Positions 1 through 64,000 of a stretch of DNA of 64,000 nucleotides are shown one piece after another. The notes below the pieces were generated by a model that had not been told where the DNA came from, did not search any database, and was given only the letters and a program-made list of their open reading frames with translations. The stretch covers positions 62,001 to 126,000 of the forward strand of contig JASCOH010000008.1 in NCBI GenBank assembly GCA_029959295.1, read 5' to 3'. Source of the DNA: Flavobacteriaceae bacterium PS02334 (GTDB lineage Bacteria; Bacteroidota; Bacteroidia; Flavobacteriales; Flavobacteriaceae). The position numbers and the translations under genes were made by a program. Within the stretch, counting starts at the first letter, position 1, and every line of letters starts with the position of its first letter.

Positions 1-64
1 TATCCCGCACTTTGCAGGCTTTCGGGACAAAGGTGTTTTGGAAAGTGAGGCGGTCTAACAAAGT

Positions 65-104
65 GGCAGTCAGAGGAAGTGTTTGGCTTTGAGTGGCATA
101 ATGG
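65..104 (-). promoter_or_regulatory. ICE 10-bp phased GGC element, copy A
   Basis: GGC or GGA triplets begin at 65, 75, 85 and 95, exactly 10 bp apart. Read on the minus strand the core is GCCAAACACTTCC, one of six related sites in the ICE. Its orientation, judged from the copies before the methylase-helicase, DUF3945 and HTH operons, points to a reverse-strand operon starting left of the window. It also lies 75 bp before the XRE gene. The first 178 bases hold no gene that I can support. Confidence 0.55.
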
Positions 105-178
105 AAAGTTGAAAGCCATATTTATTAAACTATTTTTTCTTAAATTTGAACTATTTAGACAAGTCTTAAAAATTCAAA

Positions 179-478
179 ATGGCATTTGGGAAACGCATAA
201 AAGAATTGAGAGAAAGCAAGGGTTTGTTTCTTAGAGAAGTTGGAGCAGCTTTGGAGTTGGATAATGCTTTTATAAGTAAGGTAGAGAATGAGGAAAGGTT
301 GTTACCGAGAAAACATTTAGAAAAGCTTGCAGAATTTTTGAATGTTCCTATCAACGAATTATTGGTTTTGTGGCTTTCTGATAAAATGATTGAGTTATTG
401 CAAAACGAGCCATTAGCCGAACAAGCCTTAAAAATGACACAAAAAAGGTTGAAGCAGGAGGTAAGAAAAACTAATTAA
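179..478 (+). CDS. XRE-family helix-turn-helix transcriptional regulator
   Basis: A 99-residue protein with one Cro/C1-type HTH domain at about residues 5-62: an RIKELRESKG first helix, a REVGAALELDNAFISKVE turn-recognition region and an LPRKHLEKLAEFL closing helix. The basic C-terminal tail has no further domain. Proteins of this size often act as controllers placed before restriction or other defence genes in Bacteroidetes mobile elements. Only 18 bp separate its stop from the nuclease gene, so it is probably the first gene of a three-gene defence operon and may set its expression. No Shine-Dalgarno sequence is visible, which is normal for this phylum. The regulatory role is inferred; the fold assignment is firm. 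Confidence 0.85.
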   Translation: MAFGKRIKELRESKGLFLREVGAALELDNAFISKVENEERLLPRKHLEKLAEFLNVPINELLVLWLSDKMIELLQNEPLAEQALKMTQKRLKQEVRKTN

Positions 479-496
479 ATATGATAACCAGCTATT

Positions 497-2578
497 ATGA
501 AGATAATAAAAATTGAAGTTGAGAATTTTCGTTTGTTGAAGAATTTTTCAATGGACTTGGAAAAAGACCTTTCCTTAGTTATTGGAAAAAATAATACAGG
601 AAAAACCTCTATTCTTTCTGTTCTTGATAAGTTTTTAAATGAGAAAAGTAAATTTTCTTATGATGACTTGAATATAGATTTTAAAAACGAATTAGATGGT
701 CTTATAAAATCTACTGATGTTCCTGACGAATTTCTGCCCAAGGGTATTAAACTGAAAATTTATATTGAGTATAACGAGGCTGACGATTTATCAAATGTTA
801 GTAGAGTATTGATGGATTTAGACCCTGACAACAATAAAATAGTATTAGGATTTGAATATACAGTTACCTATACTGATTTTCTGAAAATTAGAACAGATTA
901 TGCTGCTTTTGCTGCAAGTGAAAAGGCTAAGGTAGATGGGGAAAAGAAAAACAAGCCCAGAGAATTAAAAGAATTTCTAAAGCAGGAATTAGATAGTTAT
1001 TTCCATACTCATAAGATGTCTTTTGAGTATGATATGGCTGCTAATACAGTCAATGATGCTAACTTCATAGACCTTGAAAGTGAAGGAATTAGCATTAAGG
1101 ATATAATTGGTTTCAAATACATTAGTGCAAGGCGCGATGTAACCAATAAAGAAAAAGAAAACACATTATCTAAACAAACATCCAGTCTTTATAAAAAGAA
1201 AGAAGATAATAGCGACAAAAACCAAGCTACTGAAAACTTTAAAGACCAACTTTCAGAAACCGATAGCACATTAAGTGATATATACAAAGACCTGTTCAGC
1301 GATGTAATAAAGAAAGTACAAGATTTTGGAGGAATAAAACTGAATGATACGGACATAGCAATAATTTCAACATTGCAACATAGGGAATTACTTGAAGGAA
1401 ATACAACCGTAGTATATACCCACGATGACCATAAGCTACCAGAACATTATAATGGCTTAGGTTATATGAACCTTATAAGTATGATTTTTGAAATTGAAAT
1501 TCTTGTCCAGGATTTCAAAAGGGATAAAGACAAAAAGCCCGCAGATATTAATTTGTTAGTCATTGAAGAACCTGAAGCACATACCCACCCACAAATGCAG
1601 TATGTCTTTATTAAAAACATAAAGAAATTACTTGCTGAAGGTATAAAAAGAGATGACGGAATAAATAGACCGCTTCAATACATAATTACAACACATTCAT
1701 CCCACATTGTTGCAGATAGTGATTTTGATGATATTAAATATTTGAAAGCAGAAGCTAAGAACAATGTAACTGCGAAAAATCTTTCAGATTTGAGAAAGCA
1801 ATATGATGATGACCCAAATCAATATCAGTTTCTAAAACAATATTTGACTATAAGTAGGGCTGAAATTTTCTTTGCCGATAAAGCGGTTCTAATCGAGGGA
1901 GATACAGAAAGAATATTGATACCTACTTTTATGCGAAAAGTTGATTTGGAGGAAGCAACTCGTTTAAAAGCAGAAGGTAAAGACGATACTTTTCTTCCAC
2001 TATTATCTCAAAATATATCAATCATCGAAGTGGGGGCTTATTCTCAAATCTTCGAAAAGTTTATCGAATTTTTGGGGATAAAATCTCTGATTTTAACGGA
2101 TATTGATGCTATCAAAGTTGTGAAACAAGATGAGAAAGGACAAGATGTTTGGGGGGCTTGCCCTGTTAATGAAGGTACGAAAACAAGCAATTCTGCAATC
2201 AACCATTTTCTGAAAGAAGTTACTTGGGATGATTTAAAGGCACTGCCTGTTGGAAACAGAACAATTCTAATTGGAAGTTCTACACTTTGTATATGTTATC
2301 AGCAGGAAGAAGACACCTATCACGCAAGGAGTTTTGAGGATGCTTTTATCCACATAAACCGAGTATTCGTAAACGGCAAGAAAGATGAATTTCAAGGGTT
2401 ACAAAACAGAAAATTGTTTGATGATGGTGTAAGTAATGCTTATATTTTAGCGGGTTCTTGTATTAAAAAGAAAACTCATTTTGCATTGGATATTTTGTAT
2501 CACAGCGATAAGGATTTTAGCAATTGGAATATTCCTGCGTATATTAAAAACGGCTTATTATGGTTGAAGCAAGATTAG
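497..2578 (+). CDS. gajA: OLD-family ATP-dependent endonuclease, Gabija GajA-like
   Basis: A 693-residue protein with an ABC-type ATPase head and a C-terminal TOPRIM nuclease. Walker A is GKNNTGKT (residues 30-37), Walker B LLVIEEPEAH (353-362), and the H-loop His is in ITTHSSH (about 400). The TOPRIM acidic residues are E467 in IEGDTE and D535/D537 in LTDIDA. A charged insertion at about 215-260 looks like a dimerisation or coiled segment. Class 2 OLD nucleases next to a UvrD-like helicase form the Gabija anti-phage system, in which GajA is a sequence-specific nickase held off by nucleotides. This protein is longer than the founding GajA (about 580 residues, from memory). The gene overlaps the helicase gene by 19 bp, suggesting translational coupling. 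Assignment to Gabija rather than to another OLD/UvrD lineage is inference. Confidence 0.8.
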   Translation: MKIIKIEVENFRLLKNFSMDLEKDLSLVIGKNNTGKTSILSVLDKFLNEKSKFSYDDLNIDFKNELDGLIKSTDVPDEFLPKGIKLKIYIEYNEADDLSNVSRVLMDLDPDNNKIVLGFEYTVTYTDFLKIRTDYAAFAASEKAKVDGEKKNKPRELKEFLKQELDSYFHTHKMSFEYDMAANTVNDANFIDLESEGISIKDIIGFKYISARRDVTNKEKENTLSKQTSSLYKKKEDNSDKNQATENFKDQLSETDSTLSDIYKDLFSDVIKKVQDFGGIKLNDTDIAIISTLQHRELLEGNTTVVYTHDDHKLPEHYNGLGYMNLISMIFEIEILVQDFKRDKDKKPADINLLVIEEPEAHTHPQMQYVFIKNIKKLLAEGIKRDDGINRPLQYIITTHSSHIVADSDFDDIKYLKAEAKNNVTAKNLSDLRKQYDDDPNQYQFLKQYLTISRAEIFFADKAVLIEGDTERILIPTFMRKVDLEEATRLKAEGKDDTFLPLLSQNISIIEVGAYSQIFEKFIEFLGIKSLILTDIDAIKVVKQDEKGQDVWGACPVNEGTKTSNSAINHFLKEVTWDDLKALPVGNRTILIGSSTLCICYQQEEDTYHARSFEDAFIHINRVFVNGKKDEFQGLQNRKLFDDGVSNAYILAGSCIKKKTHFALDILYHSDKDFSNWNIPAYIKNGLLWLKQD

Positions 2579-4491
2579 ACTTAGAACCCGAAGTACAGGG
2601 GATTTTTCAATCAATTGATGAAGGAAGAAATTTTCTGTTAAGTGGTGGTGCAGGAAGTGGTAAAACTTATTCGTTGGTAAGTGTTATTCGTCAGGTAATA
2701 GCTGAAAACCCAACAGTAAAAGTAGCTTGTATGACATATACAAATGCGGCAGTAAAGGAAATCGAAGAAAGAGTAAATCACAAGAACCTAAATGTATCTA
2801 CAATTCACGACTTCTTATGGGATAATATAAAACACTTTCAAAAGGAGCTTAAAGAGGCTATCATTTCATTAGCAAACAATGAAGATGTTGGTAAAATTTC
2901 AATTGATGATGCAAATCCTATTCCTGAAAACTATTTTCATATTTTACCGGACGGAATACAGTATAAAGAATTTGTACGATTGCGTGAAGGAATAATTTCT
3001 CACGATGAATTGCTCATAGTTGCAAACTATCTTTTTGATAAATACCCCAAACTTAGCAGTATTGTAAAGGATAAATACAAGTTCATTTTTATTGATGAAT
3101 ACCAAGATACTAACAAGGCTGTTGTAGATACCTTTCTTGCACATTTTAAGAAAAGTGAAAGAAAAAATATTATTGGTTTCTTTGGCGATGCAATGCAATC
3201 AATTTACGAAGATGGTATTGGAAATTTAGATGAATATAAAGGAGATGGTGTAGATACTGTAAATGAAATTCCCAAAAAACAGAATAGAAGAAACCCTCAA
3301 CTGGTAATTAATTTGGCAAATAAACTTCGGACTGACGGTATTACACAAGAACCTTCTAACGACCCTAATGCACCCAATATGGTTGAAGGCGTAGTAAAGC
3401 AAGGTACTGTACTGTTTCTACATTCTAATGATGGCGATATTAACAAGGTTGAAAAATTCTTAGAAGAAAATTATAGCTGGAATTTCAATAATTCAAAAGA
3501 AACAAAGGAACTGAACCTTACTCATAATTTGATAGCAGGCAAAGCAGGGTTTAGAACACTTATGGATATTTATGATGATGACCCTGTACTTGGATTGAAA
3601 TCTGAAATTCTTGAAAAGATAAAATACAATAAGAAGAACAACAGACCCGAAATTGAAATAAGCGAGGACGATACATTTGATGCAGTCGTTGATAGGTTTC
3701 AATTAAAAAACAGGCAAAGGCAACTAAAAAAGGATATTTTATTAGCTGACCCTGTAAAAGCGGAATTGTACAACCAATTGAAAGATAGACCATTCTCTGA
3801 AGTAAGAAAGATGTACTTGAGCAAAGATGCTCTTATAGACGACAAAAAACAAGATGAGAATGATGAAAGCAAGAAAGGTTCAAAACGAGATAACCTTATA
3901 AAGCACTTGTTTAAAATACAAACGAATATTTCTCTTTACCAAAACAAGCGATATAATGAATTTTTAAGAGCAACGGATTACCGTTTTATGGTAGTAAGTA
4001 TTGCGAAGAAAAGGGAGCTTAAAGAAAACATCGAAAGCCTTATAAATGTCGGAGATAAAACTATTGAAGATATAATTACCGAAGCTAACGAACGAGGGAT
4101 TTGTATAATTGACGATAAGCTCCTTGATTTTAAGGAGAAAAAAGAGTATTTGTATAATCGTGTAAAAGAAGTAAAGTTTAGTGAGTTTCAAAAACTTTAT
4201 GAATATTTAGAAGGACAAACACCTTTTTCGACACAACATAAAACAAAAGGTGCTGAATTTGATAATGTTTTGGTTGTTCTTGACAATGGAGGTTGGAACA
4301 ATTATAATTTTGGAAATCTTTTTTTAGAAACAGGTTCAGCAACGGTATTAGACAGAACACAAAAAATATTTTATGTCTGCTGCACAAGGGCTAAGGAGAA
4401 TTTAGCAGTTTTCTTTCACAATCCTGATGCAGACGTAATAGCGAAAGCCAAAGAATGGTTTGGAGAGGACAATGTAATTGATATTAGTTAA
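2560..4491 (+). CDS. gajB: UvrD/Rep-like superfamily 1 helicase, Gabija GajB-like
   Basis: A 643-residue SF1A helicase. Motif I is GGAGSGKT (residues 29-36), motif II FIDEYQDT (about 177-184), motif III GDAMQSIY, motif V HKTKGAEFDNV and motif VI VCCTRAKENL (about 606-615). In Gabija, GajB binds GajA and is thought to be activated by DNA ends made by GajA, consuming nucleotides. The start codon lies inside the end of the nuclease gene, in another frame, which supports the two acting together. A long charged middle region (about residues 360-480) is less typical of housekeeping UvrD and accounts for the extra length over known GajB (about 490, from memory). The gene ends 30 bp from the convergent traD gene. 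It is AT-rich compared with the adjoining transfer genes, which suits separate acquisition. Confidence 0.8.
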   Translation: MVEARLDLEPEVQGIFQSIDEGRNFLLSGGAGSGKTYSLVSVIRQVIAENPTVKVACMTYTNAAVKEIEERVNHKNLNVSTIHDFLWDNIKHFQKELKEAIISLANNEDVGKISIDDANPIPENYFHILPDGIQYKEFVRLREGIISHDELLIVANYLFDKYPKLSSIVKDKYKFIFIDEYQDTNKAVVDTFLAHFKKSERKNIIGFFGDAMQSIYEDGIGNLDEYKGDGVDTVNEIPKKQNRRNPQLVINLANKLRTDGITQEPSNDPNAPNMVEGVVKQGTVLFLHSNDGDINKVEKFLEENYSWNFNNSKETKELNLTHNLIAGKAGFRTLMDIYDDDPVLGLKSEILEKIKYNKKNNRPEIEISEDDTFDAVVDRFQLKNRQRQLKKDILLADPVKAELYNQLKDRPFSEVRKMYLSKDALIDDKKQDENDESKKGSKRDNLIKHLFKIQTNISLYQNKRYNEFLRATDYRFMVVSIAKKRELKENIESLINVGDKTIEDIITEANERGICIIDDKLLDFKEKKEYLYNRVKEVKFSEFQKLYEYLEGQTPFSTQHKTKGAEFDNVLVVLDNGGWNNYNFGNLFLETGSATVLDRTQKIFYVCCTRAKENLAVFFHNPDADVIAKAKEWFGEDNVIDIS

Positions 4492-4510
4492 CCTCATTCT
4501 TAAAACAATA

Positions 4511-4534
4511 GGGAGTTTGCTCACACAAACTCCC
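4511..4534. terminator. Hairpin between convergent gajB and traD
   Basis: GGGAGTTTG pairs perfectly with CAAACTCCC around a 6-nt loop. It follows gajB by 20 bp and its far arm overlaps the last codons of traD on the other strand. There is no strong U-run, so termination efficiency is uncertain. Confidence 0.5.
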
Positions 4535-5156
4535 CAATGTCAAAATCACTCAAATCACTTTTCCGCAAAGTGGAAGAACTGTCCTCCGTTTCAGATAAGA
4601 GTGTACTATCCAAAAGCTCGGCAATTTTTCGGGAAGCACCCTCAACGGAATTTTCCAGCAGGCTGAATAATTCAGTTCCCTGCAATTTTTGAACTATCGC
4701 AACCGCTGTTTCCTTTTGAGATTGTTCCAAATTTTCTTTTTGGAGCAATCCCCCCACGGAGCTTAGTTCGTCATAGGTAACCCCTTGGGCAAGACTGTCA
4801 TCGCCACCGGATATTCCGTACCTGTTCCATTCTTCTTCCTCTTCCTCCAAATCAGGCATATTACTGAAAACTTCGTCCAGTTCTTCCTGCGGAATTTGAA
4901 TACCTACGTTTTCATTTTCGTCGTATTCGATGTCTAAATTATCAGGGTTTATCTCTTGTTCCTCTATTTGGCTTTCATTGGCAGCGTTTGGCACTGAAAG
5001 GCTTCTTACAGGCTTGGGCTGACCCATAATATCGGGCAGGTTCGGATTAACCTTTTCCTGCATTGGCTTATGCTCCGACCTTTTTTTAATGACAATCTTG
5101 TCCTGCACCAGCAGGGCAATGACTATGAGCAGGCATATCACAATTACTGTTTCCAT
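4521..5156 (-). CDS. traD: Conjugal transfer protein TraD (ICE family)
   Basis: A 211-residue protein with one N-terminal membrane segment (residues 3-18, VIVICLLIVIALLVQD), a short basic stretch and then a long, strongly acidic soluble region (EEEEEEWNRYG at about 111-121). This layout matches the protein annotated TraD in Bacteroidetes conjugative transposons, coded third after the ParA-like TraA and the DUF3408 protein. Its start is 3 bp from the end of the DUF3408 gene, so the three form one operon. The biochemical role is unknown; a cell-envelope position is likely from the membrane anchor. In related elements traE follows directly, but here the gene meets the convergent defence cassette instead. 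Confidence 0.65.
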   Translation of the reverse strand: METVIVICLLIVIALLVQDKIVIKKRSEHKPMQEKVNPNLPDIMGQPKPVRSLSVPNAANESQIEEQEINPDNLDIEYDENENVGIQIPQEELDEVFSNMPDLEEEEEEWNRYGISGGDDSLAQGVTYDELSSVGGLLQKENLEQSQKETAVAIVQKLQGTELFSLLENSVEGASRKIAELLDSTLLSETEDSSSTLRKSDLSDFDIGEFV

Positions 5157-5159
5157 AGC

Positions 5160-5600
5160 TTATAAAATGGGTTTGTACTTATCATTGAAACTTTTGGTAA
5201 TCTGCTCGCCAAATTCCTGAAAATGGTAATCCAACAAATTGTCCAAATAGCCGTATATGGTTATCTTGTCTTCGCCTATAACCTGTACAATGCGTGACAT
5301 CTTTTCGTGAAAATCCGGTCGGATATAAACCGTTTTCCCGTCACGGGCATTGGTATCAGGTTTTTTGAAAAAGATACTTTCGTAGTCTGCTTCGTTTGTC
5401 CTTTTGGTTCTGCTCTTTTCTTTAACCGCAGGTTTTTCCTGTGCCAGTTCTTTAGGCTTAATCTCTTCCTTTTCGGGTTCTTCAGCAGGCGGTTCAGGTG
5501 GAAGCTGCAAGCCCTCTTTTTTTACGCCATCTACCATCAGGTTCATCATCAGTTCCTCATTAATATCAGGCGTGGCTTTCTTTTTATTATCTTTCTCCAT
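5160..5600 (-). CDS. DUF3408 conjugative transposon protein (TraB/TraC type)
   Basis: A 146-residue protein. The N-terminal half is low-complexity, rich in Pro, Glu and Lys (PPEPPAEEPEKEE at about 37-49). The C-terminal half, from about residue 85, contains a conserved VYIRPDFHEKMSRIVQVIG block followed by ITIYGYLDNLLDYHF, typical of DUF3408 and compatible with a ribbon-helix-helix DNA-binding fold. DUF3408 genes regularly follow the ParA-like gene in Bacteroidetes ICEs; here only 4 bp separate them. A partner role with ParA in positioning ICE DNA is a reasonable inference, since ParA proteins need a DNA-binding partner and no ParB is seen. CTnDOT has two such genes and this element shows one. 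Confidence 0.7.
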   Translation of the reverse strand: MEKDNKKKATPDINEELMMNLMVDGVKKEGLQLPPEPPAEEPEKEEIKPKELAQEKPAVKEKSRTKRTNEADYESIFFKKPDTNARDGKTVYIRPDFHEKMSRIVQVIGEDKITIYGYLDNLLDYHFQEFGEQITKSFNDKYKPIL

Positions 5601-5604
5601 AGGG

Positions 5605-6372
5605 CTATAATTGAATGATTTTTAAAAATTCGTCTATGAACAGGTCTAACTGACTGGCTTTCATCAAACGTTCATCGGGAGGCATTACGGTAGAACGGAA
5701 AACGGTTTTGCTGTCCGTTTCGCTTTCTTTGCGGAAACGGGTGCTATTCTTGATTTGGCTTTTCATCAGACTTAACCCTAATTGCGCAATAAGCTGGTTA
5801 TACACGCCATATAAGGGTGTGCTTTCCCTACCATCAACCTGGTTCCAAAACAGGTTAATGGTTTCTATGGACGTTTCCCCTTTTTTCATAATCACATCCT
5901 GCAAAAGCTGTGTGAAGATGAGCGTACTTTCCATTACCACACGGTCTGCCGTGATGGGCGTGAAAATGTGGTGCATTCCTGCCAATGCTTTCAGAATGCC
6001 GGGCGTATTTACAGTTCCGGGCAGGTCAAAAAATACCACATCAACCGGAACGGAAGAAGTGTTTACAAATTCGTGAGCCGCTTCCAATACGCTATCCGCT
6101 TTGTACTGCATAATGGGATAGGCTTTTTTGTTGATGGTGGTAAATTGTTTGTACGCCAGCTTTTTCAAAGCCTCGTTTTCCATTACCATTGCTAAATCCC
6201 TTGTCTTCATTTTCATCAAGCTGTGCTGTGGAAAATCCGCATCGAATACGGCTACGTTGTAGCCCAACCGATAGTGCATCGCACTTGCAACAAGCGTTGT
6301 AAAGGTGCTTTTGCCTACACCGCCTTTTTGAGATGAAAAGGCGATAAATACTGTTTTGTGTTTTGCATTCAT
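5605..6372 (-). CDS. traA: ParA-family ATPase (TraA of Bacteroidetes ICEs)
   Basis: A 255-residue ParA/MinD-type P-loop ATPase. The deviant Walker A is KGGVGKST (residues 16-23), the A' region VFDADFPQHS (about 42-51) and Walker B VVFFDLPG (about 112-119). It is the first gene of a reverse-strand operon traA-DUF3408-traD with 3-4 bp gaps. Such proteins are annotated TraA or 'conjugal transfer protein' in this ICE family and may position or partition the excised circle. The 700 bp upstream contain short dispersed repeats that could be its centromere-like site, and two copies of the phased ICE element, both oriented toward this operon. Family call is firm; role is inferred. Confidence 0.85.
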   Translation of the reverse strand: MNAKHKTVFIAFSSQKGGVGKSTFTTLVASAMHYRLGYNVAVFDADFPQHSLMKMKTRDLAMVMENEALKKLAYKQFTTINKKAYPIMQYKADSVLEAAHEFVNTSSVPVDVVFFDLPGTVNTPGILKALAGMHHIFTPITADRVVMESTLIFTQLLQDVIMKKGETSIETINLFWNQVDGRESTPLYGVYNQLIAQLGLSLMKSQIKNSTRFRKESETDSKTVFRSTVMPPDERLMKASQLDLFIDEFLKIIQL

Positions 6373-6471
6373 ATTGCTGCTGTTTTTAATTATTTATATA
6401 TCCATTTACATATGTCCATATATCCGCAATTACCCACCAGTGTACCACTGTATATAGGCTTGTCGCTCTGT

Positions 6472-6676
6472 GCATACTTATGTAGTTAGGCAGGTAATGA
6501 TGCACCAAGCTATGTACTTGAATACACGCTTATAGTTGTATGCAGTCAGCTATGCTTGTACTAACAGACCTGTTTATTTATGTGCCTGAATATGTGCATA
6601 GCCAATTGCATCATCACATATCTCAATAGGTACTTTTCTACATAGCTGATTGCGTACTTATGTTGTTACCTGCATA
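6472..6676. repeat. Dispersed TATGT/TGCATA repeats upstream of traA
   Basis: The best pair is GCATACTTATGTAGTTA (6472-6488) and GCGTACTTATGTTGTTA (6651-6667), 15 of 17 identical. Between them lie CTATGTAC, GTATGCAG, CTATGCTTGTAC, TTATGTGC and ATATGTGCATA. The whole 6373-6740 stretch has no credible gene. It may be a regulatory or centromere-like region for the ParA operon; this is inference. Confidence 0.4.
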
Positions 6677-6749
6677 CCTATCTATGCCCTTATATCTATC
6701 TGTTTGCAGGCACAAAGAAATGTAGATATATAGGTGCTTTCATTGTCGT

Positions 6750-6789
6750 GGCAGTGTTTGGCGTTCAAAGGCAGCGTTTGTCCGGGTAC
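6750..6789 (-). promoter_or_regulatory. ICE 10-bp phased GGC element, copy B (double)
   Basis: GGC triplets start at 6750, 6760 and 6770, with GTC at 6780. On the minus strand two cores are present, GACAAACGCTGCC and GCCAAACACTGCC, 20 bp apart. It is the strongest copy and sits in the divergent region between the traA operon and mobA. Confidence 0.6.
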
Positions 6790-6885
6790 TGCATTGCAAT
6801 ACTCTTACGGGCAGGGCTTTACTTTGTAAAATGATTTTTATTAATGGATTTATGCAAAAGACTTTTGACAAATCGGAGGGTAACC

Positions 6886-7017
6886 GGACGGCATCGAGCC
6901 GTTTTTCCCTGTTACATCCAATCCGTCCCGCAGGGCGGATTTTTGTGTTCATCGGAACACGGCAAGTTGTGTTTTGAGCATCTCGGAATGATTTCCGATG
7001 CTCAAAACAACTTGCCC
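6886..7017. other. oriT: Candidate origin of transfer: four consecutive hairpins
   Basis: Four inverted repeats follow one another upstream of mobA: CGGC/GCCG at 6889-6901, AATCCGTCCC/GGGCGGATTT at 6920-6942 (one G-T pair), GTGTTC/GAACAC at 6945-6960 (perfect), and a long one at 6961-7017 whose arms pair over about 27 bp with two 2-nt bulges around a TGAT loop. In Bacteroidetes mobilisable elements oriT lies directly upstream of the mobilisation genes. The nick site cannot be located by reading. The first two stems also carry T-runs and could act as terminators. Confidence 0.5.
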
Positions 7018-7081
7018 TTTGCAGGGGGCAGAAAACACCTTCCGAAGTCAGGGTTTTGTATGGATTTAAAATGGATTAGTG

Positions 7082-7513
7082 ATGAACGATAATAACAGTA
7101 AGCAACAGAAAAAGACCGGACGCCGCCCGAAAAAAGACCCGGCGAACATCCGATACACGATTTCCTTTAACGAGCAGGAACACGCTCGTTTTCTTGCTCT
7201 TTTTGACAAATCAGGTATGCAGGTAAAGGCACATTTTATTACGTCCTGCATCTTTGACAAGACTATAAAGACCATTCAGATTGACAAAGGAACAGTTGAT
7301 TTTTATATGCGGCTGACCTCTTTTCACAGCCAGTTCCGTTCCATAGGCGTGAACTATAACCAAATTGTAAAGCTACTGTACAAGAATTTTTCGGAGAAAA
7401 AAGCCGCAGCGTTCCTTTATAAACTGGAAAAACAAACGGCTGAAATGGCGATGCTTTGTCAAAAAATCATTCAGATAAGCGAGGAATTTGAAGCTAAACA
7501 CCTGAATAAATAG
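7082..7513 (+). CDS. mobA: Mobilization protein MobA (relaxosome accessory)
   Basis: A 143-residue basic protein. An N-terminal KKTGRRPKKDPANIRYTISFNEQEHARFLALF stretch (positions about 11-42) resembles a ribbon-helix-helix DNA-binding segment; the rest is helical, ending in a MAMLCQKIIQISEEF helix. Proteins of this type load the relaxase at oriT. I start at ATG 7082; a GTG directly before it (7079) is in frame but less likely. It is followed after 8 bp by the relaxase gene, so mobA-mobB are one transcription unit. The hairpin cluster ends 64 bp upstream, in the right place for the site it would bind. In the local naming, MobA is the accessory protein and MobB the relaxase. Confidence 0.75.
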   Translation: MNDNNSKQQKKTGRRPKKDPANIRYTISFNEQEHARFLALFDKSGMQVKAHFITSCIFDKTIKTIQIDKGTVDFYMRLTSFHSQFRSIGVNYNQIVKLLYKNFSEKKAAAFLYKLEKQTAEMAMLCQKIIQISEEFEAKHLNK

Positions 7514-7521
7514 CAGTAGAA

Positions 7522-8808
7522 ATGATAGCGAAAATTGGCAGAAGCGGAAATTTATACGGGGCGTTGGCATACAATCAGCTTAAAGTGGAGAATGAGAACG
7601 GGCAAATTTTGTTCGCCAATAAGATGATTGAAACCGCAAGCGGTCATTATTCCGTTCCACAATTAGCCCAGTCTTTCGCTCCTTATCTTATTGCTAACCG
7701 CAATACCGAGAAACATACCTTACATATTTCGCTCAATCCCGACCCGAAAGACAAAGTAAGTGATGATAAATTTCGGGAAATGGCAGAAGAATATATGCGT
7801 GAAATGGGTTACGGCGAACAGCCTTTTGTGGTATTCAAACATACCGATATTGACCGCAGCCATATCCATATTGTATCGGTTTGCGTGGACGAGCAGGGTA
7901 AAAAGATTTCTGACAAGTTTGAAAAAATGCGGTCTATGAACCTGTGCCGTGAACTGGAACGAAAGCACCGCTTAATACCTGCAACCGATAAAGAACGTAA
8001 TCAAAATGATAAGGTTTTCCGTCCAGTAGATTATCGGGCGGGCGATGTAAAAAGCCAAATTGCTTCGGTAGTCCGACACCTGCCGAACCATTACCAGTAC
8101 CAAAGTTTGGGCGAATACAATGCCTTGCTATCTCTTTTCAATATTACCGCCGAGAAAATCGAGGGAGAATTACAGGGAAAGATGCAGCAGGGCTTATTGT
8201 ACATTCCCTTAAATGATAAAGGCGAAAGAGCCGGGCATCCGTTCAAGGCTTCCCTGTTCGGTAAGAGTGCGGGGCTACCTGCTTTGGAATTGCATTTTGC
8301 GAAATGCAAAACGGCTTTAAAAGACCATCCAAGCAAGCCAACCCTAAAAGCTGCCGCTACCATTGCCCTGAAAACAACGAGCGATGAGCAGGCTTTTAAA
8401 AAGCAATTAGCTGAACAGGGAATTAACGTAGTGGTGCGCCGGAATGATACAGGTCGTATTTACGGAATGACTTTTATAGACCACAATTCTAAAACGGTTT
8501 GGAACGGTTCACGTTTAGCAAAGGAACTTTCTGCCAATGTCTTTAATGATTATTGGAACAATAACATCAAGCCGGAGATAAAAGAACCTGCTTTACAGCA
8601 ACCCAAAATATCCACATCAAATGATGCGGATCTTCCTGCGGAAGAACCACACCATTTGTTCGACTTCTTAACTACGGAAAAACACGAAGACGGTTTGATT
8701 GAAGCATTAGGCGGTTTGCTACCCGATGCACAGGGCGAAGATTATGAGGAATTGGATTTTGCTAACAAGATGAAGAAGAAACGCAAACGCCAAAGAGGTC
8801 AGAAATAG
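7522..8808 (+). CDS. mobB: Relaxase/mobilization nuclease MobB
   Basis: A 428-residue relaxase (Relaxase/Mobilisation nuclease family). The histidine triad is visible as HTDIDRSHIHIV, with H107, H114 and H116 as expected metal ligands of the HUH-type active site; the catalytic Tyr is probably one of the N-terminal tyrosines (for example Y13 or Y18). It would nick oriT and pilot the strand into the recipient. The C-terminal third is variable and ends with a very basic KMKKKRKRQRGQK tail. It lies 8 bp after mobA and about 100 bp before traG, which has its own phased element, so the coupling-protein gene may have a separate promoter. Length and motifs are typical and no damage is seen. Confidence 0.85.
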   Translation: MIAKIGRSGNLYGALAYNQLKVENENGQILFANKMIETASGHYSVPQLAQSFAPYLIANRNTEKHTLHISLNPDPKDKVSDDKFREMAEEYMREMGYGEQPFVVFKHTDIDRSHIHIVSVCVDEQGKKISDKFEKMRSMNLCRELERKHRLIPATDKERNQNDKVFRPVDYRAGDVKSQIASVVRHLPNHYQYQSLGEYNALLSLFNITAEKIEGELQGKMQQGLLYIPLNDKGERAGHPFKASLFGKSAGLPALELHFAKCKTALKDHPSKPTLKAAATIALKTTSDEQAFKKQLAEQGINVVVRRNDTGRIYGMTFIDHNSKTVWNGSRLAKELSANVFNDYWNNNIKPEIKEPALQQPKISTSNDADLPAEEPHHLFDFLTTEKHEDGLIEALGGLLPDAQGEDYEELDFANKMKKKRKRQRGQK

Positions 8809-8814
8809 TAATCA

Positions 8815-8854
8815 GCCAAATACTGCCATACAACGCCACTGGCTGCCACTTTCT
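8815..8854 (+). promoter_or_regulatory. ICE 10-bp phased GGC element, copy C, before traG
   Basis: On the plus strand GCC triplets begin at 8815, 8825, 8835 and 8845. The core GCCAAATACTGCC is at 8815-8827, about 82 bp before the traG start. Orientation relative to the gene is the same as in copies D, E and F. Confidence 0.6.
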
Positions 8855-8909
8855 TATAGCCACTCCATAGAGCCTTTAAATTCACGCCCGAACATTAAAA
8901 CTTGAAATA

Positions 8910-10907
8910 ATGCAGGGAGAAGACGATTTAAGAGGGCTTGCCAAGATAATAGCTTTTATGCGGGCAGTCAGTATTCTTTTGGTGCTAATGCATCTTTATT
9001 GGTTCTGCTACGGTTTCTTTTTAGAACGTGGGTGGACGTTGGAAGTAATCAACAAAATACTGGGCAATTTCGACAGAACAGCAGGTTTGTTCTCACATAC
9101 CTTATACACCAAAGCATTTGCTTTGGTTTTGTTGGCTTTGAGTTGCTTAGGGACGAAAGGCGTAAAGAATGAGAAGATAACTTGGTCTAAAATATACGTG
9201 GCTTTGGGCATTGGCTTTGTGCTGTTCTTTCTTAATACACCACTGTTAAAGCTATCCCCGGCAACAGGAACTTTCCTGTATATCCTTACTATCTCGTTAG
9301 GTTATATCGCTTTGCTGATGGCGGGTGTATGGATGAGCCGATTGCTGCGCACTAACCTGATGGACGATGTTTTCAACAACGAAAACGAGAGCTTCCAACA
9401 GGAAACCAAGCTGATGGAAAACGAGTATTCCGTCAACCTGCCCACCAAATTTTACTACAAAGGCAAGTGGAATAATGGTTGGATAAACATCGTAAATCCT
9501 TTCAGGGCAACTATCGTGTTGGGTACTCCGGGTTCAGGAAAATCCTATGCCATTGTAAACAACTACATCAAGCAGCAGATTGAGAAAGGCTTTAGTATGT
9601 ACATCTACGATTTCAAATTCGACGACCTTTCTACCATTGCCTACAATCACTTACTGAAGCATCGGGACAAGTATAAAATTCAGCCGAAATTCTACGTGAT
9701 AAATTTCGACGACCCACGCAAGAGCCACCGTTGCAATCCACTCAATCCCGGCTTTATGACGGACATTTCAGATGCTTACGAAGCGGCATATACCATAATG
9801 CTGAACCTTAATAGGTCGTGGATACAGAAGCAAGGGGATTTTTTCGTGGAAAGCCCAATTATCCTGCTTGCAGCTATTATTTGGTATCTGAAAATATATG
9901 AGGATGGTAAGTATTGTACGTTCCCGCACGCTATTGAATTGCTGAATAAAAAGTATTCGGATGTATTCACAATTCTTACCTCATACCCCGATTTAGAAAA
10001 TTATTTGTCGCCCTTTATGGATGCTTGGCAAGGCGGCGCACAAGACCAGTTACAAGGGCAAATTGCATCGGCAAAAATTCCCTTATCAAGAATGATAAGC
10101 CCGCAGCTTTATTGGGTAATGACTGGGGACGACTTCACGCTCGACATCAATAACCCGAATGAACCTAAGATTTTATGCGTGGGCAATAATCCCGACCGCC
10201 AAAATATCTATTCGGCAGCATTGGGCTTGTACAATTCAAGGATTGTAAAGCTCATCAATAAAAAAGGACAGCTAAAGAGTTCGGTTATCATAGATGAGCT
10301 GCCCACAATTTATTTTAGGGGACTGGACAACCTTATCGCAACGGCGAGAAGTAATAAGGTGGCTGTTTGCCTGGGCTTTCAGGACTTTAGTCAATTAACC
10401 CGTGATTACGGCGACAAAGAGAGTAAGGTAATTCAAAATACGGTAGGTAATATATTTAGTGGTCAGGTGGTTGGCGAAACGGCAAAAAGCCTTTCAGAAC
10501 GTTTCGGTAAAGTATTGCAGAAACGCCAAAGTATGACGATTAACCGAAATGATAAATCTACCTCCATTTCCACACAGTTAGATAGCCTTATTCCGGCTTC
10601 CAAAATATCAACGCTCACACAGGGTATGTTCGTAGGTTCTGTATCGGATAACTTTGACGAGCGTATCGAGCAAAAGATATTTCACGCCGAAATTGTGGTG
10701 GATAATGAAGAGGTTGCTGCCGAAACAAAAGCCTATCAGAAGATACCGGAAATTTTATCTTTTGTAGATGAACAGGGCGAGGATAAAATGAAGCAGGAAA
10801 TTGAAGCCAATTACAAGCAGATAAAATCAGATATTGTACAGGTTATCGAAATTGAATTGGAGCGTATCAAGAACGACCCCAAATTAAAACATCTTATACA
10901 TGATTAA
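8910..10907 (+). CDS. traG: TraG/VirD4-type coupling protein (MobC)
   Basis: A 665-residue type IV coupling ATPase. Four N-terminal membrane segments (about residues 16-40, 65-82, 94-112 and 122-146) precede the motor domain. Walker A is GTPGSGKS (about 204-211) and Walker B lies in SSVIIDELPTIYF (about 453-465). The C-terminal part contains a QNTVGNIFSGQV segment typical of TraG/TraD ATPases. It would connect the relaxase-DNA complex to the transfer channel at the inner membrane. CTnDOT-type elements call it MobC or TraG. It follows mobB by about 100 bp and ends convergently to the hxlR gene, with a perfect hairpin between. Length is normal for Bacteroidetes. Confidence 0.9.
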   Translation: MQGEDDLRGLAKIIAFMRAVSILLVLMHLYWFCYGFFLERGWTLEVINKILGNFDRTAGLFSHTLYTKAFALVLLALSCLGTKGVKNEKITWSKIYVALGIGFVLFFLNTPLLKLSPATGTFLYILTISLGYIALLMAGVWMSRLLRTNLMDDVFNNENESFQQETKLMENEYSVNLPTKFYYKGKWNNGWINIVNPFRATIVLGTPGSGKSYAIVNNYIKQQIEKGFSMYIYDFKFDDLSTIAYNHLLKHRDKYKIQPKFYVINFDDPRKSHRCNPLNPGFMTDISDAYEAAYTIMLNLNRSWIQKQGDFFVESPIILLAAIIWYLKIYEDGKYCTFPHAIELLNKKYSDVFTILTSYPDLENYLSPFMDAWQGGAQDQLQGQIASAKIPLSRMISPQLYWVMTGDDFTLDINNPNEPKILCVGNNPDRQNIYSAALGLYNSRIVKLINKKGQLKSSVIIDELPTIYFRGLDNLIATARSNKVAVCLGFQDFSQLTRDYGDKESKVIQNTVGNIFSGQVVGETAKSLSERFGKVLQKRQSMTINRNDKSTSISTQLDSLIPASKISTLTQGMFVGSVSDNFDERIEQKIFHAEIVVDNEEVAAETKAYQKIPEILSFVDEQGEDKMKQEIEANYKQIKSDIVQVIEIELERIKNDPKLKHLIHD

Positions 10908-10923
10908 ATGTTTCTTCATAAAA

Positions 10924-10963
10924 ATTTAATGTCAATATATTGTGGGAACGGATGACATTAAAT
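10924..10963. terminator. Hairpin between convergent traG and hxlR
   Basis: ATTTAATGTCA (10924-10934) and TGACATTAAAT (10953-10963) form a perfect 11-bp stem with an 18-nt loop, placed between two convergent genes. There is no long U-run. It could instead be a scar of the cargo insertion. Confidence 0.45.
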
Positions 10964-11313
10964 CAGGAATAACTATTTTCTGTAATTTTCTTCTTATGCT
11001 TGATACCCCAGCTTTCCATAGGGGATATAACTTCTTTAAGACCGTAAGCATAGTCTGTAACAGAGTATTCGATTTTTATAGGATATTCTTCGACAATAGT
11101 TCTTTTAATTAAAAGATTTTCCTCCAAATGCTTTAGCTCTTTAGACAGAACACGGTTTGTAATTTTCGGAATTGAATTTGAAATATCGTTAAAGCGCTTG
11201 TTCCCACTGTAAATTGAAAGTATTATTGGTAATTTCCATTTACCGCCAAGTACAAACATAGTATCTTGAATAGCTTTAACTTTCTCCTGAAATCGTTTTT
11301 CGTCTTTTTTCAA
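10963..11313 (-). CDS. HxlR-family winged-helix transcriptional regulator
   Basis: A 116-residue HxlR/DUF24 protein with the family hallmark LGGKWKLPIILSI (about residues 22-34), an RFNDISNSIPKITNRVLSKELKHLEE recognition region and a YSVTDYAYGLKEVISPMESWG wing and C-terminal helix. Many HxlR proteins sense electrophiles or oxidants through a conserved N-terminal Cys; this one has no cysteine at all, so it must use another signal. It diverges from the dehydrogenase gene across 76 bp holding an inverted repeat, and very likely controls that gene and itself. The pair is AT-rich compared with the flanking transfer genes, which suits a separately acquired cargo. Confidence 0.9.
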   Translation of the reverse strand: MKKDEKRFQEKVKAIQDTMFVLGGKWKLPIILSIYSGNKRFNDISNSIPKITNRVLSKELKHLEENLLIKRTIVEEYPIKIEYSVTDYAYGLKEVISPMESWGIKHKKKITENSYS

Positions 11314-11334
11314 TTTAAGTATCCTTTAGTATAC

Positions 11335-11353
11335 AAGTATCAAATATATACTT
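11335..11353. promoter_or_regulatory. Candidate HxlR operator
   Basis: AAGTAT and ATACTT form an inverted repeat with a 7-nt spacer in the divergent promoter region. A further AAGTAT and a GTATAC lie just left of it, so several half-sites overlap. A -7-like TAACTTTA follows at 11362, in place for the dehydrogenase gene. Confidence 0.45.
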
Positions 11354-11389
11354 TTTCGTGTTAACTTTACAAGATAAATAACAAGAAAT

Positions 11390-12199
11390 ATGAAAACAAT
11401 ATTCATTACAGGTGCATCCTCGGGATTTGGAAAAGAAACTGCTAAACTATTTCAATTAAAAGGTTGGAATGTAATTGCAACGATGCGTTCTCCCGAAGAA
11501 GAACAAGAATTAACAAAGTTAGATAACGTTTTGGTTGTTGAATTGGATGTTCAAAATGAAAAATCTATAAAGGCAGCCGTTAAGAAAGGAATTGAAAAAT
11601 TTGCTAAAATAGATGCATTGCTCAATTGTGCTGGCTATGCTGTAATGGGCATTTTCGAAACAGCCACTGAAGAACAGATTAAAAACCAGTTTGATGTTAA
11701 TTTATTTGGAATGATGCGGACTACACAAGCTGTTTTATCGCATATGCGTGAAAATCGCAAGGGAGTAATTATTAATATTTCTTCCGTTGCAGGCAGAGTA
11801 GGCTTGCCTTTCGCAAGTATTTATGAAAGTTCAAAATTTGCCGTTGAAGGATTTTCCGAGGCACTTAATTTTGAGGTCGGAAATTTTGGAATTAAGTGCA
11901 AAATTATTGAACCTGGCTCGTCACAAACTAATTTTGGAAATGCCAAGAAAAGCACTAGGAACCAGATTGAGGAGTATATCCCTTTTTTGTCAAAATTCTA
12001 CGAAAACTATCCAAATAAAACTGCTCATTGTAAACTAGCAATTCCACAGGAAGTCGCTCAGACAATTTATAATGCTGTAACGGATGAAAGTTCCAAAATG
12101 CGATATATCATTGGTGAGGACTGCCAATTCTTTGTAGGTATAAAAGAAAATAACTCGGAAGAAAATTATGTAAAAAGAATTCAAGATTTTTTTAAGTAG
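11390..12199 (+). CDS. Short-chain dehydrogenase/reductase (classical SDR)
   Basis: A 269-residue classical SDR. The cofactor motif is TGASSGFG (residues 7-14), the stabilising motif NCAG (79-82, instead of the usual NNAG), the catalytic Ser lies in NISS (about 131) and the catalytic pair is Y145 and K149 in YESSK. The family reduces or oxidises carbonyl or hydroxyl groups with NAD(P)(H); the substrate cannot be read from sequence. It is divergent from an HxlR regulator, an arrangement common for genes induced by toxic aldehydes, quinones or other electrophiles. It lies between the transfer genes and rteC and is most simply cargo. Confidence 0.88.
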   Translation: MKTIFITGASSGFGKETAKLFQLKGWNVIATMRSPEEEQELTKLDNVLVVELDVQNEKSIKAAVKKGIEKFAKIDALLNCAGYAVMGIFETATEEQIKNQFDVNLFGMMRTTQAVLSHMRENRKGVIINISSVAGRVGLPFASIYESSKFAVEGFSEALNFEVGNFGIKCKIIEPGSSQTNFGNAKKSTRNQIEEYIPFLSKFYENYPNKTAHCKLAIPQEVAQTIYNAVTDESSKMRYIIGEDCQFFVGIKENNSEENYVKRIQDFFK

Positions 12200-12305
12200 G
12201 CGAAACCGTCATCGATTTTATTATTTTATTATGTACTTGTGATAAATGAAATTGGGAGTATTTATAAATAAGCAGATTATGATAAAGTCAATTAAGGCTG
12301 AATTA

Positions 12306-12330
12306 CTCCAAAAATGACACATTTTTGGAG
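12306..12330. promoter_or_regulatory. Perfect 11-bp palindrome upstream of rteC
   Basis: CTCCAAAAATG and CATTTTTGGAG are perfect inverted copies with a 3-nt spacer. The site is 107 bp after the dehydrogenase gene and about 168 bp before the rteC start, with no T-run after it, so an operator is more likely than a terminator. Confidence 0.4.
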
Positions 12331-12448
12331 AGTAGAAATTATTTTAGTTTAATTGCCCAACGAAAAAGCTTAAAAATTTAATAAGAATTATTTACAGCAA
12401 AAACATCCTGTACACTGATTAGGGGCATTAATAAATATCAAAACTAAT

Positions 12449-12483
12449 AGATATTGGAGTGTCATTGAAACGCTCCGATATCT
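12449..12483. promoter_or_regulatory. Inverted repeat at the rteC start, candidate autoregulatory operator
   Basis: AGATATTGGAGTGT (12449-12462) is matched by ACGCTCCGATATCT (12470-12483) in inverted orientation, 12 of 14 pairs, 7-nt spacer. A related AGATATTGG lies 14 bp before the other rteC gene (25651-25659). Confidence 0.45.
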
Positions 12484-12497
12484 TTCAAGTAGCCTCT

Positions 12498-13319
12498 ATG
12501 CAAAAAATCTATAATGAAATACTGTATAAATTAGAAACTGCTGTAAACGAATTAGGGAAGGACAATGACTATATAGTAAAACAAATAGAGAACATTGTAA
12601 AACTTATCTTGCAAAGTTTGTCTGATTTGAAAACGGGTGTAATAACAAGAGGATTTAAAAACGTTAATGAAGAAATCCATTTTTTCAAATATCAGAAACC
12701 TGTTATTGTTTCAAAGCTAATTTACTATAATGCTATTTACAAGATTGAAACAAGAAAGCCTTACGGAGCAAAACGTACCAAGAAATATCTTGGCAAAGAA
12801 CTGAAAAAGCTAAAAAGGTTTTTTGACAATAACCTTGATTTCTACAAGTATTATCGCAGCAATAACTCTTTCCTTGACGAGAACTTTTTTTTACGAGGTA
12901 AACACGATATAAGACTATGGTTAGACACTTTTTATTTTGAGGCAGACCACCGCTTTTCTACTTCGCACGATTATAAGGTAGCCAAGATAATTGCCAATGA
13001 CCTGATACAAGTTTATTTGGAGGATAGGCTAAATAATTTCAACCTTAAAAAGAGTTTGGATACTTCGCTGAACTGGACTGCAAGCAAAACAGCATTAACC
13101 GAACTGATATACGCACTGTATTCCCACGGTGTGTTTAACAATGGGAATACAGACATAAAATTGATTGCCAAAAAGTTTGAAGATACTTTTAATATTGATT
13201 TAGGCGATTTTTACCACACCTTTATGGAATTGAAAGCCCGTAAGATGAACCGAACAAAATTCCTTGATAGCCTGTGTGAAGCATTGATAAAGAAAATGGA
13301 CGAACAGGACGAAAAGTAA
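12498..13319 (+). CDS. rteC: RteC family regulator, copy 1
   Basis: A 273-residue RteC-domain protein. In CTnDOT, RteC is the DNA-binding activator of the excision operon. Family features seen are GFKNVNEEIHFFKYQKPVI, a KLIYYN motif, a YKYYRS motif, HDYKVAKIIANDL and ALTELIYALYSHG; the same blocks occur in the second copy at 24791-25636. An in-frame GTG at 12459 would add 13 residues, but ATG 12498 aligns with the start of the second copy (MxxxxNxIL), and the inverted repeat at 12449-12483 would otherwise sit inside the gene. It converges on the methylase-helicase gene with only 9 bp between stops. No RteA/RteB two-component genes are visible. Confidence 0.82.
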   Translation: MQKIYNEILYKLETAVNELGKDNDYIVKQIENIVKLILQSLSDLKTGVITRGFKNVNEEIHFFKYQKPVIVSKLIYYNAIYKIETRKPYGAKRTKKYLGKELKKLKRFFDNNLDFYKYYRSNNSFLDENFFLRGKHDIRLWLDTFYFEADHRFSTSHDYKVAKIIANDLIQVYLEDRLNNFNLKKSLDTSLNWTASKTALTELIYALYSHGVFNNGNTDIKLIAKKFEDTFNIDLGDFYHTFMELKARKMNRTKFLDSLCEALIKKMDEQDEK

Positions 13320-13328
13320 GCAATACCA

Positions 13329-16300
13329 TTACAACACCCCACGGGGTAAATGAATACCTTTTGTCCTTACAATGCTGTCCTGAACCACTGGGGTTTCTTT
13401 CGTTTTTTCTACCTGCTCCGGAGCATCTGCTTTCGTTTCCGGTGTAATGGATAGCTGTATTTTCCTTTCAACAGCAGCCAGTTCCGTTTTAAGTTCGCTC
13501 AATCGACTTTCTTTAGACCACGTACCGTTAACCACTTCCTGAAGTATAGGCAGGTCTTTTTGTATTTCAGCAATTTTCTCCTGCTCTTGCTTAATAAAGC
13601 CCGGCAGCTTTTCCAAAGCCCTCAAAAAGTTCATTGCTGCGGTTTCAGGGTCTTTCGCCATTAAACCATTATTGTAGGTGTATTTGATGTTTCCCTCGCC
13701 CTGAACCAAAAAACGGTTTACTCTAATATCAGCCCCCTCTTTTTCAGAGATTTCAGTTTTAACCAACAGCGTAAAACCGTACAAGCTGCCGATTTCTTCA
13801 TACTGCCCTGCGGTACGAGCCTTATCCGCAATCTGGTTGAGTTTCGTACCGATTTGTTTCGGGTTTGCATTGGGCGGTAAGCCATTCAACAGCACAAGAT
13901 TTACGATTGTTCCGTCTGAACGTTTTTGTAGGCGTTGCTGCAAGTTTTCCCAGTCTGTATTCATCCGGTTCAAACGGGATTGGGTACTTTGCAACATTTC
14001 CGTATAATCCTGCACCTTAAATTTGGCACTGGATTTAGAACGGTTAAACGCCTGCTTTTCGCTTTCCAATCCGGCAATCTGCTTTTCAAGTTTGGCTTTA
14101 TCAAACAGGTCTGTATTTCCTGATAAGATTGCCACATATTCCGAAAAGTTCATTCCCGATTTTTCGTCCATACTTCCCTCGTCAATCGTTCTTTTGCTTA
14201 GGTTATTAGTCTTTAACTGGTCGATGAAAAGCTGTTTGTTATACAGCAGGTTGAACTTATAACTATCCAAAGATTTTTCAACGGCATAGATAATCACAGC
14301 AACTTTATTATCAGCGAAGAATTTGGCTATCTCGTTGCCTTTTCGGATAGCCCGCCCGTCCCTTTGTGCAAGGTCGCTCGGTCGCCACGGCGTATCTAAA
14401 TGATGAACTGCAACGGCTCTTTTCTGTGCATTAACACCCGTTCCCAACATACTGGTAGAGCCGAACAGCACACGGATTTTACCCTCGTTCATTCCGTTGA
14501 TGAGGTCTTTACGCTGCTTATCATTTTTGGCTTCCTGAATAAACCGTACTTCGTTTGCAGGTATGCCGTGGTCTTCCACGAGCTTGCGCTTTATTTCGGA
14601 GTACACATTCCATTCGCCTGGCTTGTAGGTTCCCAAATCAGAGAAAACGAACTGTGTTCCTTTTTGTGCATTAAACTGGTTGTAATACTTAGCAATATTT
14701 GCCGCACAATGCGAAGCCTTATTGTCGGGATGGTCATCATATATTCCGCTTACCATACGCATATCGAGCGACATCTTACGTGCATAGTCCGTAGCAATGA
14801 GCATCTTTGCTTTTTCTTCCCGTGGAGATAAAGGTTCTCTACCGAGCAAAGTAGCATCGCCCGTTTTGGCAAACTGCATCAGGCTTTGGATAAAGGCTTC
14901 TTGGTCGGGCGTTGGCGGTATATTATACAATACCTCGTTCTTTTCAGGGCGGTCAATACCAATATCCTTTGCCGTCCTGTAATCTGTGATTTCAGAATAG
15001 AACTGCGCCAGTTCCGGCACTTTGATGAAGTAGCGGAAACGCTCTTTAGCGACTATATTGTTTGCTACCGAAAATTCATAATCGGTCGTTTTTCTTGCAT
15101 AGATAGCTGCCCACGCATTAAAAGAATGAATGCCCTGTTTTTCCAATGCACGAGGGCGCAGGTACTTGAATAGCAGGTACAATTCCGTCAATGAATTGCT
15201 GATAGTAGTACCTGAAAGAAAAGTTGCACCCATATCCGCATTGGTACGCTCCTGAATGGTGCGGATAGCAAAGAGCAGGTTCAGTGCCTTTTGGCTCCCG
15301 TCCACGTTACCCAGTCCGGCTACCCGTGTGTGACGGGTGTTGAACATCAGGTTTTTGAACTGGTGGCTTTCATCCACAAACAAATGGTCTATGCCCATCA
15401 TTTTGAAGTCCACAATATCATCTTTGCGGTTTTCAATATCGTGTTGGAGTGTTTTCAGTTTTACTTCAAGATTTTCTTTCCTTTTGATTACACCCGCAAG
15501 CATCCCTCTTGTTACTTCTTTACCTTGCGATTGCAGGGCATCGAGGTTGCGCTCTACGCTGTCTAATTCTATTTCGAGGATTTCCTTTTGTATTTCGGGC
15601 GATTGCGGTATCATTCCGAACTGGTCGTGCGTGAGTATCACGCAATCCCAATCGTTGTTTTTAATATCCCCGAAAATCCGCAGGCGTTTTTTCGGTGTAA
15701 AATCATCTATACCTGGATAAAGGATTTTAGCGTGTGGATAGGCTTTGCGATAGTCTTCAGCAATGGCAGGTATATTCGCTTTCAGCCCTATAATCATCGG
15801 CTTATGGGCTAATCCCAAACGCTTCATTTCCTGCGCTGCGGTACACATTATCAGCGTTTTTCCTGCGCCTACTTCGTGGTCGCAGATAGCACCGTTGTTC
15901 AGCTTTATCATCCAAACGGTGTCCTTTTGGCTGGAATACAGGTCTTCAATGCCTGCTCCTTTGCGGTCTAATCCCGGAAAGTCCTGATGGCTGCCGTCAT
16001 AGTTCGGGCGAACGAAGCAGTTAAAGGTATCATTGTACTGGTCGGTCAGCCTGTTTTTAAATTCATCGTTCTGTGCGTGTAGCCAATCGGTAAAGGCAGT
16101 ACGGATTTCATCAATCTTGGTGTTCGCCATTTGTATGGCTTCCATATCTCGTACTTTGACCTCTTGGTCGCCAACCATTACTTTTTTGGTAATATCCGGC
16201 GTGGTATTGACAAGGGCGTGTTTGAGCAGGGCAATACCGTCAAACGTGCGGCTTTCTGCCTTGACTGCATATTTTTCCCAAATGTGCATATTGCCCTGAT

Positions 16301-18770
16301 GACACTTTACGGAAAAGTCATCGGAGCTTTCGGAATAATGAACCAGTACATCAGCATCGAATAAATGCGAAGCAAACCGGGCATAAATTCCGGTAGGTAT
16401 CCACCTTTCGCCGAGGTTAAAATCCAACTCTTCAAATTCAATCCGTCTTGGTCGGGCTTCTTCTAAAGCGGTAAGGCTTTCTTTCGCTTCCTTATCATCA
16501 GGATTGTTTTCGAGATAGGTTCGTACTTCATTGGCTTTCTCAACAACGTTGCCCGCTATCCAACGTTCGGCTATTTCGTATTCCTGTTGCAATGGATTGT
16601 AAAACAACCGCCCGTGCAAGGCTTCTTTCAACGTGTCGGCAGGCAGGCTGCTGATTTCGGACATAAAATCCAAATCCACGCTTCCGTATTTGTTCAGCGA
16701 TGCTGCTAAAGCCTCTTCGGGATTGTCGGTTGCTAATGTGGTAGTAGAAAAACTTACAGGGCGGCTGAATATATCCGCTTTGTGAATTACGCCCCCGATA
16801 ATACGCTCCAGATACGGTATTTCCTTACCTGCGCTGTCTGTCTTTATGAGCTTGGCATTGTCGGCAGCATTCAGATTGCCGTATTTTTTAGTAAAGGCAT
16901 CATAAAGGAAATTCAGTGTTTCCCGTTCTTCCTTGTGTTCGCTTTGCTTTTCTGCTTCTTTTTGGTACAGGTTAATGTAACTATCCCTTACCGCAATGTA
17001 GGCTTCGGCTCTTGCCTTTTGTAAAGTCGGTAATTGCAATGGATGAAAGGTTGCTGATGATTTTTCTTCGCTTCTTTCAACATCTTGCAGATAACCTACC
17101 CAACCATTATCTACAACAAGGCAATCATTACGGTGGAACGATTGCAGTTCGCCACTATACGGAGCAGGTTCGGGAATGGTATTAATATTGATGTTGGGAA
17201 CGGCTGTCTTATCAGACTGGCCATTCCCGTTTATTTGTGAAAACAGGTCACCGATAGCTTCCTGTTTTTTACCATTCGTTTGGGTAGCTCTATTGGCAGT
17301 ACCATTAGATTTTAAGGGCATATAGGTTTGGCTAAACAAGTCGGGCTGACGACCTATTGTGCCTCTTCTCTTGTTGGTGCTTTGCCTCTTTGTTTGGGTA
17401 GCTCTTTTAGGTGGAGCGAGAACCATTGCAGGTTCGCCCGCACTTTCAAACAGGTCGAAAATGCTTAGTTGTTTCAATTCCTGCGGGCTTTCCTGATGGA
17501 CTACCGGAGTTGTTACAAATTGCGGCTTTTGCTGAATGATTACAGGGTCGATAACCGGAGGTGTAACCTTTGGTTCAATCGGGATTTGTATAATAGGCTC
17601 ATCGTTCCGTTCGCCTCTGTATAAACCCAAATTCAGATGCTTACCGAAATCTTCGGAAAGCATTTGTTTCAAATCTTTGGCAATCCCATCAACACCGTTT
17701 TTATGCGTATAGATTAAGGCAGGCTGTCCGTATGGGTCAGTATCTAATTTATAGTCTGTATGCACAATCCTTGTACTGTTTTGAAACAAGGCATTGCCTG
17801 GTGTATTGTATTCGGTTGGATTGCTTCGGCAAAACAGATCTTCCCTGTCGGTCAGATTTTCTTTTGCCGTATTTTTTTGCAGGATAATCAGGTCGCTGCC
17901 GACTTCCGTACCTGCATATTCTGTAAACAGGTTGTTAGGTAATCTTACAACCGATACCAAATTATTATCCTGCATTAACGCCCTGCGTATGGGTTCGTTT
18001 TTAGGGCTGTTCAATATGCCTTGCGAAGTGATATAAACTAATAAACCACCCTCACGGAGCATATCAGCACCTTTCAGAAAAAAGTAATTGTGTATGCTTC
18101 GGGCAGCCTGTATTTTTGCATCGTCCTTGCTTCGGGAATAAGAAAGGTCGAATACGGAAGTATCGCCAAAAGGAATGTTACTGGCTACTACATCATAGCT
18201 GTTTTGTTCCCTTTCGGGAATTTCCTCAAAACCGCTTACACGTACATTGCTTTCGGGATAGAGCTGCTTTAAAATTTTGCCTGTTAGCAAGTCTTTTTCA
18301 TAGGCAGTAACATTTGCTTTTTGACTTTCCGAAAAGGATTGTACAAATGAGCCGATACCTGCGGAGGGTTCGAGGAATTTATCAATATACAGACCGCTAT
18401 CACGCAAGGCTGATGAAATGGCATCTATGACCTTTGGCGGGGTATAAAAAGCCGTTAAAACAGAACTTTTCATACTATCCACGTACCTGCGGTACTGCTT
18501 ATCGTCTTCGGAATTTTCTTTGAGTAGTTGGTGGAGTTCCTGCGTAATCGGAAAGAGGTCGTGTTCCGTTTTTCTCCAATTATTGATGTCTATTTCGTTT
18601 ACAATAGGGTTCAGAACAAATTTAAGACCGCCAAATCCGCTGTATTGCATCATTAGCAGTCTTTCGCCTACGGTGGCTTGCCGTTTCTCCTTTTCCAGTT
18701 TAAAAACAATTCGCAGGGCATCAATATTCTGTTGGAGATGGAACCGCTTACTGAAGCCCATTTTCCTCAA
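13329..18770 (-). CDS. N6-adenine methylase-helicase fusion, DarB-like ICE protein
   Basis: A 1813-residue giant fusion. The N-terminal methyltransferase has TAFYTPP (107-112), the SAM-binding EPSAGIG (134-140) and the catalytic SNIPFGD (197-203), a variant of NPPY used by this family. A linker (about 400-560) carries repeated KRATQTKRQ-like segments. The SF2 Snf2-like helicase has VGAGKT (about 966-971), DESHQF (about 1132) and motif [13 protein letters not shown] (about 1465-1475). The C-terminus has a coiled segment and a TraC-like region. Similar fusions occur in Bacteroidetes ICEs and as DarB of phage P1, where they protect incoming DNA from restriction; that role is inferred here. The start overlaps the DUF1896 gene by 23 bp, so the two are probably co-translated. 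Confidence 0.85.
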
Positions 18771-19185
18771 TCCATATTGCGATGGTTCCCGTCAGTTCGG
18801 TATAGAGTAAATCGAACTCAAACCCATAGGCGAAATCATCAGTTAATTCATAGCCTGCAAATACAGGTTCGCAAACAGGGAACATTTTCAGGGCGAACGG
18901 TCGGAGTTCCTCATCTGCCATTATGGTATCAAACTCATTGCATACCACTTTAAAAACCGTGTCGAACTTGGAGAAGTGTAAGCCCTCAAACAATATGTAA
19001 TTGGCTATTTCATTGCATTGCTCTACGGCGTTTCCCGAACGGAACGCCCCTTCATAAGCGTTGGCAGCCCACGAAGACCGTTGGTCTATAAATTTTTGGT
19101 CGTGTGCCTTTTCGGGGAAGCTGCTGTTTAATAATTCTTGCAGTCGTAATCTGAAATACGATAGGTCTTTTTGCTGTACGTCCAT
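18748..19185 (-). CDS. DUF1896 family protein
   Basis: A 145-residue acidic protein matching DUF1896, a family found almost only in Bacteroidetes mobile elements just before the large methylase-helicase. Recognisable features are [12 protein letters not shown] near the start, [22 protein letters not shown] in the middle (about 41-62) and a [17 protein letters not shown] end. No catalytic motif is visible. The stop overlaps the methylase-helicase start by 23 bp, so a stoichiometric or chaperone-like partnership with that protein is plausible but unproven. It is the first gene of this two-gene unit and has a phased ICE element 70-110 bp upstream. Confidence 0.8.
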
Positions 19186-19254
19186 ACTATATTTTGTTTA
19201 GAATTTTACTTAAATCCTAAAATTATAAGCGGAAGCAAATGCCTTTGTGAATGT

Positions 19255-19296
19255 TGCAGGGTTTGGCGTTGAGAGGCGGTATTTGGCGTAATGGGC
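19255..19296 (+). promoter_or_regulatory. ICE 10-bp phased GGC element, copy D, before DUF1896
   Basis: TGC at 19255 and GGC at 19265, 19275 and 19285 keep a strict 10-bp phase. The minus-strand core GCCAAATACCGCC (19275-19287) is about 90 bp upstream of the reverse-strand DUF1896 start. Confidence 0.6.
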
Positions 19297-19303
19297 AATA
19301 AAA

Positions 19304-19326
19304 AACCTCTGAAAAATTCAGAGGTT
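19304..19326 (-). terminator. Rho-independent terminator after the ORF6N gene
   Basis: AACCTCTGAA and TTCAGAGGTT form a perfect 10-bp stem with a 3-nt loop, followed on the minus strand by TTTTTT. It lies 6 bp after the reverse-strand ORF6N gene. Confidence 0.75.
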
Positions 19327-19331
19327 CATTT

Positions 19332-20213
19332 TTATGGCTTGTTAAGGATTTGGAGCATCCTGCCGACTTCAATATCCATACGTGAAAAGGCAAACCATTT
19401 TTTGCCCAGGTCTTTGAGTGATGCCCCGATATGGTAAAGCTCTGTATTGTCAATAATTAAAAAACGGTCGTGGGCATCGGAGAAAATCTCAATATCTATT
19501 GCAGGATATTGGCTGTTGTAGCGTTGTAAATCCAACCGTAACTGGTTACTCATACTCTTGGTAAGGATAGTGGCAGTTACATTATCATTGCGCTTACCAA
19601 ATAAAGTAAGCACCGTATCATCCACATAATTATCAAGCAGGATAATGGAACTTCCGGCACTACGGATAATATCGGAAACAAAAGCATAGGCATCAAAAAC
19701 CTGCCCGTTGTAAAAGATACCTTTTTCGCTGTGCAGCTTGTCGCTTTCCAAAGCCTTAAAAATCTCTTCAAATTTTTGGTCGGCTTCCAGTTGCTTCAAT
19801 TCAATATTATCTAACCGATGAAACAAAGAAGCATTGCTAATGAGCATACGCCTCATTTCTACAAAGGCTTCCATTATTTGAACACTCATTTTTACTGCTA
19901 TATCGGAACGGAGTATGGCAGACGCCATTGCAACCCCCTGTTCGGTAAAAACATAGGGTAAATAACGTCTGCCACCGTAGTTTAAACTTGAGGTTCCAAT
20001 TTGGAACCTCAAGTTTTCAACTTCCTCTTCAGTCAGTTGAAAGCAGAACGAAGCAGGAAAACGCTCGATATTCCGTTTTACGGCTTTGTTGAGGTTCTTT
20101 GTTTCCACCTGATACAAGACAGCAAGGTCGCTATCCAACATTACTTGTTTGCCCCGAATGGTGTAAATCAAGTTTGTTATTTCTTTGGGTACAATAGACG
20201 ATTTATTTTCCAT
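19332..20213 (-). CDS. ORF6N (KilA-N-like) protein with C-terminal PLD-type domain
   Basis: A 293-residue protein. The N-terminal ORF6N DNA-binding domain (about residues 8-100) contains VMLDSDLAVLYQVETKNLNKAV and RFPASFCFQLTEEE, a phage-derived module. The C-terminal half looks like a single phospholipase-D-type domain: SIILLDNYVDDTVL followed by HDRFLIID and HIGASLKDLG, an HxR-type variant of the HKD motif. ATG 20213 is chosen because it overlaps the topoisomerase stop by 11 bp (coupled translation); an upstream in-frame ATG at 20261 lies well inside that gene. A nuclease or DNA-binding role in ICE defence or regulation is possible. The function is unknown. Confidence 0.75.
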   Translation of the reverse strand: MENKSSIVPKEITNLIYTIRGKQVMLDSDLAVLYQVETKNLNKAVKRNIERFPASFCFQLTEEEVENLRFQIGTSSLNYGGRRYLPYVFTEQGVAMASAILRSDIAVKMSVQIMEAFVEMRRMLISNASLFHRLDNIELKQLEADQKFEEIFKALESDKLHSEKGIFYNGQVFDAYAFVSDIIRSAGSSIILLDNYVDDTVLTLFGKRNDNVTATILTKSMSNQLRLDLQRYNSQYPAIDIEIFSDAHDRFLIIDNTELYHIGASLKDLGKKWFAFSRMDIEVGRMLQILNKP

Positions 20214-22296
20214 TACGCTTATTGCTTTTGTTTTTTTCAAACTCAAAGGAGGTTTCTGCATTTTCTTTCAGCACGATGTAAGCATCGAATTTCTTTCCGG
20301 CTTTGCTTGTCATTCCTTTGATTAAATCCGTTTTACCTTTATTGATAAGGCTTACAATATTTTCGATACTGATTTGTACCCCGCAGACGGTACGGAACTG
20401 CACCCAGTTACAAGCCTCATCAGAACATTTCACAATCTTATCACGAATGATGAGTTGCTGACTTTTGCATTTAGGACAGGTCAATTTCGGCTGATTAGTA
20501 TTTGCAATGGAAGTTTGCAGCAGTTCATCAGTAATAGATTTCGCATAGGTTTCCATTTCCTTTTGAAATGTCCCGGCATCCGCTTCGTTGTTTTCGATTT
20601 TCTGCAATGCCAGTTCCCATTCGGCGGTCATAGCCACATCTGCAATCTTGCGTTCTTTGACAAGTCCGTACACCTGCAATCCTTTTTCCGTAGGTATTAA
20701 AGAACGTTTATCCCTTTGGACATAATTACGGGTAAACAAGGTTTCAATAATGGCGGCTCTTGTAGCCGGAGTACCGATACCAATATTTTTCAGGGCTTTC
20801 CGTTCTTCCTCGTTTTCAATTTCTTTTCCGGCGGTTTCCATAGCCGATAAAAGCCCGGCTTCTGTATAAAGCACTGGTGGTTTGGTCTGTTTTTCCAAAA
20901 CGGCAGCTTCCTTTATTTTGAGTTCGTCGCCTTTATTTAGTTCGGGTAGTTCCTGCACTGGCTCTTCGCCATCATCGGTAAAACTTCCTTTGATGGAACG
21001 CCAACCCGCTTCCTGAATTTTACAGCCTTTTGCTGTAAAATCGTAGTGCAACACCTGCAATGATACATCGGTTATTTCTTTGACACAGGCTTGTGATAAG
21101 GCTTCGAGCAGGCGAAGTGCAATCATATTATAAATCTTATCTTCGTCTGCATTCAGTACAGACGGCACTTTGTCGGTAATCAATAAACCGTGATGGTCCG
21201 TTACACGGAGGTCATTCACGATACGTTTATTGAACCGTCCCCATTTGATTTTGGCAAGGGCTTGTTTGCAATCTTCACGGTTCTGCAATGCCCGCACAAG
21301 GTTGGGAATTTCTGCCCACATATCTTCAGGTATGTATTTGCTTCCGGTACGGGGATAAGTGATAAACTTCTTTTCGTACAGGCTTTGCGCAATATTGAGC
21401 GTTGCTTCAGCAGATAATTTTAGTCTTTTGTTGGCTTCCTTTTGCAAGCCTGTCAAATCAAAAAGTAAAGGCGGTTGTTCTGTAACGCTTTTGGTTTCTA
21501 CCGATGTAACCGTCGCAATTTCACTTCGCTGAATGGCTTTCAGCGTATCATCAGCAAGATGCTTTTCATCCCACTTGGTAACGGAAATGCTTTTGAAATC
21601 AACCTGTGCTTTGTTATGTAGCAATTGTATCTGCCAGTATTTCTTTACCGAGAAATTTTTGTTTTCGAGGTAGCGTTTACATATCAAAACGAGTGTAGGG
21701 GTTTGCACTCGTCCGAGCGAATAAATGCCATTGCCTGCGGCAATGCTCAACGCCTGTGTAGCGTTGATGCCTACAAGCCAATCGGCACGGCTCCTGCCTT
21801 GTGCAGCCTGATATAATCCGTCAAATTCTTTTCCGTTTTTCAGGTTCTCAAAGCCCTGCTTAATTGCCTTTTCTGTAAGCGAACTAATCCAAAGGCGTTC
21901 AAACGGCTTGTTGCATTTCAGGTATTCATAAATGTACCTGAAAATGAGTTCGCCCTCACGACCTGCATCGGTTGCCACAATAATGCTATCGCTTTTATTG
22001 AACAGTTCTTTGATTACTTTCAGTTGCTTTAATGCGCCAGCATCGGCAGTATAGCCTTTATCTTTTTTGACCTTGCGAACGGTCAATAAAAAAGGGTTGG
22101 GCAATATGGGCAAAGTGGCTTTGTCAAATCCCGAAATACCGTAATCTTCGGGCATTCCCAGTCCTATTAAATGACCGAATGCCCACGTAACAAAATAGCC
22201 GTTACCTGTCAGGTAGCCATCCCTTTTTTCAGATGCTCCCAACAAGCCGGCTATCTCCCTTGCTACGCTTGGTTTTTCTGCAATAATTGTTTTCAT
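20203..22296 (-). CDS. topB: DNA topoisomerase III (type IA), ICE-encoded
   Basis: A 697-residue type IA topoisomerase. The TOPRIM domain starts at MKTIIAEKPSVAR and has VATDAGREGELIF (about 110-122). The active-site Tyr is in FITYPRTGSKYI (about residue 314). The C-terminus has one zinc ribbon, CPKCKSQQ with CSDEACNW. The enzyme relaxes and decatenates single-stranded regions. In CTnDOT the equivalent gene, exc, lies in the excision operon and codes an active topoisomerase needed for excision in vivo. It is 6 bp from the DUF3945 gene stop and overlaps the ORF6N gene start, so all are one reverse operon. It is complete. Confidence 0.92.
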   Translation of the reverse strand: MKTIIAEKPSVAREIAGLLGASEKRDGYLTGNGYFVTWAFGHLIGLGMPEDYGISGFDKATLPILPNPFLLTVRKVKKDKGYTADAGALKQLKVIKELFNKSDSIIVATDAGREGELIFRYIYEYLKCNKPFERLWISSLTEKAIKQGFENLKNGKEFDGLYQAAQGRSRADWLVGINATQALSIAAGNGIYSLGRVQTPTLVLICKRYLENKNFSVKKYWQIQLLHNKAQVDFKSISVTKWDEKHLADDTLKAIQRSEIATVTSVETKSVTEQPPLLFDLTGLQKEANKRLKLSAEATLNIAQSLYEKKFITYPRTGSKYIPEDMWAEIPNLVRALQNREDCKQALAKIKWGRFNKRIVNDLRVTDHHGLLITDKVPSVLNADEDKIYNMIALRLLEALSQACVKEITDVSLQVLHYDFTAKGCKIQEAGWRSIKGSFTDDGEEPVQELPELNKGDELKIKEAAVLEKQTKPPVLYTEAGLLSAMETAGKEIENEEERKALKNIGIGTPATRAAIIETLFTRNYVQRDKRSLIPTEKGLQVYGLVKERKIADVAMTAEWELALQKIENNEADAGTFQKEMETYAKSITDELLQTSIANTNQPKLTCPKCKSQQLIIRDKIVKCSDEACNWVQFRTVCGVQISIENIVSLINKGKTDLIKGMTSKAGKKFDAYIVLKENAETSFEFEKNKSNKRNGK

Positions 22297-22302
22297 ACTG
22301 TA

Positions 22303-23781
22303 TTACATTTTTCTGCCTTTGGATTTTGCAGGAGTTTCGGGTTTTTCCTGTTTTTCCTGCTGCTTTTCATTTTTCGGTCTTTGTTGCCCGGACTTCAAAG
22401 GCTCTTTGATATTCTTGGTTGCTTCATTGGTCTTACCCTCTGAATTAACGGCAGTCTGTGTTTTATGGGCTTCGGCAGTTTCTACCCGTGCTTTATACTG
22501 ACCGGGAAATTCAAAGTTGGTCTTTCCGGTATCTTTGTCGAAAGTGATATAACCCTTGTAGGGTTGGTCTTTCTTATCTTTCAGTTCCACATATATGGTT
22601 TGCCCGGCTTTGAACTTGTTGTACTGCTCATCATCCAGTTCTTTGCCCCTGAAAGTTTTCGGGGCTTCCTGCGGTTGGCTTTGCTGATTATTCTGCTGAT
22701 TGCCCTGTTGATTGTTTTGTTGGTTGGTTTGCGCCTGCTGATGGTTATTGCTTCTGTCAAACAGGAACTCTACATATCGTTTGTCCGCATTAAACTGTAC
22801 CGTTGCAGAAAACTCTGTTCCTTTGGTGGAAATCATACCTTCCAGATAAAGCGGTTTGCCTTCCATTAAGGTTTGCTTTTGCTCATCATTCAGTTTCACA
22901 CCTTTTAATTCATCAGGTATTTTTATAAAGTCAGTTCGCAATGCTACTACATCATTGGTAAGCCTGTCAATGCTGATAATAGACGGCATCAATTCGCCTG
23001 TTTTGGAATTTACCAAATTGACTACACGCCCCATATTGCCCGTTTCAAGCAGGTTTTTCTTGTCTTCATCTGTAAACTTGTGACCGAAAAACTCAAAGTG
23101 GAGGTTAGGCTCTTTTTTAATACCGTGTATCGCGACAATAACATTGCCGTCTTCCGCTTGCTGTAAAGACAAGCGGGCATCCGTGCGCAGAATAGAACCG
23201 CCGAGGTTAATACCAATCGGTAAGAGTTCATTGGTTTTGTAACCTCTTAATAAAGGGTCAAGCAGGTTTCTTTTTTCGAGGTATTCTTTGCTTAATCCGA
23301 GGTTTTTCATTGTATCCCAATCAATCTGCTCCGGCTTATAGCGATATTCGCTTGTTTCCGTTGTTGTTTGTGCTGTTGCCATATTATTTTGATTTTCTTG
23401 TTTTTTATCAGGTTGCGGTTCTGCCTTTACCTCGTGTTCTTTCAGCACTTTATCGCCATCGGGAGTAGGCTTATCTACGTGCTTTTGCAATTCCTGTGCT
23501 TTATCAGCAGCAATAGGGGCAGGTACTTTGAAGAAAGTAAAATTGGTAGGGTTTTTTAACTGGCTGAAAAAATTGGAAAAGAAGTTTGAAAAGAAATCGC
23601 CGCTTTTGTCCACACGCATAAACTGGTTTTGGTTTTTCTTCATGGGGTCAACTGTTTCCATTTTACCATTTTCGTCGATACTCTTTACTGCCTGGATTTT
23701 CATTTTCTCTTTATCCAGTACGAGTAATATGTCCGAAAGCTGTTCGGGCATTTCCTGTTTATTAGTTGTTTCTTCGCTCAT
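22303..23781 (-). CDS. DUF4099/DUF3945 domain protein
   Basis: A 492-residue protein of the DUF3945 group found in Bacteroidetes ICEs next to topoisomerase III, in the position of orf3 of the CTnDOT excision operon. Visible blocks are DWDTMKNLGLSKEYLEKRNLLDPLLRGYKTNELLPI (about 155-190, DUF4099), and repeated GKxLxxEQxxxLxxGKxxYLEG units of DUF3945 type (about 295-320 and 380-405). Between the two units lies a Gln/Asn-rich linker (about 345-370). The C-terminus is very basic (PAKSKGRKM). The gene is 6 bp from topB. The repeats suggest a scaffold or DNA-binding role; function is unknown. Confidence 0.75.
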   Translation of the reverse strand: MSEETTNKQEMPEQLSDILLVLDKEKMKIQAVKSIDENGKMETVDPMKKNQNQFMRVDKSGDFFSNFFSNFFSQLKNPTNFTFFKVPAPIAADKAQELQKHVDKPTPDGDKVLKEHEVKAEPQPDKKQENQNNMATAQTTTETSEYRYKPEQIDWDTMKNLGLSKEYLEKRNLLDPLLRGYKTNELLPIGINLGGSILRTDARLSLQQAEDGNVIVAIHGIKKEPNLHFEFFGHKFTDEDKKNLLETGNMGRVVNLVNSKTGELMPSIISIDRLTNDVVALRTDFIKIPDELKGVKLNDEQKQTLMEGKPLYLEGMISTKGTEFSATVQFNADKRYVEFLFDRSNNHQQAQTNQQNNQQGNQQNNQQSQPQEAPKTFRGKELDDEQYNKFKAGQTIYVELKDKKDQPYKGYITFDKDTGKTNFEFPGQYKARVETAEAHKTQTAVNSEGKTNEATKNIKEPLKSGQQRPKNEKQQEKQEKPETPAKSKGRKM

Positions 23782-23845
23782 AATCTGAAAATTTTAAAAG
23801 TTCTCTTTCGAATGTAAAGGAAGCCTTCACTGATTTGCACTATGT

Positions 23846-23880
23846 GGCACTCAAAGGCAGTGTTTGTCACTTATTGGCAT
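23846..23880 (+). promoter_or_regulatory. ICE 10-bp phased GGC element, copy E, before the DUF3945-topB operon
   Basis: GGC at 23846 and 23856, GTC at 23866 and GGC at 23876 are exactly 10 bp apart. The minus-strand core GACAAACACTGCC (23856-23868) is 75 bp upstream of the DUF3945 start and overlaps the stop codon of the preceding HTH gene. Confidence 0.6.
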
Positions 23881-24175
23881 CCAGTTTGGGCAAAGGCGGG
23901 TTAAAACTTTCCCTGATGAACTGATGCACATCGGATAGTTTGTAATACAATTTTCCGCTGATAGTATAGTAAGGCAACTTACCTATGGAGCGATACCGTT
24001 GCAGGGAACGGTTACTGATTTTCAGCATTTGCAATAAATCCTGATTATCCAGTAATTCTTCGCCATCAATGCTGTTTCGCTTCTTTTGTAAATCGTCTAT
24101 GTGGTTGCCGAGAATGTCAAGCCTATCCATTATGCGTTCCATCCACGCCACAAATTCCATTTTGTCAATGTTCAT
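23867..24175 (-). CDS. Excisionase-like helix-turn-helix protein (MerR/HTH_17 type), second copy
   Basis: A 102-residue protein. The DNA-binding part is NQDLLQMLKISNRSLQRYRSIGKLPYY followed by a GKLYYKLSDVHQFI wing (about residues 43-87), an HTH_17/excisionase-family fold. The N-terminal third is a helical MEFVAWMERIMDRLDILGNHIDDLQKK segment. Pairs of such genes in this position correspond to xis2c/xis2d of CTnDOT, which are needed for excision and also activate transfer genes. It starts 12 bp after the upstream HTH gene and its stop codon lies within the phased element of the next unit. The excisionase role is inferred from fold and synteny. Confidence 0.75.
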   Translation of the reverse strand: MNIDKMEFVAWMERIMDRLDILGNHIDDLQKKRNSIDGEELLDNQDLLQMLKISNRSLQRYRSIGKLPYYTISGKLYYKLSDVHQFIRESFNPPLPKLDANK

Positions 24176-24187
24176 AGCGTTATGATT

Positions 24188-24541
24188 TTATTTGTTCCCT
24201 GATTTTAATTTTCTGCCTTGTTCTATGTAGCTTTTGCCTTTCGCCATAAGCTGCTCCACGTACTCATCGGTAGTTTGCACGGCATTGGCGTTAAGCATTT
24301 CCTTGATAGCTCCAATCGTGTAGTAATACTGTCCGTACATTTTTGAAAAAGCTATCTGCCCGTTGTTGCGCATACGCCACAATGTTTTTTCGCTGATGTG
24401 GAGGTACTGGCAGACTTCGTGATTGTTGAGCCACAAACTATCGTAGCTCGTATCTTCCAGTTTCAGGATATAGTCGCTAATGGCTTTCAACCTTTCATTA
24501 AGATGCTGCCACACTTCTTCGTCAACTGTTATAATATTCAT
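24188..24541 (-). CDS. Excisionase-like helix-turn-helix protein (HTH_17 type), first copy
   Basis: A 117-residue protein with a HTH_17-type domain at about residues 38-85 (LNNHEVCQYLHISEKTLWRMRNNGQIAFSKM, then a YYTIGAIKEMLN wing). It is related to the next gene, so the two probably arose by duplication. It is the first gene of the reverse excision block. The 250 bp upstream contain a phased element, two 20-bp direct repeats and the terminator of the second rteC, a compact control region similar in layout to the RteC-controlled promoter of the CTnDOT excision operon. Role by analogy: recombination directionality and activation of transfer. Confidence 0.75.
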   Translation of the reverse strand: MNIITVDEEVWQHLNERLKAISDYILKLEDTSYDSLWLNNHEVCQYLHISEKTLWRMRNNGQIAFSKMYGQYYYTIGAIKEMLNANAVQTTDEYVEQLMAKGKSYIEQGRKLKSGNK

Positions 24542-24583
24542 TGCGCTGTTTTTTAATGTTCACAGGGCAAAATTCAGAAGTGT

Positions 24584-24596
24584 GGTAGTGTTTGTC
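24584..24596 (+). promoter_or_regulatory. ICE core element, copy F, before the HTH operon
   Basis: The minus-strand core GACAAACACTACC lies 43 bp upstream of the first HTH gene. Only two triplets keep the 10-bp phase, so it is the weakest of the six copies. Confidence 0.45.
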
Positions 24597-24722
24597 TGCC
24601 AATGCTTGCCAATTGGTTTTGCAGTTTTTTGAAAATTTTTTGAAATGGAAAACCCTTGTTTTGCGAGGTTTTATGGGCAGTAGATATGCTTAAAATAGGA
24701 TTTGCCAACATTTGCCAATTGG
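24597..24722. promoter_or_regulatory. Direct-repeat pair in the excision-operon control region
   Basis: TGCCAATGCTTGCCAATTGG (24597-24616) and TGCCAACATTTGCCAATTGG (24703-24722) agree in 17 of 20 positions, 106 bp apart. Each holds two TTGCCAA or TGCCAA half-sites 10 bp apart and a CCAATTGG palindrome. They sit between the second rteC and the HTH genes, so RteC is the first candidate to bind here. Confidence 0.5.
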
Positions 24723-24739
24723 CAGATATGCGCAAAGAA

Positions 24740-24766
24740 AAAGCAGTACATTTTGTGTACTGCTTT
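24740..24766 (-). terminator. Rho-independent terminator after rteC copy 2
   Basis: AAAGCAGTACA and TGTACTGCTTT form a perfect 11-bp stem with a 5-nt loop, followed on the minus strand by TTCTTT. It lies 24 bp after the reverse-strand rteC stop. Confidence 0.75.
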
Positions 24767-24790
24767 AAAAAAACATATATGCCGATATAG

Positions 24791-25636
24791 CTAAAGGTCT
24801 TTATCCATATACTCTTCGAGGGAAATCTTAAGTTGGTCTAAAAACGCCGTCCGTGAGCCTGCCCTTGTTTTCATACGGTGGAAAGAATGATGTATATCGT
24901 TCAAGGGCGTTCGGAACAAGATTTGAAAAATCAAGGCTAATTTTCTGATGCCTATTTTGCCGTGTGCAATAGAATTGGAAGCATACAAGGCGTAAATCAA
25001 TTCAATAAGCGCATTTTGTGAATTAGTCCACGAAATGTCTTTGTTTCCATCCCCGTTTATTAAAATGGTATCAGGTTTTTTTTCGGGGTTTATTTTAGTA
25101 AGCAAAAAAGTATATAGTAATTCATTGGCTATAATATGGGCAACTTTGTTATCGTAATAGGTTGAAAAGCTAAGGTCAATTTCAAATACACTACTCTTTA
25201 GCCCATCGTGATAATTGATTTTTCCGAGCCTGAAATAATTATGGTCACGGTCTGTTCTGCCTGCTCGATAGTACCTGTAAAAATCCTCATTGGATATGCT
25301 TTCCTTATATTCGGATTTCAGGATTTTCAGTTGATTTTCAAAATAGCTTTGGTGTATTCTCCCAGTACTTACTGGGCAGGTAGTTTCAATACGGAATACC
25401 TTATTGTAATAAATGAGTTTTCCTAAAATCTGCGGTTTAATGTTCTTGAAAAAATTGATTTCCTGCTGTTCGTCTTTAAATCCAGTTTGTAAGGTTTTCA
25501 TCTTTATAGTAAACAGCATTTCCTTTAGGAACAAGGTCATTTGGTATGCCTCATCCGCAGTTCGCATCATTTTAGAAGATAGCTTGTCTTCCTGACGCTG
25601 AATTTCCGATAATATTTTGTTCAACACGATTTCCAT
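24791..25636 (-). CDS. rteC: RteC family regulator, copy 2
   Basis: A 281-residue RteC-domain protein, a diverged paralogue of the product of 12498-13319. Shared blocks are GFKDEQQEINFFKNIKPQI, LIYYN, FYRYYR, YDNKVAHIIANEL and ALIELIYALYAS; overall identity looks modest, so this is an old duplication or independent acquisition and not a recent copy. It lies directly upstream of the excision-type operon on the same strand, which is the RteC position expected from CTnDOT, so I take this copy as the likely excision activator. The start at 25636 is supported by alignment with copy 1. It is the last ICE gene recognised before the chromosome. Confidence 0.82.
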   Translation of the reverse strand: MEIVLNKILSEIQRQEDKLSSKMMRTADEAYQMTLFLKEMLFTIKMKTLQTGFKDEQQEINFFKNIKPQILGKLIYYNKVFRIETTCPVSTGRIHQSYFENQLKILKSEYKESISNEDFYRYYRAGRTDRDHNYFRLGKINYHDGLKSSVFEIDLSFSTYYDNKVAHIIANELLYTFLLTKINPEKKPDTILINGDGNKDISWTNSQNALIELIYALYASNSIAHGKIGIRKLALIFQILFRTPLNDIHHSFHRMKTRAGSRTAFLDQLKISLEEYMDKDL

Positions 25637-25795
25637 AGCTTTGACGTTTAGATATTGGGACTATTTGTTTCGGAACTACATCTTGGTTGATTTGCCAAAA
25701 CTTGGAAATAATATTGAACCCATTATCACATAGTGACCCCATATTGGGAAAGATTTATTTTAAATCGCTCATACTATGGATATATGAAAAAACGG

Positions 25796-25834
25796 AAAAA
25801 GGGTTAAGTGTCTTCCGACTTAACCCTTTTTTTT
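25796..25834. terminator. Bidirectional terminator near the ICE right edge
   Basis: AAAAAGGGTTAAGT pairs with ACTTAACCCTTTTT around an 8-nt loop, flanked by A and T runs, so it can act on both strands. It separates the ICE control region from the small gene at 25870. Confidence 0.75.
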
Positions 25835-25835
25835 A

Positions 25836-25845
25836 TTAAATTTGC
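25836..25845 (+). promoter_or_regulatory. -7 promoter box and possible attachment core
   Basis: TAAATTTG (25837-25844) matches the Bacteroidetes -7 consensus TAnnTTTG, 25 bp before the start at 25870. The ten bases TTAAATTTGC differ in one position from the GTAnnTTTGC core at which CTnDOT inserts, so this may also be the right attachment site. No second copy is available in the window for comparison. Confidence 0.35.
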
Positions 25846-25869
25846 AATAATGATTTACAAGGTAATCAG

Positions 25870-26076
25870 ATGAAAGCGAGTGAAGTAAGCACCATTACTA
25901 AATCGTTACTGATAGCACCCCCGGTTCTTGTAAACTACTCTTTATTAGCTACTTTTGGCTATATTAATCTTTTTAAAGAAAAAAACAAAAGGATAGTCGC
26001 TGACATCGGGGCTATTGGAGAAAGGTTTTCGCATTTTTTGGAAGCTTTCCGATCCTTGCGTAAAAACCGTTGCTAG
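25870..26076 (+). CDS. Small hypothetical protein at the ICE/chromosome junction
   Basis: A 68-residue open reading frame that I do not recognise. It has a hydrophobic stretch (about residues 13-33, LLIAPPVLVNYSLLATFGYI) and a basic C-terminus (SLRKNRC). A good -7 box lies 25 bp upstream and a terminator before that, so it could be expressed. It may equally be the remnant of a gene cut by ICE insertion, or an ICE end gene. No motif supports a function. Confidence 0.4.
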   Translation: MKASEVSTITKSLLIAPPVLVNYSLLATFGYINLFKEKNKRIVADIGAIGERFSHFLEAFRSLRKNRC

Positions 26077-26082
26077 AAAACT

Positions 26083-26131
26083 GCTGATTCACAGATTTCC
26101 GAAATCATTCTTAATCTGTAAATCTGTGGCC
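26083..26131. repeat. ATCTGTGG-type flavobacterial intergenic repeat
   Basis: CACAGATTT and, 28 bp further on, AAATCTGTGG form an inverted pair. Related ATCCGC/AATCTGTG words recur at 27395-27450. Such words are common in intergenic DNA of Flavobacteriia. Confidence 0.4.
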
Positions 26132-26167
26132 AAAAAAAAGGAATCAGAGCCTTAAAAAATAAAACTT

Positions 26168-26175
26168 TATCTTTG
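26168..26175 (+). promoter_or_regulatory. Promoter -7 box, TATCTTTG
   Basis: Exact match to TAnnTTTG, 18 bp before the start of the small basic protein gene. No clear -33 box is seen. Confidence 0.5.
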
Positions 26176-26193
26176 CCATAAAGAATTTAAGCT

Positions 26194-26364
26194 ATGTCAA
26201 AAGGACCCGAAAAAAACACAAAAAATAAGGCTTTGCATACCAAATTATTAAATCGCAAGAAAGCCAAACTCCAAGAAGAAAAAAGAGAAAAAACCGCACG
26301 AATGAAAGCTTTGGTGGCTAAAATGAATCAGCAGAAAAAAGATGATGAATCGAAAACAGAATAA
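26194..26364 (+). CDS. Small highly basic protein, 56 residues
   Basis: ATG 26194 to TAA 26362-26364 encodes a 56-residue protein very rich in Lys, Glu and Gln (starting MSKGPEKNTKNKALHTKL and containing a KKAKLQEEKREKTARMK helix). The strict -7 box TATCTTTG at 26168 and the helical, charged composition support a real gene. It could bind nucleic acid or ribosomes, but there is no recognised domain. It is the first clearly flavobacterial gene after the ICE. Confidence 0.6.
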   Translation: MSKGPEKNTKNKALHTKLLNRKKAKLQEEKREKTARMKALVAKMNQQKKDDESKTE

Positions 26365-26478
26365 ATTCATCCTCTAAATTAGAACCATTGTAAATTGAGC
26401 TTCTATGGGCAAAAACAGCACAAAACCTTCATTTCCTTCAAATATATTTTGTCATCTTTGAACTCAAAAAAGAGATTC

Positions 26479-26706
26479 ATGAGTAAGACAAAATTAACCG
26501 TTACTAAAAACGGATTTATAAAAATTGATGGCGATTTCGAAATTGTAGATCAAGAAGGAAAAGTGTATGATTTACAAGGCAGAACTGCGCTAGGACTTTG
26601 CCGTTGCGGCTTGTCGGCAAACAAACCTTTTTGCGATGGCGCGCACCGAAATGGTTTTGAACACGATGCAGTTGCATTTGATTTGCCACCTATGAAAGTG
26701 AAATAA
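26479..26706 (+). CDS. CDGSH iron-sulfur domain protein
   Basis: A 75-residue protein with the CDGSH signature CRCGLSANKPFCDGAH (about residues 47-62), which binds a redox-active [2Fe-2S] cluster through three Cys and one His. The short length and lack of a membrane anchor fit bacterial stand-alone CDGSH proteins; roles in iron/redox handling are proposed for the family. ATG 26479 is chosen over an in-frame upstream alternative start at 26395 because the added residues have no family similarity and overlap a promoter-like CATCTTTG. A terminator follows, so it is monocistronic. Confidence 0.88.
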   Translation: MSKTKLTVTKNGFIKIDGDFEIVDQEGKVYDLQGRTALGLCRCGLSANKPFCDGAHRNGFEHDAVAFDLPPMKVK

Positions 26707-26726
26707 GAAACTTTAGAATTATAAGG

Positions 26727-26756
26727 AAAGCTACATTCAAAATGTGGCTTTTTTGT
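26727..26756 (+). terminator. Rho-independent terminator after the CDGSH gene
   Basis: AAAGCTACATT and AATGTGGCTTT pair with one mismatch around a 3-nt loop, followed by a T-run. Confidence 0.7.
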
Positions 26757-26839
26757 TTTTTGCCTCAAGTTAAATTTAGAAAAAATTTTATCAATCAACT
26801 ATTTAATTGAAATTTGCACCTACTTTAAAATTTGAAAAA

Positions 26840-27379
26840 ATGGAATTCGGGAAAATAATAGTTTCAGAAACAGCAATGAACAGCGAGAATCCACACGATG
26901 TGATTCTGTCAAATATTTCGATAATCAATTTAATGCGCGAAGAAAAAGTCGACGACGATTTGATTCACGAAGACGCTTTGATGAGCTATTATCTGGATTA
27001 TTATTGGACACAACTTTCAGAAGGAAATTTTGCGCAATTCGTCCACAAATCAGGTTGGGACAAAGAATTGAACGAACTTATCGAAGAAGGTTTGGCGTTA
27101 ATCGGAGCCGAAAAACATTTGGAATTGTTTCAACAGCAATCCAAAAAAGTAAAACTGATGAGCAGCGTAAAACTCAATAAATTCTTGAAAGGAAAGTTGG
27201 AAGGCTTAAATCCAGTAAGAGATTCCTTGAACAGCGATACTTTTTTTGAATTGGAAGAAAATCTGATCACATTAAATGCCAATTTCTTAAAATCACATCC
27301 CGATTTTGAAGTGCTTTCGGTTGATGAAATTTTTGAAACTTTAGAAGAATTTGTAGGTCACGAAATCAAAAGAATATAA
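26840..27379 (+). CDS. DUF4375/DMP19-like protein
   Basis: A 179-residue acidic protein. The central part (YYLDYYWTQLSEGNFAQFVHKSGWDKELNELIEEGLALIGAEKHLELF at about 50-97) resembles DUF4375, the fold of the Neisseria DNA-mimic protein DMP19, with its GGFxQF-like element followed by a long helix and an IGA turn. The many acidic residues would allow DNA mimicry, but the family is broad and the function here is unknown. ATG 26840 is used; an in-frame TTG at 26807 overlaps the promoter-like AAATTTGC. It is alone between two intergenic repeats. Confidence 0.6.
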   Translation: MEFGKIIVSETAMNSENPHDVILSNISIINLMREEKVDDDLIHEDALMSYYLDYYWTQLSEGNFAQFVHKSGWDKELNELIEEGLALIGAEKHLELFQQQSKKVKLMSSVKLNKFLKGKLEGLNPVRDSLNSDTFFELEENLITLNANFLKSHPDFEVLSVDEIFETLEEFVGHEIKRI

Positions 27380-27394
27380 TTTCATAAAATAAAA

Positions 27395-27450
27395 AAATCC
27401 GCTCAAATCTGTGTCATCCTCAAAAATCCGCGTTCCATAAAAAAATCCGC
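27395..27450. repeat. Cluster of AAATCCGC/AAATCTGTG words
   Basis: Three copies of AAATCCGC and one of AAATCTGTG fall within 56 bp between the DUF4375 gene and trhO. They resemble the words at 26083-26131 and look like a dispersed intergenic repeat. Confidence 0.4.
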
Positions 27451-27498
27451 AAAATTCCCACATGATATTTGTCATTTTCAAATAACTAAAGTTTTGTC

Positions 27499-27506
27499 TA
27501 TTTTTG
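27499..27506 (+). promoter_or_regulatory. Promoter -7 box for trhO
   Basis: TATTTTTG matches TAnnTTTG, 50 bp before the trhO start. Confidence 0.45.
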
Positions 27507-27556
27507 CACCCGATTCTAAAAACAGAATCAAAATTCTCACTTAAAACGTTTATAGC

Positions 27557-28936
27557 ATGCAACTGTACAACACCTTAAGCGCAGAAGAAAGAGCCGAGCT
27601 GATTGACCAAGCCGGAAAACAAAGACTGACTTTGTCTTTCTATGCGTATGCCAAAATTGAAGATCCTAAAAAATTTCGCGACGATTTATTTATAGTTTGG
27701 AATGAACTTGACGCCTTGGGACGAACTTATGTCGCCCACGAAGGAATCAACGCCCAGATGTCAGTTCCTGCAGAAAATTTTGAAGCTTTCCGTGAAACTT
27801 TGGAAGCTTATGATTTCATGAAAGGCATCCGCTTGAATGTGGCTGTGGAGCATGACGACCATTCTTTTTTGAAATTGACCGTGAAAGTCCGCGATAAAAT
27901 TGTGGCCGACGGATTGAACGACGAAACTTTTGACGTGACAAATATCGGTGTTCACTTGAAAGCAAAAGAATTCAACGAAATTTTAGAAGATCCGAATACT
28001 ATTGTCGTAGATTTCAGAAACCACTATGAAAGCGAAATCGGCCATTTTAAAGGTGCGATTACGCCAGACGTAGAAACTTTTCGTGAATCTTTGCCAATTA
28101 TCAACGAGCAGTTGAAAGATTTCAAGGAAGATAAAAACTTGGTAATGTATTGCACTGGCGGCATTCGCTGCGAGAAAGCTTCGGCTTATTTCAAGCACCA
28201 AGGATTTAAAAATGTATTCCAATTAGAAGGCGGTATTATCAATTATGCCAAGCAAATCAAGGAAGAAAACATTGAAAGCAAATTCTTAGGAAAAAACTTC
28301 GTGTTTGACCACAGATTGGGCGAAAGAATCACCGACGATATTTTATCGCAATGCCACCAATGCGGGAAACCGTGCGACAATCATACGAATTGCGAAAACG
28401 AAGGCTGCCATTTATTGTTCATCCAATGTGACGAATGCAAAGCCGAAATGGAAAACTGCTGTTCGACTGAATGCCAAGAAATCATCCACATGTCATTGGC
28501 AGACCAAGTAAAAATGCGCCGCGGCGTAAAAAACGGCAACATGATTTTCAGAAAAGGAAAGTCAGAAAATTTAAAATTCAAACATTCTGGAGCTTTATCA
28601 GATGTAGCGCTGGCCAAAGCAGATCTTACCGAAAGCGAAATTGCAAAGCCAAAAGACATCCGCCAGAAGATAAAAATCAAGAAGACTTTAATCGGAAAAG
28701 CAGAACATTATTTTCCAAAATCAGAAGTCGGACAATTCTTGATGGAAAAAGACACGCTTAAAATAGGCGACAACATCTTGATTTCCGGACCAACAACAGG
28801 AAACCAGACGCTAAAAATCACAGCCATGTATGTCAACGGAAAACAGAATGATGAAGCAAAAGAAGGAGATAAAGTAACTTTCAGTCTGCCATTCAGAATT
28901 CGCCTTTCTGACAAATTATATAAGATTTTAGAATAG
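27557..28936 (+). CDS. trhO: tRNA uridine(34) hydroxylase TrhO (rhodanese family), with extra C-terminal domain
   Basis: A 459-residue UPF0176/TrhO protein. TrhO makes 5-hydroxyuridine at tRNA position 34 using oxygen. An N-terminal acylphosphatase-like domain (LSFYAYAKIEDP to about residue 110) is followed by a rhodanese domain with the active-site loop YCTGGIRC (about 198-205) and a Cys-rich Rhodanese_C segment with paired CxxC motifs (about 258-305). From about residue 375 there is a further beta-rich segment (FPKSEVGQFL, KIGDNILISGP, EGDKVTFSLPF) that resembles the C-terminal barrel of U32 peptidases such as TrhP. E. coli TrhO is about 350 residues, so this is a long form. Confidence 0.85.
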   Translation: MQLYNTLSAEERAELIDQAGKQRLTLSFYAYAKIEDPKKFRDDLFIVWNELDALGRTYVAHEGINAQMSVPAENFEAFRETLEAYDFMKGIRLNVAVEHDDHSFLKLTVKVRDKIVADGLNDETFDVTNIGVHLKAKEFNEILEDPNTIVVDFRNHYESEIGHFKGAITPDVETFRESLPIINEQLKDFKEDKNLVMYCTGGIRCEKASAYFKHQGFKNVFQLEGGIINYAKQIKEENIESKFLGKNFVFDHRLGERITDDILSQCHQCGKPCDNHTNCENEGCHLLFIQCDECKAEMENCCSTECQEIIHMSLADQVKMRRGVKNGNMIFRKGKSENLKFKHSGALSDVALAKADLTESEIAKPKDIRQKIKIKKTLIGKAEHYFPKSEVGQFLMEKDTLKIGDNILISGPTTGNQTLKITAMYVNGKQNDEAKEGDKVTFSLPFRIRLSDKLYKILE

Positions 28937-28959
28937 AATATTTCTTCAATTTTTACGTT

Positions 28960-28992
28960 AAACCTATTTCATGTGAGTGAGATAGGTTTTTT
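28960..28992 (+). terminator. Rho-independent terminator after trhO
   Basis: AACCTATTTC and GAGATAGGTT pair with one G-T around a 10-nt loop and are followed by TTTTTTG. Confidence 0.7.
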
Positions 28993-29123
28993 GTTTTAGG
29001 CTTAAATGTTTTGAAAATGAGCAAGTTTCTGCCTTTGCAAGTTCAAATTAAAAATTGCTATCTTTACGCTCAAAACATTTTACGAATTTTAAGTTGCGTA
29101 AATCGCGACATCTATATAAAATT

Positions 29124-30623
29124 ATGGCCTGTACAAGTTGTTCAACGTCTGATGGCAGTGCGCCAAAAGGCTGTCAAAATAAAGGGACTTGCGGCACCGA
29201 TAGCTGCAATAAATTAACGGTCTTCGATTGGCTCTCAAACATGAGCCTTCCCAACGGAGAAGCGCCTTTTGACTGTGTAGAAATACGCTTTAAAAATGGG
29301 CGAAAAGAATTTTACAGAAATACAGAAAAACTGACTTTAAGCATTGGAGATATTGTCGCAACAGAAGCGTCTCCAGGCCACGACATTGGAATCATCACTT
29401 TGACCGGAGAATTGGTTAAAATTCAGATGAAGAAAAAAGGCGTGAATCACAAAAGTGCAGAAATAGCAAAAATCTACAGAAAAGCCTCTCAAAAAGATAT
29501 CGATATTTGGTCAGAAGCGCGTGCAAAAGAAGAGCCGATGAAAGTTCGTGCCCGTGAATTGGCGATTGCCCAAAAACTAGAAATGAAAATTTCTGATATC
29601 GAATTTCAAGGCGACGGCTCAAAGGCGACTTTTTATTACACCGCCAATGACCGTGTCGATTTTCGTATGCTGATTAAGGATTTTGCGAAGGAATTCAGTA
29701 CTAGAATTGAGATGAAACAAGTAGGTTTTCGTCAAGAAGCCGCACGTTTGGGCGGTATCGGTTCTTGCGGAAGAGAGCTTTGCTGTTCGACTTGGCTTAC
29801 GGATTTCAGAAGCGTAAATACTTCTGCGGCAAGATACCAGCAACTGTCATTGAATCCGCAGAAATTGGCGGGACAATGCGGGAAACTAAAGTGTTGCTTG
29901 AACTATGAATTAGACACTTACATGGATGCTTTGAAAAGTTTTCCTGATTTTGATACCAAATTGCATACCGACGCCGGCGATGCGATCTGCCAAAAACAAG
30001 ACATTTTTAAGGGATTGATGTGGTTTGCTTATACGAATAATTTTGCCAACTGGCACGTTTTAAAAATTGAGCAGGTCAACGAAATTATTGCTGAAAACAA
30101 GCAAAAAAGAAAAGTGGCGTCGCTTGAAGACTATGCTTTGGAAGAAGTAAAAGAACCGCTTCAAGATTTCAACAATGCGATGGGACAAGAGAGTTTGACG
30201 CGTTTTGACCAGCCGAAGAAAAAGAAAAGACCAAACAAAAAACGCAAAGAAGGCGAAGCTGTCGGAAACGGTCCGGCGATTCAAAGACCTGCTGGAGAAA
30301 GAACGCAGAGCCAAAAAATTGTTCCGAATAAAAAGCCGAACCCAAACCAGAATCCGAATGCCAATCCACAAGGAAAAGCGCCAAATTCTGAACCAAAATC
30401 AAATCAGAATCCAAACGTAAATCCGCAAGGGAAAGCACAAAATAGAGAACAAAAGCCGAATCCAAACCAAAATGCCAATCCGCAGGAAAAAGCGCCAAAC
30501 GCTGGACCAAAGTCGAATCCAAACAGAAATAACAATCAAAAAAACAGGCCGCCAAGACCTGCAAACGAGAATAAACCTGATAACAAAATAATACCCGCTA
30601 AGAAAAATGATCCTGAGAAATAG
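29124..30623 (+). CDS. ricT: PSP1-domain protein, RicT/YaaT family
   Basis: A 499-residue protein. It has a Cys-rich N-terminus (CTSCS, CQNKGTCGTDSC within residues 3-28), then a PSP1 domain with GGIGSCGRELCCSTWL and CGKLKCCLNYE (about 210-255). In Bacillus RicT forms an Fe-S-containing complex that influences RNase Y and competence; Bacteroidetes commonly code this protein just before gldH. The last 110 residues are a disordered Pro/Asn/Gln/Lys tail with internal repeats. ATG 29124 is used because the upstream extension from 29055 is not family-like and overlaps the promoter region. The stop overlaps the gldH start by 17 bp. Confidence 0.82.
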   Translation: MACTSCSTSDGSAPKGCQNKGTCGTDSCNKLTVFDWLSNMSLPNGEAPFDCVEIRFKNGRKEFYRNTEKLTLSIGDIVATEASPGHDIGIITLTGELVKIQMKKKGVNHKSAEIAKIYRKASQKDIDIWSEARAKEEPMKVRARELAIAQKLEMKISDIEFQGDGSKATFYYTANDRVDFRMLIKDFAKEFSTRIEMKQVGFRQEAARLGGIGSCGRELCCSTWLTDFRSVNTSAARYQQLSLNPQKLAGQCGKLKCCLNYELDTYMDALKSFPDFDTKLHTDAGDAICQKQDIFKGLMWFAYTNNFANWHVLKIEQVNEIIAENKQKRKVASLEDYALEEVKEPLQDFNNAMGQESLTRFDQPKKKKRPNKKRKEGEAVGNGPAIQRPAGERTQSQKIVPNKKPNPNQNPNANPQGKAPNSEPKSNQNPNVNPQGKAQNREQKPNPNQNANPQEKAPNAGPKSNPNRNNNQKNRPPRPANENKPDNKIIPAKKNDPEK

Positions 30624-31092
30624 TTTCCTGATTCTTTTTACAGTTTTGCTGCTGGTTTCCTGCGATAAAAAAAGGGTTTTCGACCAATATAAAACGGTTG
30701 GAGAGGCTTGGCAGAAAGACAGCATTGCGAGTTTTACTTACAATAATCAAGACACGACTGAACGATATGACTTGTTCTTGAATCTGCGTTCTAACAATGA
30801 TTATCCGTTTAATAACATCTTTTTGATTGTTTCAATGGAAACTCCGGGAGGTATGACAAAAGTCGATACGCTTCAATACCAAATGGCCGAAGCAGACGGA
30901 AAATTATTAGGCGAAGGATTTTCAGATGTAAAAGAAAGCAAGCTTTTTTATAAAGAAAAATATAAATTTTCAGCTATCGGAGATTACAAAATCGGGATAC
31001 AGCAAGCCGTTCGCCAGTCAGGAAAAGTGGCCGGAGAGAAGGAATTGAAAGGTATTACCGAAGTAGGCTTTAGAATAGAAAAATTAGACTAA
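30607..31092 (+). CDS. gldH: Gliding motility lipoprotein GldH
   Basis: A 161-residue lipoprotein with a lipobox ending in C19 (LLLVSC) and the GldH pattern VFDQYKTVGEAWQKD, YDLFLNLRSNNDYPFNNIFL and GDYKIGIQQAVR. In Flavobacterium johnsoniae GldH is required for gliding and full function of the type IX secretion apparatus; it sits in the cell envelope, probably outer membrane. Its start lies inside the end of ricT and PBP1A follows after 4 bp, the usual gene order in the family. Together with the sorting tail on the M43 protease this shows a type IX secreting host. Confidence 0.9.
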   Translation: MILRNSFLILFTVLLLVSCDKKRVFDQYKTVGEAWQKDSIASFTYNNQDTTERYDLFLNLRSNNDYPFNNIFLIVSMETPGGMTKVDTLQYQMAEADGKLLGEGFSDVKESKLFYKEKYKFSAIGDYKIGIQQAVRQSGKVAGEKELKGITEVGFRIEKLD

Positions 31093-31096
31093 CGTT

Positions 31097-33409
31097 ATGG
31101 CAGTTAAAAAAAACAATACAGCAGCGAAGGATTTCAAATATTACAACAAAAAATTCTGGAAGATTTTCTTGTATGGAATGGCCGGAATTATTTTGTTTTT
31201 CCTTTTTGCATCCTGGGGACTTTTTGGCTCGATGCCTTCTTTTGAAGAACTTGAAAATCCGGAATCCAATCTTGCGACTGAAGTAATTTCTTCTGACGGA
31301 GAAACTATCGGTAAGTTTTACAACGAAAACAGAACGGCAATTAAATATTCTGATTTGCCGAAACACTTGGTTGATGCTTTGGTTTCAACAGAAGATGAGC
31401 GTTTTTATGAGCATTCAGGAATTGACGGAAGAGGAACTTTAAGAGCCTTCAGCAGTTTTGGAACAAGCGGCGGTGCGAGTACGATTACACAGCAGTTAGC
31501 AAAACTTTTATTCCACGGAGAAGGTTCCAAATTCTTGCCTTTTCGTATGGTTCAAAAGGTAAAAGAATGGATTATCGCCATCCGTTTGGAAAGACAATAT
31601 ACAAAGCAGGAAATCATCGCCATGTATTTCAATAAGGCTGATTTTGTGAACAATGCAGTAGGAATTCGTTCTGCGGCAAAAGTATATTTCGGGAAAGAAC
31701 CTCGCGATTTAAAGATTGAAGAAGCTGCGGTTTTGGTAGGAATGCTGAAAAATCCGTCACTTTTTAATCCTATAAAAGAGAAAAGAAAACAGATGGTTTT
31801 TGACCGAAGAAATACGGTTTTAGGCCAAATGGTGAAAAACGGACATCTGGAAGAAGCGGCTAAAGAATCATTATCTAAAAAGCCATTGGTTCTTGATTAC
31901 CATCCTGAAAATCACAACGAAGGAATTGCTACTTATTTCCGTGAATATCTTCGTGATTTCATGAAAACTTGGGCAAAAGATAATCCTAAAAAAGACGGAA
32001 GCGGCGAATATGACATTTACCGCGACGGATTAAAAATCTACACAACGATTGATTCAAGAATGCAATTATATGCAGAAGAAGCGGTAACAGCTCACTTGGA
32101 AAACTTGCAAAAAGAATTTTTCAAGCAGGCAAAAACAAACAAAAATGCGCCGTTTATTAAATTATCCGATGCAGAAACTGATGCTTTGATGAGCCGCGCA
32201 AGAAAAGCTTCCGAAAGATGGAGACAAATGAGCGCCCAAGGGAAAAGTGACGATGAAATTACAAAATCTTTCAGCGTAAAAACTGACATGACCGTTTTCA
32301 CTTGGAAAGGCGAAAAAGATACGATCATGACACCAAACGATTCCATCAGATATTACAAGCATTTTCTTCAAACCGGAGTCATGGCCATGGAGCCAGAAAC
32401 GGGTCACGTAAAAGCTTGGGTTGGAGGAATCAATTACAAACATTTCCAATATGACCACGTTGGGCAAGGCGCGAGACAAGTCGGTTCAACGTTCAAGCCT
32501 TTCGTTTATGCGACGGCAATTGAGCAAAAAGGATATTCGCCATGTGATTCGATTATTGACGCGCCATACACGATTCCAAAAGGAAGACACAACGTTACTG
32601 AAACTTGGACGCCGAGAAATTCAAACGGAACTTATAAAGGAATGACCACGCTGAGTGCTGCTTTGGCGAATTCTATCAACACGGTTTCTGCGAAATTAAT
32701 TGACCAAGTTGGTCCGGATGCGGTTATTGATTTAGTGAAAAAATTAGGCGTAAATTCTAAAATTCCTTCTCAGCCCTCGATTGCTTTGGGAGCTGTTGAA
32801 ATTACTGTGGAAGACATGGTTGCTGCTTACAGTACGTTTGCAAATCAAGGCGTTTACGTGAAACCGCAGGTAATTACAAGAATTGAAGATAAAAATGGAG
32901 TGGTGCTTTTTGAAGCTGTTCCTGAATCGCATGACGTTTTGAATAAAGATATCGCTTATGCCGTGATTAAACTTTTGGAAGGCGTTACGCAATACGGTTC
33001 TGGCGGACGTTTGAGAACTGACGGAGGAGGTTTCGGCTATGAAATGATGACTGGCTATCCGTATGTTTTAAGAAATCCGATTGCAGGAAAAACAGGAACT
33101 ACGCAAAATCAATCTGATGGTTGGTTCGTAGGAATGGTTCCGAATTTAGCAACAGGAGTTTGGGTTGGAAACGAAGACCGTTCGGCTCACTTTAAAAGTA
33201 TTACTTATGGACAGGGAGCTGTAATGGCACTTCCGATTTGGGGATTATTTATGAAGAAATGTTATGCTGATAAAGAGCTGAATGTTTCTAAAGAACCTTT
33301 TGAGAGACCTAAAAATTTATCTATAAAAGTAGATTGCTGGACACCTCCAACTAAAAAAGATACGACGGCTGTTGAGCCAGAACAAAATACTGACGAATTT
33401 GATTTTTAA
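31097..33409 (+). CDS. Bifunctional penicillin-binding protein 1A
   Basis: A 770-residue class A PBP. An N-terminal membrane segment (about 25-45) is followed by the GT51 transglycosylase with the catalytic Glu in STEDERFYEHSG (about 98) and GASTITQQLAKLL. The transpeptidase has the nucleophile in STFK (about 463), SIN (about 530) and KTGTT (about 665). It polymerises and cross-links peptidoglycan in the periplasm. It is the last gene of the ricT-gldH-PBP1A unit and a terminator follows. Length and motifs are complete. Confidence 0.92.
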   Translation: MAVKKNNTAAKDFKYYNKKFWKIFLYGMAGIILFFLFASWGLFGSMPSFEELENPESNLATEVISSDGETIGKFYNENRTAIKYSDLPKHLVDALVSTEDERFYEHSGIDGRGTLRAFSSFGTSGGASTITQQLAKLLFHGEGSKFLPFRMVQKVKEWIIAIRLERQYTKQEIIAMYFNKADFVNNAVGIRSAAKVYFGKEPRDLKIEEAAVLVGMLKNPSLFNPIKEKRKQMVFDRRNTVLGQMVKNGHLEEAAKESLSKKPLVLDYHPENHNEGIATYFREYLRDFMKTWAKDNPKKDGSGEYDIYRDGLKIYTTIDSRMQLYAEEAVTAHLENLQKEFFKQAKTNKNAPFIKLSDAETDALMSRARKASERWRQMSAQGKSDDEITKSFSVKTDMTVFTWKGEKDTIMTPNDSIRYYKHFLQTGVMAMEPETGHVKAWVGGINYKHFQYDHVGQGARQVGSTFKPFVYATAIEQKGYSPCDSIIDAPYTIPKGRHNVTETWTPRNSNGTYKGMTTLSAALANSINTVSAKLIDQVGPDAVIDLVKKLGVNSKIPSQPSIALGAVEITVEDMVAAYSTFANQGVYVKPQVITRIEDKNGVVLFEAVPESHDVLNKDIAYAVIKLLEGVTQYGSGGRLRTDGGGFGYEMMTGYPYVLRNPIAGKTGTTQNQSDGWFVGMVPNLATGVWVGNEDRSAHFKSITYGQGAVMALPIWGLFMKKCYADKELNVSKEPFERPKNLSIKVDCWTPPTKKDTTAVEPEQNTDEFDF

Positions 33410-33428
33410 TCATTCCGAATTTTAATAG

Positions 33429-33454
33429 AAACGCCTTTTTTAAGGCGTTTTTTT
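33429..33454 (+). terminator. Rho-independent terminator after the PBP1A gene
   Basis: AAACGCCTT and AAGGCGTTT pair perfectly around TTTT, followed by a T-run. Confidence 0.8.
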
Positions 33455-33487
33455 ATATATTTATCCTCCAAAACAAACATTCATTAT

Positions 33488-34186
33488 ATGATTAATAAAA
33501 AAGTCGCATCGGTGAGTGATGCACTGAAAGATATTAAAGACGGGCAAACCATCATGCTCGGCGGTTTCGGACTTTGCGGCATTCCTGAAAATAGCATTGC
33601 CGAATTAGTAAAAACTGGCGTGACTGATTTGACTTGCATTTCAAACAATGCCGGAGTTGATGATTTCGGATTGGGATTATTGCTTCAAAAGCGCCAAATC
33701 AAAAAAATGATTTCTTCGTATGTCGGAGAAAATGCTGAATTCGAGCGCCAAATGCTTTCCGGAGAATTAGATGTAGAATTGACTCCGCAAGGAACTTTAG
33801 CCGAAAAATGCCGCGCCGCACAAGCCGGAATTCCTGCGTTTTTTACGCCAGCGGGTTACGGTACAGAAATAGCCGAAGGCAAAGAAGCCAGAGAATTTAA
33901 CGGAAAAATGCACATCATGGAAGAAGCTTACAAAGCTGATTTCGCCATCGTAAAAGCTTGGAAAGGCGACGAAGCTGGAAATCTAATTTTCAAAGGAACA
34001 GCTAGAAATTTCAATTCTTGTATGGCTGGCGCAGCAACTATTACTGTGGCTGAGGTAGAAGAATTAGTACCTGCAGGAAGTCTTGATCCAAATCAAATTC
34101 ATATTCCCGGAATTATGGTGCAAAGAATTTTCCAAGGAGAGAAATTTGAGAAGAGAATTGAACAACGAACCACTAGAAAAAGATAA
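33488..34186 (+). CDS. scoA: 3-oxoacid CoA-transferase subunit A
   Basis: A 232-residue CoA-transferase alpha subunit. The glycine-rich [10 protein letters not shown] (about residues 25-34) and [15 protein letters not shown] segments are typical of succinyl-CoA:3-ketoacid CoA-transferase. Together with subunit B it moves CoA between succinyl-CoA and acetoacetate in ketone-body and short-chain acid use. The B gene is normally directly next to it; here a VOC-family gene is inserted between them. There is no sign of damage. The exact acid specificity cannot be read. Confidence 0.88.
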
Positions 34187-34260
34187 ATTCGAGAATTTAT
34201 TGATTGAAAATTGAAGATTACTGCATTTAGACATTTGGTATAAACTTAAAAACAGAAATT

Positions 34261-34689
34261 ATGGCACTTATCAATCCTCATATCAATTTTAACGGAAATG
34301 CTGAAGAAGCGTTTACTTTTTACAAATCAGTATTTGGTGGCGAGTTCGCAAAGATTATACGCTTCAAAGATTTGTCAAGTCCCGAATTTACCGTGTCAGA
34401 AAGTGAAGCAAATAAGATAATGCACATTGCTTTGCCAATCGGCGTAAATATTTTGATAGGCAATGACATTCCTGAATTTATGGGAAAAGTGAGTGAAAAT
34501 GAAAACAGGTCTAAAATCTCAATCATCGCGCAAAGCCGTGAAGAAGCCGATAAAATATTCGTCGGACTCTCTGCAGGCGGTACCATTGAAATGCCGATGA
34601 GCGACAGTCCGTGGGGTTCTTATTTTGGGATGTTCAGAGACAAATACGGAATCGAATGGATGGTGGATTTTGACACAACCAAAGCTTAA
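34261..34689 (+). CDS. VOC family protein (PhnB-like)
   Basis: A 142-residue vicinal-oxygen-chelate protein with the PhnB-type start INPHINFNGNAEEAFTFYKSVFGGE and end WGSYFGMFRDKYGIEWMVDF. The fold hosts glyoxalases, dioxygenases and resistance proteins; the metal ligands of PhnB-like members are poorly defined, so no activity is claimed. It lies between the two subunits of the CoA-transferase, 74 bp after one and 53 bp before the other, all on the same strand, so it is probably co-transcribed with them. Confidence 0.85.
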   Translation: MALINPHINFNGNAEEAFTFYKSVFGGEFAKIIRFKDLSSPEFTVSESEANKIMHIALPIGVNILIGNDIPEFMGKVSENENRSKISIIAQSREEADKIFVGLSAGGTIEMPMSDSPWGSYFGMFRDKYGIEWMVDFDTTKA

Positions 34690-34742
34690 CCATCAGATTT
34701 GGCAAAAAGCAATGCCATTTCAAATTATCAAACTATTAAATT

Positions 34743-35399
34743 ATGTTATCAAAAGAAGATATTGCAAAAAGAATAGCAAAAGAAGTCAAAGACAAGTATT
34801 TCGTGAATCTCGGGATCGGAATTCCGACTTTGGTTGCCAATTATGTTCGTGAAGATATTTCGGTAGAATTCCAAAGTGAAAATGGAGTACTTGGAATGGG
34901 TCCGTTTCCTTTCGAAGGAGAAGAAGATGCCGACGTAATCAATGCCGGAAAACAAACGATTACAACGCTTCCTGGAGCGAGTTTCTTTGATTCTGCATTT
35001 AGTTTCGGAATGATTCGCAGCCAGAAAGTAGATTTGACCATTCTTGGAGCTATGGAAGTTGCCGAAAACGGTGACATCGCCAACTGGAAAATCCCAGGAA
35101 AGATGGTAAAAGGAATGGGGGGCGCGATGGATTTGGTTGCTTCTGCAGAAAATATTATCGTAGCAATGATGCACGTCAACAAGGCCGGAGAATCGAAACT
35201 TTTGAAAAGATGTTCTTTGCCATTGACTGGCGTTGGATGCGTGAAAAAAGTGGTTACGGAATTGGCTGTTTTGGAAATCGTTCCTGAAGGTTTCAAGCTT
35301 TTGGAAAGAGCTCCCGGAGTTTCAGTAGAAGAAATTATAAAAGCAACAGAAGGAAATTTGATTATTGAAGGAGAAATTCCGGAGATGATTATTAACTAA
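34743..35399 (+). CDS. scoB: 3-oxoacid CoA-transferase subunit B
   Basis: A 218-residue CoA-transferase beta subunit. The catalytic Glu is in SENGVLGMG (about residues 46-54), which forms the glutamyl-CoA intermediate; LGIGIPTLVANYV and DSAFSFGMIRSQKVDLTILGAMEV are also typical. It completes the enzyme made by the gene at 33488. Start ATG 34743 gives the family N-terminus DIAKRIAKEV. A perfect bidirectional terminator follows. Confidence 0.9.
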   Translation: MLSKEDIAKRIAKEVKDKYFVNLGIGIPTLVANYVREDISVEFQSENGVLGMGPFPFEGEEDADVINAGKQTITTLPGASFFDSAFSFGMIRSQKVDLTILGAMEVAENGDIANWKIPGKMVKGMGGAMDLVASAENIIVAMMHVNKAGESKLLKRCSLPLTGVGCVKKVVTELAVLEIVPEGFKLLERAPGVSVEEIIKATEGNLIIEGEIPEMIIN

Positions 35400-35407
35400 A
35401 TTATAAA

Positions 35408-35443
35408 AAAATAGAGGAATGCCATTTGGTAATCCTCTATTTT
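35408..35443. terminator. Bidirectional terminator between scoB and the convergent gene
   Basis: AAAATAGAGGA and TCCTCTATTTT form a perfect 11-bp stem with a 14-nt loop, A-rich before and T-rich after. Confidence 0.75.
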
Positions 35444-35458
35444 AATTTTGGAAACGTT

Positions 35459-35851
35459 TTATTTTTTGTTTAAATATTCCAACAAAACCTCATTAGCATT
35501 CCCAAAAGTAGGAGCTTGATCGGTAAAACTAACCGCCTTTTTTTTGTTCAATTTATAAGTCAGATCAAATTCGGTAGTAAATAAAATTACCGATAAAAAC
35601 GGATTGTTGACAAACGGAAGCAAACGGTCAAAAGCACTGTCAATAGAATGTATTTCAAATAATTCTTCCTGTTGAAATCGGAATTTCAGTTCTAATTTCA
35701 ATTCATTTTCTTCTAAAACAGGACGAATAAAAATATTTTTCAATTCAGTTTTTCCAATGGTCTTAGCAAACGTAAGTTTAGCAAAAGTTCCGTCAGAAAG
35801 ACTCGTTTTGAATTTGTCATAGAATTCAGAGAAAGTAGCGGTAAACAGCAT
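35459..35851 (-). CDS. Hypothetical protein, 130 residues
   Basis: A conserved-looking soluble protein (FKTSLSDGTFAKLTFAKTIGKTELKNIFIRPV near the start, FDLTYKLNKKKAVSFTDQAP near the end). The SDGTFxKLTFxK...LKNIFIRPV pattern recalls the start of a group of uncharacterised flavobacterial proteins, but I cannot name a family. No signal peptide or membrane segment. It lies 19 bp upstream-of-strand from the lipoprotein gene and may share its transcript. Confidence 0.6.
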   Translation of the reverse strand: MLFTATFSEFYDKFKTSLSDGTFAKLTFAKTIGKTELKNIFIRPVLEENELKLELKFRFQQEELFEIHSIDSAFDRLLPFVNNPFLSVILFTTEFDLTYKLNKKKAVSFTDQAPTFGNANEVLLEYLNKK

Positions 35852-35870
35852 ATTTTAGTTTTTTAATATA

Positions 35871-36623
35871 TTATTTTACTTCGAAATACTTTTTCTCCGT
35901 AATTTTTTCTTCCCTATAAATCTTGCCTTTTGGCGTAAGCAGTTTTTTTTTCCATCGATTGTTTTCAATGAAATTATACGTTGAATCAGCATAGGAAACA
36001 AGCACATTTCCATCGCCATTTTCAGTAATTGCATCTTCTGGAGAGGCTTCCACACTGCGGCTGACGAACGAAATTATTTTGCCGTTTGAAGATTTCGGAA
36101 TAAAATCCATGTAATTTCCAAAACCGCTGTCCAGCATTGAATCCCATGTTTGAATTAATTGCGCACCATTTTCTGATAAATAAAAAAGTGCTTTTTTATG
36201 AGAATAACCGCAAGCTGCATAACCATTGCCAATTATTAAAAAACATTTGTTTGATTGGTCTGTTTCCTCTCCTAAGCTTTGATTAAAATACCATTCGCCT
36301 TGTGTTTCGCGGTATTCTATCTGTATTGGATGCGAATCTATTTTTTTGCCATTTCTATAAAAATCAATCGTGTAAAATCCAGTAGTAATGCTGTCTTTAT
36401 CAAGGGTTTTTCTTAAATTAACAATTTTTACTTCATTCGGAAAATTACCATTCGGAATAGCTTCTAAATCAAATTTATCTATGATTTTTTCTTTTGGAGA
36501 TTCTTCTACGTCGTTTGTTTTAGATTCAGAAGTTTCGGCTATGGCAACTATTTCTTCATTTTTTTCTGCTTTTTTATCAGTACAAGAAAAGCAGAAAATC
36601 AATAATAATAGATAGTATTTCAT
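35871..36623 (-). CDS. Hypothetical lipoprotein
   Basis: A 250-residue protein with a short signal peptide and lipobox ending in C14 (IFCFSC). A Glu/Ser-rich linker follows, then a beta-rich domain (NGNFPNEVKIVNLRKTLDKDS, FYTIDFYRNGKKID, GEWYFNQS). No family is recognised. It probably sits in the periplasm or outer membrane. It is followed on the same strand by another small gene and lies 17 bp from mfd. Confidence 0.65.
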   Translation of the reverse strand: MKYYLLLLIFCFSCTDKKAEKNEEIVAIAETSESKTNDVEESPKEKIIDKFDLEAIPNGNFPNEVKIVNLRKTLDKDSITTGFYTIDFYRNGKKIDSHPIQIEYRETQGEWYFNQSLGEETDQSNKCFLIIGNGYAACGYSHKKALFYLSENGAQLIQTWDSMLDSGFGNYMDFIPKSSNGKIISFVSRSVEASPEDAITENGDGNVLVSYADSTYNFIENNRWKKKLLTPKGKIYREEKITEKKYFEVK

Positions 36624-36640
36624 ATAAAATTCTTTAGTTT

Positions 36641-39600
36641 CTAAATCATTTCCATCAACTCCAAAGCTTTTTTCACTGACTTTACATTCTCAAAAGTAAG
36701 CAATAATCGCAAGCCGTTTTTGGTTTCTTTTTCCTTCATCTTGCACAGATTTCCATTGCGTTGTACAAACTGTAAAACCTTGTGAAATTGGTTCGAAGTA
36801 TAATACGCCGATTGCTGGTCAGACACAAAATAAGCCACCATTTTTCCTTGTTTCAAGACTAATTTTTCAATTCCCAAACTTGTTGCAACCCACTTGATTC
36901 TGATGCTGTTTAAAAGCGCAATCGCCTGTTTTGGCAAAGGTCCGAAACGGTCAATCAGTTTATTTTCATAAGCCACAATGTCTTCCTCATTTTTCAAAAG
37001 ACTCAATTCATTGTACAAATTCAATCGCTCAGAAACGTTATTTATATATTCATCCGGGAACAATAATTCAAAGTCAGAATCAATCTGGATGTCCTTCACA
37101 TAATCTTTCGGAGGCGCATTTTCGTCTTCTTCGTATAAATCTTTGAACTCATTTTCCTTCAATTCCTCGATGGCTTCGTTCATGATTTTCTGGTAGGTTT
37201 CAAACCCGATTTCATTAATGAATCCGCTTTGTTCACCTCCTAATAAATCTCCTGCACCGCGAATTTCCAAGTCTTTCATGGCGATGTTGAAACCGCTTCC
37301 GAGTTCGCTGAATTGTTCTAAAGCTTGGATTCTTTTTCGCGCATCATCCGTCATCACAGAATAAGGCGGGGTGATGAAATAGCAGAACGCTTTTTTATTG
37401 CTTCGTCCCACACGGCCACGCATTTGGTGCAAGTCTGAAAGTCCGAAATTATTGGCATTATTGATAAAAATCGTATTCGCATTCGGAACGTCAAGACCAC
37501 TTTCAATAATTGTCGTGGCCACCAAAACGTCAAAATCACCGCTCATGAAAGCAAGCATCAGTTCTTCTAATTTCTTGCCGTCCATTTGGCCATGGCCTAT
37601 TCCAACTCGCGCTCCGGGAACCAAGCGCTGAATCATTCCGGCGATTTCCTTGATGTTTTCAATTCGGTTATTGATGAAGAAAACTTGTCCGTTTCTTTGT
37701 ATTTCATAAGAAATGGCATCGCGAATCAGCTCTTCGTTAAAACCTACGACCTGCGTTTCAATCGGATAGCGATTTGGCGGAGGCGTTGTAATTACAGATA
37801 AATCGCGCGCTGCCATCAACGAAAACTGCAACGTCCTCGGAATTGGCGTAGCCGTCAAAGTCAGCGTGTCGATGTTTGCGGCAATCGTTTTTAATTTGTC
37901 TTTTACGTTCACGCCAAATTTCTGCTCTTCATCGACAATCAGCAATCCCAAGTCCTTAAAAACCACATTTTTATTGACCAATTGGTGTGTTCCGATGATG
38001 ATGTCTAATTTTCCTTCGGCCAATTGTTTCAGGGTTTCTGCTTTTTGTTTTGCCGTTCTGAAACGGTTCAAATAGCCAACAGAAACGGGCATTTCTTTCA
38101 AACGTTCGGTAAAAGTTTTATGGTGCTGAAAAGCCAAAATCGTCGTCGGAACTAAGATTGCAACCTGTTTTCCATTATCGACAGCTTTAAAAGCCGCACG
38201 AATCGCAACCTCTGTTTTTCCAAAACCAACGTCGCCACAAACTAGTCGGTCCATCGGGCGCTCGCTTTCCATATCGGCTTTTACATCTTGCGTTGCCTTG
38301 AACTGGTCTGGCGTATCTTCATAAATGAACGAGCTTTCCAATTCGGCCTGCAAATAACTATCCGGATCATATTTAAAGCCTTTTTCCAACCTTCGCTTTG
38401 CGTATAATTGAATCAAATTGAAGGCAATATGTTTGACTCTCGCTTTGGTTTTCTGCTTTAAAACTTTCCAAGCATTGGAACCTAATTTGTATATTTTTGG
38501 AGGAGAACCGTCTTTTCCATTGAACTTTGAAATCTTGTGAAGCGAGTGAATGCTGACGTAAACAATGTCATTGTCGGCATAAACCAATTTTATCGCTTCC
38601 TGCGTTTTGTTTTCGACTTGAATTTTCTGCAAGCCTCCAAATCGCCCGATTCCGTGGTCAATGTGCGTTACATAATCGCCAACGGAAAGCGTATTCAGTT
38701 CTTTTAAAGTAATCGTCTGCTTTTTTGAATAGCCGTTTTTGATGCTAAATTTATGGTAGCGTTCAAAAATCTGGTGATCAGTATAACAAGCAATTTGGTA
38801 TTCCTCATCAATAAATCCTTGGAACAACGGAAAAACTACCGTGTGATATTGCTTTCGGATATCCTCGCTATTGGCTTCATCCAAAGAAGAAAAAATATCA
38901 TGGAAACGCTTCGCTTGCTGTTCATTGGAACAAAAAATATAATTTTTATAGCCGTTGAAATGGTTGTCGTTCAAATTGTTTAACAGTAAATCAAACTGCT
39001 TGTTGAACGAAGGCTGTGGCTGGACGTGAAATTCAAAAGTTTTCTGCGTTCTGTAAGTCGCTTTTGAACCCATTTCCACTACCGTAAAATCTAATGATTT
39101 CTTAATAAAAGCTTCTTGATTCAAGAATAATTCTTCTGGAGCAACGTGTTTTACCGTGGCATCCATTGTACCAAAAACCTCTGTGGCTCTGTTGAAAAGC
39201 TGGTCTAATTTCGAGAAAAGCAAATCGGTATTTTGAATAAACAAAACCGTCTTTTCATTGATGTAATTTAAAAAACTCTCTCGATTTTCTTGGAAGAATT
39301 TATTTTCTACGTTGGGAATAATCGTAATCTTCTTTTGCTTTTCAATCGAAAGCTGGGTTTCCACGTCGAAAGTTCGAATGCTGTCGATTTCATTTCCGAA
39401 GAATTCAATACGAAACGGATTTTCATTGGAAAAAGAAAAGACATCTAAAATTCCTCCACGAACCGAGAATTCTCCTGGCTCGGTAATAAAATCTACGCGC
39501 TTGAATTCATATTCGAACAAAACTTCATTGACAAAATCGATAGAAATCTGGTCGCCGATGGCAATTTTCAAAGTGTTTTTGTCTAATTCTTTTCGGGTCA

Positions 39601-39994
39601 CGACTTTTTCAAAAAGCGCTTCGGGATAAGTGACAATTACGGCTGGTCTTTTTCTAGAATTTATACGATTTAAAACTTCTGCGCGAAGCAAAACGCTCGC
39701 ATTGTCAGTATCTTCGATCTGGTAAGGACGACGGTAAGAACCTGGATAAAAAAGCACATCTTCCTCGCCGATAATTTGTTCAAGATCGTTCAAATAATAA
39801 GCGGCTTCCTCTTTATCCTGTAAAATTAAAAGATAGGGGAGATCGCTTTTTTCAAAGAGAGAAGCGACAACAAACGACATTGAAGAGCCAACTAATCCCT
39901 TTAAATGCAATTTGTTTTCTCTGACAGCAATGCTTTCGGCGATTTGTTTAATCTTAACGGAATTTCCGTAGGTATTTAAAATTGGTGGTTTCAA
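36641..39994 (-). CDS. mfd: Transcription-repair coupling factor Mfd
   Basis: A 1117-residue Mfd. The UvrB-like N-terminal part contains EPGEFSVRGGILDVFS; the RNA-polymerase-interacting Tudor-like domain has GDYVTHIDHGIGRFGG (about 440); the translocase has Walker A GDVGFGKTE (about 584), DEEQKFG (about 686), a TATPIPRTL motif III and RVGRSNKKAFCYF motif VI. It dislodges stalled RNA polymerase and recruits the nucleotide excision repair enzymes. Length and all motifs are normal. Small lipoprotein genes flank it on the same strand, with gaps of 15-17 bp, so they may be one transcript. Confidence 0.95.
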   Translation of the reverse strand: MKPPILNTYGNSVKIKQIAESIAVRENKLHLKGLVGSSMSFVVASLFEKSDLPYLLILQDKEEAAYYLNDLEQIIGEEDVLFYPGSYRRPYQIEDTDNASVLLRAEVLNRINSRKRPAVIVTYPEALFEKVVTRKELDKNTLKIAIGDQISIDFVNEVLFEYEFKRVDFITEPGEFSVRGGILDVFSFSNENPFRIEFFGNEIDSIRTFDVETQLSIEKQKKITIIPNVENKFFQENRESFLNYINEKTVLFIQNTDLLFSKLDQLFNRATEVFGTMDATVKHVAPEELFLNQEAFIKKSLDFTVVEMGSKATYRTQKTFEFHVQPQPSFNKQFDLLLNNLNDNHFNGYKNYIFCSNEQQAKRFHDIFSSLDEANSEDIRKQYHTVVFPLFQGFIDEEYQIACYTDHQIFERYHKFSIKNGYSKKQTITLKELNTLSVGDYVTHIDHGIGRFGGLQKIQVENKTQEAIKLVYADNDIVYVSIHSLHKISKFNGKDGSPPKIYKLGSNAWKVLKQKTKARVKHIAFNLIQLYAKRRLEKGFKYDPDSYLQAELESSFIYEDTPDQFKATQDVKADMESERPMDRLVCGDVGFGKTEVAIRAAFKAVDNGKQVAILVPTTILAFQHHKTFTERLKEMPVSVGYLNRFRTAKQKAETLKQLAEGKLDIIIGTHQLVNKNVVFKDLGLLIVDEEQKFGVNVKDKLKTIAANIDTLTLTATPIPRTLQFSLMAARDLSVITTPPPNRYPIETQVVGFNEELIRDAISYEIQRNGQVFFINNRIENIKEIAGMIQRLVPGARVGIGHGQMDGKKLEELMLAFMSGDFDVLVATTIIESGLDVPNANTIFINNANNFGLSDLHQMRGRVGRSNKKAFCYFITPPYSVMTDDARKRIQALEQFSELGSGFNIAMKDLEIRGAGDLLGGEQSGFINEIGFETYQKIMNEAIEELKENEFKDLYEEDENAPPKDYVKDIQIDSDFELLFPDEYINNVSERLNLYNELSLLKNEEDIVAYENKLIDRFGPLPKQAIALLNSIRIKWVATSLGIEKLVLKQGKMVAYFVSDQQSAYYTSNQFHKVLQFVQRNGNLCKMKEKETKNGLRLLLTFENVKSVKKALELMEMI

Positions 39995-40009
39995 ATTTTT
40001 TGTATGGAA

Positions 40010-40651
40010 TTATTGTTGGGCTTTCGGATTTTGATTTGGGTCAAATTGTTGCTGTCCAGAAGTTGAATTTGGAAGTTTCGAAGTTGGACTTTTAATAGAA
40101 TCTTTGCCTAAAGAACGCAACATTTCTGCTTCGCCTTCTTCTAACCTGATCTGGCTGACTTTGACTAATTTGGACATCTGGGTTTGCAAAGAAGCTAGTT
40201 CTGAGTTTACTTCTGGAATCAAACGCAATACTTTTTGCTCCTGAATTCGATCTAAATTGATATATAAATCTAAGGATTTTATTTTAGTAGATAAAGTCAT
40301 AATTCGAGCCCTAATCTCAGGCTTGTCAAATTGCGCTGGAATATTATTACTCAAATCAGTCACTTTTTTAGAAAGTGTTTTTGATTTTTGCTGAAAAGCG
40401 CCAATAGAACTTTTAGGTTTTTGATCTAGTTCAGTCATAAATAAACGCCATTCCGACCAATTGTTGATGATTTTTTGCACATCAGGATTTAAAGGCTGTG
40501 GATTGAAATCCCAAGCTTTATTGATGTTCGCAAAAATTTCTTCATTTTTTTTATCGTTTTTGGCATTGGCTTGAAGCCTTGATTCGCTGTCATCTTTGCA
40601 GGAATTCAAAGCGAATATAAAAAGGAAGAAAGATACTATCTTAAGTTTCAT
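40010..40651 (-). CDS. Hypothetical lipoprotein, helical
   Basis: A 213-residue protein with a lipobox ending in C18 (ALNSC). The mature part is mostly helical, with a WDFNPQPLNPDVQKIINNWSEW segment and heptad-like stretches, and ends in a Pro/Gln/Asn-rich tail. No family is recognised. It directly precedes mfd on the same strand (15 bp gap). Confidence 0.6.
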   Translation of the reverse strand: MKLKIVSFFLFIFALNSCKDDSESRLQANAKNDKKNEEIFANINKAWDFNPQPLNPDVQKIINNWSEWRLFMTELDQKPKSSIGAFQQKSKTLSKKVTDLSNNIPAQFDKPEIRARIMTLSTKIKSLDLYINLDRIQEQKVLRLIPEVNSELASLQTQMSKLVKVSQIRLEEGEAEMLRSLGKDSIKSPTSKLPNSTSGQQQFDPNQNPKAQQ

Positions 40652-40733
40652 AATAACGGATTATGTAGCAAATTTACAAATGTTATCAGAACTTTCTAGG
40701 CATTGTTTTTTTTATAAACTAATGATAATAAAA

Positions 40734-40755
40734 AAGCCCTGAATTAACAGGGCTT
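40734..40755 (-). terminator. Rho-independent terminator after the M43 protease gene
   Basis: AAGCCCTG and CAGGGCTT pair perfectly around a 6-nt loop and are followed by TTTTTT on the minus strand. Confidence 0.75.
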
Positions 40756-40762
40756 CGATTGG

Positions 40763-42025
40763 TTATTTTATGATTAATTTATCAGATTTTATGAATTGAT
40801 TCTGATTGTAAATTCTAAGATAATAAATTCCAGAAGCCAATTCGTCAACGGTAACTTTGTTAGATTCTTTAGTTGAAAGTTTTGAAGTTTTTACCAATTG
40901 ACCATTTTGGTTGAAGATTTCAACTTCATCAACATCCATGAAAGGAGACGTTACAAAAAAGTTTGTTGAAACCGGATTTGGATAAATAGTAATCGCTTTT
41001 AAAGCTTGAAAATCTGTTACGCTTAATGTGCTGCAAGCTGTAACAGAAGAAGTCAAAAGACTTGCTCTTGGCCCGCTCATGGCGTTTTGAACAAGAGTTT
41101 TTTGTCCATTGGTAAACATTGCCATACAAGCATCATCTGCATAATCCATATAGTTCATGAAAAGGGAACCGTTTGTTGTAGGAGTACAAGCATTTTCATT
41201 TGAAGGAAATGTTGTGCAACCATAGTATGGATTGTTTGTTGCAGGCGTATCGCTAACTCCATCATCATTAGCAGTAGTTCCACATGCGCTTTCATCTTCT
41301 CCCCAAGGATGGTCCAAACCTAAATAATGTCCGATTTCATGTGTACAAGTTCTTCCTTTGTTGTAAGGCGCTGTAGCTGTTCCTGTTGTTCCAAAATATC
41401 TATAGTCGCAAACAAAACCGTCCCAAGCTTCTCCTGCTTGATCTGGTAAATAAGCCCAGCCTAAAATGCCGCTATATTCCCCATTTAAAATCCCAATCCA
41501 AACATTTAAGTATTTTGTAGGATCCCAAGCAGGATCTCCAGCAGCTAAATAATAACTGTCTCCAAAAGAAACAGAACTAGCAATTTGCTTTCTGACGATT
41601 CCTGTCGTTGCAGCGCCTGCAGGAGTTTTTGTTGCTTTACAGAACACAATTTCCATGTCTGCAGAAATTCCTTGAAATACAGACGGAACTACTGAATTAA
41701 AATCAGTATTTGTTTTTCTGTAGTCTTTATTCAATACGTCAAGTTGCGACTGAATTTGGGCATCAGTAATATTTTGTGTAGCATTTTTATACAAAACGTG
41801 GAACACAACCGGAATTGTAATAACAGCACCTGGCGTTTGCTGGCCATTTGTTCTAAACAAGTTATCCCCTTTTGAATTTCTTACGAAATCCATAACTTCT
41901 TCATGGTGAGCTCTTTTTGCAGGATCGCTATTCAAGATCTCGTTCATCTTTTTATCTGTAAGACAAGTCCTTTGCGCAAAAGCACTTGAAGCTACAAACA
42001 ATAGTAATAAGGTAATTTTTTTCAT
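40763..42025 (-). CDS. Secreted M43 (pappalysin-type) zinc metalloprotease with type IX sorting tail
   Basis: A 420-residue protein. The signal peptide is MKKITLLLLFVASSAFA. The metzincin zinc motif is HEIGHYLGLDH (about residues 228-238), with the Met-turn in NYMDYADDACMAMF (about 290-303). The last 80 residues (IYPNPVSTNFFV to FIKSDKLIIK) form a type A type-IX-secretion C-terminal domain. The enzyme is exported through the Sec system and then across the outer membrane, and would digest extracellular proteins. Six or more Cys suggest disulfides. It is monocistronic, with a terminator. Confidence 0.92.
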   Translation of the reverse strand: MKKITLLLLFVASSAFAQRTCLTDKKMNEILNSDPAKRAHHEEVMDFVRNSKGDNLFRTNGQQTPGAVITIPVVFHVLYKNATQNITDAQIQSQLDVLNKDYRKTNTDFNSVVPSVFQGISADMEIVFCKATKTPAGAATTGIVRKQIASSVSFGDSYYLAAGDPAWDPTKYLNVWIGILNGEYSGILGWAYLPDQAGEAWDGFVCDYRYFGTTGTATAPYNKGRTCTHEIGHYLGLDHPWGEDESACGTTANDDGVSDTPATNNPYYGCTTFPSNENACTPTTNGSLFMNYMDYADDACMAMFTNGQKTLVQNAMSGPRASLLTSSVTACSTLSVTDFQALKAITIYPNPVSTNFFVTSPFMDVDEVEIFNQNGQLVKTSKLSTKESNKVTVDELASGIYYLRIYNQNQFIKSDKLIIK

Positions 42026-42244
42026 TTCTTCATAAATTAGGGAACAAATTTATAAAAATAACAATACGAAATAATTTTGTTTCAAAAATAATTCAAAAAA
42101 ACTTATAATTTTTTCTTTATTCATTAAATCATGCCTTGAATATATTGTCAAATCGATAATTTTTAAGTTTAAATATCAATATATTTTCTTTAATTCTCAG
42201 TGATTAATTCTTGTTATTGATTCTTTTTCAATTTTTAAAAATAT

Positions 42245-42252
42245 TATATTTG
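42245..42252 (+). promoter_or_regulatory. Promoter -7 box for the epimerase gene
   Basis: TATATTTG matches TAnnTTTG, 19 bp before the ATG. TTG triplets at 42211 and 42217 are possible -33 elements. Confidence 0.5.
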
Positions 42253-42271
42253 CGAGACTAAATCTTCAAAA

Positions 42272-43225
42272 ATGCATTCAAAAATATTGATTATAGGAGC
42301 TTGTGGCCAAATTGGTACAGAATTGACAAAAAAATTACGTGAACTTCACGGAAAGGAAGCTGTAATTGCGTCAGATGTTCGAAAAGGAAGCCCTGAATTT
42401 GTAAATTCTGGACCTTTCGAAGTTGTAAATGCTTTAGATTTTAATCAAATTCAAGCCATAATCGAGAAATATGACATTGAAGAAGTTTATTTAATGGCCG
42501 CTTTATTATCGGCAACTGCTGAAAAAAATCCTGCTTTTGCTTGGGATTTGAATATGAATTCACTTTTTCATGTTTTAAATCTGGCAAAAGACAAAAAAAT
42601 TAAAAAGATTTTTTGGCCTTCTAGTATCGCTGTTTTCGGGCCTACAACTCCAAAGGAAGACACGCCACAATATACGATCATGGAACCTTCAACGGTTTAT
42701 GGAATCAGCAAACAGTCTGGTGAAAGATGGTGTGAATATTACCACAATATTTTTGGAGTAGACATTCGAAGCATCCGTTATCCGGGATTGATTAGCTGGT
42801 CGACTCCTCCTGGCGGCGGGACTACAGATTATGCGGTTGATATTTACCATAAAGCTTTAAGTGATGGAAAATATGAGTGCTTTTTATCTGAAAACACAAA
42901 ACTTCCGATGATGTATATGGATGATGCGATTCGTGCTACAATCAACATTATGGAGTCTCCAGAAGAGAATATTAAAATTAGGTCTTCTTATAATTTGTCA
43001 GGAATCAGTTTTACTCCGGTAGAAATTGCTGCCGAAATTAAAAAACATATTCCAGAATTTACGATTTCTTACGAACCTGATTTCAGGCAAAAAATAGCCG
43101 ACAGTTGGCCGTCGAGTATTGATGATTCAGATGCCAGAAAAGATTGGAATTGGAAGCATGAATTTGACTTAGAAATCATGACGAAAGATATGCTGGAGCA
43201 TTTATCTGAAGAGCAATCGAAATAA
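42272..43225 (+). CDS. NAD-dependent epimerase/dehydratase family protein, L-threonine 3-dehydrogenase-like
   Basis: A 317-residue extended SDR. The NAD-binding motif is GACGQIG (residues 8-14), the catalytic pair lies in YGISKQSGE (Tyr about 145, Lys about 149), and PGLISWSTPPGGGTTDYAVDIY is characteristic of the SDR-type L-threonine 3-dehydrogenases of Bacteroidetes. These oxidise threonine to 2-amino-3-ketobutyrate. The family call is firm and the substrate likely. It has its own promoter and a strong shared terminator. Confidence 0.85.
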   Translation: MHSKILIIGACGQIGTELTKKLRELHGKEAVIASDVRKGSPEFVNSGPFEVVNALDFNQIQAIIEKYDIEEVYLMAALLSATAEKNPAFAWDLNMNSLFHVLNLAKDKKIKKIFWPSSIAVFGPTTPKEDTPQYTIMEPSTVYGISKQSGERWCEYYHNIFGVDIRSIRYPGLISWSTPPGGGTTDYAVDIYHKALSDGKYECFLSENTKLPMMYMDDAIRATINIMESPEENIKIRSSYNLSGISFTPVEIAAEIKKHIPEFTISYEPDFRQKIADSWPSSIDDSDARKDWNWKHEFDLEIMTKDMLEHLSEEQSK

Positions 43226-43226
43226 T

Positions 43227-43262
43227 AAAAAAGCCCGAATGTCCTAACATTCGGGCTTTTTT
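43227..43262. terminator. Bidirectional terminator
   Basis: AAGCCCGAATG and CATTCGGGCTT form a perfect 11-bp stem with a 6-nt loop, flanked by A and T runs, between two convergent genes. Confidence 0.85.
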
Positions 43263-43263
43263 A

Positions 43264-43764
43264 TTATTTCGTTCTTAATTTTTCTAAAATCGAATTTTCA
43301 ATTTTGCTTTTGACTTTAACCACTGTATCAGAATTGTCATTCGGAATTGTCATGGAAAGCACATAATGTTTGATTTTCCAATTGCCATTTTTGAATTCAA
43401 CTATGCCCGAACCTCTGCAGATTTTCATTTGGGTATCTAAAAGTTCATCAAACCAAGCCATTTTTTTATCTGAACTGAAATAAATGTTTCTTTGTAAAGC
43501 TGTAAAATTCCAAGCTTTTCCTTTGTCAAAATAAGGCTTGGCAAAGGCTTCAAATTCTTTTTTTGTCCAATTTTCTGTGGCATCGGTTCCAATGTAAATG
43601 CCGTCGTCGGCTATTTTATCAAAGTAATTTTTAAAATCTGCATTTGAAGCGTCTTTGTGCCAAGAATCAAGAAATTCTGAAACTTTGTCTTTGTCTTTTC
43701 CAATTTGTGCGTGCATCGTAAGAGTAAAAATACTTGCGATAACGATTAGTATTATTTTCTTCAT
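43264..43764 (-). CDS. Exported SnoaL/NTF2-like protein
   Basis: A 166-residue protein with a signal peptide (MKKIILIVIASIFTLTMHAQ) and one NTF2-like cone: FLDSWHKDASNADFKNYFDKIADDGIYIGTD near the start and WKIKHYVLSMTIPND near the end, as in SnoaL/DUF4440 proteins. The family includes enzymes and binding proteins; no catalytic residue can be assigned. It probably acts in the periplasm. It ends at the shared terminator. Confidence 0.8.
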   Translation of the reverse strand: MKKIILIVIASIFTLTMHAQIGKDKDKVSEFLDSWHKDASNADFKNYFDKIADDGIYIGTDATENWTKKEFEAFAKPYFDKGKAWNFTALQRNIYFSSDKKMAWFDELLDTQMKICRGSGIVEFKNGNWKIKHYVLSMTIPNDNSDTVVKVKSKIENSILEKLRTK

Positions 43765-43804
43765 AAGTTAAAAATGTGAAGTAATATTAAGAAAATTTAT
43801 CCAA

Positions 43805-44257
43805 TTAATAGCATTTTTCTAATTGCTGATAATTGATTCTCTTGCAGGCATTATCAATTTCTTTTTCGATTGTTCTTACCGTCGTGTAACATTTCTTTTG
43901 GACATCTTTACTCCAAAATCTTAGTACTGTCCAGCCTTTTGATGCTAAATATTCATTGACTTCAATGTCTCGATTTCGGTTTCTTTCAATTTTTGTAATC
44001 CAATACTCTTTATTTGAGTCTAATCGCGATTTTACCTTTTCCCAATCTTTCCCATGGAAAAATTCACCGTCAACGAAAACCGCAATTTTGTATTTTTTGA
44101 AAGACAAATCGGGCGTTCCAAAAATGGTTCGATCGTGTTTTCTATAGCGGTGACCGCGATGCCACAAAGCTTTTGCCAAGCGAACTTCTTCCTTGGTGTC
44201 TTTGCTTTTTATGGCACGCATGATTTTGCTGCGTTTTTCTTTTGTAAATACGTCCAT
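43805..44257 (-). CDS. vsr: Very short patch repair endonuclease (Vsr family)
   Basis: A 150-residue Vsr-type endonuclease. Typical parts are KRSKIMRAIKSKDTKEEVRLAKALWHRGHRYRKH, the catalytic region GTPDLSFKKYKIAVFVDGEFFHGKDW (about 47-72) and RNRDIEVNEYLASKGWTVLRFW. Vsr nicks next to T:G mismatches left by deamination of 5-methylcytosine. The usual zinc-site context VDGCFWHGC is changed to VDGEFFHGKDW, so a zinc ligand is missing. Normally the gene lies beside a cytosine methyltransferase gene; none is in this window, so it is an orphan. It is next to tRNA-Arg. Confidence 0.85.
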   Translation of the reverse strand: MDVFTKEKRSKIMRAIKSKDTKEEVRLAKALWHRGHRYRKHDRTIFGTPDLSFKKYKIAVFVDGEFFHGKDWEKVKSRLDSNKEYWITKIERNRNRDIEVNEYLASKGWTVLRFWSKDVQKKCYTTVRTIEKEIDNACKRINYQQLEKCY

Positions 44258-44344
44258 TTTGAAACTAGGTGGTTTAGTCTTTAAAGTGTTCCAATAAAGT
44301 TAGGGAAATGCTTTTTGTTTTCGGTTAAGTTTTTGTGAAAATAG

Positions 44345-44416
44345 TAGCCTCGGCGGGGATCGAACCTGCATCAAAAGTTTAGGAAACTCCCATTCTATCC
44401 ATTGAACTACGAGGCC
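44345..44416 (-). tRNA. tRNA-Arg (anticodon CCU)
   Basis: A 72-nt cloverleaf on the minus strand. The 7-bp acceptor stem starts GGCCTCG and pairs with CGAGGCT (one G-U); the D stem is GTTC/GAAT; the anticodon stem GGAGT/ACTTT encloses the loop TTCCTAA with anticodon CCT; the T loop is TTCGATC. The T stem has one A-C mismatch. CCA is not encoded. It reads AGG codons. Confidence 0.9.
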
Positions 44417-44508
44417 GTTTATACAAAAATAGTAAAATGAATTGAAGTATTGGCAATAAGTATTTCTGCTTTAGAAATAAAATGGAACACTGTTTCTTAT
44501 AAACAAAA

Positions 44509-44534
44509 AAGCCTAACAAATAAATGTTAGGCTT
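44509..44534 (-). terminator. Rho-independent terminator after atpC
   Basis: AAGCCTAACA and TGTTAGGCTT pair perfectly around a 6-nt loop, with TTTTTTG following on the minus strand. Confidence 0.8.
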
Positions 44535-44557
44535 TCTTCTTATAATATAAAATCGAA

Positions 44558-44839
44558 TTAATCTACAAGGATATTGATTTTATTGTCGTTCATTTCTAAG
44601 GTTCCTGAGTTGATTGACAAATGGTATTTTTTGTCATTACCCAAGAAAAATTTACCTTCTGCTTCTTTTGGAAATTCGAAGCTGTCAGCAGCAATCTTAA
44701 TGTCCCCTTTTGCAAGGATTGAAATAATTGCAGCGTGGTGGTTCAGCATTTGGAATTCTCCGTCAACTCCTGGAACGGTAACTGAAGTTACTTTTCCTGA
44801 AAATAATTTTGCTTCTGGCGATATAATTTCTAAATACAT
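44558..44839 (-). CDS. atpC: ATP synthase F1 subunit epsilon
   Basis: A 93-residue epsilon subunit: the beta-sandwich is recognisable from LEIISPEAKLFSGKVTSVTVPGVDGEFQMLNHHA to the end. It lacks the C-terminal helical hairpin of E. coli epsilon (about 139 residues), as is usual in Bacteroidetes, so the helical inhibition seen in E. coli should be absent. It follows atpD, separated by a hairpin-forming repeat. Confidence 0.92.
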   Translation of the reverse strand: MYLEIISPEAKLFSGKVTSVTVPGVDGEFQMLNHHAAIISILAKGDIKIAADSFEFPKEAEGKFFLGNDKKYHLSINSGTLEMNDNKINILVD

Positions 44840-44846
44840 AATTTTT

Positions 44847-44921
44847 GAGTTATGAATTATGAATTATGAGTTATAAGTTAGAGCAAAAACTCACGACTCA
44901 TAACTCATAACTTATAATTAT
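44847..44921. repeat. Imperfect inverted repeat of GAGTTATGAATTATGA words between atpD and atpC
   Basis: The left part has three tandem words related to AGTTATGAATTATG and the right part has ACTCATAACTCATAACT in the opposite sense. They can fold into a long imperfect AT-rich hairpin inside the atpD-atpC intergenic space. The words recur in intergenic DNA of many Flavobacterium genomes (from memory). Confidence 0.6.
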
Positions 44922-44922
44922 A

Positions 44923-46437
<1,515 letters not shown>

Positions 46438-46495
46438 TTATGTATTTATTAAATAGCTATTTAGGTTTATGAAAAACACCTCTTTTTTCAGAGCG

Positions 46496-46503
46496 CAAAG
46501 ATA
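46496..46503 (-). promoter_or_regulatory. Promoter -7 box for atpD-atpC
   Basis: The minus strand reads TATCTTTG, an exact TAnnTTTG match, 62 bp before the atpD start. Confidence 0.55.
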
Positions 46504-46613
46504 GTTTTTAAAATGAAAAATTAATAATCTTTTGATGAAAAAATATGAAAAAAATATAGAATCGCAGGCTGAATGTCAAAATTGGCAACAAGTCTGCATA
46601 ATATGAAAATAAA

Positions 46614-46648
46614 AAACCACCCTGATTTTTATAAAAAGGATGGTTTTT
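46614..46648 (-). terminator. Rho-independent terminator after the SGNH lipase gene
   Basis: AACCACCCT and AGGATGGTT pair with one mismatch; T-runs flank both sides. Confidence 0.7.
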
Positions 46649-46664
46649 TAATGTGCTAATTATC

Positions 46665-48209
46665 TTAATTTAAATTCTCTGGATATTGAATTTGATAATT
46701 TCCTAATTCAACGCTAGGGATGTTTGCGCCATAGGTAGAATTGATAGCTTCTAAGAATTTGTTCGCAATTAAAGCATATCCTCTTGCGCTTGGATGTACT
46801 CCGTCAAGAGAAAAAGCACCACCAGTGATAAAACTTGCTGTCACTTGATTGTTTCCAAAACGAATGCCACCATTAAGCAATTGATTCATGATCGCATAAG
46901 TGTCAACAAAAGCTAGTCCGTTTGTTGTTGCCGCATTTTTTATAACGGTATTGTAAGCGTCAGTTGCTACTTTAATTTCTGCTACTTCTGATGCAGTTAA
47001 AACTCTGTTGTCAGGCAAAGGATAAGTTACGCCAACAGTATTAAAAGGAGCTGGAACACCTGCTTGCGAAGTTCCGATTATTGCTCTAGTTGTCAATAAA
47101 ACAAAATCTGTAGCTTCTGTAGTTTTTTTTGCGTGGCGTGCTTGCCCATATAAATTGCCCATCAATCCTGCTTGAGCAGGAGGAACTCCTGCGGCAGTTA
47201 ATGCAGTTGTTAGTTGAACAGTTAAATTTGTCAAGCTTTCATCCTTGATCAATAACGGATTTGAAGATCCTGCTGTTAAAGTAACCAAACGGTCACCTTG
47301 CCCATAAGCTGTTAAGATTTGTTTCACAGGTCCTAATAATTGCGTGTTCAATTGCGTAGCCGTAGCTTCATCAAGAGGAACTGGATTGTAAGGAACTGTC
47401 GTGAAAAATGGCAAAGTATTGATGTAAGGAAGATTTGCAATTACACCTTTTCTTCCGCCAGCCGTAAGCTGCGCGATTAATTGCGTGTATGCGTATTCAA
47501 AAGTTGCCGGTGGCGTGATATCATTTCCATTAACTGGATCTTGTGAAGTCGGAACGCCTCCGTTTGTGGCATATCCTAAAACGTCATTCCCTCCAATCCA
47601 TAAAGAAAAGAAGGTTGGATTTTGTGCTAAAGCGTCAGAAAGTACGGAAGATGTAGCCGGCGCAGAAGCGAATCTTACAAAGTAAGGATTTGCAGTTGCA
47701 GGAACAGTTGAAAGTCCCGCAGGGTTTCCATATCCTGGTGCCAATAAGTGGAAGCTTTTTGCTCCCGGAACTCCGAAATTATTAAAAGGACCCGTTAAAT
47801 GTGCGAAAACTTCGGTTGATGAAGTTCCCGGAACTGGAATAATATTAGGAGTCGTAGCATTTAAGAATCCTTGCAGGTAAACTCTTTTTCCAAAAGCTGG
47901 ATTTGCATTTCCTCCAAAAAGCAATCCTCCAAGATTGTCGTTCATGAAAGGAACATTAAATGCGCCTCCGCCAACTGTAGCAAATTGCTGTGCCAAAATG
48001 CTTGGATAGGAGTTCTCTTGTCCTTTTTTGAAAAGTCCATTATCGCTGTATCCTGCGGCAAATGAATCTCCCAAAGCCACATATTTTGAAAAATCTGCTG
48101 AACCTGCTGAAATCGGTTCTTCGGCTATGCTGTCAGAATCGTCATCTGAACAGGCAACAATACTAATGCTTAAAGAAGCAAATAGCAGCCATTTGAAATT
48201 TTTTATCAT
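46665..48209 (-). CDS. SGNH/GDSL-family lipase or esterase lipoprotein
   Basis: A 514-residue protein with a lipobox ending in C20 (SIVAC). SGNH blocks are visible: GDSFAAG with the nucleophile Ser (about residue 49), GVPGAK (block II), GGND (block III) and LDGVHPS with the Asp/His pair (about 467-471). It would hydrolyse esters at the cell surface or in the periplasm. It follows a TonB-dependent receptor gene by 37 bp on the same strand, so the two probably form an uptake pair in which the lipase prepares or processes the receptor's cargo. The substrate is unknown. Confidence 0.88.
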   Translation of the reverse strand: MIKNFKWLLFASLSISIVACSDDDSDSIAEEPISAGSADFSKYVALGDSFAAGYSDNGLFKKGQENSYPSILAQQFATVGGGAFNVPFMNDNLGGLLFGGNANPAFGKRVYLQGFLNATTPNIIPVPGTSSTEVFAHLTGPFNNFGVPGAKSFHLLAPGYGNPAGLSTVPATANPYFVRFASAPATSSVLSDALAQNPTFFSLWIGGNDVLGYATNGGVPTSQDPVNGNDITPPATFEYAYTQLIAQLTAGGRKGVIANLPYINTLPFFTTVPYNPVPLDEATATQLNTQLLGPVKQILTAYGQGDRLVTLTAGSSNPLLIKDESLTNLTVQLTTALTAAGVPPAQAGLMGNLYGQARHAKKTTEATDFVLLTTRAIIGTSQAGVPAPFNTVGVTYPLPDNRVLTASEVAEIKVATDAYNTVIKNAATTNGLAFVDTYAIMNQLLNGGIRFGNNQVTASFITGGAFSLDGVHPSARGYALIANKFLEAINSTYGANIPSVELGNYQIQYPENLN

Positions 48210-48246
48210 GATCGTATATTTTTAATATTAGCTATTTTTTTACTTT

Positions 48247-51063
48247 TTAAGGATTGATTATCCAAGAAACTAAATATTGCTGTCCGATTCTTCCCGCTCC
48301 GATTACTTGAAGGTAATCATTTCCAAAAAGGTTAGAGGCGCTTATTTTGAAAACAGATTTAATTGCTGGAATTGCATAATTTACTTGCGCATCAAAAACA
48401 GTTACAGAAGGAATTGTTCCGTCAGCAAAAGAAGACTGCCATAAATACTCGTCGCTCCATCTTACGTTGAAATTAAATCCGAAGTTTTCAAATAATTTTT
48501 GATTTCCGATTGAACCTTTAATTCTGTGTTTTGGAGTATTGAAACCTGCAATAAATGAAGGATCTTTTGCTTGGTCGAAATCAAAATCAGCATAATTATA
48601 ATTTGCTCCTAATTCAAAATCGCCAAAGATTTTTTTAGATAATCCGATACCAACACCAAAAGAAGTTACATCTTCTGTAGTATTTGTGTAAACTTGGTAG
48701 ACTCTTCTGTCGCCATTTCCTAAAGCTCTTAAACCCAGCATATCTGTTGGAGAAATTGCGCTATAGTCAGCAATCACAGTTCCATAGTAAGGTTTGATAA
48801 CTCTTGAAGTGCTCATGAAGTCGTTGTAAATATTGTAGTAAGCATTGGCGTCAACAGAAAATCCGTTGTCAAAATTTGCTTTATAACCTACTTCAAAAGC
48901 TTTCACTTGTTCAGGTTTTACTAAACTTACGCTAACAGTTTGCAAGTCTGCCACATTTCCCGATAATGAAAAAGCTTGAACTGAAGGAACTGAATATACA
49001 GGAGAATTATAAGCGTCTCTTCCAGAAAGCGCTACAGTTGTTCCAACACCAGGAATAAGTTGTCCGGCAGCGCTGACAGGCATAATTTCTGTGTAGCGGT
49101 CAAGGTTGTCTTCAGCAGAACCTACCAAGGCAAAAGGCCCTAAATCTAAACCAATATATTGATCTTGAGTCGTTGGATTTCTAAATCCTGTTTGGAAAGA
49201 AACTCTGAAATTGTGATTTTTTCTTTCTCCTGCAGAATATACTAGTGAAACTCTTGGAGAATATTGCCCGTCAAAATTTTGTGATTTGTCATAACGGATA
49301 GATCCTGTGAATTTCAATTTGTCTTCCATGAATTTCTTTTGAACCTGCGTGTAGATTCCGTATTCGTCATATCTGATCGGTCCGTCGAAATCGGTAAAGA
49401 TTGTCCCTTCAGAATTTAATTCATAATTTCTGAAAGAGCCTCCCACTTGAATTTCAGCAAAATCGATTATTTCTTTGAAATTGTAGTTTGCATCAGCGTG
49501 GTATAATTTTGACTGGTCGATGAATTTTGCGCCTTTCGTCAAATCTGGATTTTGAATTACAGTCGCCAAAGCATTTTGGAATTCAGGAGAACCTGGTAAA
49601 AATCTAGCGCTTCCTGATGGTCCTGCTGCGAATTGAGGCAAGCCTACAAGTTGTTGCGGAAGCTGATTGTTGTCTGCATAATTTCTAGCAATTGCTCCAG
49701 CTTGGTTAGTATTTGCGCCCATTATAGCACTTGACAATTGGAATGCAGTTGCATAATCAGTAAACCAGCCCACGTCGCTTTTCGCCATGCGGTTGATATT
49801 CCATCCTGCAAAACGCATGTCATAAGAATCTCCAGCATCTTCTGTGGTCATATAGCCTCTTACGAAGAAATTTCTGTTTTTTATCTCTATTTTGCTTTGT
49901 TGCATGATGAAATTCTCAAGTCTGTATCTGTTTGCACCTTGATAAATAGTATTTCCCATACCTAATTTATGTTGCAAAATGATTTCAAAATCATCTTTCA
50001 TAGGCTTGATATGTGCTGAGAAATCTGCTTTTACGCTTTCGATGCTGTTATCGTTAAGATCTTGCTCATAATATCCTGTTCGGCTTACTTGTCCTACATT
50101 TGGAATAAAAGTAGTAACCTCATCGCCATAGATGTTCAAACCGTCATAATTTTGGTTTACCGCATGTCCGACACCGCCGTTTGTCATGCTTCTTTCGTCG
50201 CCAGCAATCCATTCAGTTGCTCTCATGTAGGTAAAATTGGCTTTTACGGCGAAATAATCTGAGAATTTTTTAGCTGCACGAATTCCTACGTCCCAATAAT
50301 CTTTATCGCCAGCTAATTTTTGGTTAGTTTTTCCATATCTTCCATAAAAGCTGATTCCTTCATAATCAAATGGGCTTTTGCTGTTCATGAAAAGAATACC
50401 GTTGAAAGCATTTGCGCCATATAAAGCAGAAGATGCTCCAGGCAAAAGTTCCACGCTTTGAACGTCAAGCTCTGAAAGACCGATAAGGTTTCCAAGCACG
50501 AAGTTCAAGGCTGGAGAAGAGTTGTCCATTCCGTCCACAAGCTGCATGAAACGGGTGTTGGCCACAGTTGCAAATCCTCTAGTGTTTATTGATTTGAAAG
50601 AAAGACTTGAAGTGTTGAAATGTACTTCCTTTAAGTTTTCTAAGCCATCATAAAATGTGGCTGAAGAAGTGTTTTTCACTTCCTTGATTCCCATTCTTTC
50701 GATAGTTACGGGAGATTCAAGAATTCTTTCTGGTGTTCTTGATGCTGAAACCACAATTTCATCAAGATTGATGTCTTGGGCTAAAAGCTGTACGTTAATC
50801 GCTTGTTTTGAAGATGTTACCGAAATCGATTGCGAAGCATGACCAACGCTAGAAATTTCTAGGTTAAAAGGAGGCAGCTTTTTTGGTTTCAAGCTAAATT
50901 TTCCTTCAGCATCTGTTGTTGTAGCTGTAGATTCGCCGGCAACTTTGACGCTTGCTCCAGGAAGTGGCTGATTGTTTTCATCAGTAATAGTTCCTGAAAT
51001 TGTATTTTGAGCGAAAGCTACGCTACAAAACAGCAATGACAAAATAATTAGATACGCTTTCAT
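48247..51063 (-). CDS. TonB-dependent receptor with carboxypeptidase-like regulatory domain
   Basis: A 938-residue outer-membrane receptor. The signal peptide (MKAYLIILSLLFCSVAFAQ) is followed by a CarboxypepD_reg-like domain (ISGTITDENNQPLPGASV), a plug (LDEIVVSASRTPERILESPVTIERM, SALYGANAFNGILFM) and a 22-strand-type barrel ending in VSWIINP. It imports a large substrate using the TonB system. No SusD-like gene accompanies it; the partner is an SGNH lipase. The plug and barrel are more like siderophore or outer-membrane-lipid receptors than SusC, but the ligand cannot be read. Confidence 0.92.
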   Translation of the reverse strand: MKAYLIILSLLFCSVAFAQNTISGTITDENNQPLPGASVKVAGESTATTTDAEGKFSLKPKKLPPFNLEISSVGHASQSISVTSSKQAINVQLLAQDINLDEIVVSASRTPERILESPVTIERMGIKEVKNTSSATFYDGLENLKEVHFNTSSLSFKSINTRGFATVANTRFMQLVDGMDNSSPALNFVLGNLIGLSELDVQSVELLPGASSALYGANAFNGILFMNSKSPFDYEGISFYGRYGKTNQKLAGDKDYWDVGIRAAKKFSDYFAVKANFTYMRATEWIAGDERSMTNGGVGHAVNQNYDGLNIYGDEVTTFIPNVGQVSRTGYYEQDLNDNSIESVKADFSAHIKPMKDDFEIILQHKLGMGNTIYQGANRYRLENFIMQQSKIEIKNRNFFVRGYMTTEDAGDSYDMRFAGWNINRMAKSDVGWFTDYATAFQLSSAIMGANTNQAGAIARNYADNNQLPQQLVGLPQFAAGPSGSARFLPGSPEFQNALATVIQNPDLTKGAKFIDQSKLYHADANYNFKEIIDFAEIQVGGSFRNYELNSEGTIFTDFDGPIRYDEYGIYTQVQKKFMEDKLKFTGSIRYDKSQNFDGQYSPRVSLVYSAGERKNHNFRVSFQTGFRNPTTQDQYIGLDLGPFALVGSAEDNLDRYTEIMPVSAAGQLIPGVGTTVALSGRDAYNSPVYSVPSVQAFSLSGNVADLQTVSVSLVKPEQVKAFEVGYKANFDNGFSVDANAYYNIYNDFMSTSRVIKPYYGTVIADYSAISPTDMLGLRALGNGDRRVYQVYTNTTEDVTSFGVGIGLSKKIFGDFELGANYNYADFDFDQAKDPSFIAGFNTPKHRIKGSIGNQKLFENFGFNFNVRWSDEYLWQSSFADGTIPSVTVFDAQVNYAIPAIKSVFKISASNLFGNDYLQVIGAGRIGQQYLVSWIINP

Positions 51064-51246
51064 TTGTTAGATTTGTTAGTTTACAAAGCCAATGTACAAA
51101 TAAATCTGATATTAATAAAAAAAGTGAGAAATTTTATCGCAATTATTAAAAATTAAAGTTAATATTTATTTAATGTGTAATTTTAATTTACTAAATCATC
51201 AATAAAATCAATACTATGCGTGCATATAAGCAAAATTATTAGACAT

Positions 51247-51276
51247 AAAAAAAGCGAGAAAATTTTCTCGCTTTTT
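51247..51276 (-). terminator. Rho-independent terminator after glmS
   Basis: AAAAAGCGAGAAAA and TTTTCTCGCTTTTT form a perfect stem with almost no loop, 20 bp after the glmS stop. Confidence 0.8.
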
Positions 51277-51295
51277 TAAAATATTCGTCAATTAT

Positions 51296-53140
51296 TTATT
51301 CAACAGTCACTGATTTTGCCAAATTTCGAGGCTGATCGACGTTGCAATCTCTCATCACAGCGATGTGATAAGACAAAAGTTGCAACGGAATTGTTGTCAA
51401 TAATGGTGTCAAAGCTTCAATTGTGTCAGGAATTTCAATCACGTGATCGGCCAAATCTCTAACTTGCGTATCGCCTTTGGTTACGATAGCAATAATTTTT
51501 CCGCTTCTTGATTTTATCTCTTGAATGTTGCTCACGACTTTGTCATAATGTCCTTGTTTTGGAGCAATAACGACAACTGGCATTTTCTCATCGATTAATG
51601 CAATCGGTCCGTGTTTCATTTCAGCCGCAGGATAACCTTCAGCGTGGATATATGAAATTTCTTTTAATTTCAAAGCACCTTCTAAAGCCACTGGGAAGTT
51701 GTAACCGCGCCCTAAATAAAGGCAATTTGGAGCATCTTTGTAGATTGCAGCAATTGTTTTTGCCATATCATTAGTTTGCAAAGCTTCTTGAACTTTTTCA
51801 GGAATTACTTCTAATTCTTGTAAATATCTGTGGAAATCTGAGTTTGACAAAGTTCCTTTTGCTTTTGCAAGACGTAAAGAAATAAGTGTCAAGATTGTAA
51901 TTTGAGTTGTAAATGCTTTTGTTGAAGCTACGCCAATTTCTGGTCCAGCGTGCGTGTAAGCGCCAGCGTGAGTTTCTCTTGAAATAGAAGAACCAACTAC
52001 GTTGCAAACTCCAAAAACGAAAGCACCTCTTTCTTTAGCCAATTTAATTGCGGCTAAAGTATCTGCAGTTTCACCAGATTGAGAGATTGCAATTACAACG
52101 TCTTTTGGTCCGATGATTGGATTTCTATATCTGAATTCAGAAGCATATTCAACTTCTACCGGAATTCTTGCAAATTCTTCGAAGATGTATTCTGCAACCA
52201 AACCTGCATGCCAAGAAGTTCCGCAAGCCACGATTATGATTCTTTCAGCGTTCAAGAATTTTTCAAGATTGTCCTCGATTCCCGCCATTTGGATGATTCC
52301 TTTGTTGGCCAAAAGTCTTCCTCTGTAAGTATCTCTAATTACGCTCGGCTGTTCGTAGATTTCTTTAAGCATGAAATGTTCGTAACCGCCTTTTTCAATC
52401 TGCTCCAAATTCATCTGAAGCTCTTGAACATAGTGGTCTACCAAAGAGTCATCCTTGATTTTTCTAACTTTTATAGATTTATTTCTTCTCACAATTGCCA
52501 TTTCTTCGTCTTCCAAATAAATAGCGTTTGAGGTGTATTCAATAAATGGCGAAGCATCAGAAGCAATGAAAAATTCGTCTTCTCCAATTCCGATTGCCAA
52601 AGGGCTTCCTAGTCTTGCAGCAACTAATTCATCAGGCTTGTTTACGTCAAAAACAACAATTGCGTAAGCTCCGACAACTTGGTTTAAAGCGATTTGAACT
52701 GCTTTCCCTAGCTTTAGTCCATCTTTCTTCTGAACATCTTCAATCAGGTTTACCAATACTTCAGTATCGGTATCAGATTTAAAAGTGTATCCTCTTTTAA
52801 TTAATTCTTTTTTTAATGGCTCATAATTTTCGATAATACCATTATGGATGATTGAAAGATTTCCAGAGTTTGACAAATGCGGATGCGAATTCACATCGTT
52901 TGGTACGCCATGCGTTGCCCAGCGTGTGTGCCCGATTCCGACAGTTCCATTAGTAGAAATTTCTTTTGACTTTTCTTCCAGGTCAGAGACTTTTCCTTTT
53001 GTTTTTGAAACTTTCATTGATTCGCCATCATAAAGCATGATTCCGGCGCTGTCATATCCTCTATATTCTAATCGTTTTAATCCTTTTATAATTATAGGAT
53101 ATGCTTCTCTATTACCGATGTAACCAACAATTCCACACAT
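51296..53140 (-). CDS. glmS: Glutamine-fructose-6-phosphate aminotransferase (isomerizing)
   Basis: A 614-residue GlmS. Cys2 of MCGIVGYIG is the glutaminase nucleophile; HTRWATHGVPNDVNSHPH is the glutamine-binding loop; two SIS domains follow (VACGTSWHAG, SQSGETADT, and KEISYIHAEGYPAAEMKHGP), ending in the conserved DQPRNLAKSVTVE. It makes glucosamine-6-phosphate for peptidoglycan and lipopolysaccharide. It is coded in line with the DUF4270 gene (14 bp gap). No riboswitch-like leader is seen. Confidence 0.96.
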   Translation of the reverse strand: MCGIVGYIGNREAYPIIIKGLKRLEYRGYDSAGIMLYDGESMKVSKTKGKVSDLEEKSKEISTNGTVGIGHTRWATHGVPNDVNSHPHLSNSGNLSIIHNGIIENYEPLKKELIKRGYTFKSDTDTEVLVNLIEDVQKKDGLKLGKAVQIALNQVVGAYAIVVFDVNKPDELVAARLGSPLAIGIGEDEFFIASDASPFIEYTSNAIYLEDEEMAIVRRNKSIKVRKIKDDSLVDHYVQELQMNLEQIEKGGYEHFMLKEIYEQPSVIRDTYRGRLLANKGIIQMAGIEDNLEKFLNAERIIIVACGTSWHAGLVAEYIFEEFARIPVEVEYASEFRYRNPIIGPKDVVIAISQSGETADTLAAIKLAKERGAFVFGVCNVVGSSISRETHAGAYTHAGPEIGVASTKAFTTQITILTLISLRLAKAKGTLSNSDFHRYLQELEVIPEKVQEALQTNDMAKTIAAIYKDAPNCLYLGRGYNFPVALEGALKLKEISYIHAEGYPAAEMKHGPIALIDEKMPVVVIAPKQGHYDKVVSNIQEIKSRSGKIIAIVTKGDTQVRDLADHVIEIPDTIEALTPLLTTIPLQLLSYHIAVMRDCNVDQPRNLAKSVTVE

Positions 53141-53154
53141 ACTTTTATCTTAGT

Positions 53155-54762
53155 TTAGTTAGGCTTAGTATAATAAATTTCTAGTTTTAATTTTTTGTTT
53201 TCGTTTGCAGGTTGAACATTGCTTCCATAAAGTATGACTCCGTTAGGACTCATTACAGATGAGGCAGGAAGCTTTGTGAATGAGGTCGTTGGGTTTTTTA
53301 GTGCTGCGCTTGTAACGGTAGCTATGTTTTCAGTAACCGCAAGACCAAGTCTTACGTTAGTTGAATCTTTAAATATCAAATTTTTAATGTGTTCTGTAAT
53401 TCTGATTTTATACTTTATAACTTTTCTATCAGTATCCCCAAATACGCCAGTTTCTACAGCTATACCGCCGTGGATAGCTTTTCCATATTTTGGTTTAGAC
53501 GCATAAGTTGAAGTGTCATAATAATAATCTACCAATGGAATATTGTTTTTCGCATTGTAAAGATAAAGCCTTTTTGGATTGAAAGTATTGTACATGGCAG
53601 AATTTGCACCAGACTTGTCTGCATCATCTGTGTAAAATACAATATTTGCTTCGTTAACTAACCAATTGTTTGTGATCGCTTCATTTCTGATCGCTTCCAA
53701 TTGTGATGAATTTCCGCCCCCAAATAAGTCAATAAATGCTACAGAACCGTCGCCTCCTTTTAAGTAAATATTCTCGCTGTCAGCAAAAGTTTCATAATTT
53801 GAACTTGCAGTTGTAGCGGTATGGTCAAGCAAGCTTACTGTGTTTCCGGTAAGGTTTAAAACCAAAGTTTTAGTGACATCATTAGGATCTGTTACAGCAG
53901 TAGTTTTTTTATCTTTATAAGTAATAGTAATTGTTCCTTGAGCAAAATTCATCATTGCCAATGCGCTGCCGCTGATTTCTGCTACTTGAAAATACAATCC
54001 TTTGAAATGATTTTTGAAAGCATTGTTATTCACTATGTTTGAAGAATTCGTAGCAAAGATTTTGTTATAAAAGAATTCTTTGTTCAAATCTAATCGCATT
54101 CCTGGAGCCGATTTTACTTCGTCAGTATCTTCTTCTTCATTTGCAGGAGTTACTAATTGTTTCGGGCTAAATAAAAACTTATCATTTTGCTCAAGCTTGT
54201 CCGAATCATTTAATTGAATTCCTTTCACAGCATTGAATGCTGCGTTTTGGTCGCTATAAAACTTTTGGGCTGTCTCAAAATCACCTGAAGGATCTAAATC
54301 TCTCAAATAATAGCCGTTTTCAAAAACTTTCAGCTTGATTTCTTTTTTAATGTCTCCATAAATAGAATCCAGCGTATAAGTGCTCACTCCGTCAGTATCT
54401 GTGCTTTGAAGCGTGCTATAATAAGGAATGTTTAAAACGACAGATTGGATATTTGCAAGCGCAACACCATTGAAAGTCGGATTTTCAGATTTCAGCTGCA
54501 CCTGAGTCACAAAGTTCGCCGTTGTTTTTCCAAAAGCGCCATTGTCAAAAATACCAAGCGGATTTACGGGTAAATTATTTGATTGCACGGCACCAGTTTT
54601 TTGTGAAGTTGCGGCAACATCATAAGTTGTCGGTGTGAGTCCGAAGTGGTCATCGCCAACAATACTAGTTCCAATAGAATTAAAATCAGTATCGCAGGAA
54701 ATGAAGAAAACGGCACAAACAAGCACGGCCAGCAATCTTCCAAAGAATGAATTATTCAGCAT
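53155..54762 (-). CDS. DUF4270 lipoprotein
   Basis: A 535-residue lipoprotein with the signal/lipobox ending in C23 (VFFISC). The N-terminal SIGTSIVGDDHFGLTPTTYDV and GIFDNGAFGKTTANFVTQVQL are typical of DUF4270, a Bacteroidetes-specific outer-membrane family of unknown role, regularly coded beside the short glycogen-synthase-like gene and panC. It probably sits on the outer membrane. A 16-bp gap separates it from the upstream synthase-like gene. Confidence 0.85.
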   Translation of the reverse strand: MLNNSFFGRLLAVLVCAVFFISCDTDFNSIGTSIVGDDHFGLTPTTYDVAATSQKTGAVQSNNLPVNPLGIFDNGAFGKTTANFVTQVQLKSENPTFNGVALANIQSVVLNIPYYSTLQSTDTDGVSTYTLDSIYGDIKKEIKLKVFENGYYLRDLDPSGDFETAQKFYSDQNAAFNAVKGIQLNDSDKLEQNDKFLFSPKQLVTPANEEEDTDEVKSAPGMRLDLNKEFFYNKIFATNSSNIVNNNAFKNHFKGLYFQVAEISGSALAMMNFAQGTITITYKDKKTTAVTDPNDVTKTLVLNLTGNTVSLLDHTATTASSNYETFADSENIYLKGGDGSVAFIDLFGGGNSSQLEAIRNEAITNNWLVNEANIVFYTDDADKSGANSAMYNTFNPKRLYLYNAKNNIPLVDYYYDTSTYASKPKYGKAIHGGIAVETGVFGDTDRKVIKYKIRITEHIKNLIFKDSTNVRLGLAVTENIATVTSAALKNPTTSFTKLPASSVMSPNGVILYGSNVQPANENKKLKLEIYYTKPN

Positions 54763-54778
54763 AAATTTTTAAATGTTT

Positions 54779-55585
54779 TTATAAAACTTGATTCTTGTAG
54801 AAATTAGTATATGCTTCTGCAAATCTATCTTTCGGGGCGAAAGGTAAAAAAGGTTTGCCTGATGATTCTATAAATTTTGTTAAACTTGGAGACAGGTCAT
54901 CTGAAGCAATAATAACAGCATCAGACTGCATGATCGAAGTCTTCATTATATTTTCATAATTTGGCTCTGCAAGTTCAGCAATCGCATCATTTGGAATTTC
55001 GTCGAAAGCAACTTTCTTCATCATTTCCATATCTAAATTTCCATCAAATCCTTGGCTGTAAACCGATGTCACAATTTTTGTTTCAGAAAACAAAGCTTCA
55101 TCTTTATAATAATGCTTCATGTAAACCGGAAGCATGGCCGCAAGCCATCCGTGAACGTGAATAATATCTGGAACCCAGTTTAATTTCTTCACAGTTTCCA
55201 CAACGCCTTTGGCAAAAAAGATCGCTCTTTCGTCATTGTCAGGATATAAAACGCCTTCTTCGTCGGTGAAAGTAGCTTTGCGCTTGAAATATTCATCATT
55301 ATCGATGAAATAAACCTGAATTCTCTCTTTTGGTATGGAAGCAACTTTGATAATCAACGGCATGTCAAGATCGTTTACTACTAAATTCATTCCAGAAAGC
55401 CTGATAACCTCATGTAATTGATGTCTTCGCTCATTGATGTTTCCGTATCGCGGCATGAAAATCCTGATCTGGCCTCCTTGATCATTAATCATTTTTGGCA
55501 CGTCATAGGACATGTTAGATACTTCATTTTCAGCTAAGTAAGGTACTACTTCAGATGATACATACAATATCCTCTTATCCTCCAT
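54779..55585 (-). CDS. Glycogen/starch synthase N-terminal domain protein, probably non-catalytic
   Basis: A 268-residue protein that covers only the N-terminal half (GT5 catalytic domain) of a glycogen synthase. Matching parts are RILYVSSEVVPY, the FMPRYGNINER segment and WVPDIIHVHGWLAAMLPVYMKHYY. The ADP-glucose-binding KTGGLGDV loop is replaced by ENEVSNMS, and the second Rossmann domain, which carries the other nucleotide-sugar residues, is absent. So it probably cannot make glycogen. Its conserved place between panC and DUF4270-glmS suggests a real function. It diverges from panC over 108 bp. Confidence 0.8.
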   Translation of the reverse strand: MEDKRILYVSSEVVPYLAENEVSNMSYDVPKMINDQGGQIRIFMPRYGNINERRHQLHEVIRLSGMNLVVNDLDMPLIIKVASIPKERIQVYFIDNDEYFKRKATFTDEEGVLYPDNDERAIFFAKGVVETVKKLNWVPDIIHVHGWLAAMLPVYMKHYYKDEALFSETKIVTSVYSQGFDGNLDMEMMKKVAFDEIPNDAIAELAEPNYENIMKTSIMQSDAVIIASDDLSPSLTKFIESSGKPFLPFAPKDRFAEAYTNFYKNQVL

Positions 55586-55693
55586 ATTATTTTGAACTTT
55601 TATTAATTGCGTGTAAAAACATGCAAAATTACAAAATTTTATGCTATTACTAACTAAAATAGTAAGTTTGCAATCAATTTAATCAAAAATTAG

Positions 55694-56542
55694 ATGCTCA
55701 TTTTCAACAGACAGGAAGAATTAAAAAAGCACTTAAAGTCAATTTCCGAGGAAAATTCCACCATCGGATTTGTTCCAACAATGGGTGCTTTGCATCAGGG
55801 ACACCTGTCTTTAATAGCAAAATCGATTGCTGAGAACCAAATTACGGTTATCAGCATTTTTGTAAATCCGACGCAATTTAACAACGCAGAAGATCTAGAA
55901 AAATATCCAAGAACTTTAGATGCCGATGTGCTGAAAATTGAATCAGTAAGCAAAAATGTAATCGTTTTTGCGCCAAGCGTAGAAGATATTTACGAAGGAA
56001 ACACCGTTTCAGCCTCTTTTGATTTCGACGGATTAGAAAACCAGATGGAAGGAAAGCACCGGCCAGGACATTTTGACGGAGTCGGAACTATCGTAAAGCG
56101 CCTTTTTGAAATCATAAATCCGACAAATGCCTATTTTGGAGAAAAAGATTTCCAGCAATTGCAGATTGTCAAAAAAATGGTTGAAAAAGCTGAAATGGCT
56201 GTAAATGTTATGGGTTGCCCAATTTTCAGGGAAGAAAATGGCTTGGCGATGAGTTCTAGAAATGAACGCCTTTCAGCAAAACAAAAAGAAGAAGCATCAC
56301 TGATTTACTGGACGTTAAAGTCTGCCAGAGAGAAGTTTGGCACGGAAAATGCACAAGAAATTACCGATTGGGTTACCACGGTTTTTGAAAAAAATCCAGA
56401 TTTCAAATTAGAATATTTTGAAATCGCCGACGAACAAAATCTATTGCCTGCCACAGAAATTAAAAAAGATAAAAAATACCGCGCTTTCATTGCTGTTTTC
56501 GTCAGCAACATCCGATTGATAGATAATATTTTATTGAATTAA
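55694..56542 (+). CDS. panC: Pantothenate synthetase
   Basis: A 282-residue PanC. The HIGH-like motif is in [11 protein letters not shown] (about residues 30-40) and the KMSKS-like loop in MSSRNERLS (about 187-195); FVNPTQFN and GEKDFQQLQ are also typical. It joins pantoate and beta-alanine using ATP, the last step before coenzyme A synthesis. It is 20 bp upstream of panD, so the two genes give both beta-alanine and its use in one unit. Confidence 0.95.
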
Positions 56543-56562
56543 AAAATAATTACCTTTGCCGC

Positions 56563-56913
56563 ATGCAAATTCAAGTTGTTAAGTCCAAGATTCACCGTGT
56601 TACGGTAACTGGAGCAGATTTAAATTATATCGGAAGTATCACGATCGACGAAGCGTTGATGGAAGCTTCTAATATTGTAGAAGGAGAAAAAGTATCTATC
56701 GTAAACATCAACAATGGTGCGCGTTTAGAAACTTATGCCATTAAAGGAAACAGAAATAGTGGCGATATCACATTAAACGGACCTGCCGCAAGGATGGTTC
56801 AAAAAGGCGACATTATTATCATTATTTCTTACGGAATTTTAGATTTTGAAGAAGCAAAATCATTCAAGCCGACGCTTGTATTTCCAAATGAAAAAGATAA
56901 TACTCTAACTTAA
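56563..56913 (+). CDS. panD: Aspartate 1-decarboxylase
   Basis: A 116-residue PanD. The self-cleavage site is G24-S25 in NYIGSITID, where Ser becomes the pyruvoyl cofactor; [10 protein letters not shown] and [12 protein letters not shown] follow as in the family. It supplies beta-alanine for panC. TACCTTTG at 56551 looks like a -7 box but would leave almost no leader, so co-transcription with panC is more likely. The next gene starts 5 bp after the stop. Confidence 0.95.
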
Positions 56914-56918
56914 GTCTT

Positions 56919-57890
56919 TTGAAGAAAAAAATCAGCAAAACATTATCAATACTGCTCCCAATTCTATTGGGAGTTTTTTTGACGGTATATACCTATAATT
57001 CATTTACTCCTGAACAATTGGAAGAAATGAAAAGCTATTTCAGAAATGCCGATTACACTTACATAGCAATTGCCATGTTTTTTGGGCTGATAAGCCACGG
57101 AGCCAGAGCTTATCGCTGGAAATACATGCTGGAACACATGGGCTATAAATCTCCATTCAAGAATAATTTTATGGCAGTTTGGGTTGCTTATTTTATGAAT
57201 ATGACCATTCCCAGATCGGGTGAAGTTTCTAGGGCTTTGGTCTTGAAGAAGTACGAAGATATTCCGTTTGACAAGGCATTCGGGAGCATTATTGCCGAAA
57301 GAGTGGTTGATTTTATACTGCTTTTGCTTTTTATTGGAGTTGCAATTATCCTTCAATTTGATGTTTTAGGATTGTATGTTTCTGATTTATTCAAAGACGT
57401 TCCGGTTGAGAAAATGCTGATTTACGGAGCGATTTCAATATTGCTTTTCATTGCCTCAATACTTCTTTTTATTTATTCGAAATCAAAATGGATTTTGATG
57501 ATCAAAGTAAAAATTTCAGGTTTGACAGAAGGTGTTTTGAGCATCTGGAAAATGAAAACCAAATGGCCGTTTTTCTTTTATACGGCTGTTATCTGGGTTG
57601 CTTACGTACTGACATTTTATGCGGCAATTTTCGCTTTAGAAGAAACAAGCGGCATCAGTTTTGGTGTAGTTGTAACTGCATTCGTAATTGGAAGTCTCGC
57701 AATCAGCTTCTCCAATGGCGGATTCGGCGTTTTTCCTGTAGCAATTGCTGGAATTTTAGCTTTATACGGAATTTCAAAAGAAGCCGGAACTGCTTTTGGC
57801 TGGATAATCTGGACATCGCAAACAGTGATGATTATTGTCCTCGGCGGTTTGTCATTTTTACTGCTTCCGATTTTGAATAGAAAAAAATAA
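56919..57890 (+). CDS. Lysylphosphatidylglycerol synthase/flippase-type membrane protein
   Basis: A 323-residue integral membrane protein of the LPG_synthase_TM (UPF0104) family with about eight membrane segments. Typical parts are HGARAYRWKYML, NMTIPRSGEVSRALVLKKYE and AERVVDF (about residues 60-135), the core motif of the family. Members act as lipid flippases or as membrane halves of aminoacyl-lipid synthases; this one has no soluble synthase domain. The start is TTG, read as Met in KKKISKTLS context, 5 bp after panD, so it is in the panCD transcript. Confidence 0.85.
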   Translation: MKKKISKTLSILLPILLGVFLTVYTYNSFTPEQLEEMKSYFRNADYTYIAIAMFFGLISHGARAYRWKYMLEHMGYKSPFKNNFMAVWVAYFMNMTIPRSGEVSRALVLKKYEDIPFDKAFGSIIAERVVDFILLLLFIGVAIILQFDVLGLYVSDLFKDVPVEKMLIYGAISILLFIASILLFIYSKSKWILMIKVKISGLTEGVLSIWKMKTKWPFFFYTAVIWVAYVLTFYAAIFALEETSGISFGVVVTAFVIGSLAISFSNGGFGVFPVAIAGILALYGISKEAGTAFGWIIWTSQTVMIIVLGGLSFLLLPILNRKK

Positions 57891-57960
57891 TTGACTATCT
57901 TGCTTCCTTTTTGGAGATTAAATCTTTGAAATTCAACAATTATAAACTAAAAACGAAGCC

Positions 57961-59103
57961 ATGAAGAAAATTTTCCTTTTAACACTTACTTTATTTTCCC
58001 TCCATTTAGCAGCACAAAAAACAGTAGAAGAAGTACAGTCGAAAAAATTAAATGGCACGCGCCAGATTATGATTTCTTTGCCTTCTTCTTATGAAAAAGA
58101 GCCTGACAGAAAATTTCCTTTATTATTTTTGCTTGACGGAGAGTATTTATTTGACGCCTTTTCAGGTGCGCTTTCTTACGCCAATTATTGGGATGATTTA
58201 CCACAGGTAATTATCGTCGGGATAAGTCAAAATGCCAATGGCGAACGATTTATCGACAGCCAATTTAATCCAGAAACCGGAGTCCCTGAAGAAGGTGGCG
58301 CAAAATTCTATGATTTTATCGTGACAGAATTGCTTCCGGCATTAGAAAAAAAATACAGAATCGCTCCTTTTAAAGTAATTGCAGGCCATGACACGACCGC
58401 TGGATTTTTAAATTTTTTCTTATACAAAGACGATCCGCTTTTTAATGCTTATATTTCTTTAAGTCCTGAACTCGCTCCAGAAATGGAAACCAGAGTTGCA
58501 GATCGTTTGTCTTTTTTTCAGCAGCCAATTTTCTATTATCAGGCCACAGCAGATGGTGATTTAAAGAAAATGTCAAAAAGAATTCAAGATTTAGACCAAA
58601 ATATCAAGGCAAAACCAAATCCGAAATTGAATTATCGTTTTGATGATTTTAAAAATGCATCGCATTATTCACTGGTTTTGAATGCAGTTCCGAATGCACT
58701 TTATCAAATTTTCGGGGCTTATCAGCCGATTTCTACGACAGAATTCCAAGATAAGATTGCAGTACTTCCAAGCGGTTATGTAGACTATTTGAAAAATAAA
58801 TATACCATAATTGAAAAGTCATTAGGAATAAAAATGCCCATCCGAATCAACGATTTTAAAGCAATTGAAGCGGCAATTCTAAAAAATAAAGCTTTCCCAG
58901 AATTTCAGGATCTTTCTGATTTGGCAAAGAAAAATTATCCTAAAACAATGCTTTCTGATTATGAAACAGGAATGTTTTATGAACATACTTTAGAATATAA
59001 AAAAGCGGCGAAAGCCTACATGAACGCTTTTGCAAAGAATGAAATTGGTGATCTAACGAAAGACATGATGCTTGAAAAAGCAGATGAAATGAAGAGTAAA
59101 TAA
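57961..59103 (+). CDS. Exported alpha/beta-hydrolase (esterase-D type), nucleophile apparently lost
   Basis: A 380-residue protein with a signal peptide (MKKIFLLTLTLFSLHLAAQ). The fold is that of the putative esterase family: FPLLFLLDGEYLFDAF, PQVIIVGISQN, a nucleophile-elbow region and a C-terminal helical part of about 120 residues. The usual GHSxGG elbow reads GHDTTAG (about residues 142-148), so Ser is replaced by Asp. It may be a binding protein, or use a different residue. Its stop is 3 bp before radA, so the two may be co-transcribed. Confidence 0.75.
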   Translation: MKKIFLLTLTLFSLHLAAQKTVEEVQSKKLNGTRQIMISLPSSYEKEPDRKFPLLFLLDGEYLFDAFSGALSYANYWDDLPQVIIVGISQNANGERFIDSQFNPETGVPEEGGAKFYDFIVTELLPALEKKYRIAPFKVIAGHDTTAGFLNFFLYKDDPLFNAYISLSPELAPEMETRVADRLSFFQQPIFYYQATADGDLKKMSKRIQDLDQNIKAKPNPKLNYRFDDFKNASHYSLVLNAVPNALYQIFGAYQPISTTEFQDKIAVLPSGYVDYLKNKYTIIEKSLGIKMPIRINDFKAIEAAILKNKAFPEFQDLSDLAKKNYPKTMLSDYETGMFYEHTLEYKKAAKAYMNAFAKNEIGDLTKDMMLEKADEMKSK

Positions 59104-59106
59104 TTT

Positions 59107-60471
59107 ATGTCAAAAGTAAAAACTTCGTTCTTCTGCCAAAATTGCGGTGCGCAATATTCAAAATGGCAAGGACAATGCAATTCGTGCAAGGAATGGAACA
59201 CGATTGCAGAAGAAATTATCCAAAAAGAAGAGAAAAAGGACTGGAAAGCCACAACTTCTCCAGATTCAAAAAGAGTTACAAAACCACTTAAAATTCACGA
59301 AATTGACAGCGCTGAAGAAATTCGCTTGGATACTCGTGACGGGGAATTAAACCGAGTTTTAGGCGGTGGCATTGTTCCAGGATCGCTGACGCTTTTAGGC
59401 GGTGAACCAGGAATTGGAAAAAGTACGCTTTTGCTCCAAATTTCCCTAAAATTGCCTTATCGAACGTTATATGTTTCTGGTGAAGAAAGCCAGAAACAGA
59501 TAAAAATGCGTGCCGAAAGAATCAATCCGTTGAATGACAATTGCTACATTCTTACGGAAACAAAAACACAAAATATTTTCAAGCAGATTGAAGCCGTTGA
59601 GCCAGAAATTGTAATTATCGATTCAATCCAGACGCTTCATACGGATTATATTGACTCTTCCGCCGGAAGTATTTCCCAAATCAGGGAAACTACGGCTGAA
59701 CTTATAAAATTCGCAAAAGAAACCAATATTCCGGTGATTTTGATCGGACATATTACAAAAGACGGAAATATTGCAGGGCCAAAGATTTTAGAACACATGG
59801 TCGATACCGTTTTGCAATTTGAAGGCGACAGAAATCATATTTATAGAATTCTTCGTTCGCTTAAAAACCGTTTCGGATCTACATCTGAATTGGGAATTTA
59901 TGAAATGCAAGGAACGGGCTTGAGGGAAGTTTCGAATCCGTCAGAAATTTTAATTTCACACAAAGAGGAAGAACTTTCAGGAACCGCAATTGCCACGACT
60001 ATGGAAGGCATGCGTCCGATTATGATTGAAATTCAAGCTTTGGTGAGTACCGCAGTTTATGGAACGCCGCAAAGAAGCACAACAGGTTACAACGCAAAAA
60101 GGCTGAATATGATTCTGGCAGTTTTGGAAAAAAGAGCTGGATTTCGTTTAGGCGCAAAAGACGTTTTCTTAAACATTACTGGCGGCATTTCTGTGGATGA
60201 TCCGGCGATTGATTTGGCAGTTGTCGCTTCCATTCTTTCTTCGAATGAAGATATTCCGGTGGGGAAAGATTTCTGTTTTGCAGGCGAAGTCGGACTTTCT
60301 GGAGAAATTCGTCCGGTGAATCGCGTCGACCAAAGAATTCAAGAAGCCGAAAAATTAGGATTTTCTACCATATTTGTCTCAAAATACAATAAGATTACGC
60401 TGAAAGATACTTTTATAAAAGTGCGTCTAGTTTCAAAAATCGAAGATGTAGTCGCAGAATTATTTGGGTAG
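59107..60471 (+). CDS. radA: DNA repair protein RadA
   Basis: A 454-residue RadA/Sms. A four-Cys zinc finger opens the protein (CQNCGAQYSKWQGQCNSC, residues 9-26), then the RecA-like core with Walker A GGEPGIGKST (about 94-103) and the KNRFGS motif (about 254-259), and a Lon-protease-like C-terminal domain (ITGGISVDDPAIDLAVV). It drives branch migration in recombination. It starts 3 bp after the esterase-like gene. All motifs are intact. Confidence 0.95.
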   Translation: MSKVKTSFFCQNCGAQYSKWQGQCNSCKEWNTIAEEIIQKEEKKDWKATTSPDSKRVTKPLKIHEIDSAEEIRLDTRDGELNRVLGGGIVPGSLTLLGGEPGIGKSTLLLQISLKLPYRTLYVSGEESQKQIKMRAERINPLNDNCYILTETKTQNIFKQIEAVEPEIVIIDSIQTLHTDYIDSSAGSISQIRETTAELIKFAKETNIPVILIGHITKDGNIAGPKILEHMVDTVLQFEGDRNHIYRILRSLKNRFGSTSELGIYEMQGTGLREVSNPSEILISHKEEELSGTAIATTMEGMRPIMIEIQALVSTAVYGTPQRSTTGYNAKRLNMILAVLEKRAGFRLGAKDVFLNITGGISVDDPAIDLAVVASILSSNEDIPVGKDFCFAGEVGLSGEIRPVNRVDQRIQEAEKLGFSTIFVSKYNKITLKDTFIKVRLVSKIEDVVAELFG

Positions 60472-60483
60472 GTTTTTAATAAT

Positions 60484-60517
60484 CTTGTCATTCCGACGAA
60501 GGAGGAATCTCAACAAG
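60484..60517. repeat. Copy of the TCATTCCGACGAAGGAGGAA intergenic repeat
   Basis: CTTGT and ACAAG bracket an element containing TCATTCCGACGAAGGAGGAA, in which ATTCC and GGAAT can also pair. The same words are found widely in Bacteroidetes intergenic DNA (from memory). It lies between radA and the GT51 gene. Confidence 0.55.
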
Positions 60518-60601
60518 AAAGTTAGACTATAATTGAATTAAAAAATAAATTCAATTCTGTTAATTCGCTTCAAACTACGAGCAATTTTTCCTTTATTCCG
60601 T

Positions 60602-60609
60602 TATATTTG
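60602..60609 (+). promoter_or_regulatory. Promoter -7 box for the AsmA/GT51 gene
   Basis: TATATTTG matches TAnnTTTG, 26 bp before the start codon. Confidence 0.5.
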
Positions 60610-60635
60610 TCCTTACTAACTACTGAAATTCTTAA

Positions 60636-62606
60636 ATGAGAACTACAAAACAAAAAGCAATTCTTGCTGCTAAAATCGTAGGCGTGCTTTTTGTGCTTTC
60701 CATCGGCACATTTTTTATCTTCCGAAATTCTATTTTGCAGAAAGCCGTGGCTAAAGTCACTGCTAAAATGGAAACCGATTACAACAGCAAATTCTCAATA
60801 AAAACGGCTTCTTTTGAAGGTTTTTCAGGCGTAGCTTTAGAAAATGTTTTGCTGGTTCCAAAAAACGCGGATACGCTGCTAAATGTGCAAAGCATTAAAA
60901 CCAACGTGAATTTTTGGCGATTATTGACGGGCGATGTCCAACTCGGAACGCTTTATGTCAAAAATGGTTTTGTGCAATTGGTAAAAAATGAAAAAGGAAG
61001 AAATTTTGATGCTTTTCTGAAAAAAGACGAGCAGAAAGATACTACCAGCATTGATGTAAATTATGCCGAAAGAGTTTATAAAATTCTAAATCAAGCGCTG
61101 AACCTGGTTCCGACGGACATGGATTTGGAAAATGTTTCGCTTCGCATGGACGACATGGGAAGAAAAGTGCGTCTTGACCTAAAGAAATTGCACTTGGAAG
61201 ACAAAGAACTAGAAACGTCAATTGGCGTAACCGCAGATAATTTTAAGCAAACTTGGAAAATCAAGGGTTTTGCCGATCCAAGAAACAAGCAGACTGATTT
61301 GCGCTTTTTCAATATGGATACCGGAAAAATCCAGATTCCTTATATTGATGAGCGTTTTAATCTGAAAGCAGGCTTCGATTCGATTCGATTGAATATAAAA
61401 AATATTGATATGGACGGTGATGAGCTTCACATCGAAGGTTCTTCATCGGTCGTAAATTTTACTGTAAATCATCCAAAAATTGCCAAAAAAGATGTAGTTG
61501 TAAAAAACGCCCATTTTGATTATAATTTTGTCTTTGGCGAAGATTTTATTGCCATTGACAGTTCATCTTCCGTTCGCTTGAACAATATAAAATTTAGTCC
61601 GTATGTTTTTTACCAGAAAACGAAGGAAGACAAAAATCAGATTTATGAATTGAAAGTAAAGATTCCGAAAATGAAGGCGCAGGATTTTATCACTTCGCTT
61701 CCGGAAGGACTTTTCAGCAATTTCGTAGGCATGGAAGCGGAAGGGAATTTCAGTTACAACTTAGAATTTTTATACAATAAAAATAAGCCTAGAGAACTTA
61801 TTTTTGATAGTAATTTCAAGAAAGAAAACCTGAAGATCATCAAATATGGCGAAGCAGATTTGAACAAGCTCAACAGCAGTTTTACCTACCGCGCCATCAT
61901 CAACGGAATTCGCCAGCGGCCGGTTGAAGTCAGTTCATCCAATCCAAATTTTACGCCTCTGGGACAAATTTCTCCATACTTGAGAAAAGCGGTTCTGACT
62001 TCAGAAGATCCGTCGTTTTTCTCGCACAGAGGTTTTATCAACGAAGCGTTCAAGCAATCGATTATTAAAAATATCCGAACAAAACGATTTTCAAGAGGCG
62101 CGAGCACGATCAGCATGCAGTTGATTAAAAATGTTTTTCTTACTAGGGAAAAAACGCTTTCTAGAAAATTAGAAGAAATTTTATTGGTTTATATCTTAGA
62201 AAATAATCGAATTTCTAGCAAGGAAAGAATGCTAGAAGTGTATTTCAATATTATCGAATGGGGGCCAAATGTGTATGGAATCGGCGAAGCAGCGTCTTTT
62301 TATTTCGGTAAACATCCTTCACAATTGACTTTAAACGAATCGTTATTTTTGGCTAGCATTGTTCCGAGACCGAGAAGTTTTGCTTGGCAATTCGACGGGC
62401 AGGCGATGCTGAAAGAGACTTACATGAAGCGAAACCATTATATCGCCAACCTGATGCTGCGACGCGGTTTGTTGGAGCCGATTGATACTTTGCAGAAGCA
62501 ATTTCCGGTAGAAATCATTGGAAGGGCAAGATCACTGCTTCGATTAAAACCTGCCGATTCTACAGCGATTGACACCATGTCGGTTGATCAAGAATTTGAC
62601 TTTTAA
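60636..62606 (+). CDS. AsmA-like protein fused to a GT51 peptidoglycan transglycosylase domain
   Basis: A 656-residue protein. One N-terminal membrane anchor (about 11-30) is followed by about 400 residues of beta-rich sequence like AsmA/DUF748 proteins (FEGFSGVALENVLLVPK, VQLGTLYVKNGFVQL). From about 440 to 610 there is a GT51 domain: EDPSFFSHRG with the catalytic Glu, GASTISMQLIKN (family GGSTITQQ) and a GIGEAASFYFGKHPSQL region. There is no transpeptidase domain. It may build glycan strands while sensing or guiding envelope lipids; this is speculation. It has its own promoter and terminator. Confidence 0.82.
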   Translation: MRTTKQKAILAAKIVGVLFVLSIGTFFIFRNSILQKAVAKVTAKMETDYNSKFSIKTASFEGFSGVALENVLLVPKNADTLLNVQSIKTNVNFWRLLTGDVQLGTLYVKNGFVQLVKNEKGRNFDAFLKKDEQKDTTSIDVNYAERVYKILNQALNLVPTDMDLENVSLRMDDMGRKVRLDLKKLHLEDKELETSIGVTADNFKQTWKIKGFADPRNKQTDLRFFNMDTGKIQIPYIDERFNLKAGFDSIRLNIKNIDMDGDELHIEGSSSVVNFTVNHPKIAKKDVVVKNAHFDYNFVFGEDFIAIDSSSSVRLNNIKFSPYVFYQKTKEDKNQIYELKVKIPKMKAQDFITSLPEGLFSNFVGMEAEGNFSYNLEFLYNKNKPRELIFDSNFKKENLKIIKYGEADLNKLNSSFTYRAIINGIRQRPVEVSSSNPNFTPLGQISPYLRKAVLTSEDPSFFSHRGFINEAFKQSIIKNIRTKRFSRGASTISMQLIKNVFLTREKTLSRKLEEILLVYILENNRISSKERMLEVYFNIIEWGPNVYGIGEAASFYFGKHPSQLTLNESLFLASIVPRPRSFAWQFDGQAMLKETYMKRNHYIANLMLRRGLLEPIDTLQKQFPVEIIGRARSLLRLKPADSTAIDTMSVDQEFDF

Positions 62607-62624
62607 GCAATTAAAATTTATACA

Positions 62625-62664
62625 AAAAAAGCGTGTCCGGATTATTTCCAGACACGCTTTTTAA
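62625..62664. terminator. Bidirectional terminator
   Basis: AAAAAGCGTGTC and GACACGCTTTTT pair perfectly, with two further G-C pairs inside; it separates two convergent genes. Confidence 0.85.
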
Positions 62665-62679
62665 ATTTCAGACGCAGAT

Positions 62680-63024
62680 TTATTTGTCTAAATCTTTTGA
62701 CTTATTGTAGCCAACAAGCAACCCGATTCCGGCCATTGTGATGATGATTGAAGGATAAACCGCTTCGTCGTTCAAGTCAGTATACGTTGTGATTAGTAAC
62801 GCAATGAATGTGCCAACACCGCTTCCGATCAATAATAAGGCGAAATTCAGGATGAAAACTTTCCACATCGGCGTGCTTTCTCTTCTTCCTTTCATGAAAA
62901 CCGAAGCATCGACGCCTTTTTCGATCAGTGCCAAGCGTTCTCTGTTTCTAGTAGAATACATTAGATAAAAAACTCCGAAGATCATAGAGAAAAAACTAAT
63001 TGGAATTAAGATGTCTGGACCCAT
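62680..63024 (-). CDS. DUF6249 membrane protein
   Basis: A 114-residue protein with three membrane segments (about 5-22, 52-75 and 88-106). The MYSTRNRERLALIEKG motif after the first segment is typical of DUF6249 proteins, which in Flavobacteriia are coded divergently from an ECF sigma factor gene, as here (gap about 107-128 bp). Function is unknown; a link with the sigma factor, for example as a membrane component of its circuit, is inferred from location only. Confidence 0.75.
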   Translation of the reverse strand: MGPDILIPISFFSMIFGVFYLMYSTRNRERLALIEKGVDASVFMKGRRESTPMWKVFILNFALLLIGSGVGTFIALLITTYTDLNDEAVYPSIIITMAGIGLLVGYNKSKDLDK

Positions 63025-63151
63025 AACTGTATATTTTAATGATTGATATGCCCTTTTGACGACACCAAATTAATTTAGGTTACAGAATTATTGAAAAAAA
63101 ATAATTTACTTTTATTGTAACCTTTCAAAGATGACCGCCGTCTTATGCCAT

Positions 63152-63739
63152 ATGACTAAATTACCTGATCAGCATTATATCAATCAAATCATTGGCGGCA
63201 ATACCAATGCGTTTTCGGTTTTGGTTGACAGATATAAAGATCTGATTTTTTCTTTGGCGCTGAAAATGGTCAAAAATAGGGAAGAAGCGGAAGAAGTCGC
63301 GCAAGACACTTTTATCAAGGTTTTTAATTCTTTGGAGAAGTTCAAGGGCGATTCGAAGTTTTCAACCTGGATTTATAAGGTAGCTTACAACACTTGCCTT
63401 GACCGCATGAAAAAGAATAAAAAGGACGAAGGAAATATCAATATTGATGATTTTTCAGAACATTTGGTCAAGACCATGGAAAATGCCTTAAGCAAAATGA
63501 TGGATGAAGAACGAAAGAAATCTATTCAAGATTGCTTAAATTTGTTACCGAGCGACGAAGGATTCTTGCTGACTTTGTTTTATTTTGAAGACCAGAGTTT
63601 AGAAGAAATCGCCAAGATTATGGATATCACTGCCAATAATGCAAAGGTGAAATTGTTCAGGAGCAGGAAAAAGCTAGCTTCGATTTTAAAAGAAAAACTG
63701 GAACCAGAAATTATAAATTACTATGAAAGAGGAAGATAA
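63152..63739 (+). CDS. ECF-type RNA polymerase sigma-70 factor
   Basis: A 195-residue ECF sigma factor. Region 2 reads FSVLVDRYKDLIFSLALKMVKNREEAEEVAQDTFIKVFNSL and FSTWIYKVAYNTCLDRMKK; region 4 is LLTLFYFEDQSLEEIAKIMDITANNAKVKLFRSRKKL, with the HTH for the -35 element. ATG 63152 is preferred; an in-frame ATG at 63131 would add seven residues and lies very close to the TAACCTTT box at 63118. It overlaps the next gene by 17 bp, and that gene probably codes its membrane partner. Confidence 0.9.
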   Translation: MTKLPDQHYINQIIGGNTNAFSVLVDRYKDLIFSLALKMVKNREEAEEVAQDTFIKVFNSLEKFKGDSKFSTWIYKVAYNTCLDRMKKNKKDEGNINIDDFSEHLVKTMENALSKMMDEERKKSIQDCLNLLPSDEGFLLTLFYFEDQSLEEIAKIMDITANNAKVKLFRSRKKLASILKEKLEPEIINYYERGR

Positions 63740-64000
63740 AAATATTGAAAAATTTATAGATAAGGTAATGGCGGAAACATCTTTGGAAACCCCGTCGTTT
63801 GATTTTACGTCTAAAATAATGGCGCAGGTTTCAGTCGCAAAACAGCCAAAAGTTATTGAATATAAACCGCTGATTTCAAAACCAGTCTGGTACTCCATTT
63901 TCGGGATTCTAGCTGCCATGATTGCCTATTCCTTTTTCAGCGGCAACAAAGAAAGTCAGTTGGATATTGATTTGAGTGCTGCAATTTCTAGCCTGATTCC
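63723..64000 (+). CDS. Partial membrane protein, possible anti-sigma factor (cut by window end)
   Basis: ATG 63723 overlaps the sigma-factor stop by 17 bp and the frame stays open to the end of the window (92 codons). The N-terminal 65 residues are soluble and acidic (KEEDKNIEKFIDKVM), followed by one membrane segment (about 68-84, WYSIFGILAAMIAYSFF). This is the layout of small anti-sigma or sigma-linked membrane proteins in Bacteroidetes. The C-terminus is missing, so the family cannot be named. Confidence 0.65.
   Translation, partial: MKEEDKNIEKFIDKVMAETSLETPSFDFTSKIMAQVSVAKQPKVIEYKPLISKPVWYSIFGILAAMIAYSFFSGNKESQLDIDLSAAISSLI

Follow-up and report, generated by a model that had tools for sequence, protein, structure and literature searches.

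Genes and arrays in the window

The window, that is, the whole stretch of 64,000 nucleotides analysed, carries genes of an element of the CTnDOT type, in which two HTH genes, a DUF3945 gene and a topoisomerase gene are consecutive and RteC is encoded in the same element, with two rteC genes lying within the window. Encoded on the minus strand are traA (5605..6372), which is ParA-like and opens the tra operon; a traC-like gene (4521..5156); a DUF1896 gene (18748..19185); a type IA topoisomerase (20203..22296); a DUF4099/DUF3945 protein (22303..23781), whose position matches that of the CTn214 DUF3945 gene; and two HTH_17 proteins, HTH2 (23867..24175) and HTH1 (24188..24541), which by gene order we take to be the counterparts of Xis2d and Xis2c of CTnDOT, respectively. 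The coupling protein (YWFCY, T4SS-DNA_transf; 8910..10907, plus strand) was called traG in the preliminary description and is annotated as MobC in the CTn214 record.

The preliminary description had placed short cores with triplets phased at 10 bp at six loci, at the head of nearly every operon of the element. All of these cores were found where they had been listed, and with up to 2 mismatches the 13-mer cores gave 10 matches in comparison to 3.68 +/- 1.94 expected, a number reached in 0 of 100 shuffles. The 13-mer was nevertheless rejected as the unit, since its genome-wide enrichment was modest (50 matches with up to 1 mismatch in comparison to 28 with the reversed control). The true unit is an array in which G(A/C)C(A) is repeated four times in the same direction, one copy every 10 bp. 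The decisive result came from a two-core unit with a 20-bp period, which gave 11 matches in the source genome, its reversed control giving 0 matches in each of 296 genomes. When a regular expression of four G[AC]C(A) words was tried at each period from 7 to 14, period 10 gave 7, 12, 8, 8, 1 and 0 distinct matches in the successive groups of loci, and the remaining periods gave a single match among them. The results showed that the phasing is real, that the direct repeats succeed one another at about one helical turn, as in operators of BldC-like direct-repeat binders, and that the motif, when taken as this unit, lies at the described positions well past chance.

For array scores a threshold of 9 was used, against a background of one position above 8 among 191,744. 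The leftmost array (55..87, minus strand; -7-like box CACCTTTG at 35-28, offset 19) agrees with the site described at 65-104 but points leftward out of the window to the operon of a traE-like gene (DUF4134; L010:19668-19973), rather than towards the HTH_3 gene at 179. Similarly, the site described at 6750-6789 is an array at 6749..6782 (minus strand; -7 box TTTCTTTG at 6720-6713, offset 29), which serves traA and not mob. The coupling-protein gene is preceded by an array at 8815..8848 (plus strand; -7-like box TAAATTCA at 8877-8884, offset 29), the DUF1896 and methylase-helicase genes by one at 19255..19287 (minus strand; -7 box TAATTTTA at 19225-19218, offset 29), and the DUF3945 and topoisomerase genes by one at 23836..23868 (minus strand; -7 box TACATTCG at 23816-23809, offset 19). 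To the right of 23,868 no 33-bp unit in the window scored at least 10. The site described at 24584-24596 is present with a different layout, namely back-to-back half arrays overlapping the HTH1-HTH2 promoter (24584..24616, minus strand), which read GACAAACACT ACC on the gene strand and GCCAATGCTT GCCAATTGG on the other; the -7 box, GAATTTTG at 24575-24568, stands at offset 8, which would put the core over about -33 to -21.

The list of six loci missed a further array (4969..5002, minus strand), which lies inside the traC coding region, reads GCCTTTCAGT GCCAAACGCT GCCAATGAAA GCCA and is followed by a -7-like box, TAATTTAG, at 4941-4934. It has counterparts at the same operon position in Bacteroides and Parabacteroides elements, where traC of B. 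ovatus and P. distasonis was assigned by position alone, Pfam giving no match. A synonymous-site test of this array gave no significant result (permutation p 0.32), and the copy is thus supported by its phase and by the same-place arrays in other elements. The statement that nearly every operon is headed by the motif was too wide, because both rteC genes, ORF6N, mob and the defence cargo had no array unit upstream on their own strand.

Promoter register and conservation

At the traA, coupling-protein, DUF1896 and HTH3b promoters a Bacteroidota-type -7 box (TAnnTTTG-like) lies 29 bp past the array; at DUF3945 and traE the distance is shorter by one turn (19 bp). Of 62 offsets scanned, 29 gave the top -7 score in four promoter families and 19 did so in the fifth (DUF3945), and the four-family mean at offset 29 was 4.66 of 6 in comparison to 2.72 for the runner-up offset. 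For traE the box was at offset 19 in the five loci listed. The match was weak for the coupling gene, with a score of at least 5 of 6 in 0 of 7 and at least 4 of 6 in 6 of 7, and offset 29 was barely ahead of offset 48 (3.71 vs 3.57). At the -33 place, TTTG or TTG was present in 1 of 83 dereplicated promoters, array promoters alone being counted. In the Bacteroides-type elements the offset was 28, 31/39 or 40, not 29.

Conservation in related elements, for which the preliminary description had asked, was borne out by held-out relatives, in which an array heads 41 of 41 distinct DUF1896 upstream regions and 50 of 54 distinct DUF3945 upstream regions, on the gene strand and at a fixed position. 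The held-out control regions carried no array upstream of RteC_24791 (0/54), BIG_Mtase (0/39), ORF6N (0/49) or the topoisomerase (0/50), and neither did those of HTH2 (0/56) and RteC_12459 (0/3). HTH3b genes had an array in 5 of 5 cases, four of which were training sites, and an orphan HTH3b/HTH4 pair at C11:17.9 kb retains it. Bacteroides and Parabacteroides elements, including the CTnDOT-like CTn214, keep the 10-bp phase with different intervening bases. Among eight named Bacteroidota records, a mob-tra array was found in five (CTn214, B. ovatus and three P. distasonis elements) and was absent from two Prevotella records and one Hymenobacter record, one of these regions being unannotated and guessed. 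Two matches were set aside. One (L189), read as chance, comes from a genome that lacks an HTH2 match; the 45 bases listed contain no -7 box, and none of the ORFs listed was recognised as an HTH gene. The other (C44:378883) falls within a long chromosomal reading frame.

Candidate binders of the arrays

The fixed strand, the fixed distance to the -7 box and the shift by 10 bp where that distance differs fit very well with the proposal that a shared regulator would bind one face of the helix, and of the regulators named for this role the excisionase-like HTH2 is favoured and RteC disfavoured. At the sequence level HTH2 is called as an HTH_17/MerR-like winged helix protein (PF12728, 1.9e-9), and we regard it as the best candidate binder. 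G174 and G002 have strong arrays at traA, the coupling protein and DUF1896, and at E 1e-8 the HTH2 profile and the HTH3b query each match HTH2 alone in these genomes, HTH1 giving no match at that threshold. The DNA-binding domain of HTH2 (37-90) is 85-100% identical to that of the window in seven other elements. This comparison is unequal, a domain being set against whole proteins; whole HTH2 shows 63-100% identity and ORF6N 84-92%, and ORF6N thus stays compatible with it. G469, which has a weak HTH2 relative, has no array at the coupling locus. The co-occurrence of HTH2 and arrays is confounded, as genomes without HTH2 are also distant in other genes, and G000 carries several elements, so that trans effects blur its cis evidence.

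Several other binders were weighed. It seems improbable that the arrays are occupied by HTH1, by the second HTH_17 pair (HTH3b/HTH4) or by HTH2 in complex with any of these: all are HTH_17 proteins, and HTH3b keeps its array even in the orphan pair, but G174 and G002 have strong arrays where HTH1 finds no match and the HTH3b query finds HTH2 only, and HTH1 is 72% identical to that of the window in three of the four other elements possessing it. A partition-like control, in which TraB (DUF3408) would bind the arrays, acting either as repressor or as a centromere-binding protein, is comparably doubtful. Array-binding partition proteins that regulate promoters exist in plasmids, TraB resembles by eye a ribbon-helix-helix partner of the ParA-like TraA, and the ParA/DUF3408 genes adjoin one of the strongest arrays and are present in the eight elements compared. 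However, TraB has diverged into types (39-42% identity between the window and C11, G269, G002 and G174), whereas the traA array is still 79-94% identical in the same comparison, and P. nigrescens has kept DUF3408 genes and a MipZ-like gene with no mob-tra array.

Binding by RteC is very improbable. RteC governs excision and transfer genes of CTnDOT (PMC1976400), and two rteC genes lie in the window, but in the 20-kb stretches of G049 and G214 an RteC gene stands beside a related coupling gene with no array, the C69 element bears an array with no RteC match within the surrounding 60 kb, and RteC activates the excision functions, which then lead to transfer-gene activation (PMC5729914). An HTH2 multimer could also silence the promoters from the same arrays, as the overlap of the core with the promoter at HTH1 (about -33 to -21) would suggest; we consider such repression unlikely as a general rule, since the other arrays lie upstream of the predicted polymerase contacts, at promoters which lack a -33 box as activator-dependent promoters should.

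In general, the array is probably the operator of an element-wide regulon that HTH2 would bind and activate, a reading drawn from sequence. The four direct repeats lie on one helix face and end 29 or 19 bp short of the -7 box; the promoters are of the sigma-A type and lack a -33 box. Each repeat would take one subunit of the Xis2d-like HTH2, head to tail as modelled on the MerR-like BldC. Sitting at roughly -74 to -42 or -64 to -32 relative to the transcript start, the multimer may replace the missing -33 contact and so activate tra, the coupling protein, the traE side, the DUF1896-methylase and DUF3945-topoisomerase genes, and the second HTH pair outside the window, and the back-to-back layout over the HTH1-HTH2 promoter would give feedback, probably repression. 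With a common operator, excision and transfer genes would turn on jointly upon expression of the excision operon. We lean slightly towards a wider reading, in which a recombination directionality factor would be the master activator of the whole family of conjugative elements through a sequence-readable operator code (four G(A/C)C(A) turns in helical register with a -33-less promoter, at 19/29 bp in the Flavobacterium type and 28/39/40 in the Bacteroides type), which would have outlived the divergence of the two types while the intervening bases changed, and would include a promoter hidden in traC.

Comparison with known systems

CTnDOT spreads tetracycline resistance, and a readable operator would predict which operons are under the switch in any genome and bring the question of the activator within reach of an assay with a single protein and a single DNA fragment. 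In a literature search on the motif letters, none of the matches listed concerned Bacteroidota mobile elements. BldC of Streptomyces (PDB 6AMA, so named in PMC11963761) is, like HTH2 at the sequence level, a small MerR-like winged HTH protein, and it binds direct repeats head to tail as a multimer, with 4 subunits on a four-repeat site (PMC5859096). It differs in its AATT-rich 9 bp consensus, in its weak match to the HTH2 profile (6ama, E 0.021, with two S-layer proteins slightly ahead) and in belonging to no mobile element. RdfS of ICEMlSym R7A is an HTH_17 recombination directionality factor; it forms oligomers and binds promoter regions as well, and a consensus motif was not found by its authors (PMC11963761), in contrast to the strong consensus of the arrays here.

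The closest comparison is with CTnDOT, for which the sequence of CTn214 was used, an element called near-identical to CTnDOT in mechanism by its authors, who also report CTnDOT in 80% of natural Bacteroides isolates (both from PMC10865816). The shared gene set and order comprise the two HTH genes, DUF3945, topoisomerase, DUF1896, RteC and mob opposite tra; identities over aligned parts are 42% for HTH2, 28% for HTH1 and 49% for the topoisomerase, and rteA-rteB two-component genes with tetQ are annotated in the CTn214 record. In its abstract, the Xis2d paper reportedly describes dyad symmetry, not direct repeats. By its title, one publication locates Xis2d to the mob-tra intergenic region, which is where an array sits here. 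The passages covered of the CTnDOT literature mentioned no such element-wide code, and no sequence code by which the excision proteins activate transfer genes was found in the literature covered. The CTnDOT cascade runs from RteA/RteB through RteC to the excision proteins and on to tra and mob; in comparison, the element described here has as candidate operator a defined direct repeat phased at 10 bp at six places of the window, one of them in traC, together with the HTH1 variant, in a fixed -7 register.

Repeat unit and its conservation

The cores that the preliminary description had reported at the head of the element's operons were recovered where it had placed them. The cores alone were modestly enriched in the genome (50 matches versus 28 for the reversed control), and their flanks showed the repeat unit to be a pair of cores spaced at 20 bp, which amounts to four G(A/C)C words at 10-bp intervals. 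Allowing up to three mismatches, this two-core pattern occurred in 6 of the 296 genomes of a phylum sample, one of the six (G055) being a simple repeat, and in 3 of 395 genomes of a class sample, and its reversed control matched nothing in either sample. The genome itself holds 11 two-core matches spread over at least four related elements (contigs C11, C33, C68 and C69), and five coupling genes.

The preliminary description had also called for a position-matrix scan of related elements, and the results showed that the motif is conserved. The matrix was built from 26 sites and run, at a threshold score of at least 9, on 80 loci fetched by HTH2 similarity, many of which are near-copies of one element. 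All 41 distinct held-out upstream regions of DUF1896 (window gene at 18748-19185, minus strand) reached the threshold, at positions -100 to -105 relative to the start codon with one at -90, as did 50 of the 54 for DUF3945 (window gene at 22303-23781, minus strand), 48 of these at -85 to -88, and all of these matches lay on the strand of the gene; with copies included, the counts were 54/54 and 77/81. None of the control upstream regions scored 9 or more, namely RteC_24791 (0/54), RteC_12459 (0/3), BIG_Mtase (0/39), ORF6N (0/49), topo (0/50), HTH2 (0/56) and, for the pair, HTH1 (0/55). Outside DUF1896 and DUF3945, 18 matches were found in 2,977,144 positions, and the six scoring above 20 are probably further real sites. 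After removal of near-copies, 37 DUF1896 and 26 DUF3945 promoters with a site were left, training loci included.

In 35 of the 80 loci (L070-L104), from many genera, HTH2 is identical to that of the window, and one element lineage thus seems widely spread. Further high-scoring sites in fetched loci L127 (16604 and 18592), L134 (17858), L144 (20200, plus strand) and L064 (14963-14995, minus strand) precede genes that do not belong to the core promoter families, and some of these sites are followed by a -7-like box at offset 29; cargo genes may have joined the switch.

Among eight named records, the array was present at mob-tra in five (CTn214, which is CTnDOT-like, B. ovatus NZ_CP081918 and three P. 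distasonis elements), matching 15 or 16 of the 16 letters at a period of 10 and at most 12 at other periods where scored, and absent there in two Prevotella records and one Hymenobacter record. The B. ovatus element and one P. distasonis element carry more arrays, both within the gene that occupies the traC position and upstream of a DUF3945 or DUF4099 gene. In the elements of genomes G230 and G416 the inter-word bases have changed; the 10-bp phasing persists, as does the -7 box of traA, at offset 28.

Promoter register

The TAnnTTTG box was scored at 62 offsets after the site. It peaked at offset 29 for DUF1896, the coupling protein (8910-10907, plus strand), HTH3b of the second HTH pair and traA (5605-6372, minus strand), and at offset 19 for DUF3945. 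At least five of six bases matched at the peak in 36/37 DUF1896, 25/26 DUF3945, 5/5 HTH3b and 7/8 traA promoters; for the coupling gene none of seven reached 5/6 at offset 29 and six reached 4/6, offset 48 being nearly as good. The traE sites, before the DUF4134 gene, have CACCTTTG or GACATTTG at offset 19 in the five loci listed. TTTG or TTG stood at the -33 position in 1 of 83 promoters. A Flavobacterium psychrophilum study (PMC9723704) places the -7 box at -12 to -5, which would put the array at roughly -74 to -42, or -64 to -32.

The HTH1 promoter (gene at 24188-24541, minus strand) has another layout. Among 27 dereplicated promoters, 24 carry the core and a half site in back-to-back arrangement and 13 carry two such halves; the forward two-repeat form occurs in 21, where the -7 box always lies at offset 8, so the core would overlap the promoter. 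This predicted overlap suggests feedback at the HTH1 promoter.

Candidate binder

Genomes G174 and G002 combine strong sites with an HTH2 gene (in the window at 23867-24175, minus strand), the HTH3b query matching HTH2 alone, and no HTH1 match was found in either; elsewhere the HTH2 profile also picks up genes of the HTH4 type. Among 17 genomes with a coupling gene, seven had neither an HTH2 match nor a matrix match of at least 10 at coupling loci, but the elements of these seven are distant in every gene, and such a matrix match was likewise absent from the coupling locus of G469, which has a weak HTH2 relative. The DNA-binding domain of HTH2 is 85-100% identical to that of the window in seven other elements and whole HTH2 63-100%, in comparison to 39-85% for TraB and 84-92% for ORF6N, both as whole proteins. 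Co-occurrence and domain conservation point to HTH2 as a candidate binder of the arrays. An orphan HTH3b/HTH4 pair (L026 7940-8633; C11, 17.9 kb) lies amid ordinary chromosomal genes with array and -7 box still upstream.

Other features and known systems

A Gabija defence pair (window 497-4491; GajA 2.2e-287, GajB 2.8e-239), preceded by a small HTH_3 gene, interrupts the tra operon between the traC and traE-like genes. The same element also has an AbiH-like gene (L010 7622-8602), close to its integrase end. A long inverted repeat at 6950-7030, between tra and mob and with look-alikes in G021 and CTn214, is possibly oriT. Our literature search, covering mostly titles and abstract openings, returned no account of this operator; for CTnDOT, PMC1976400, PMC5729914 and PMC9956884 describe a known cascade of RteC, excision and transfer.
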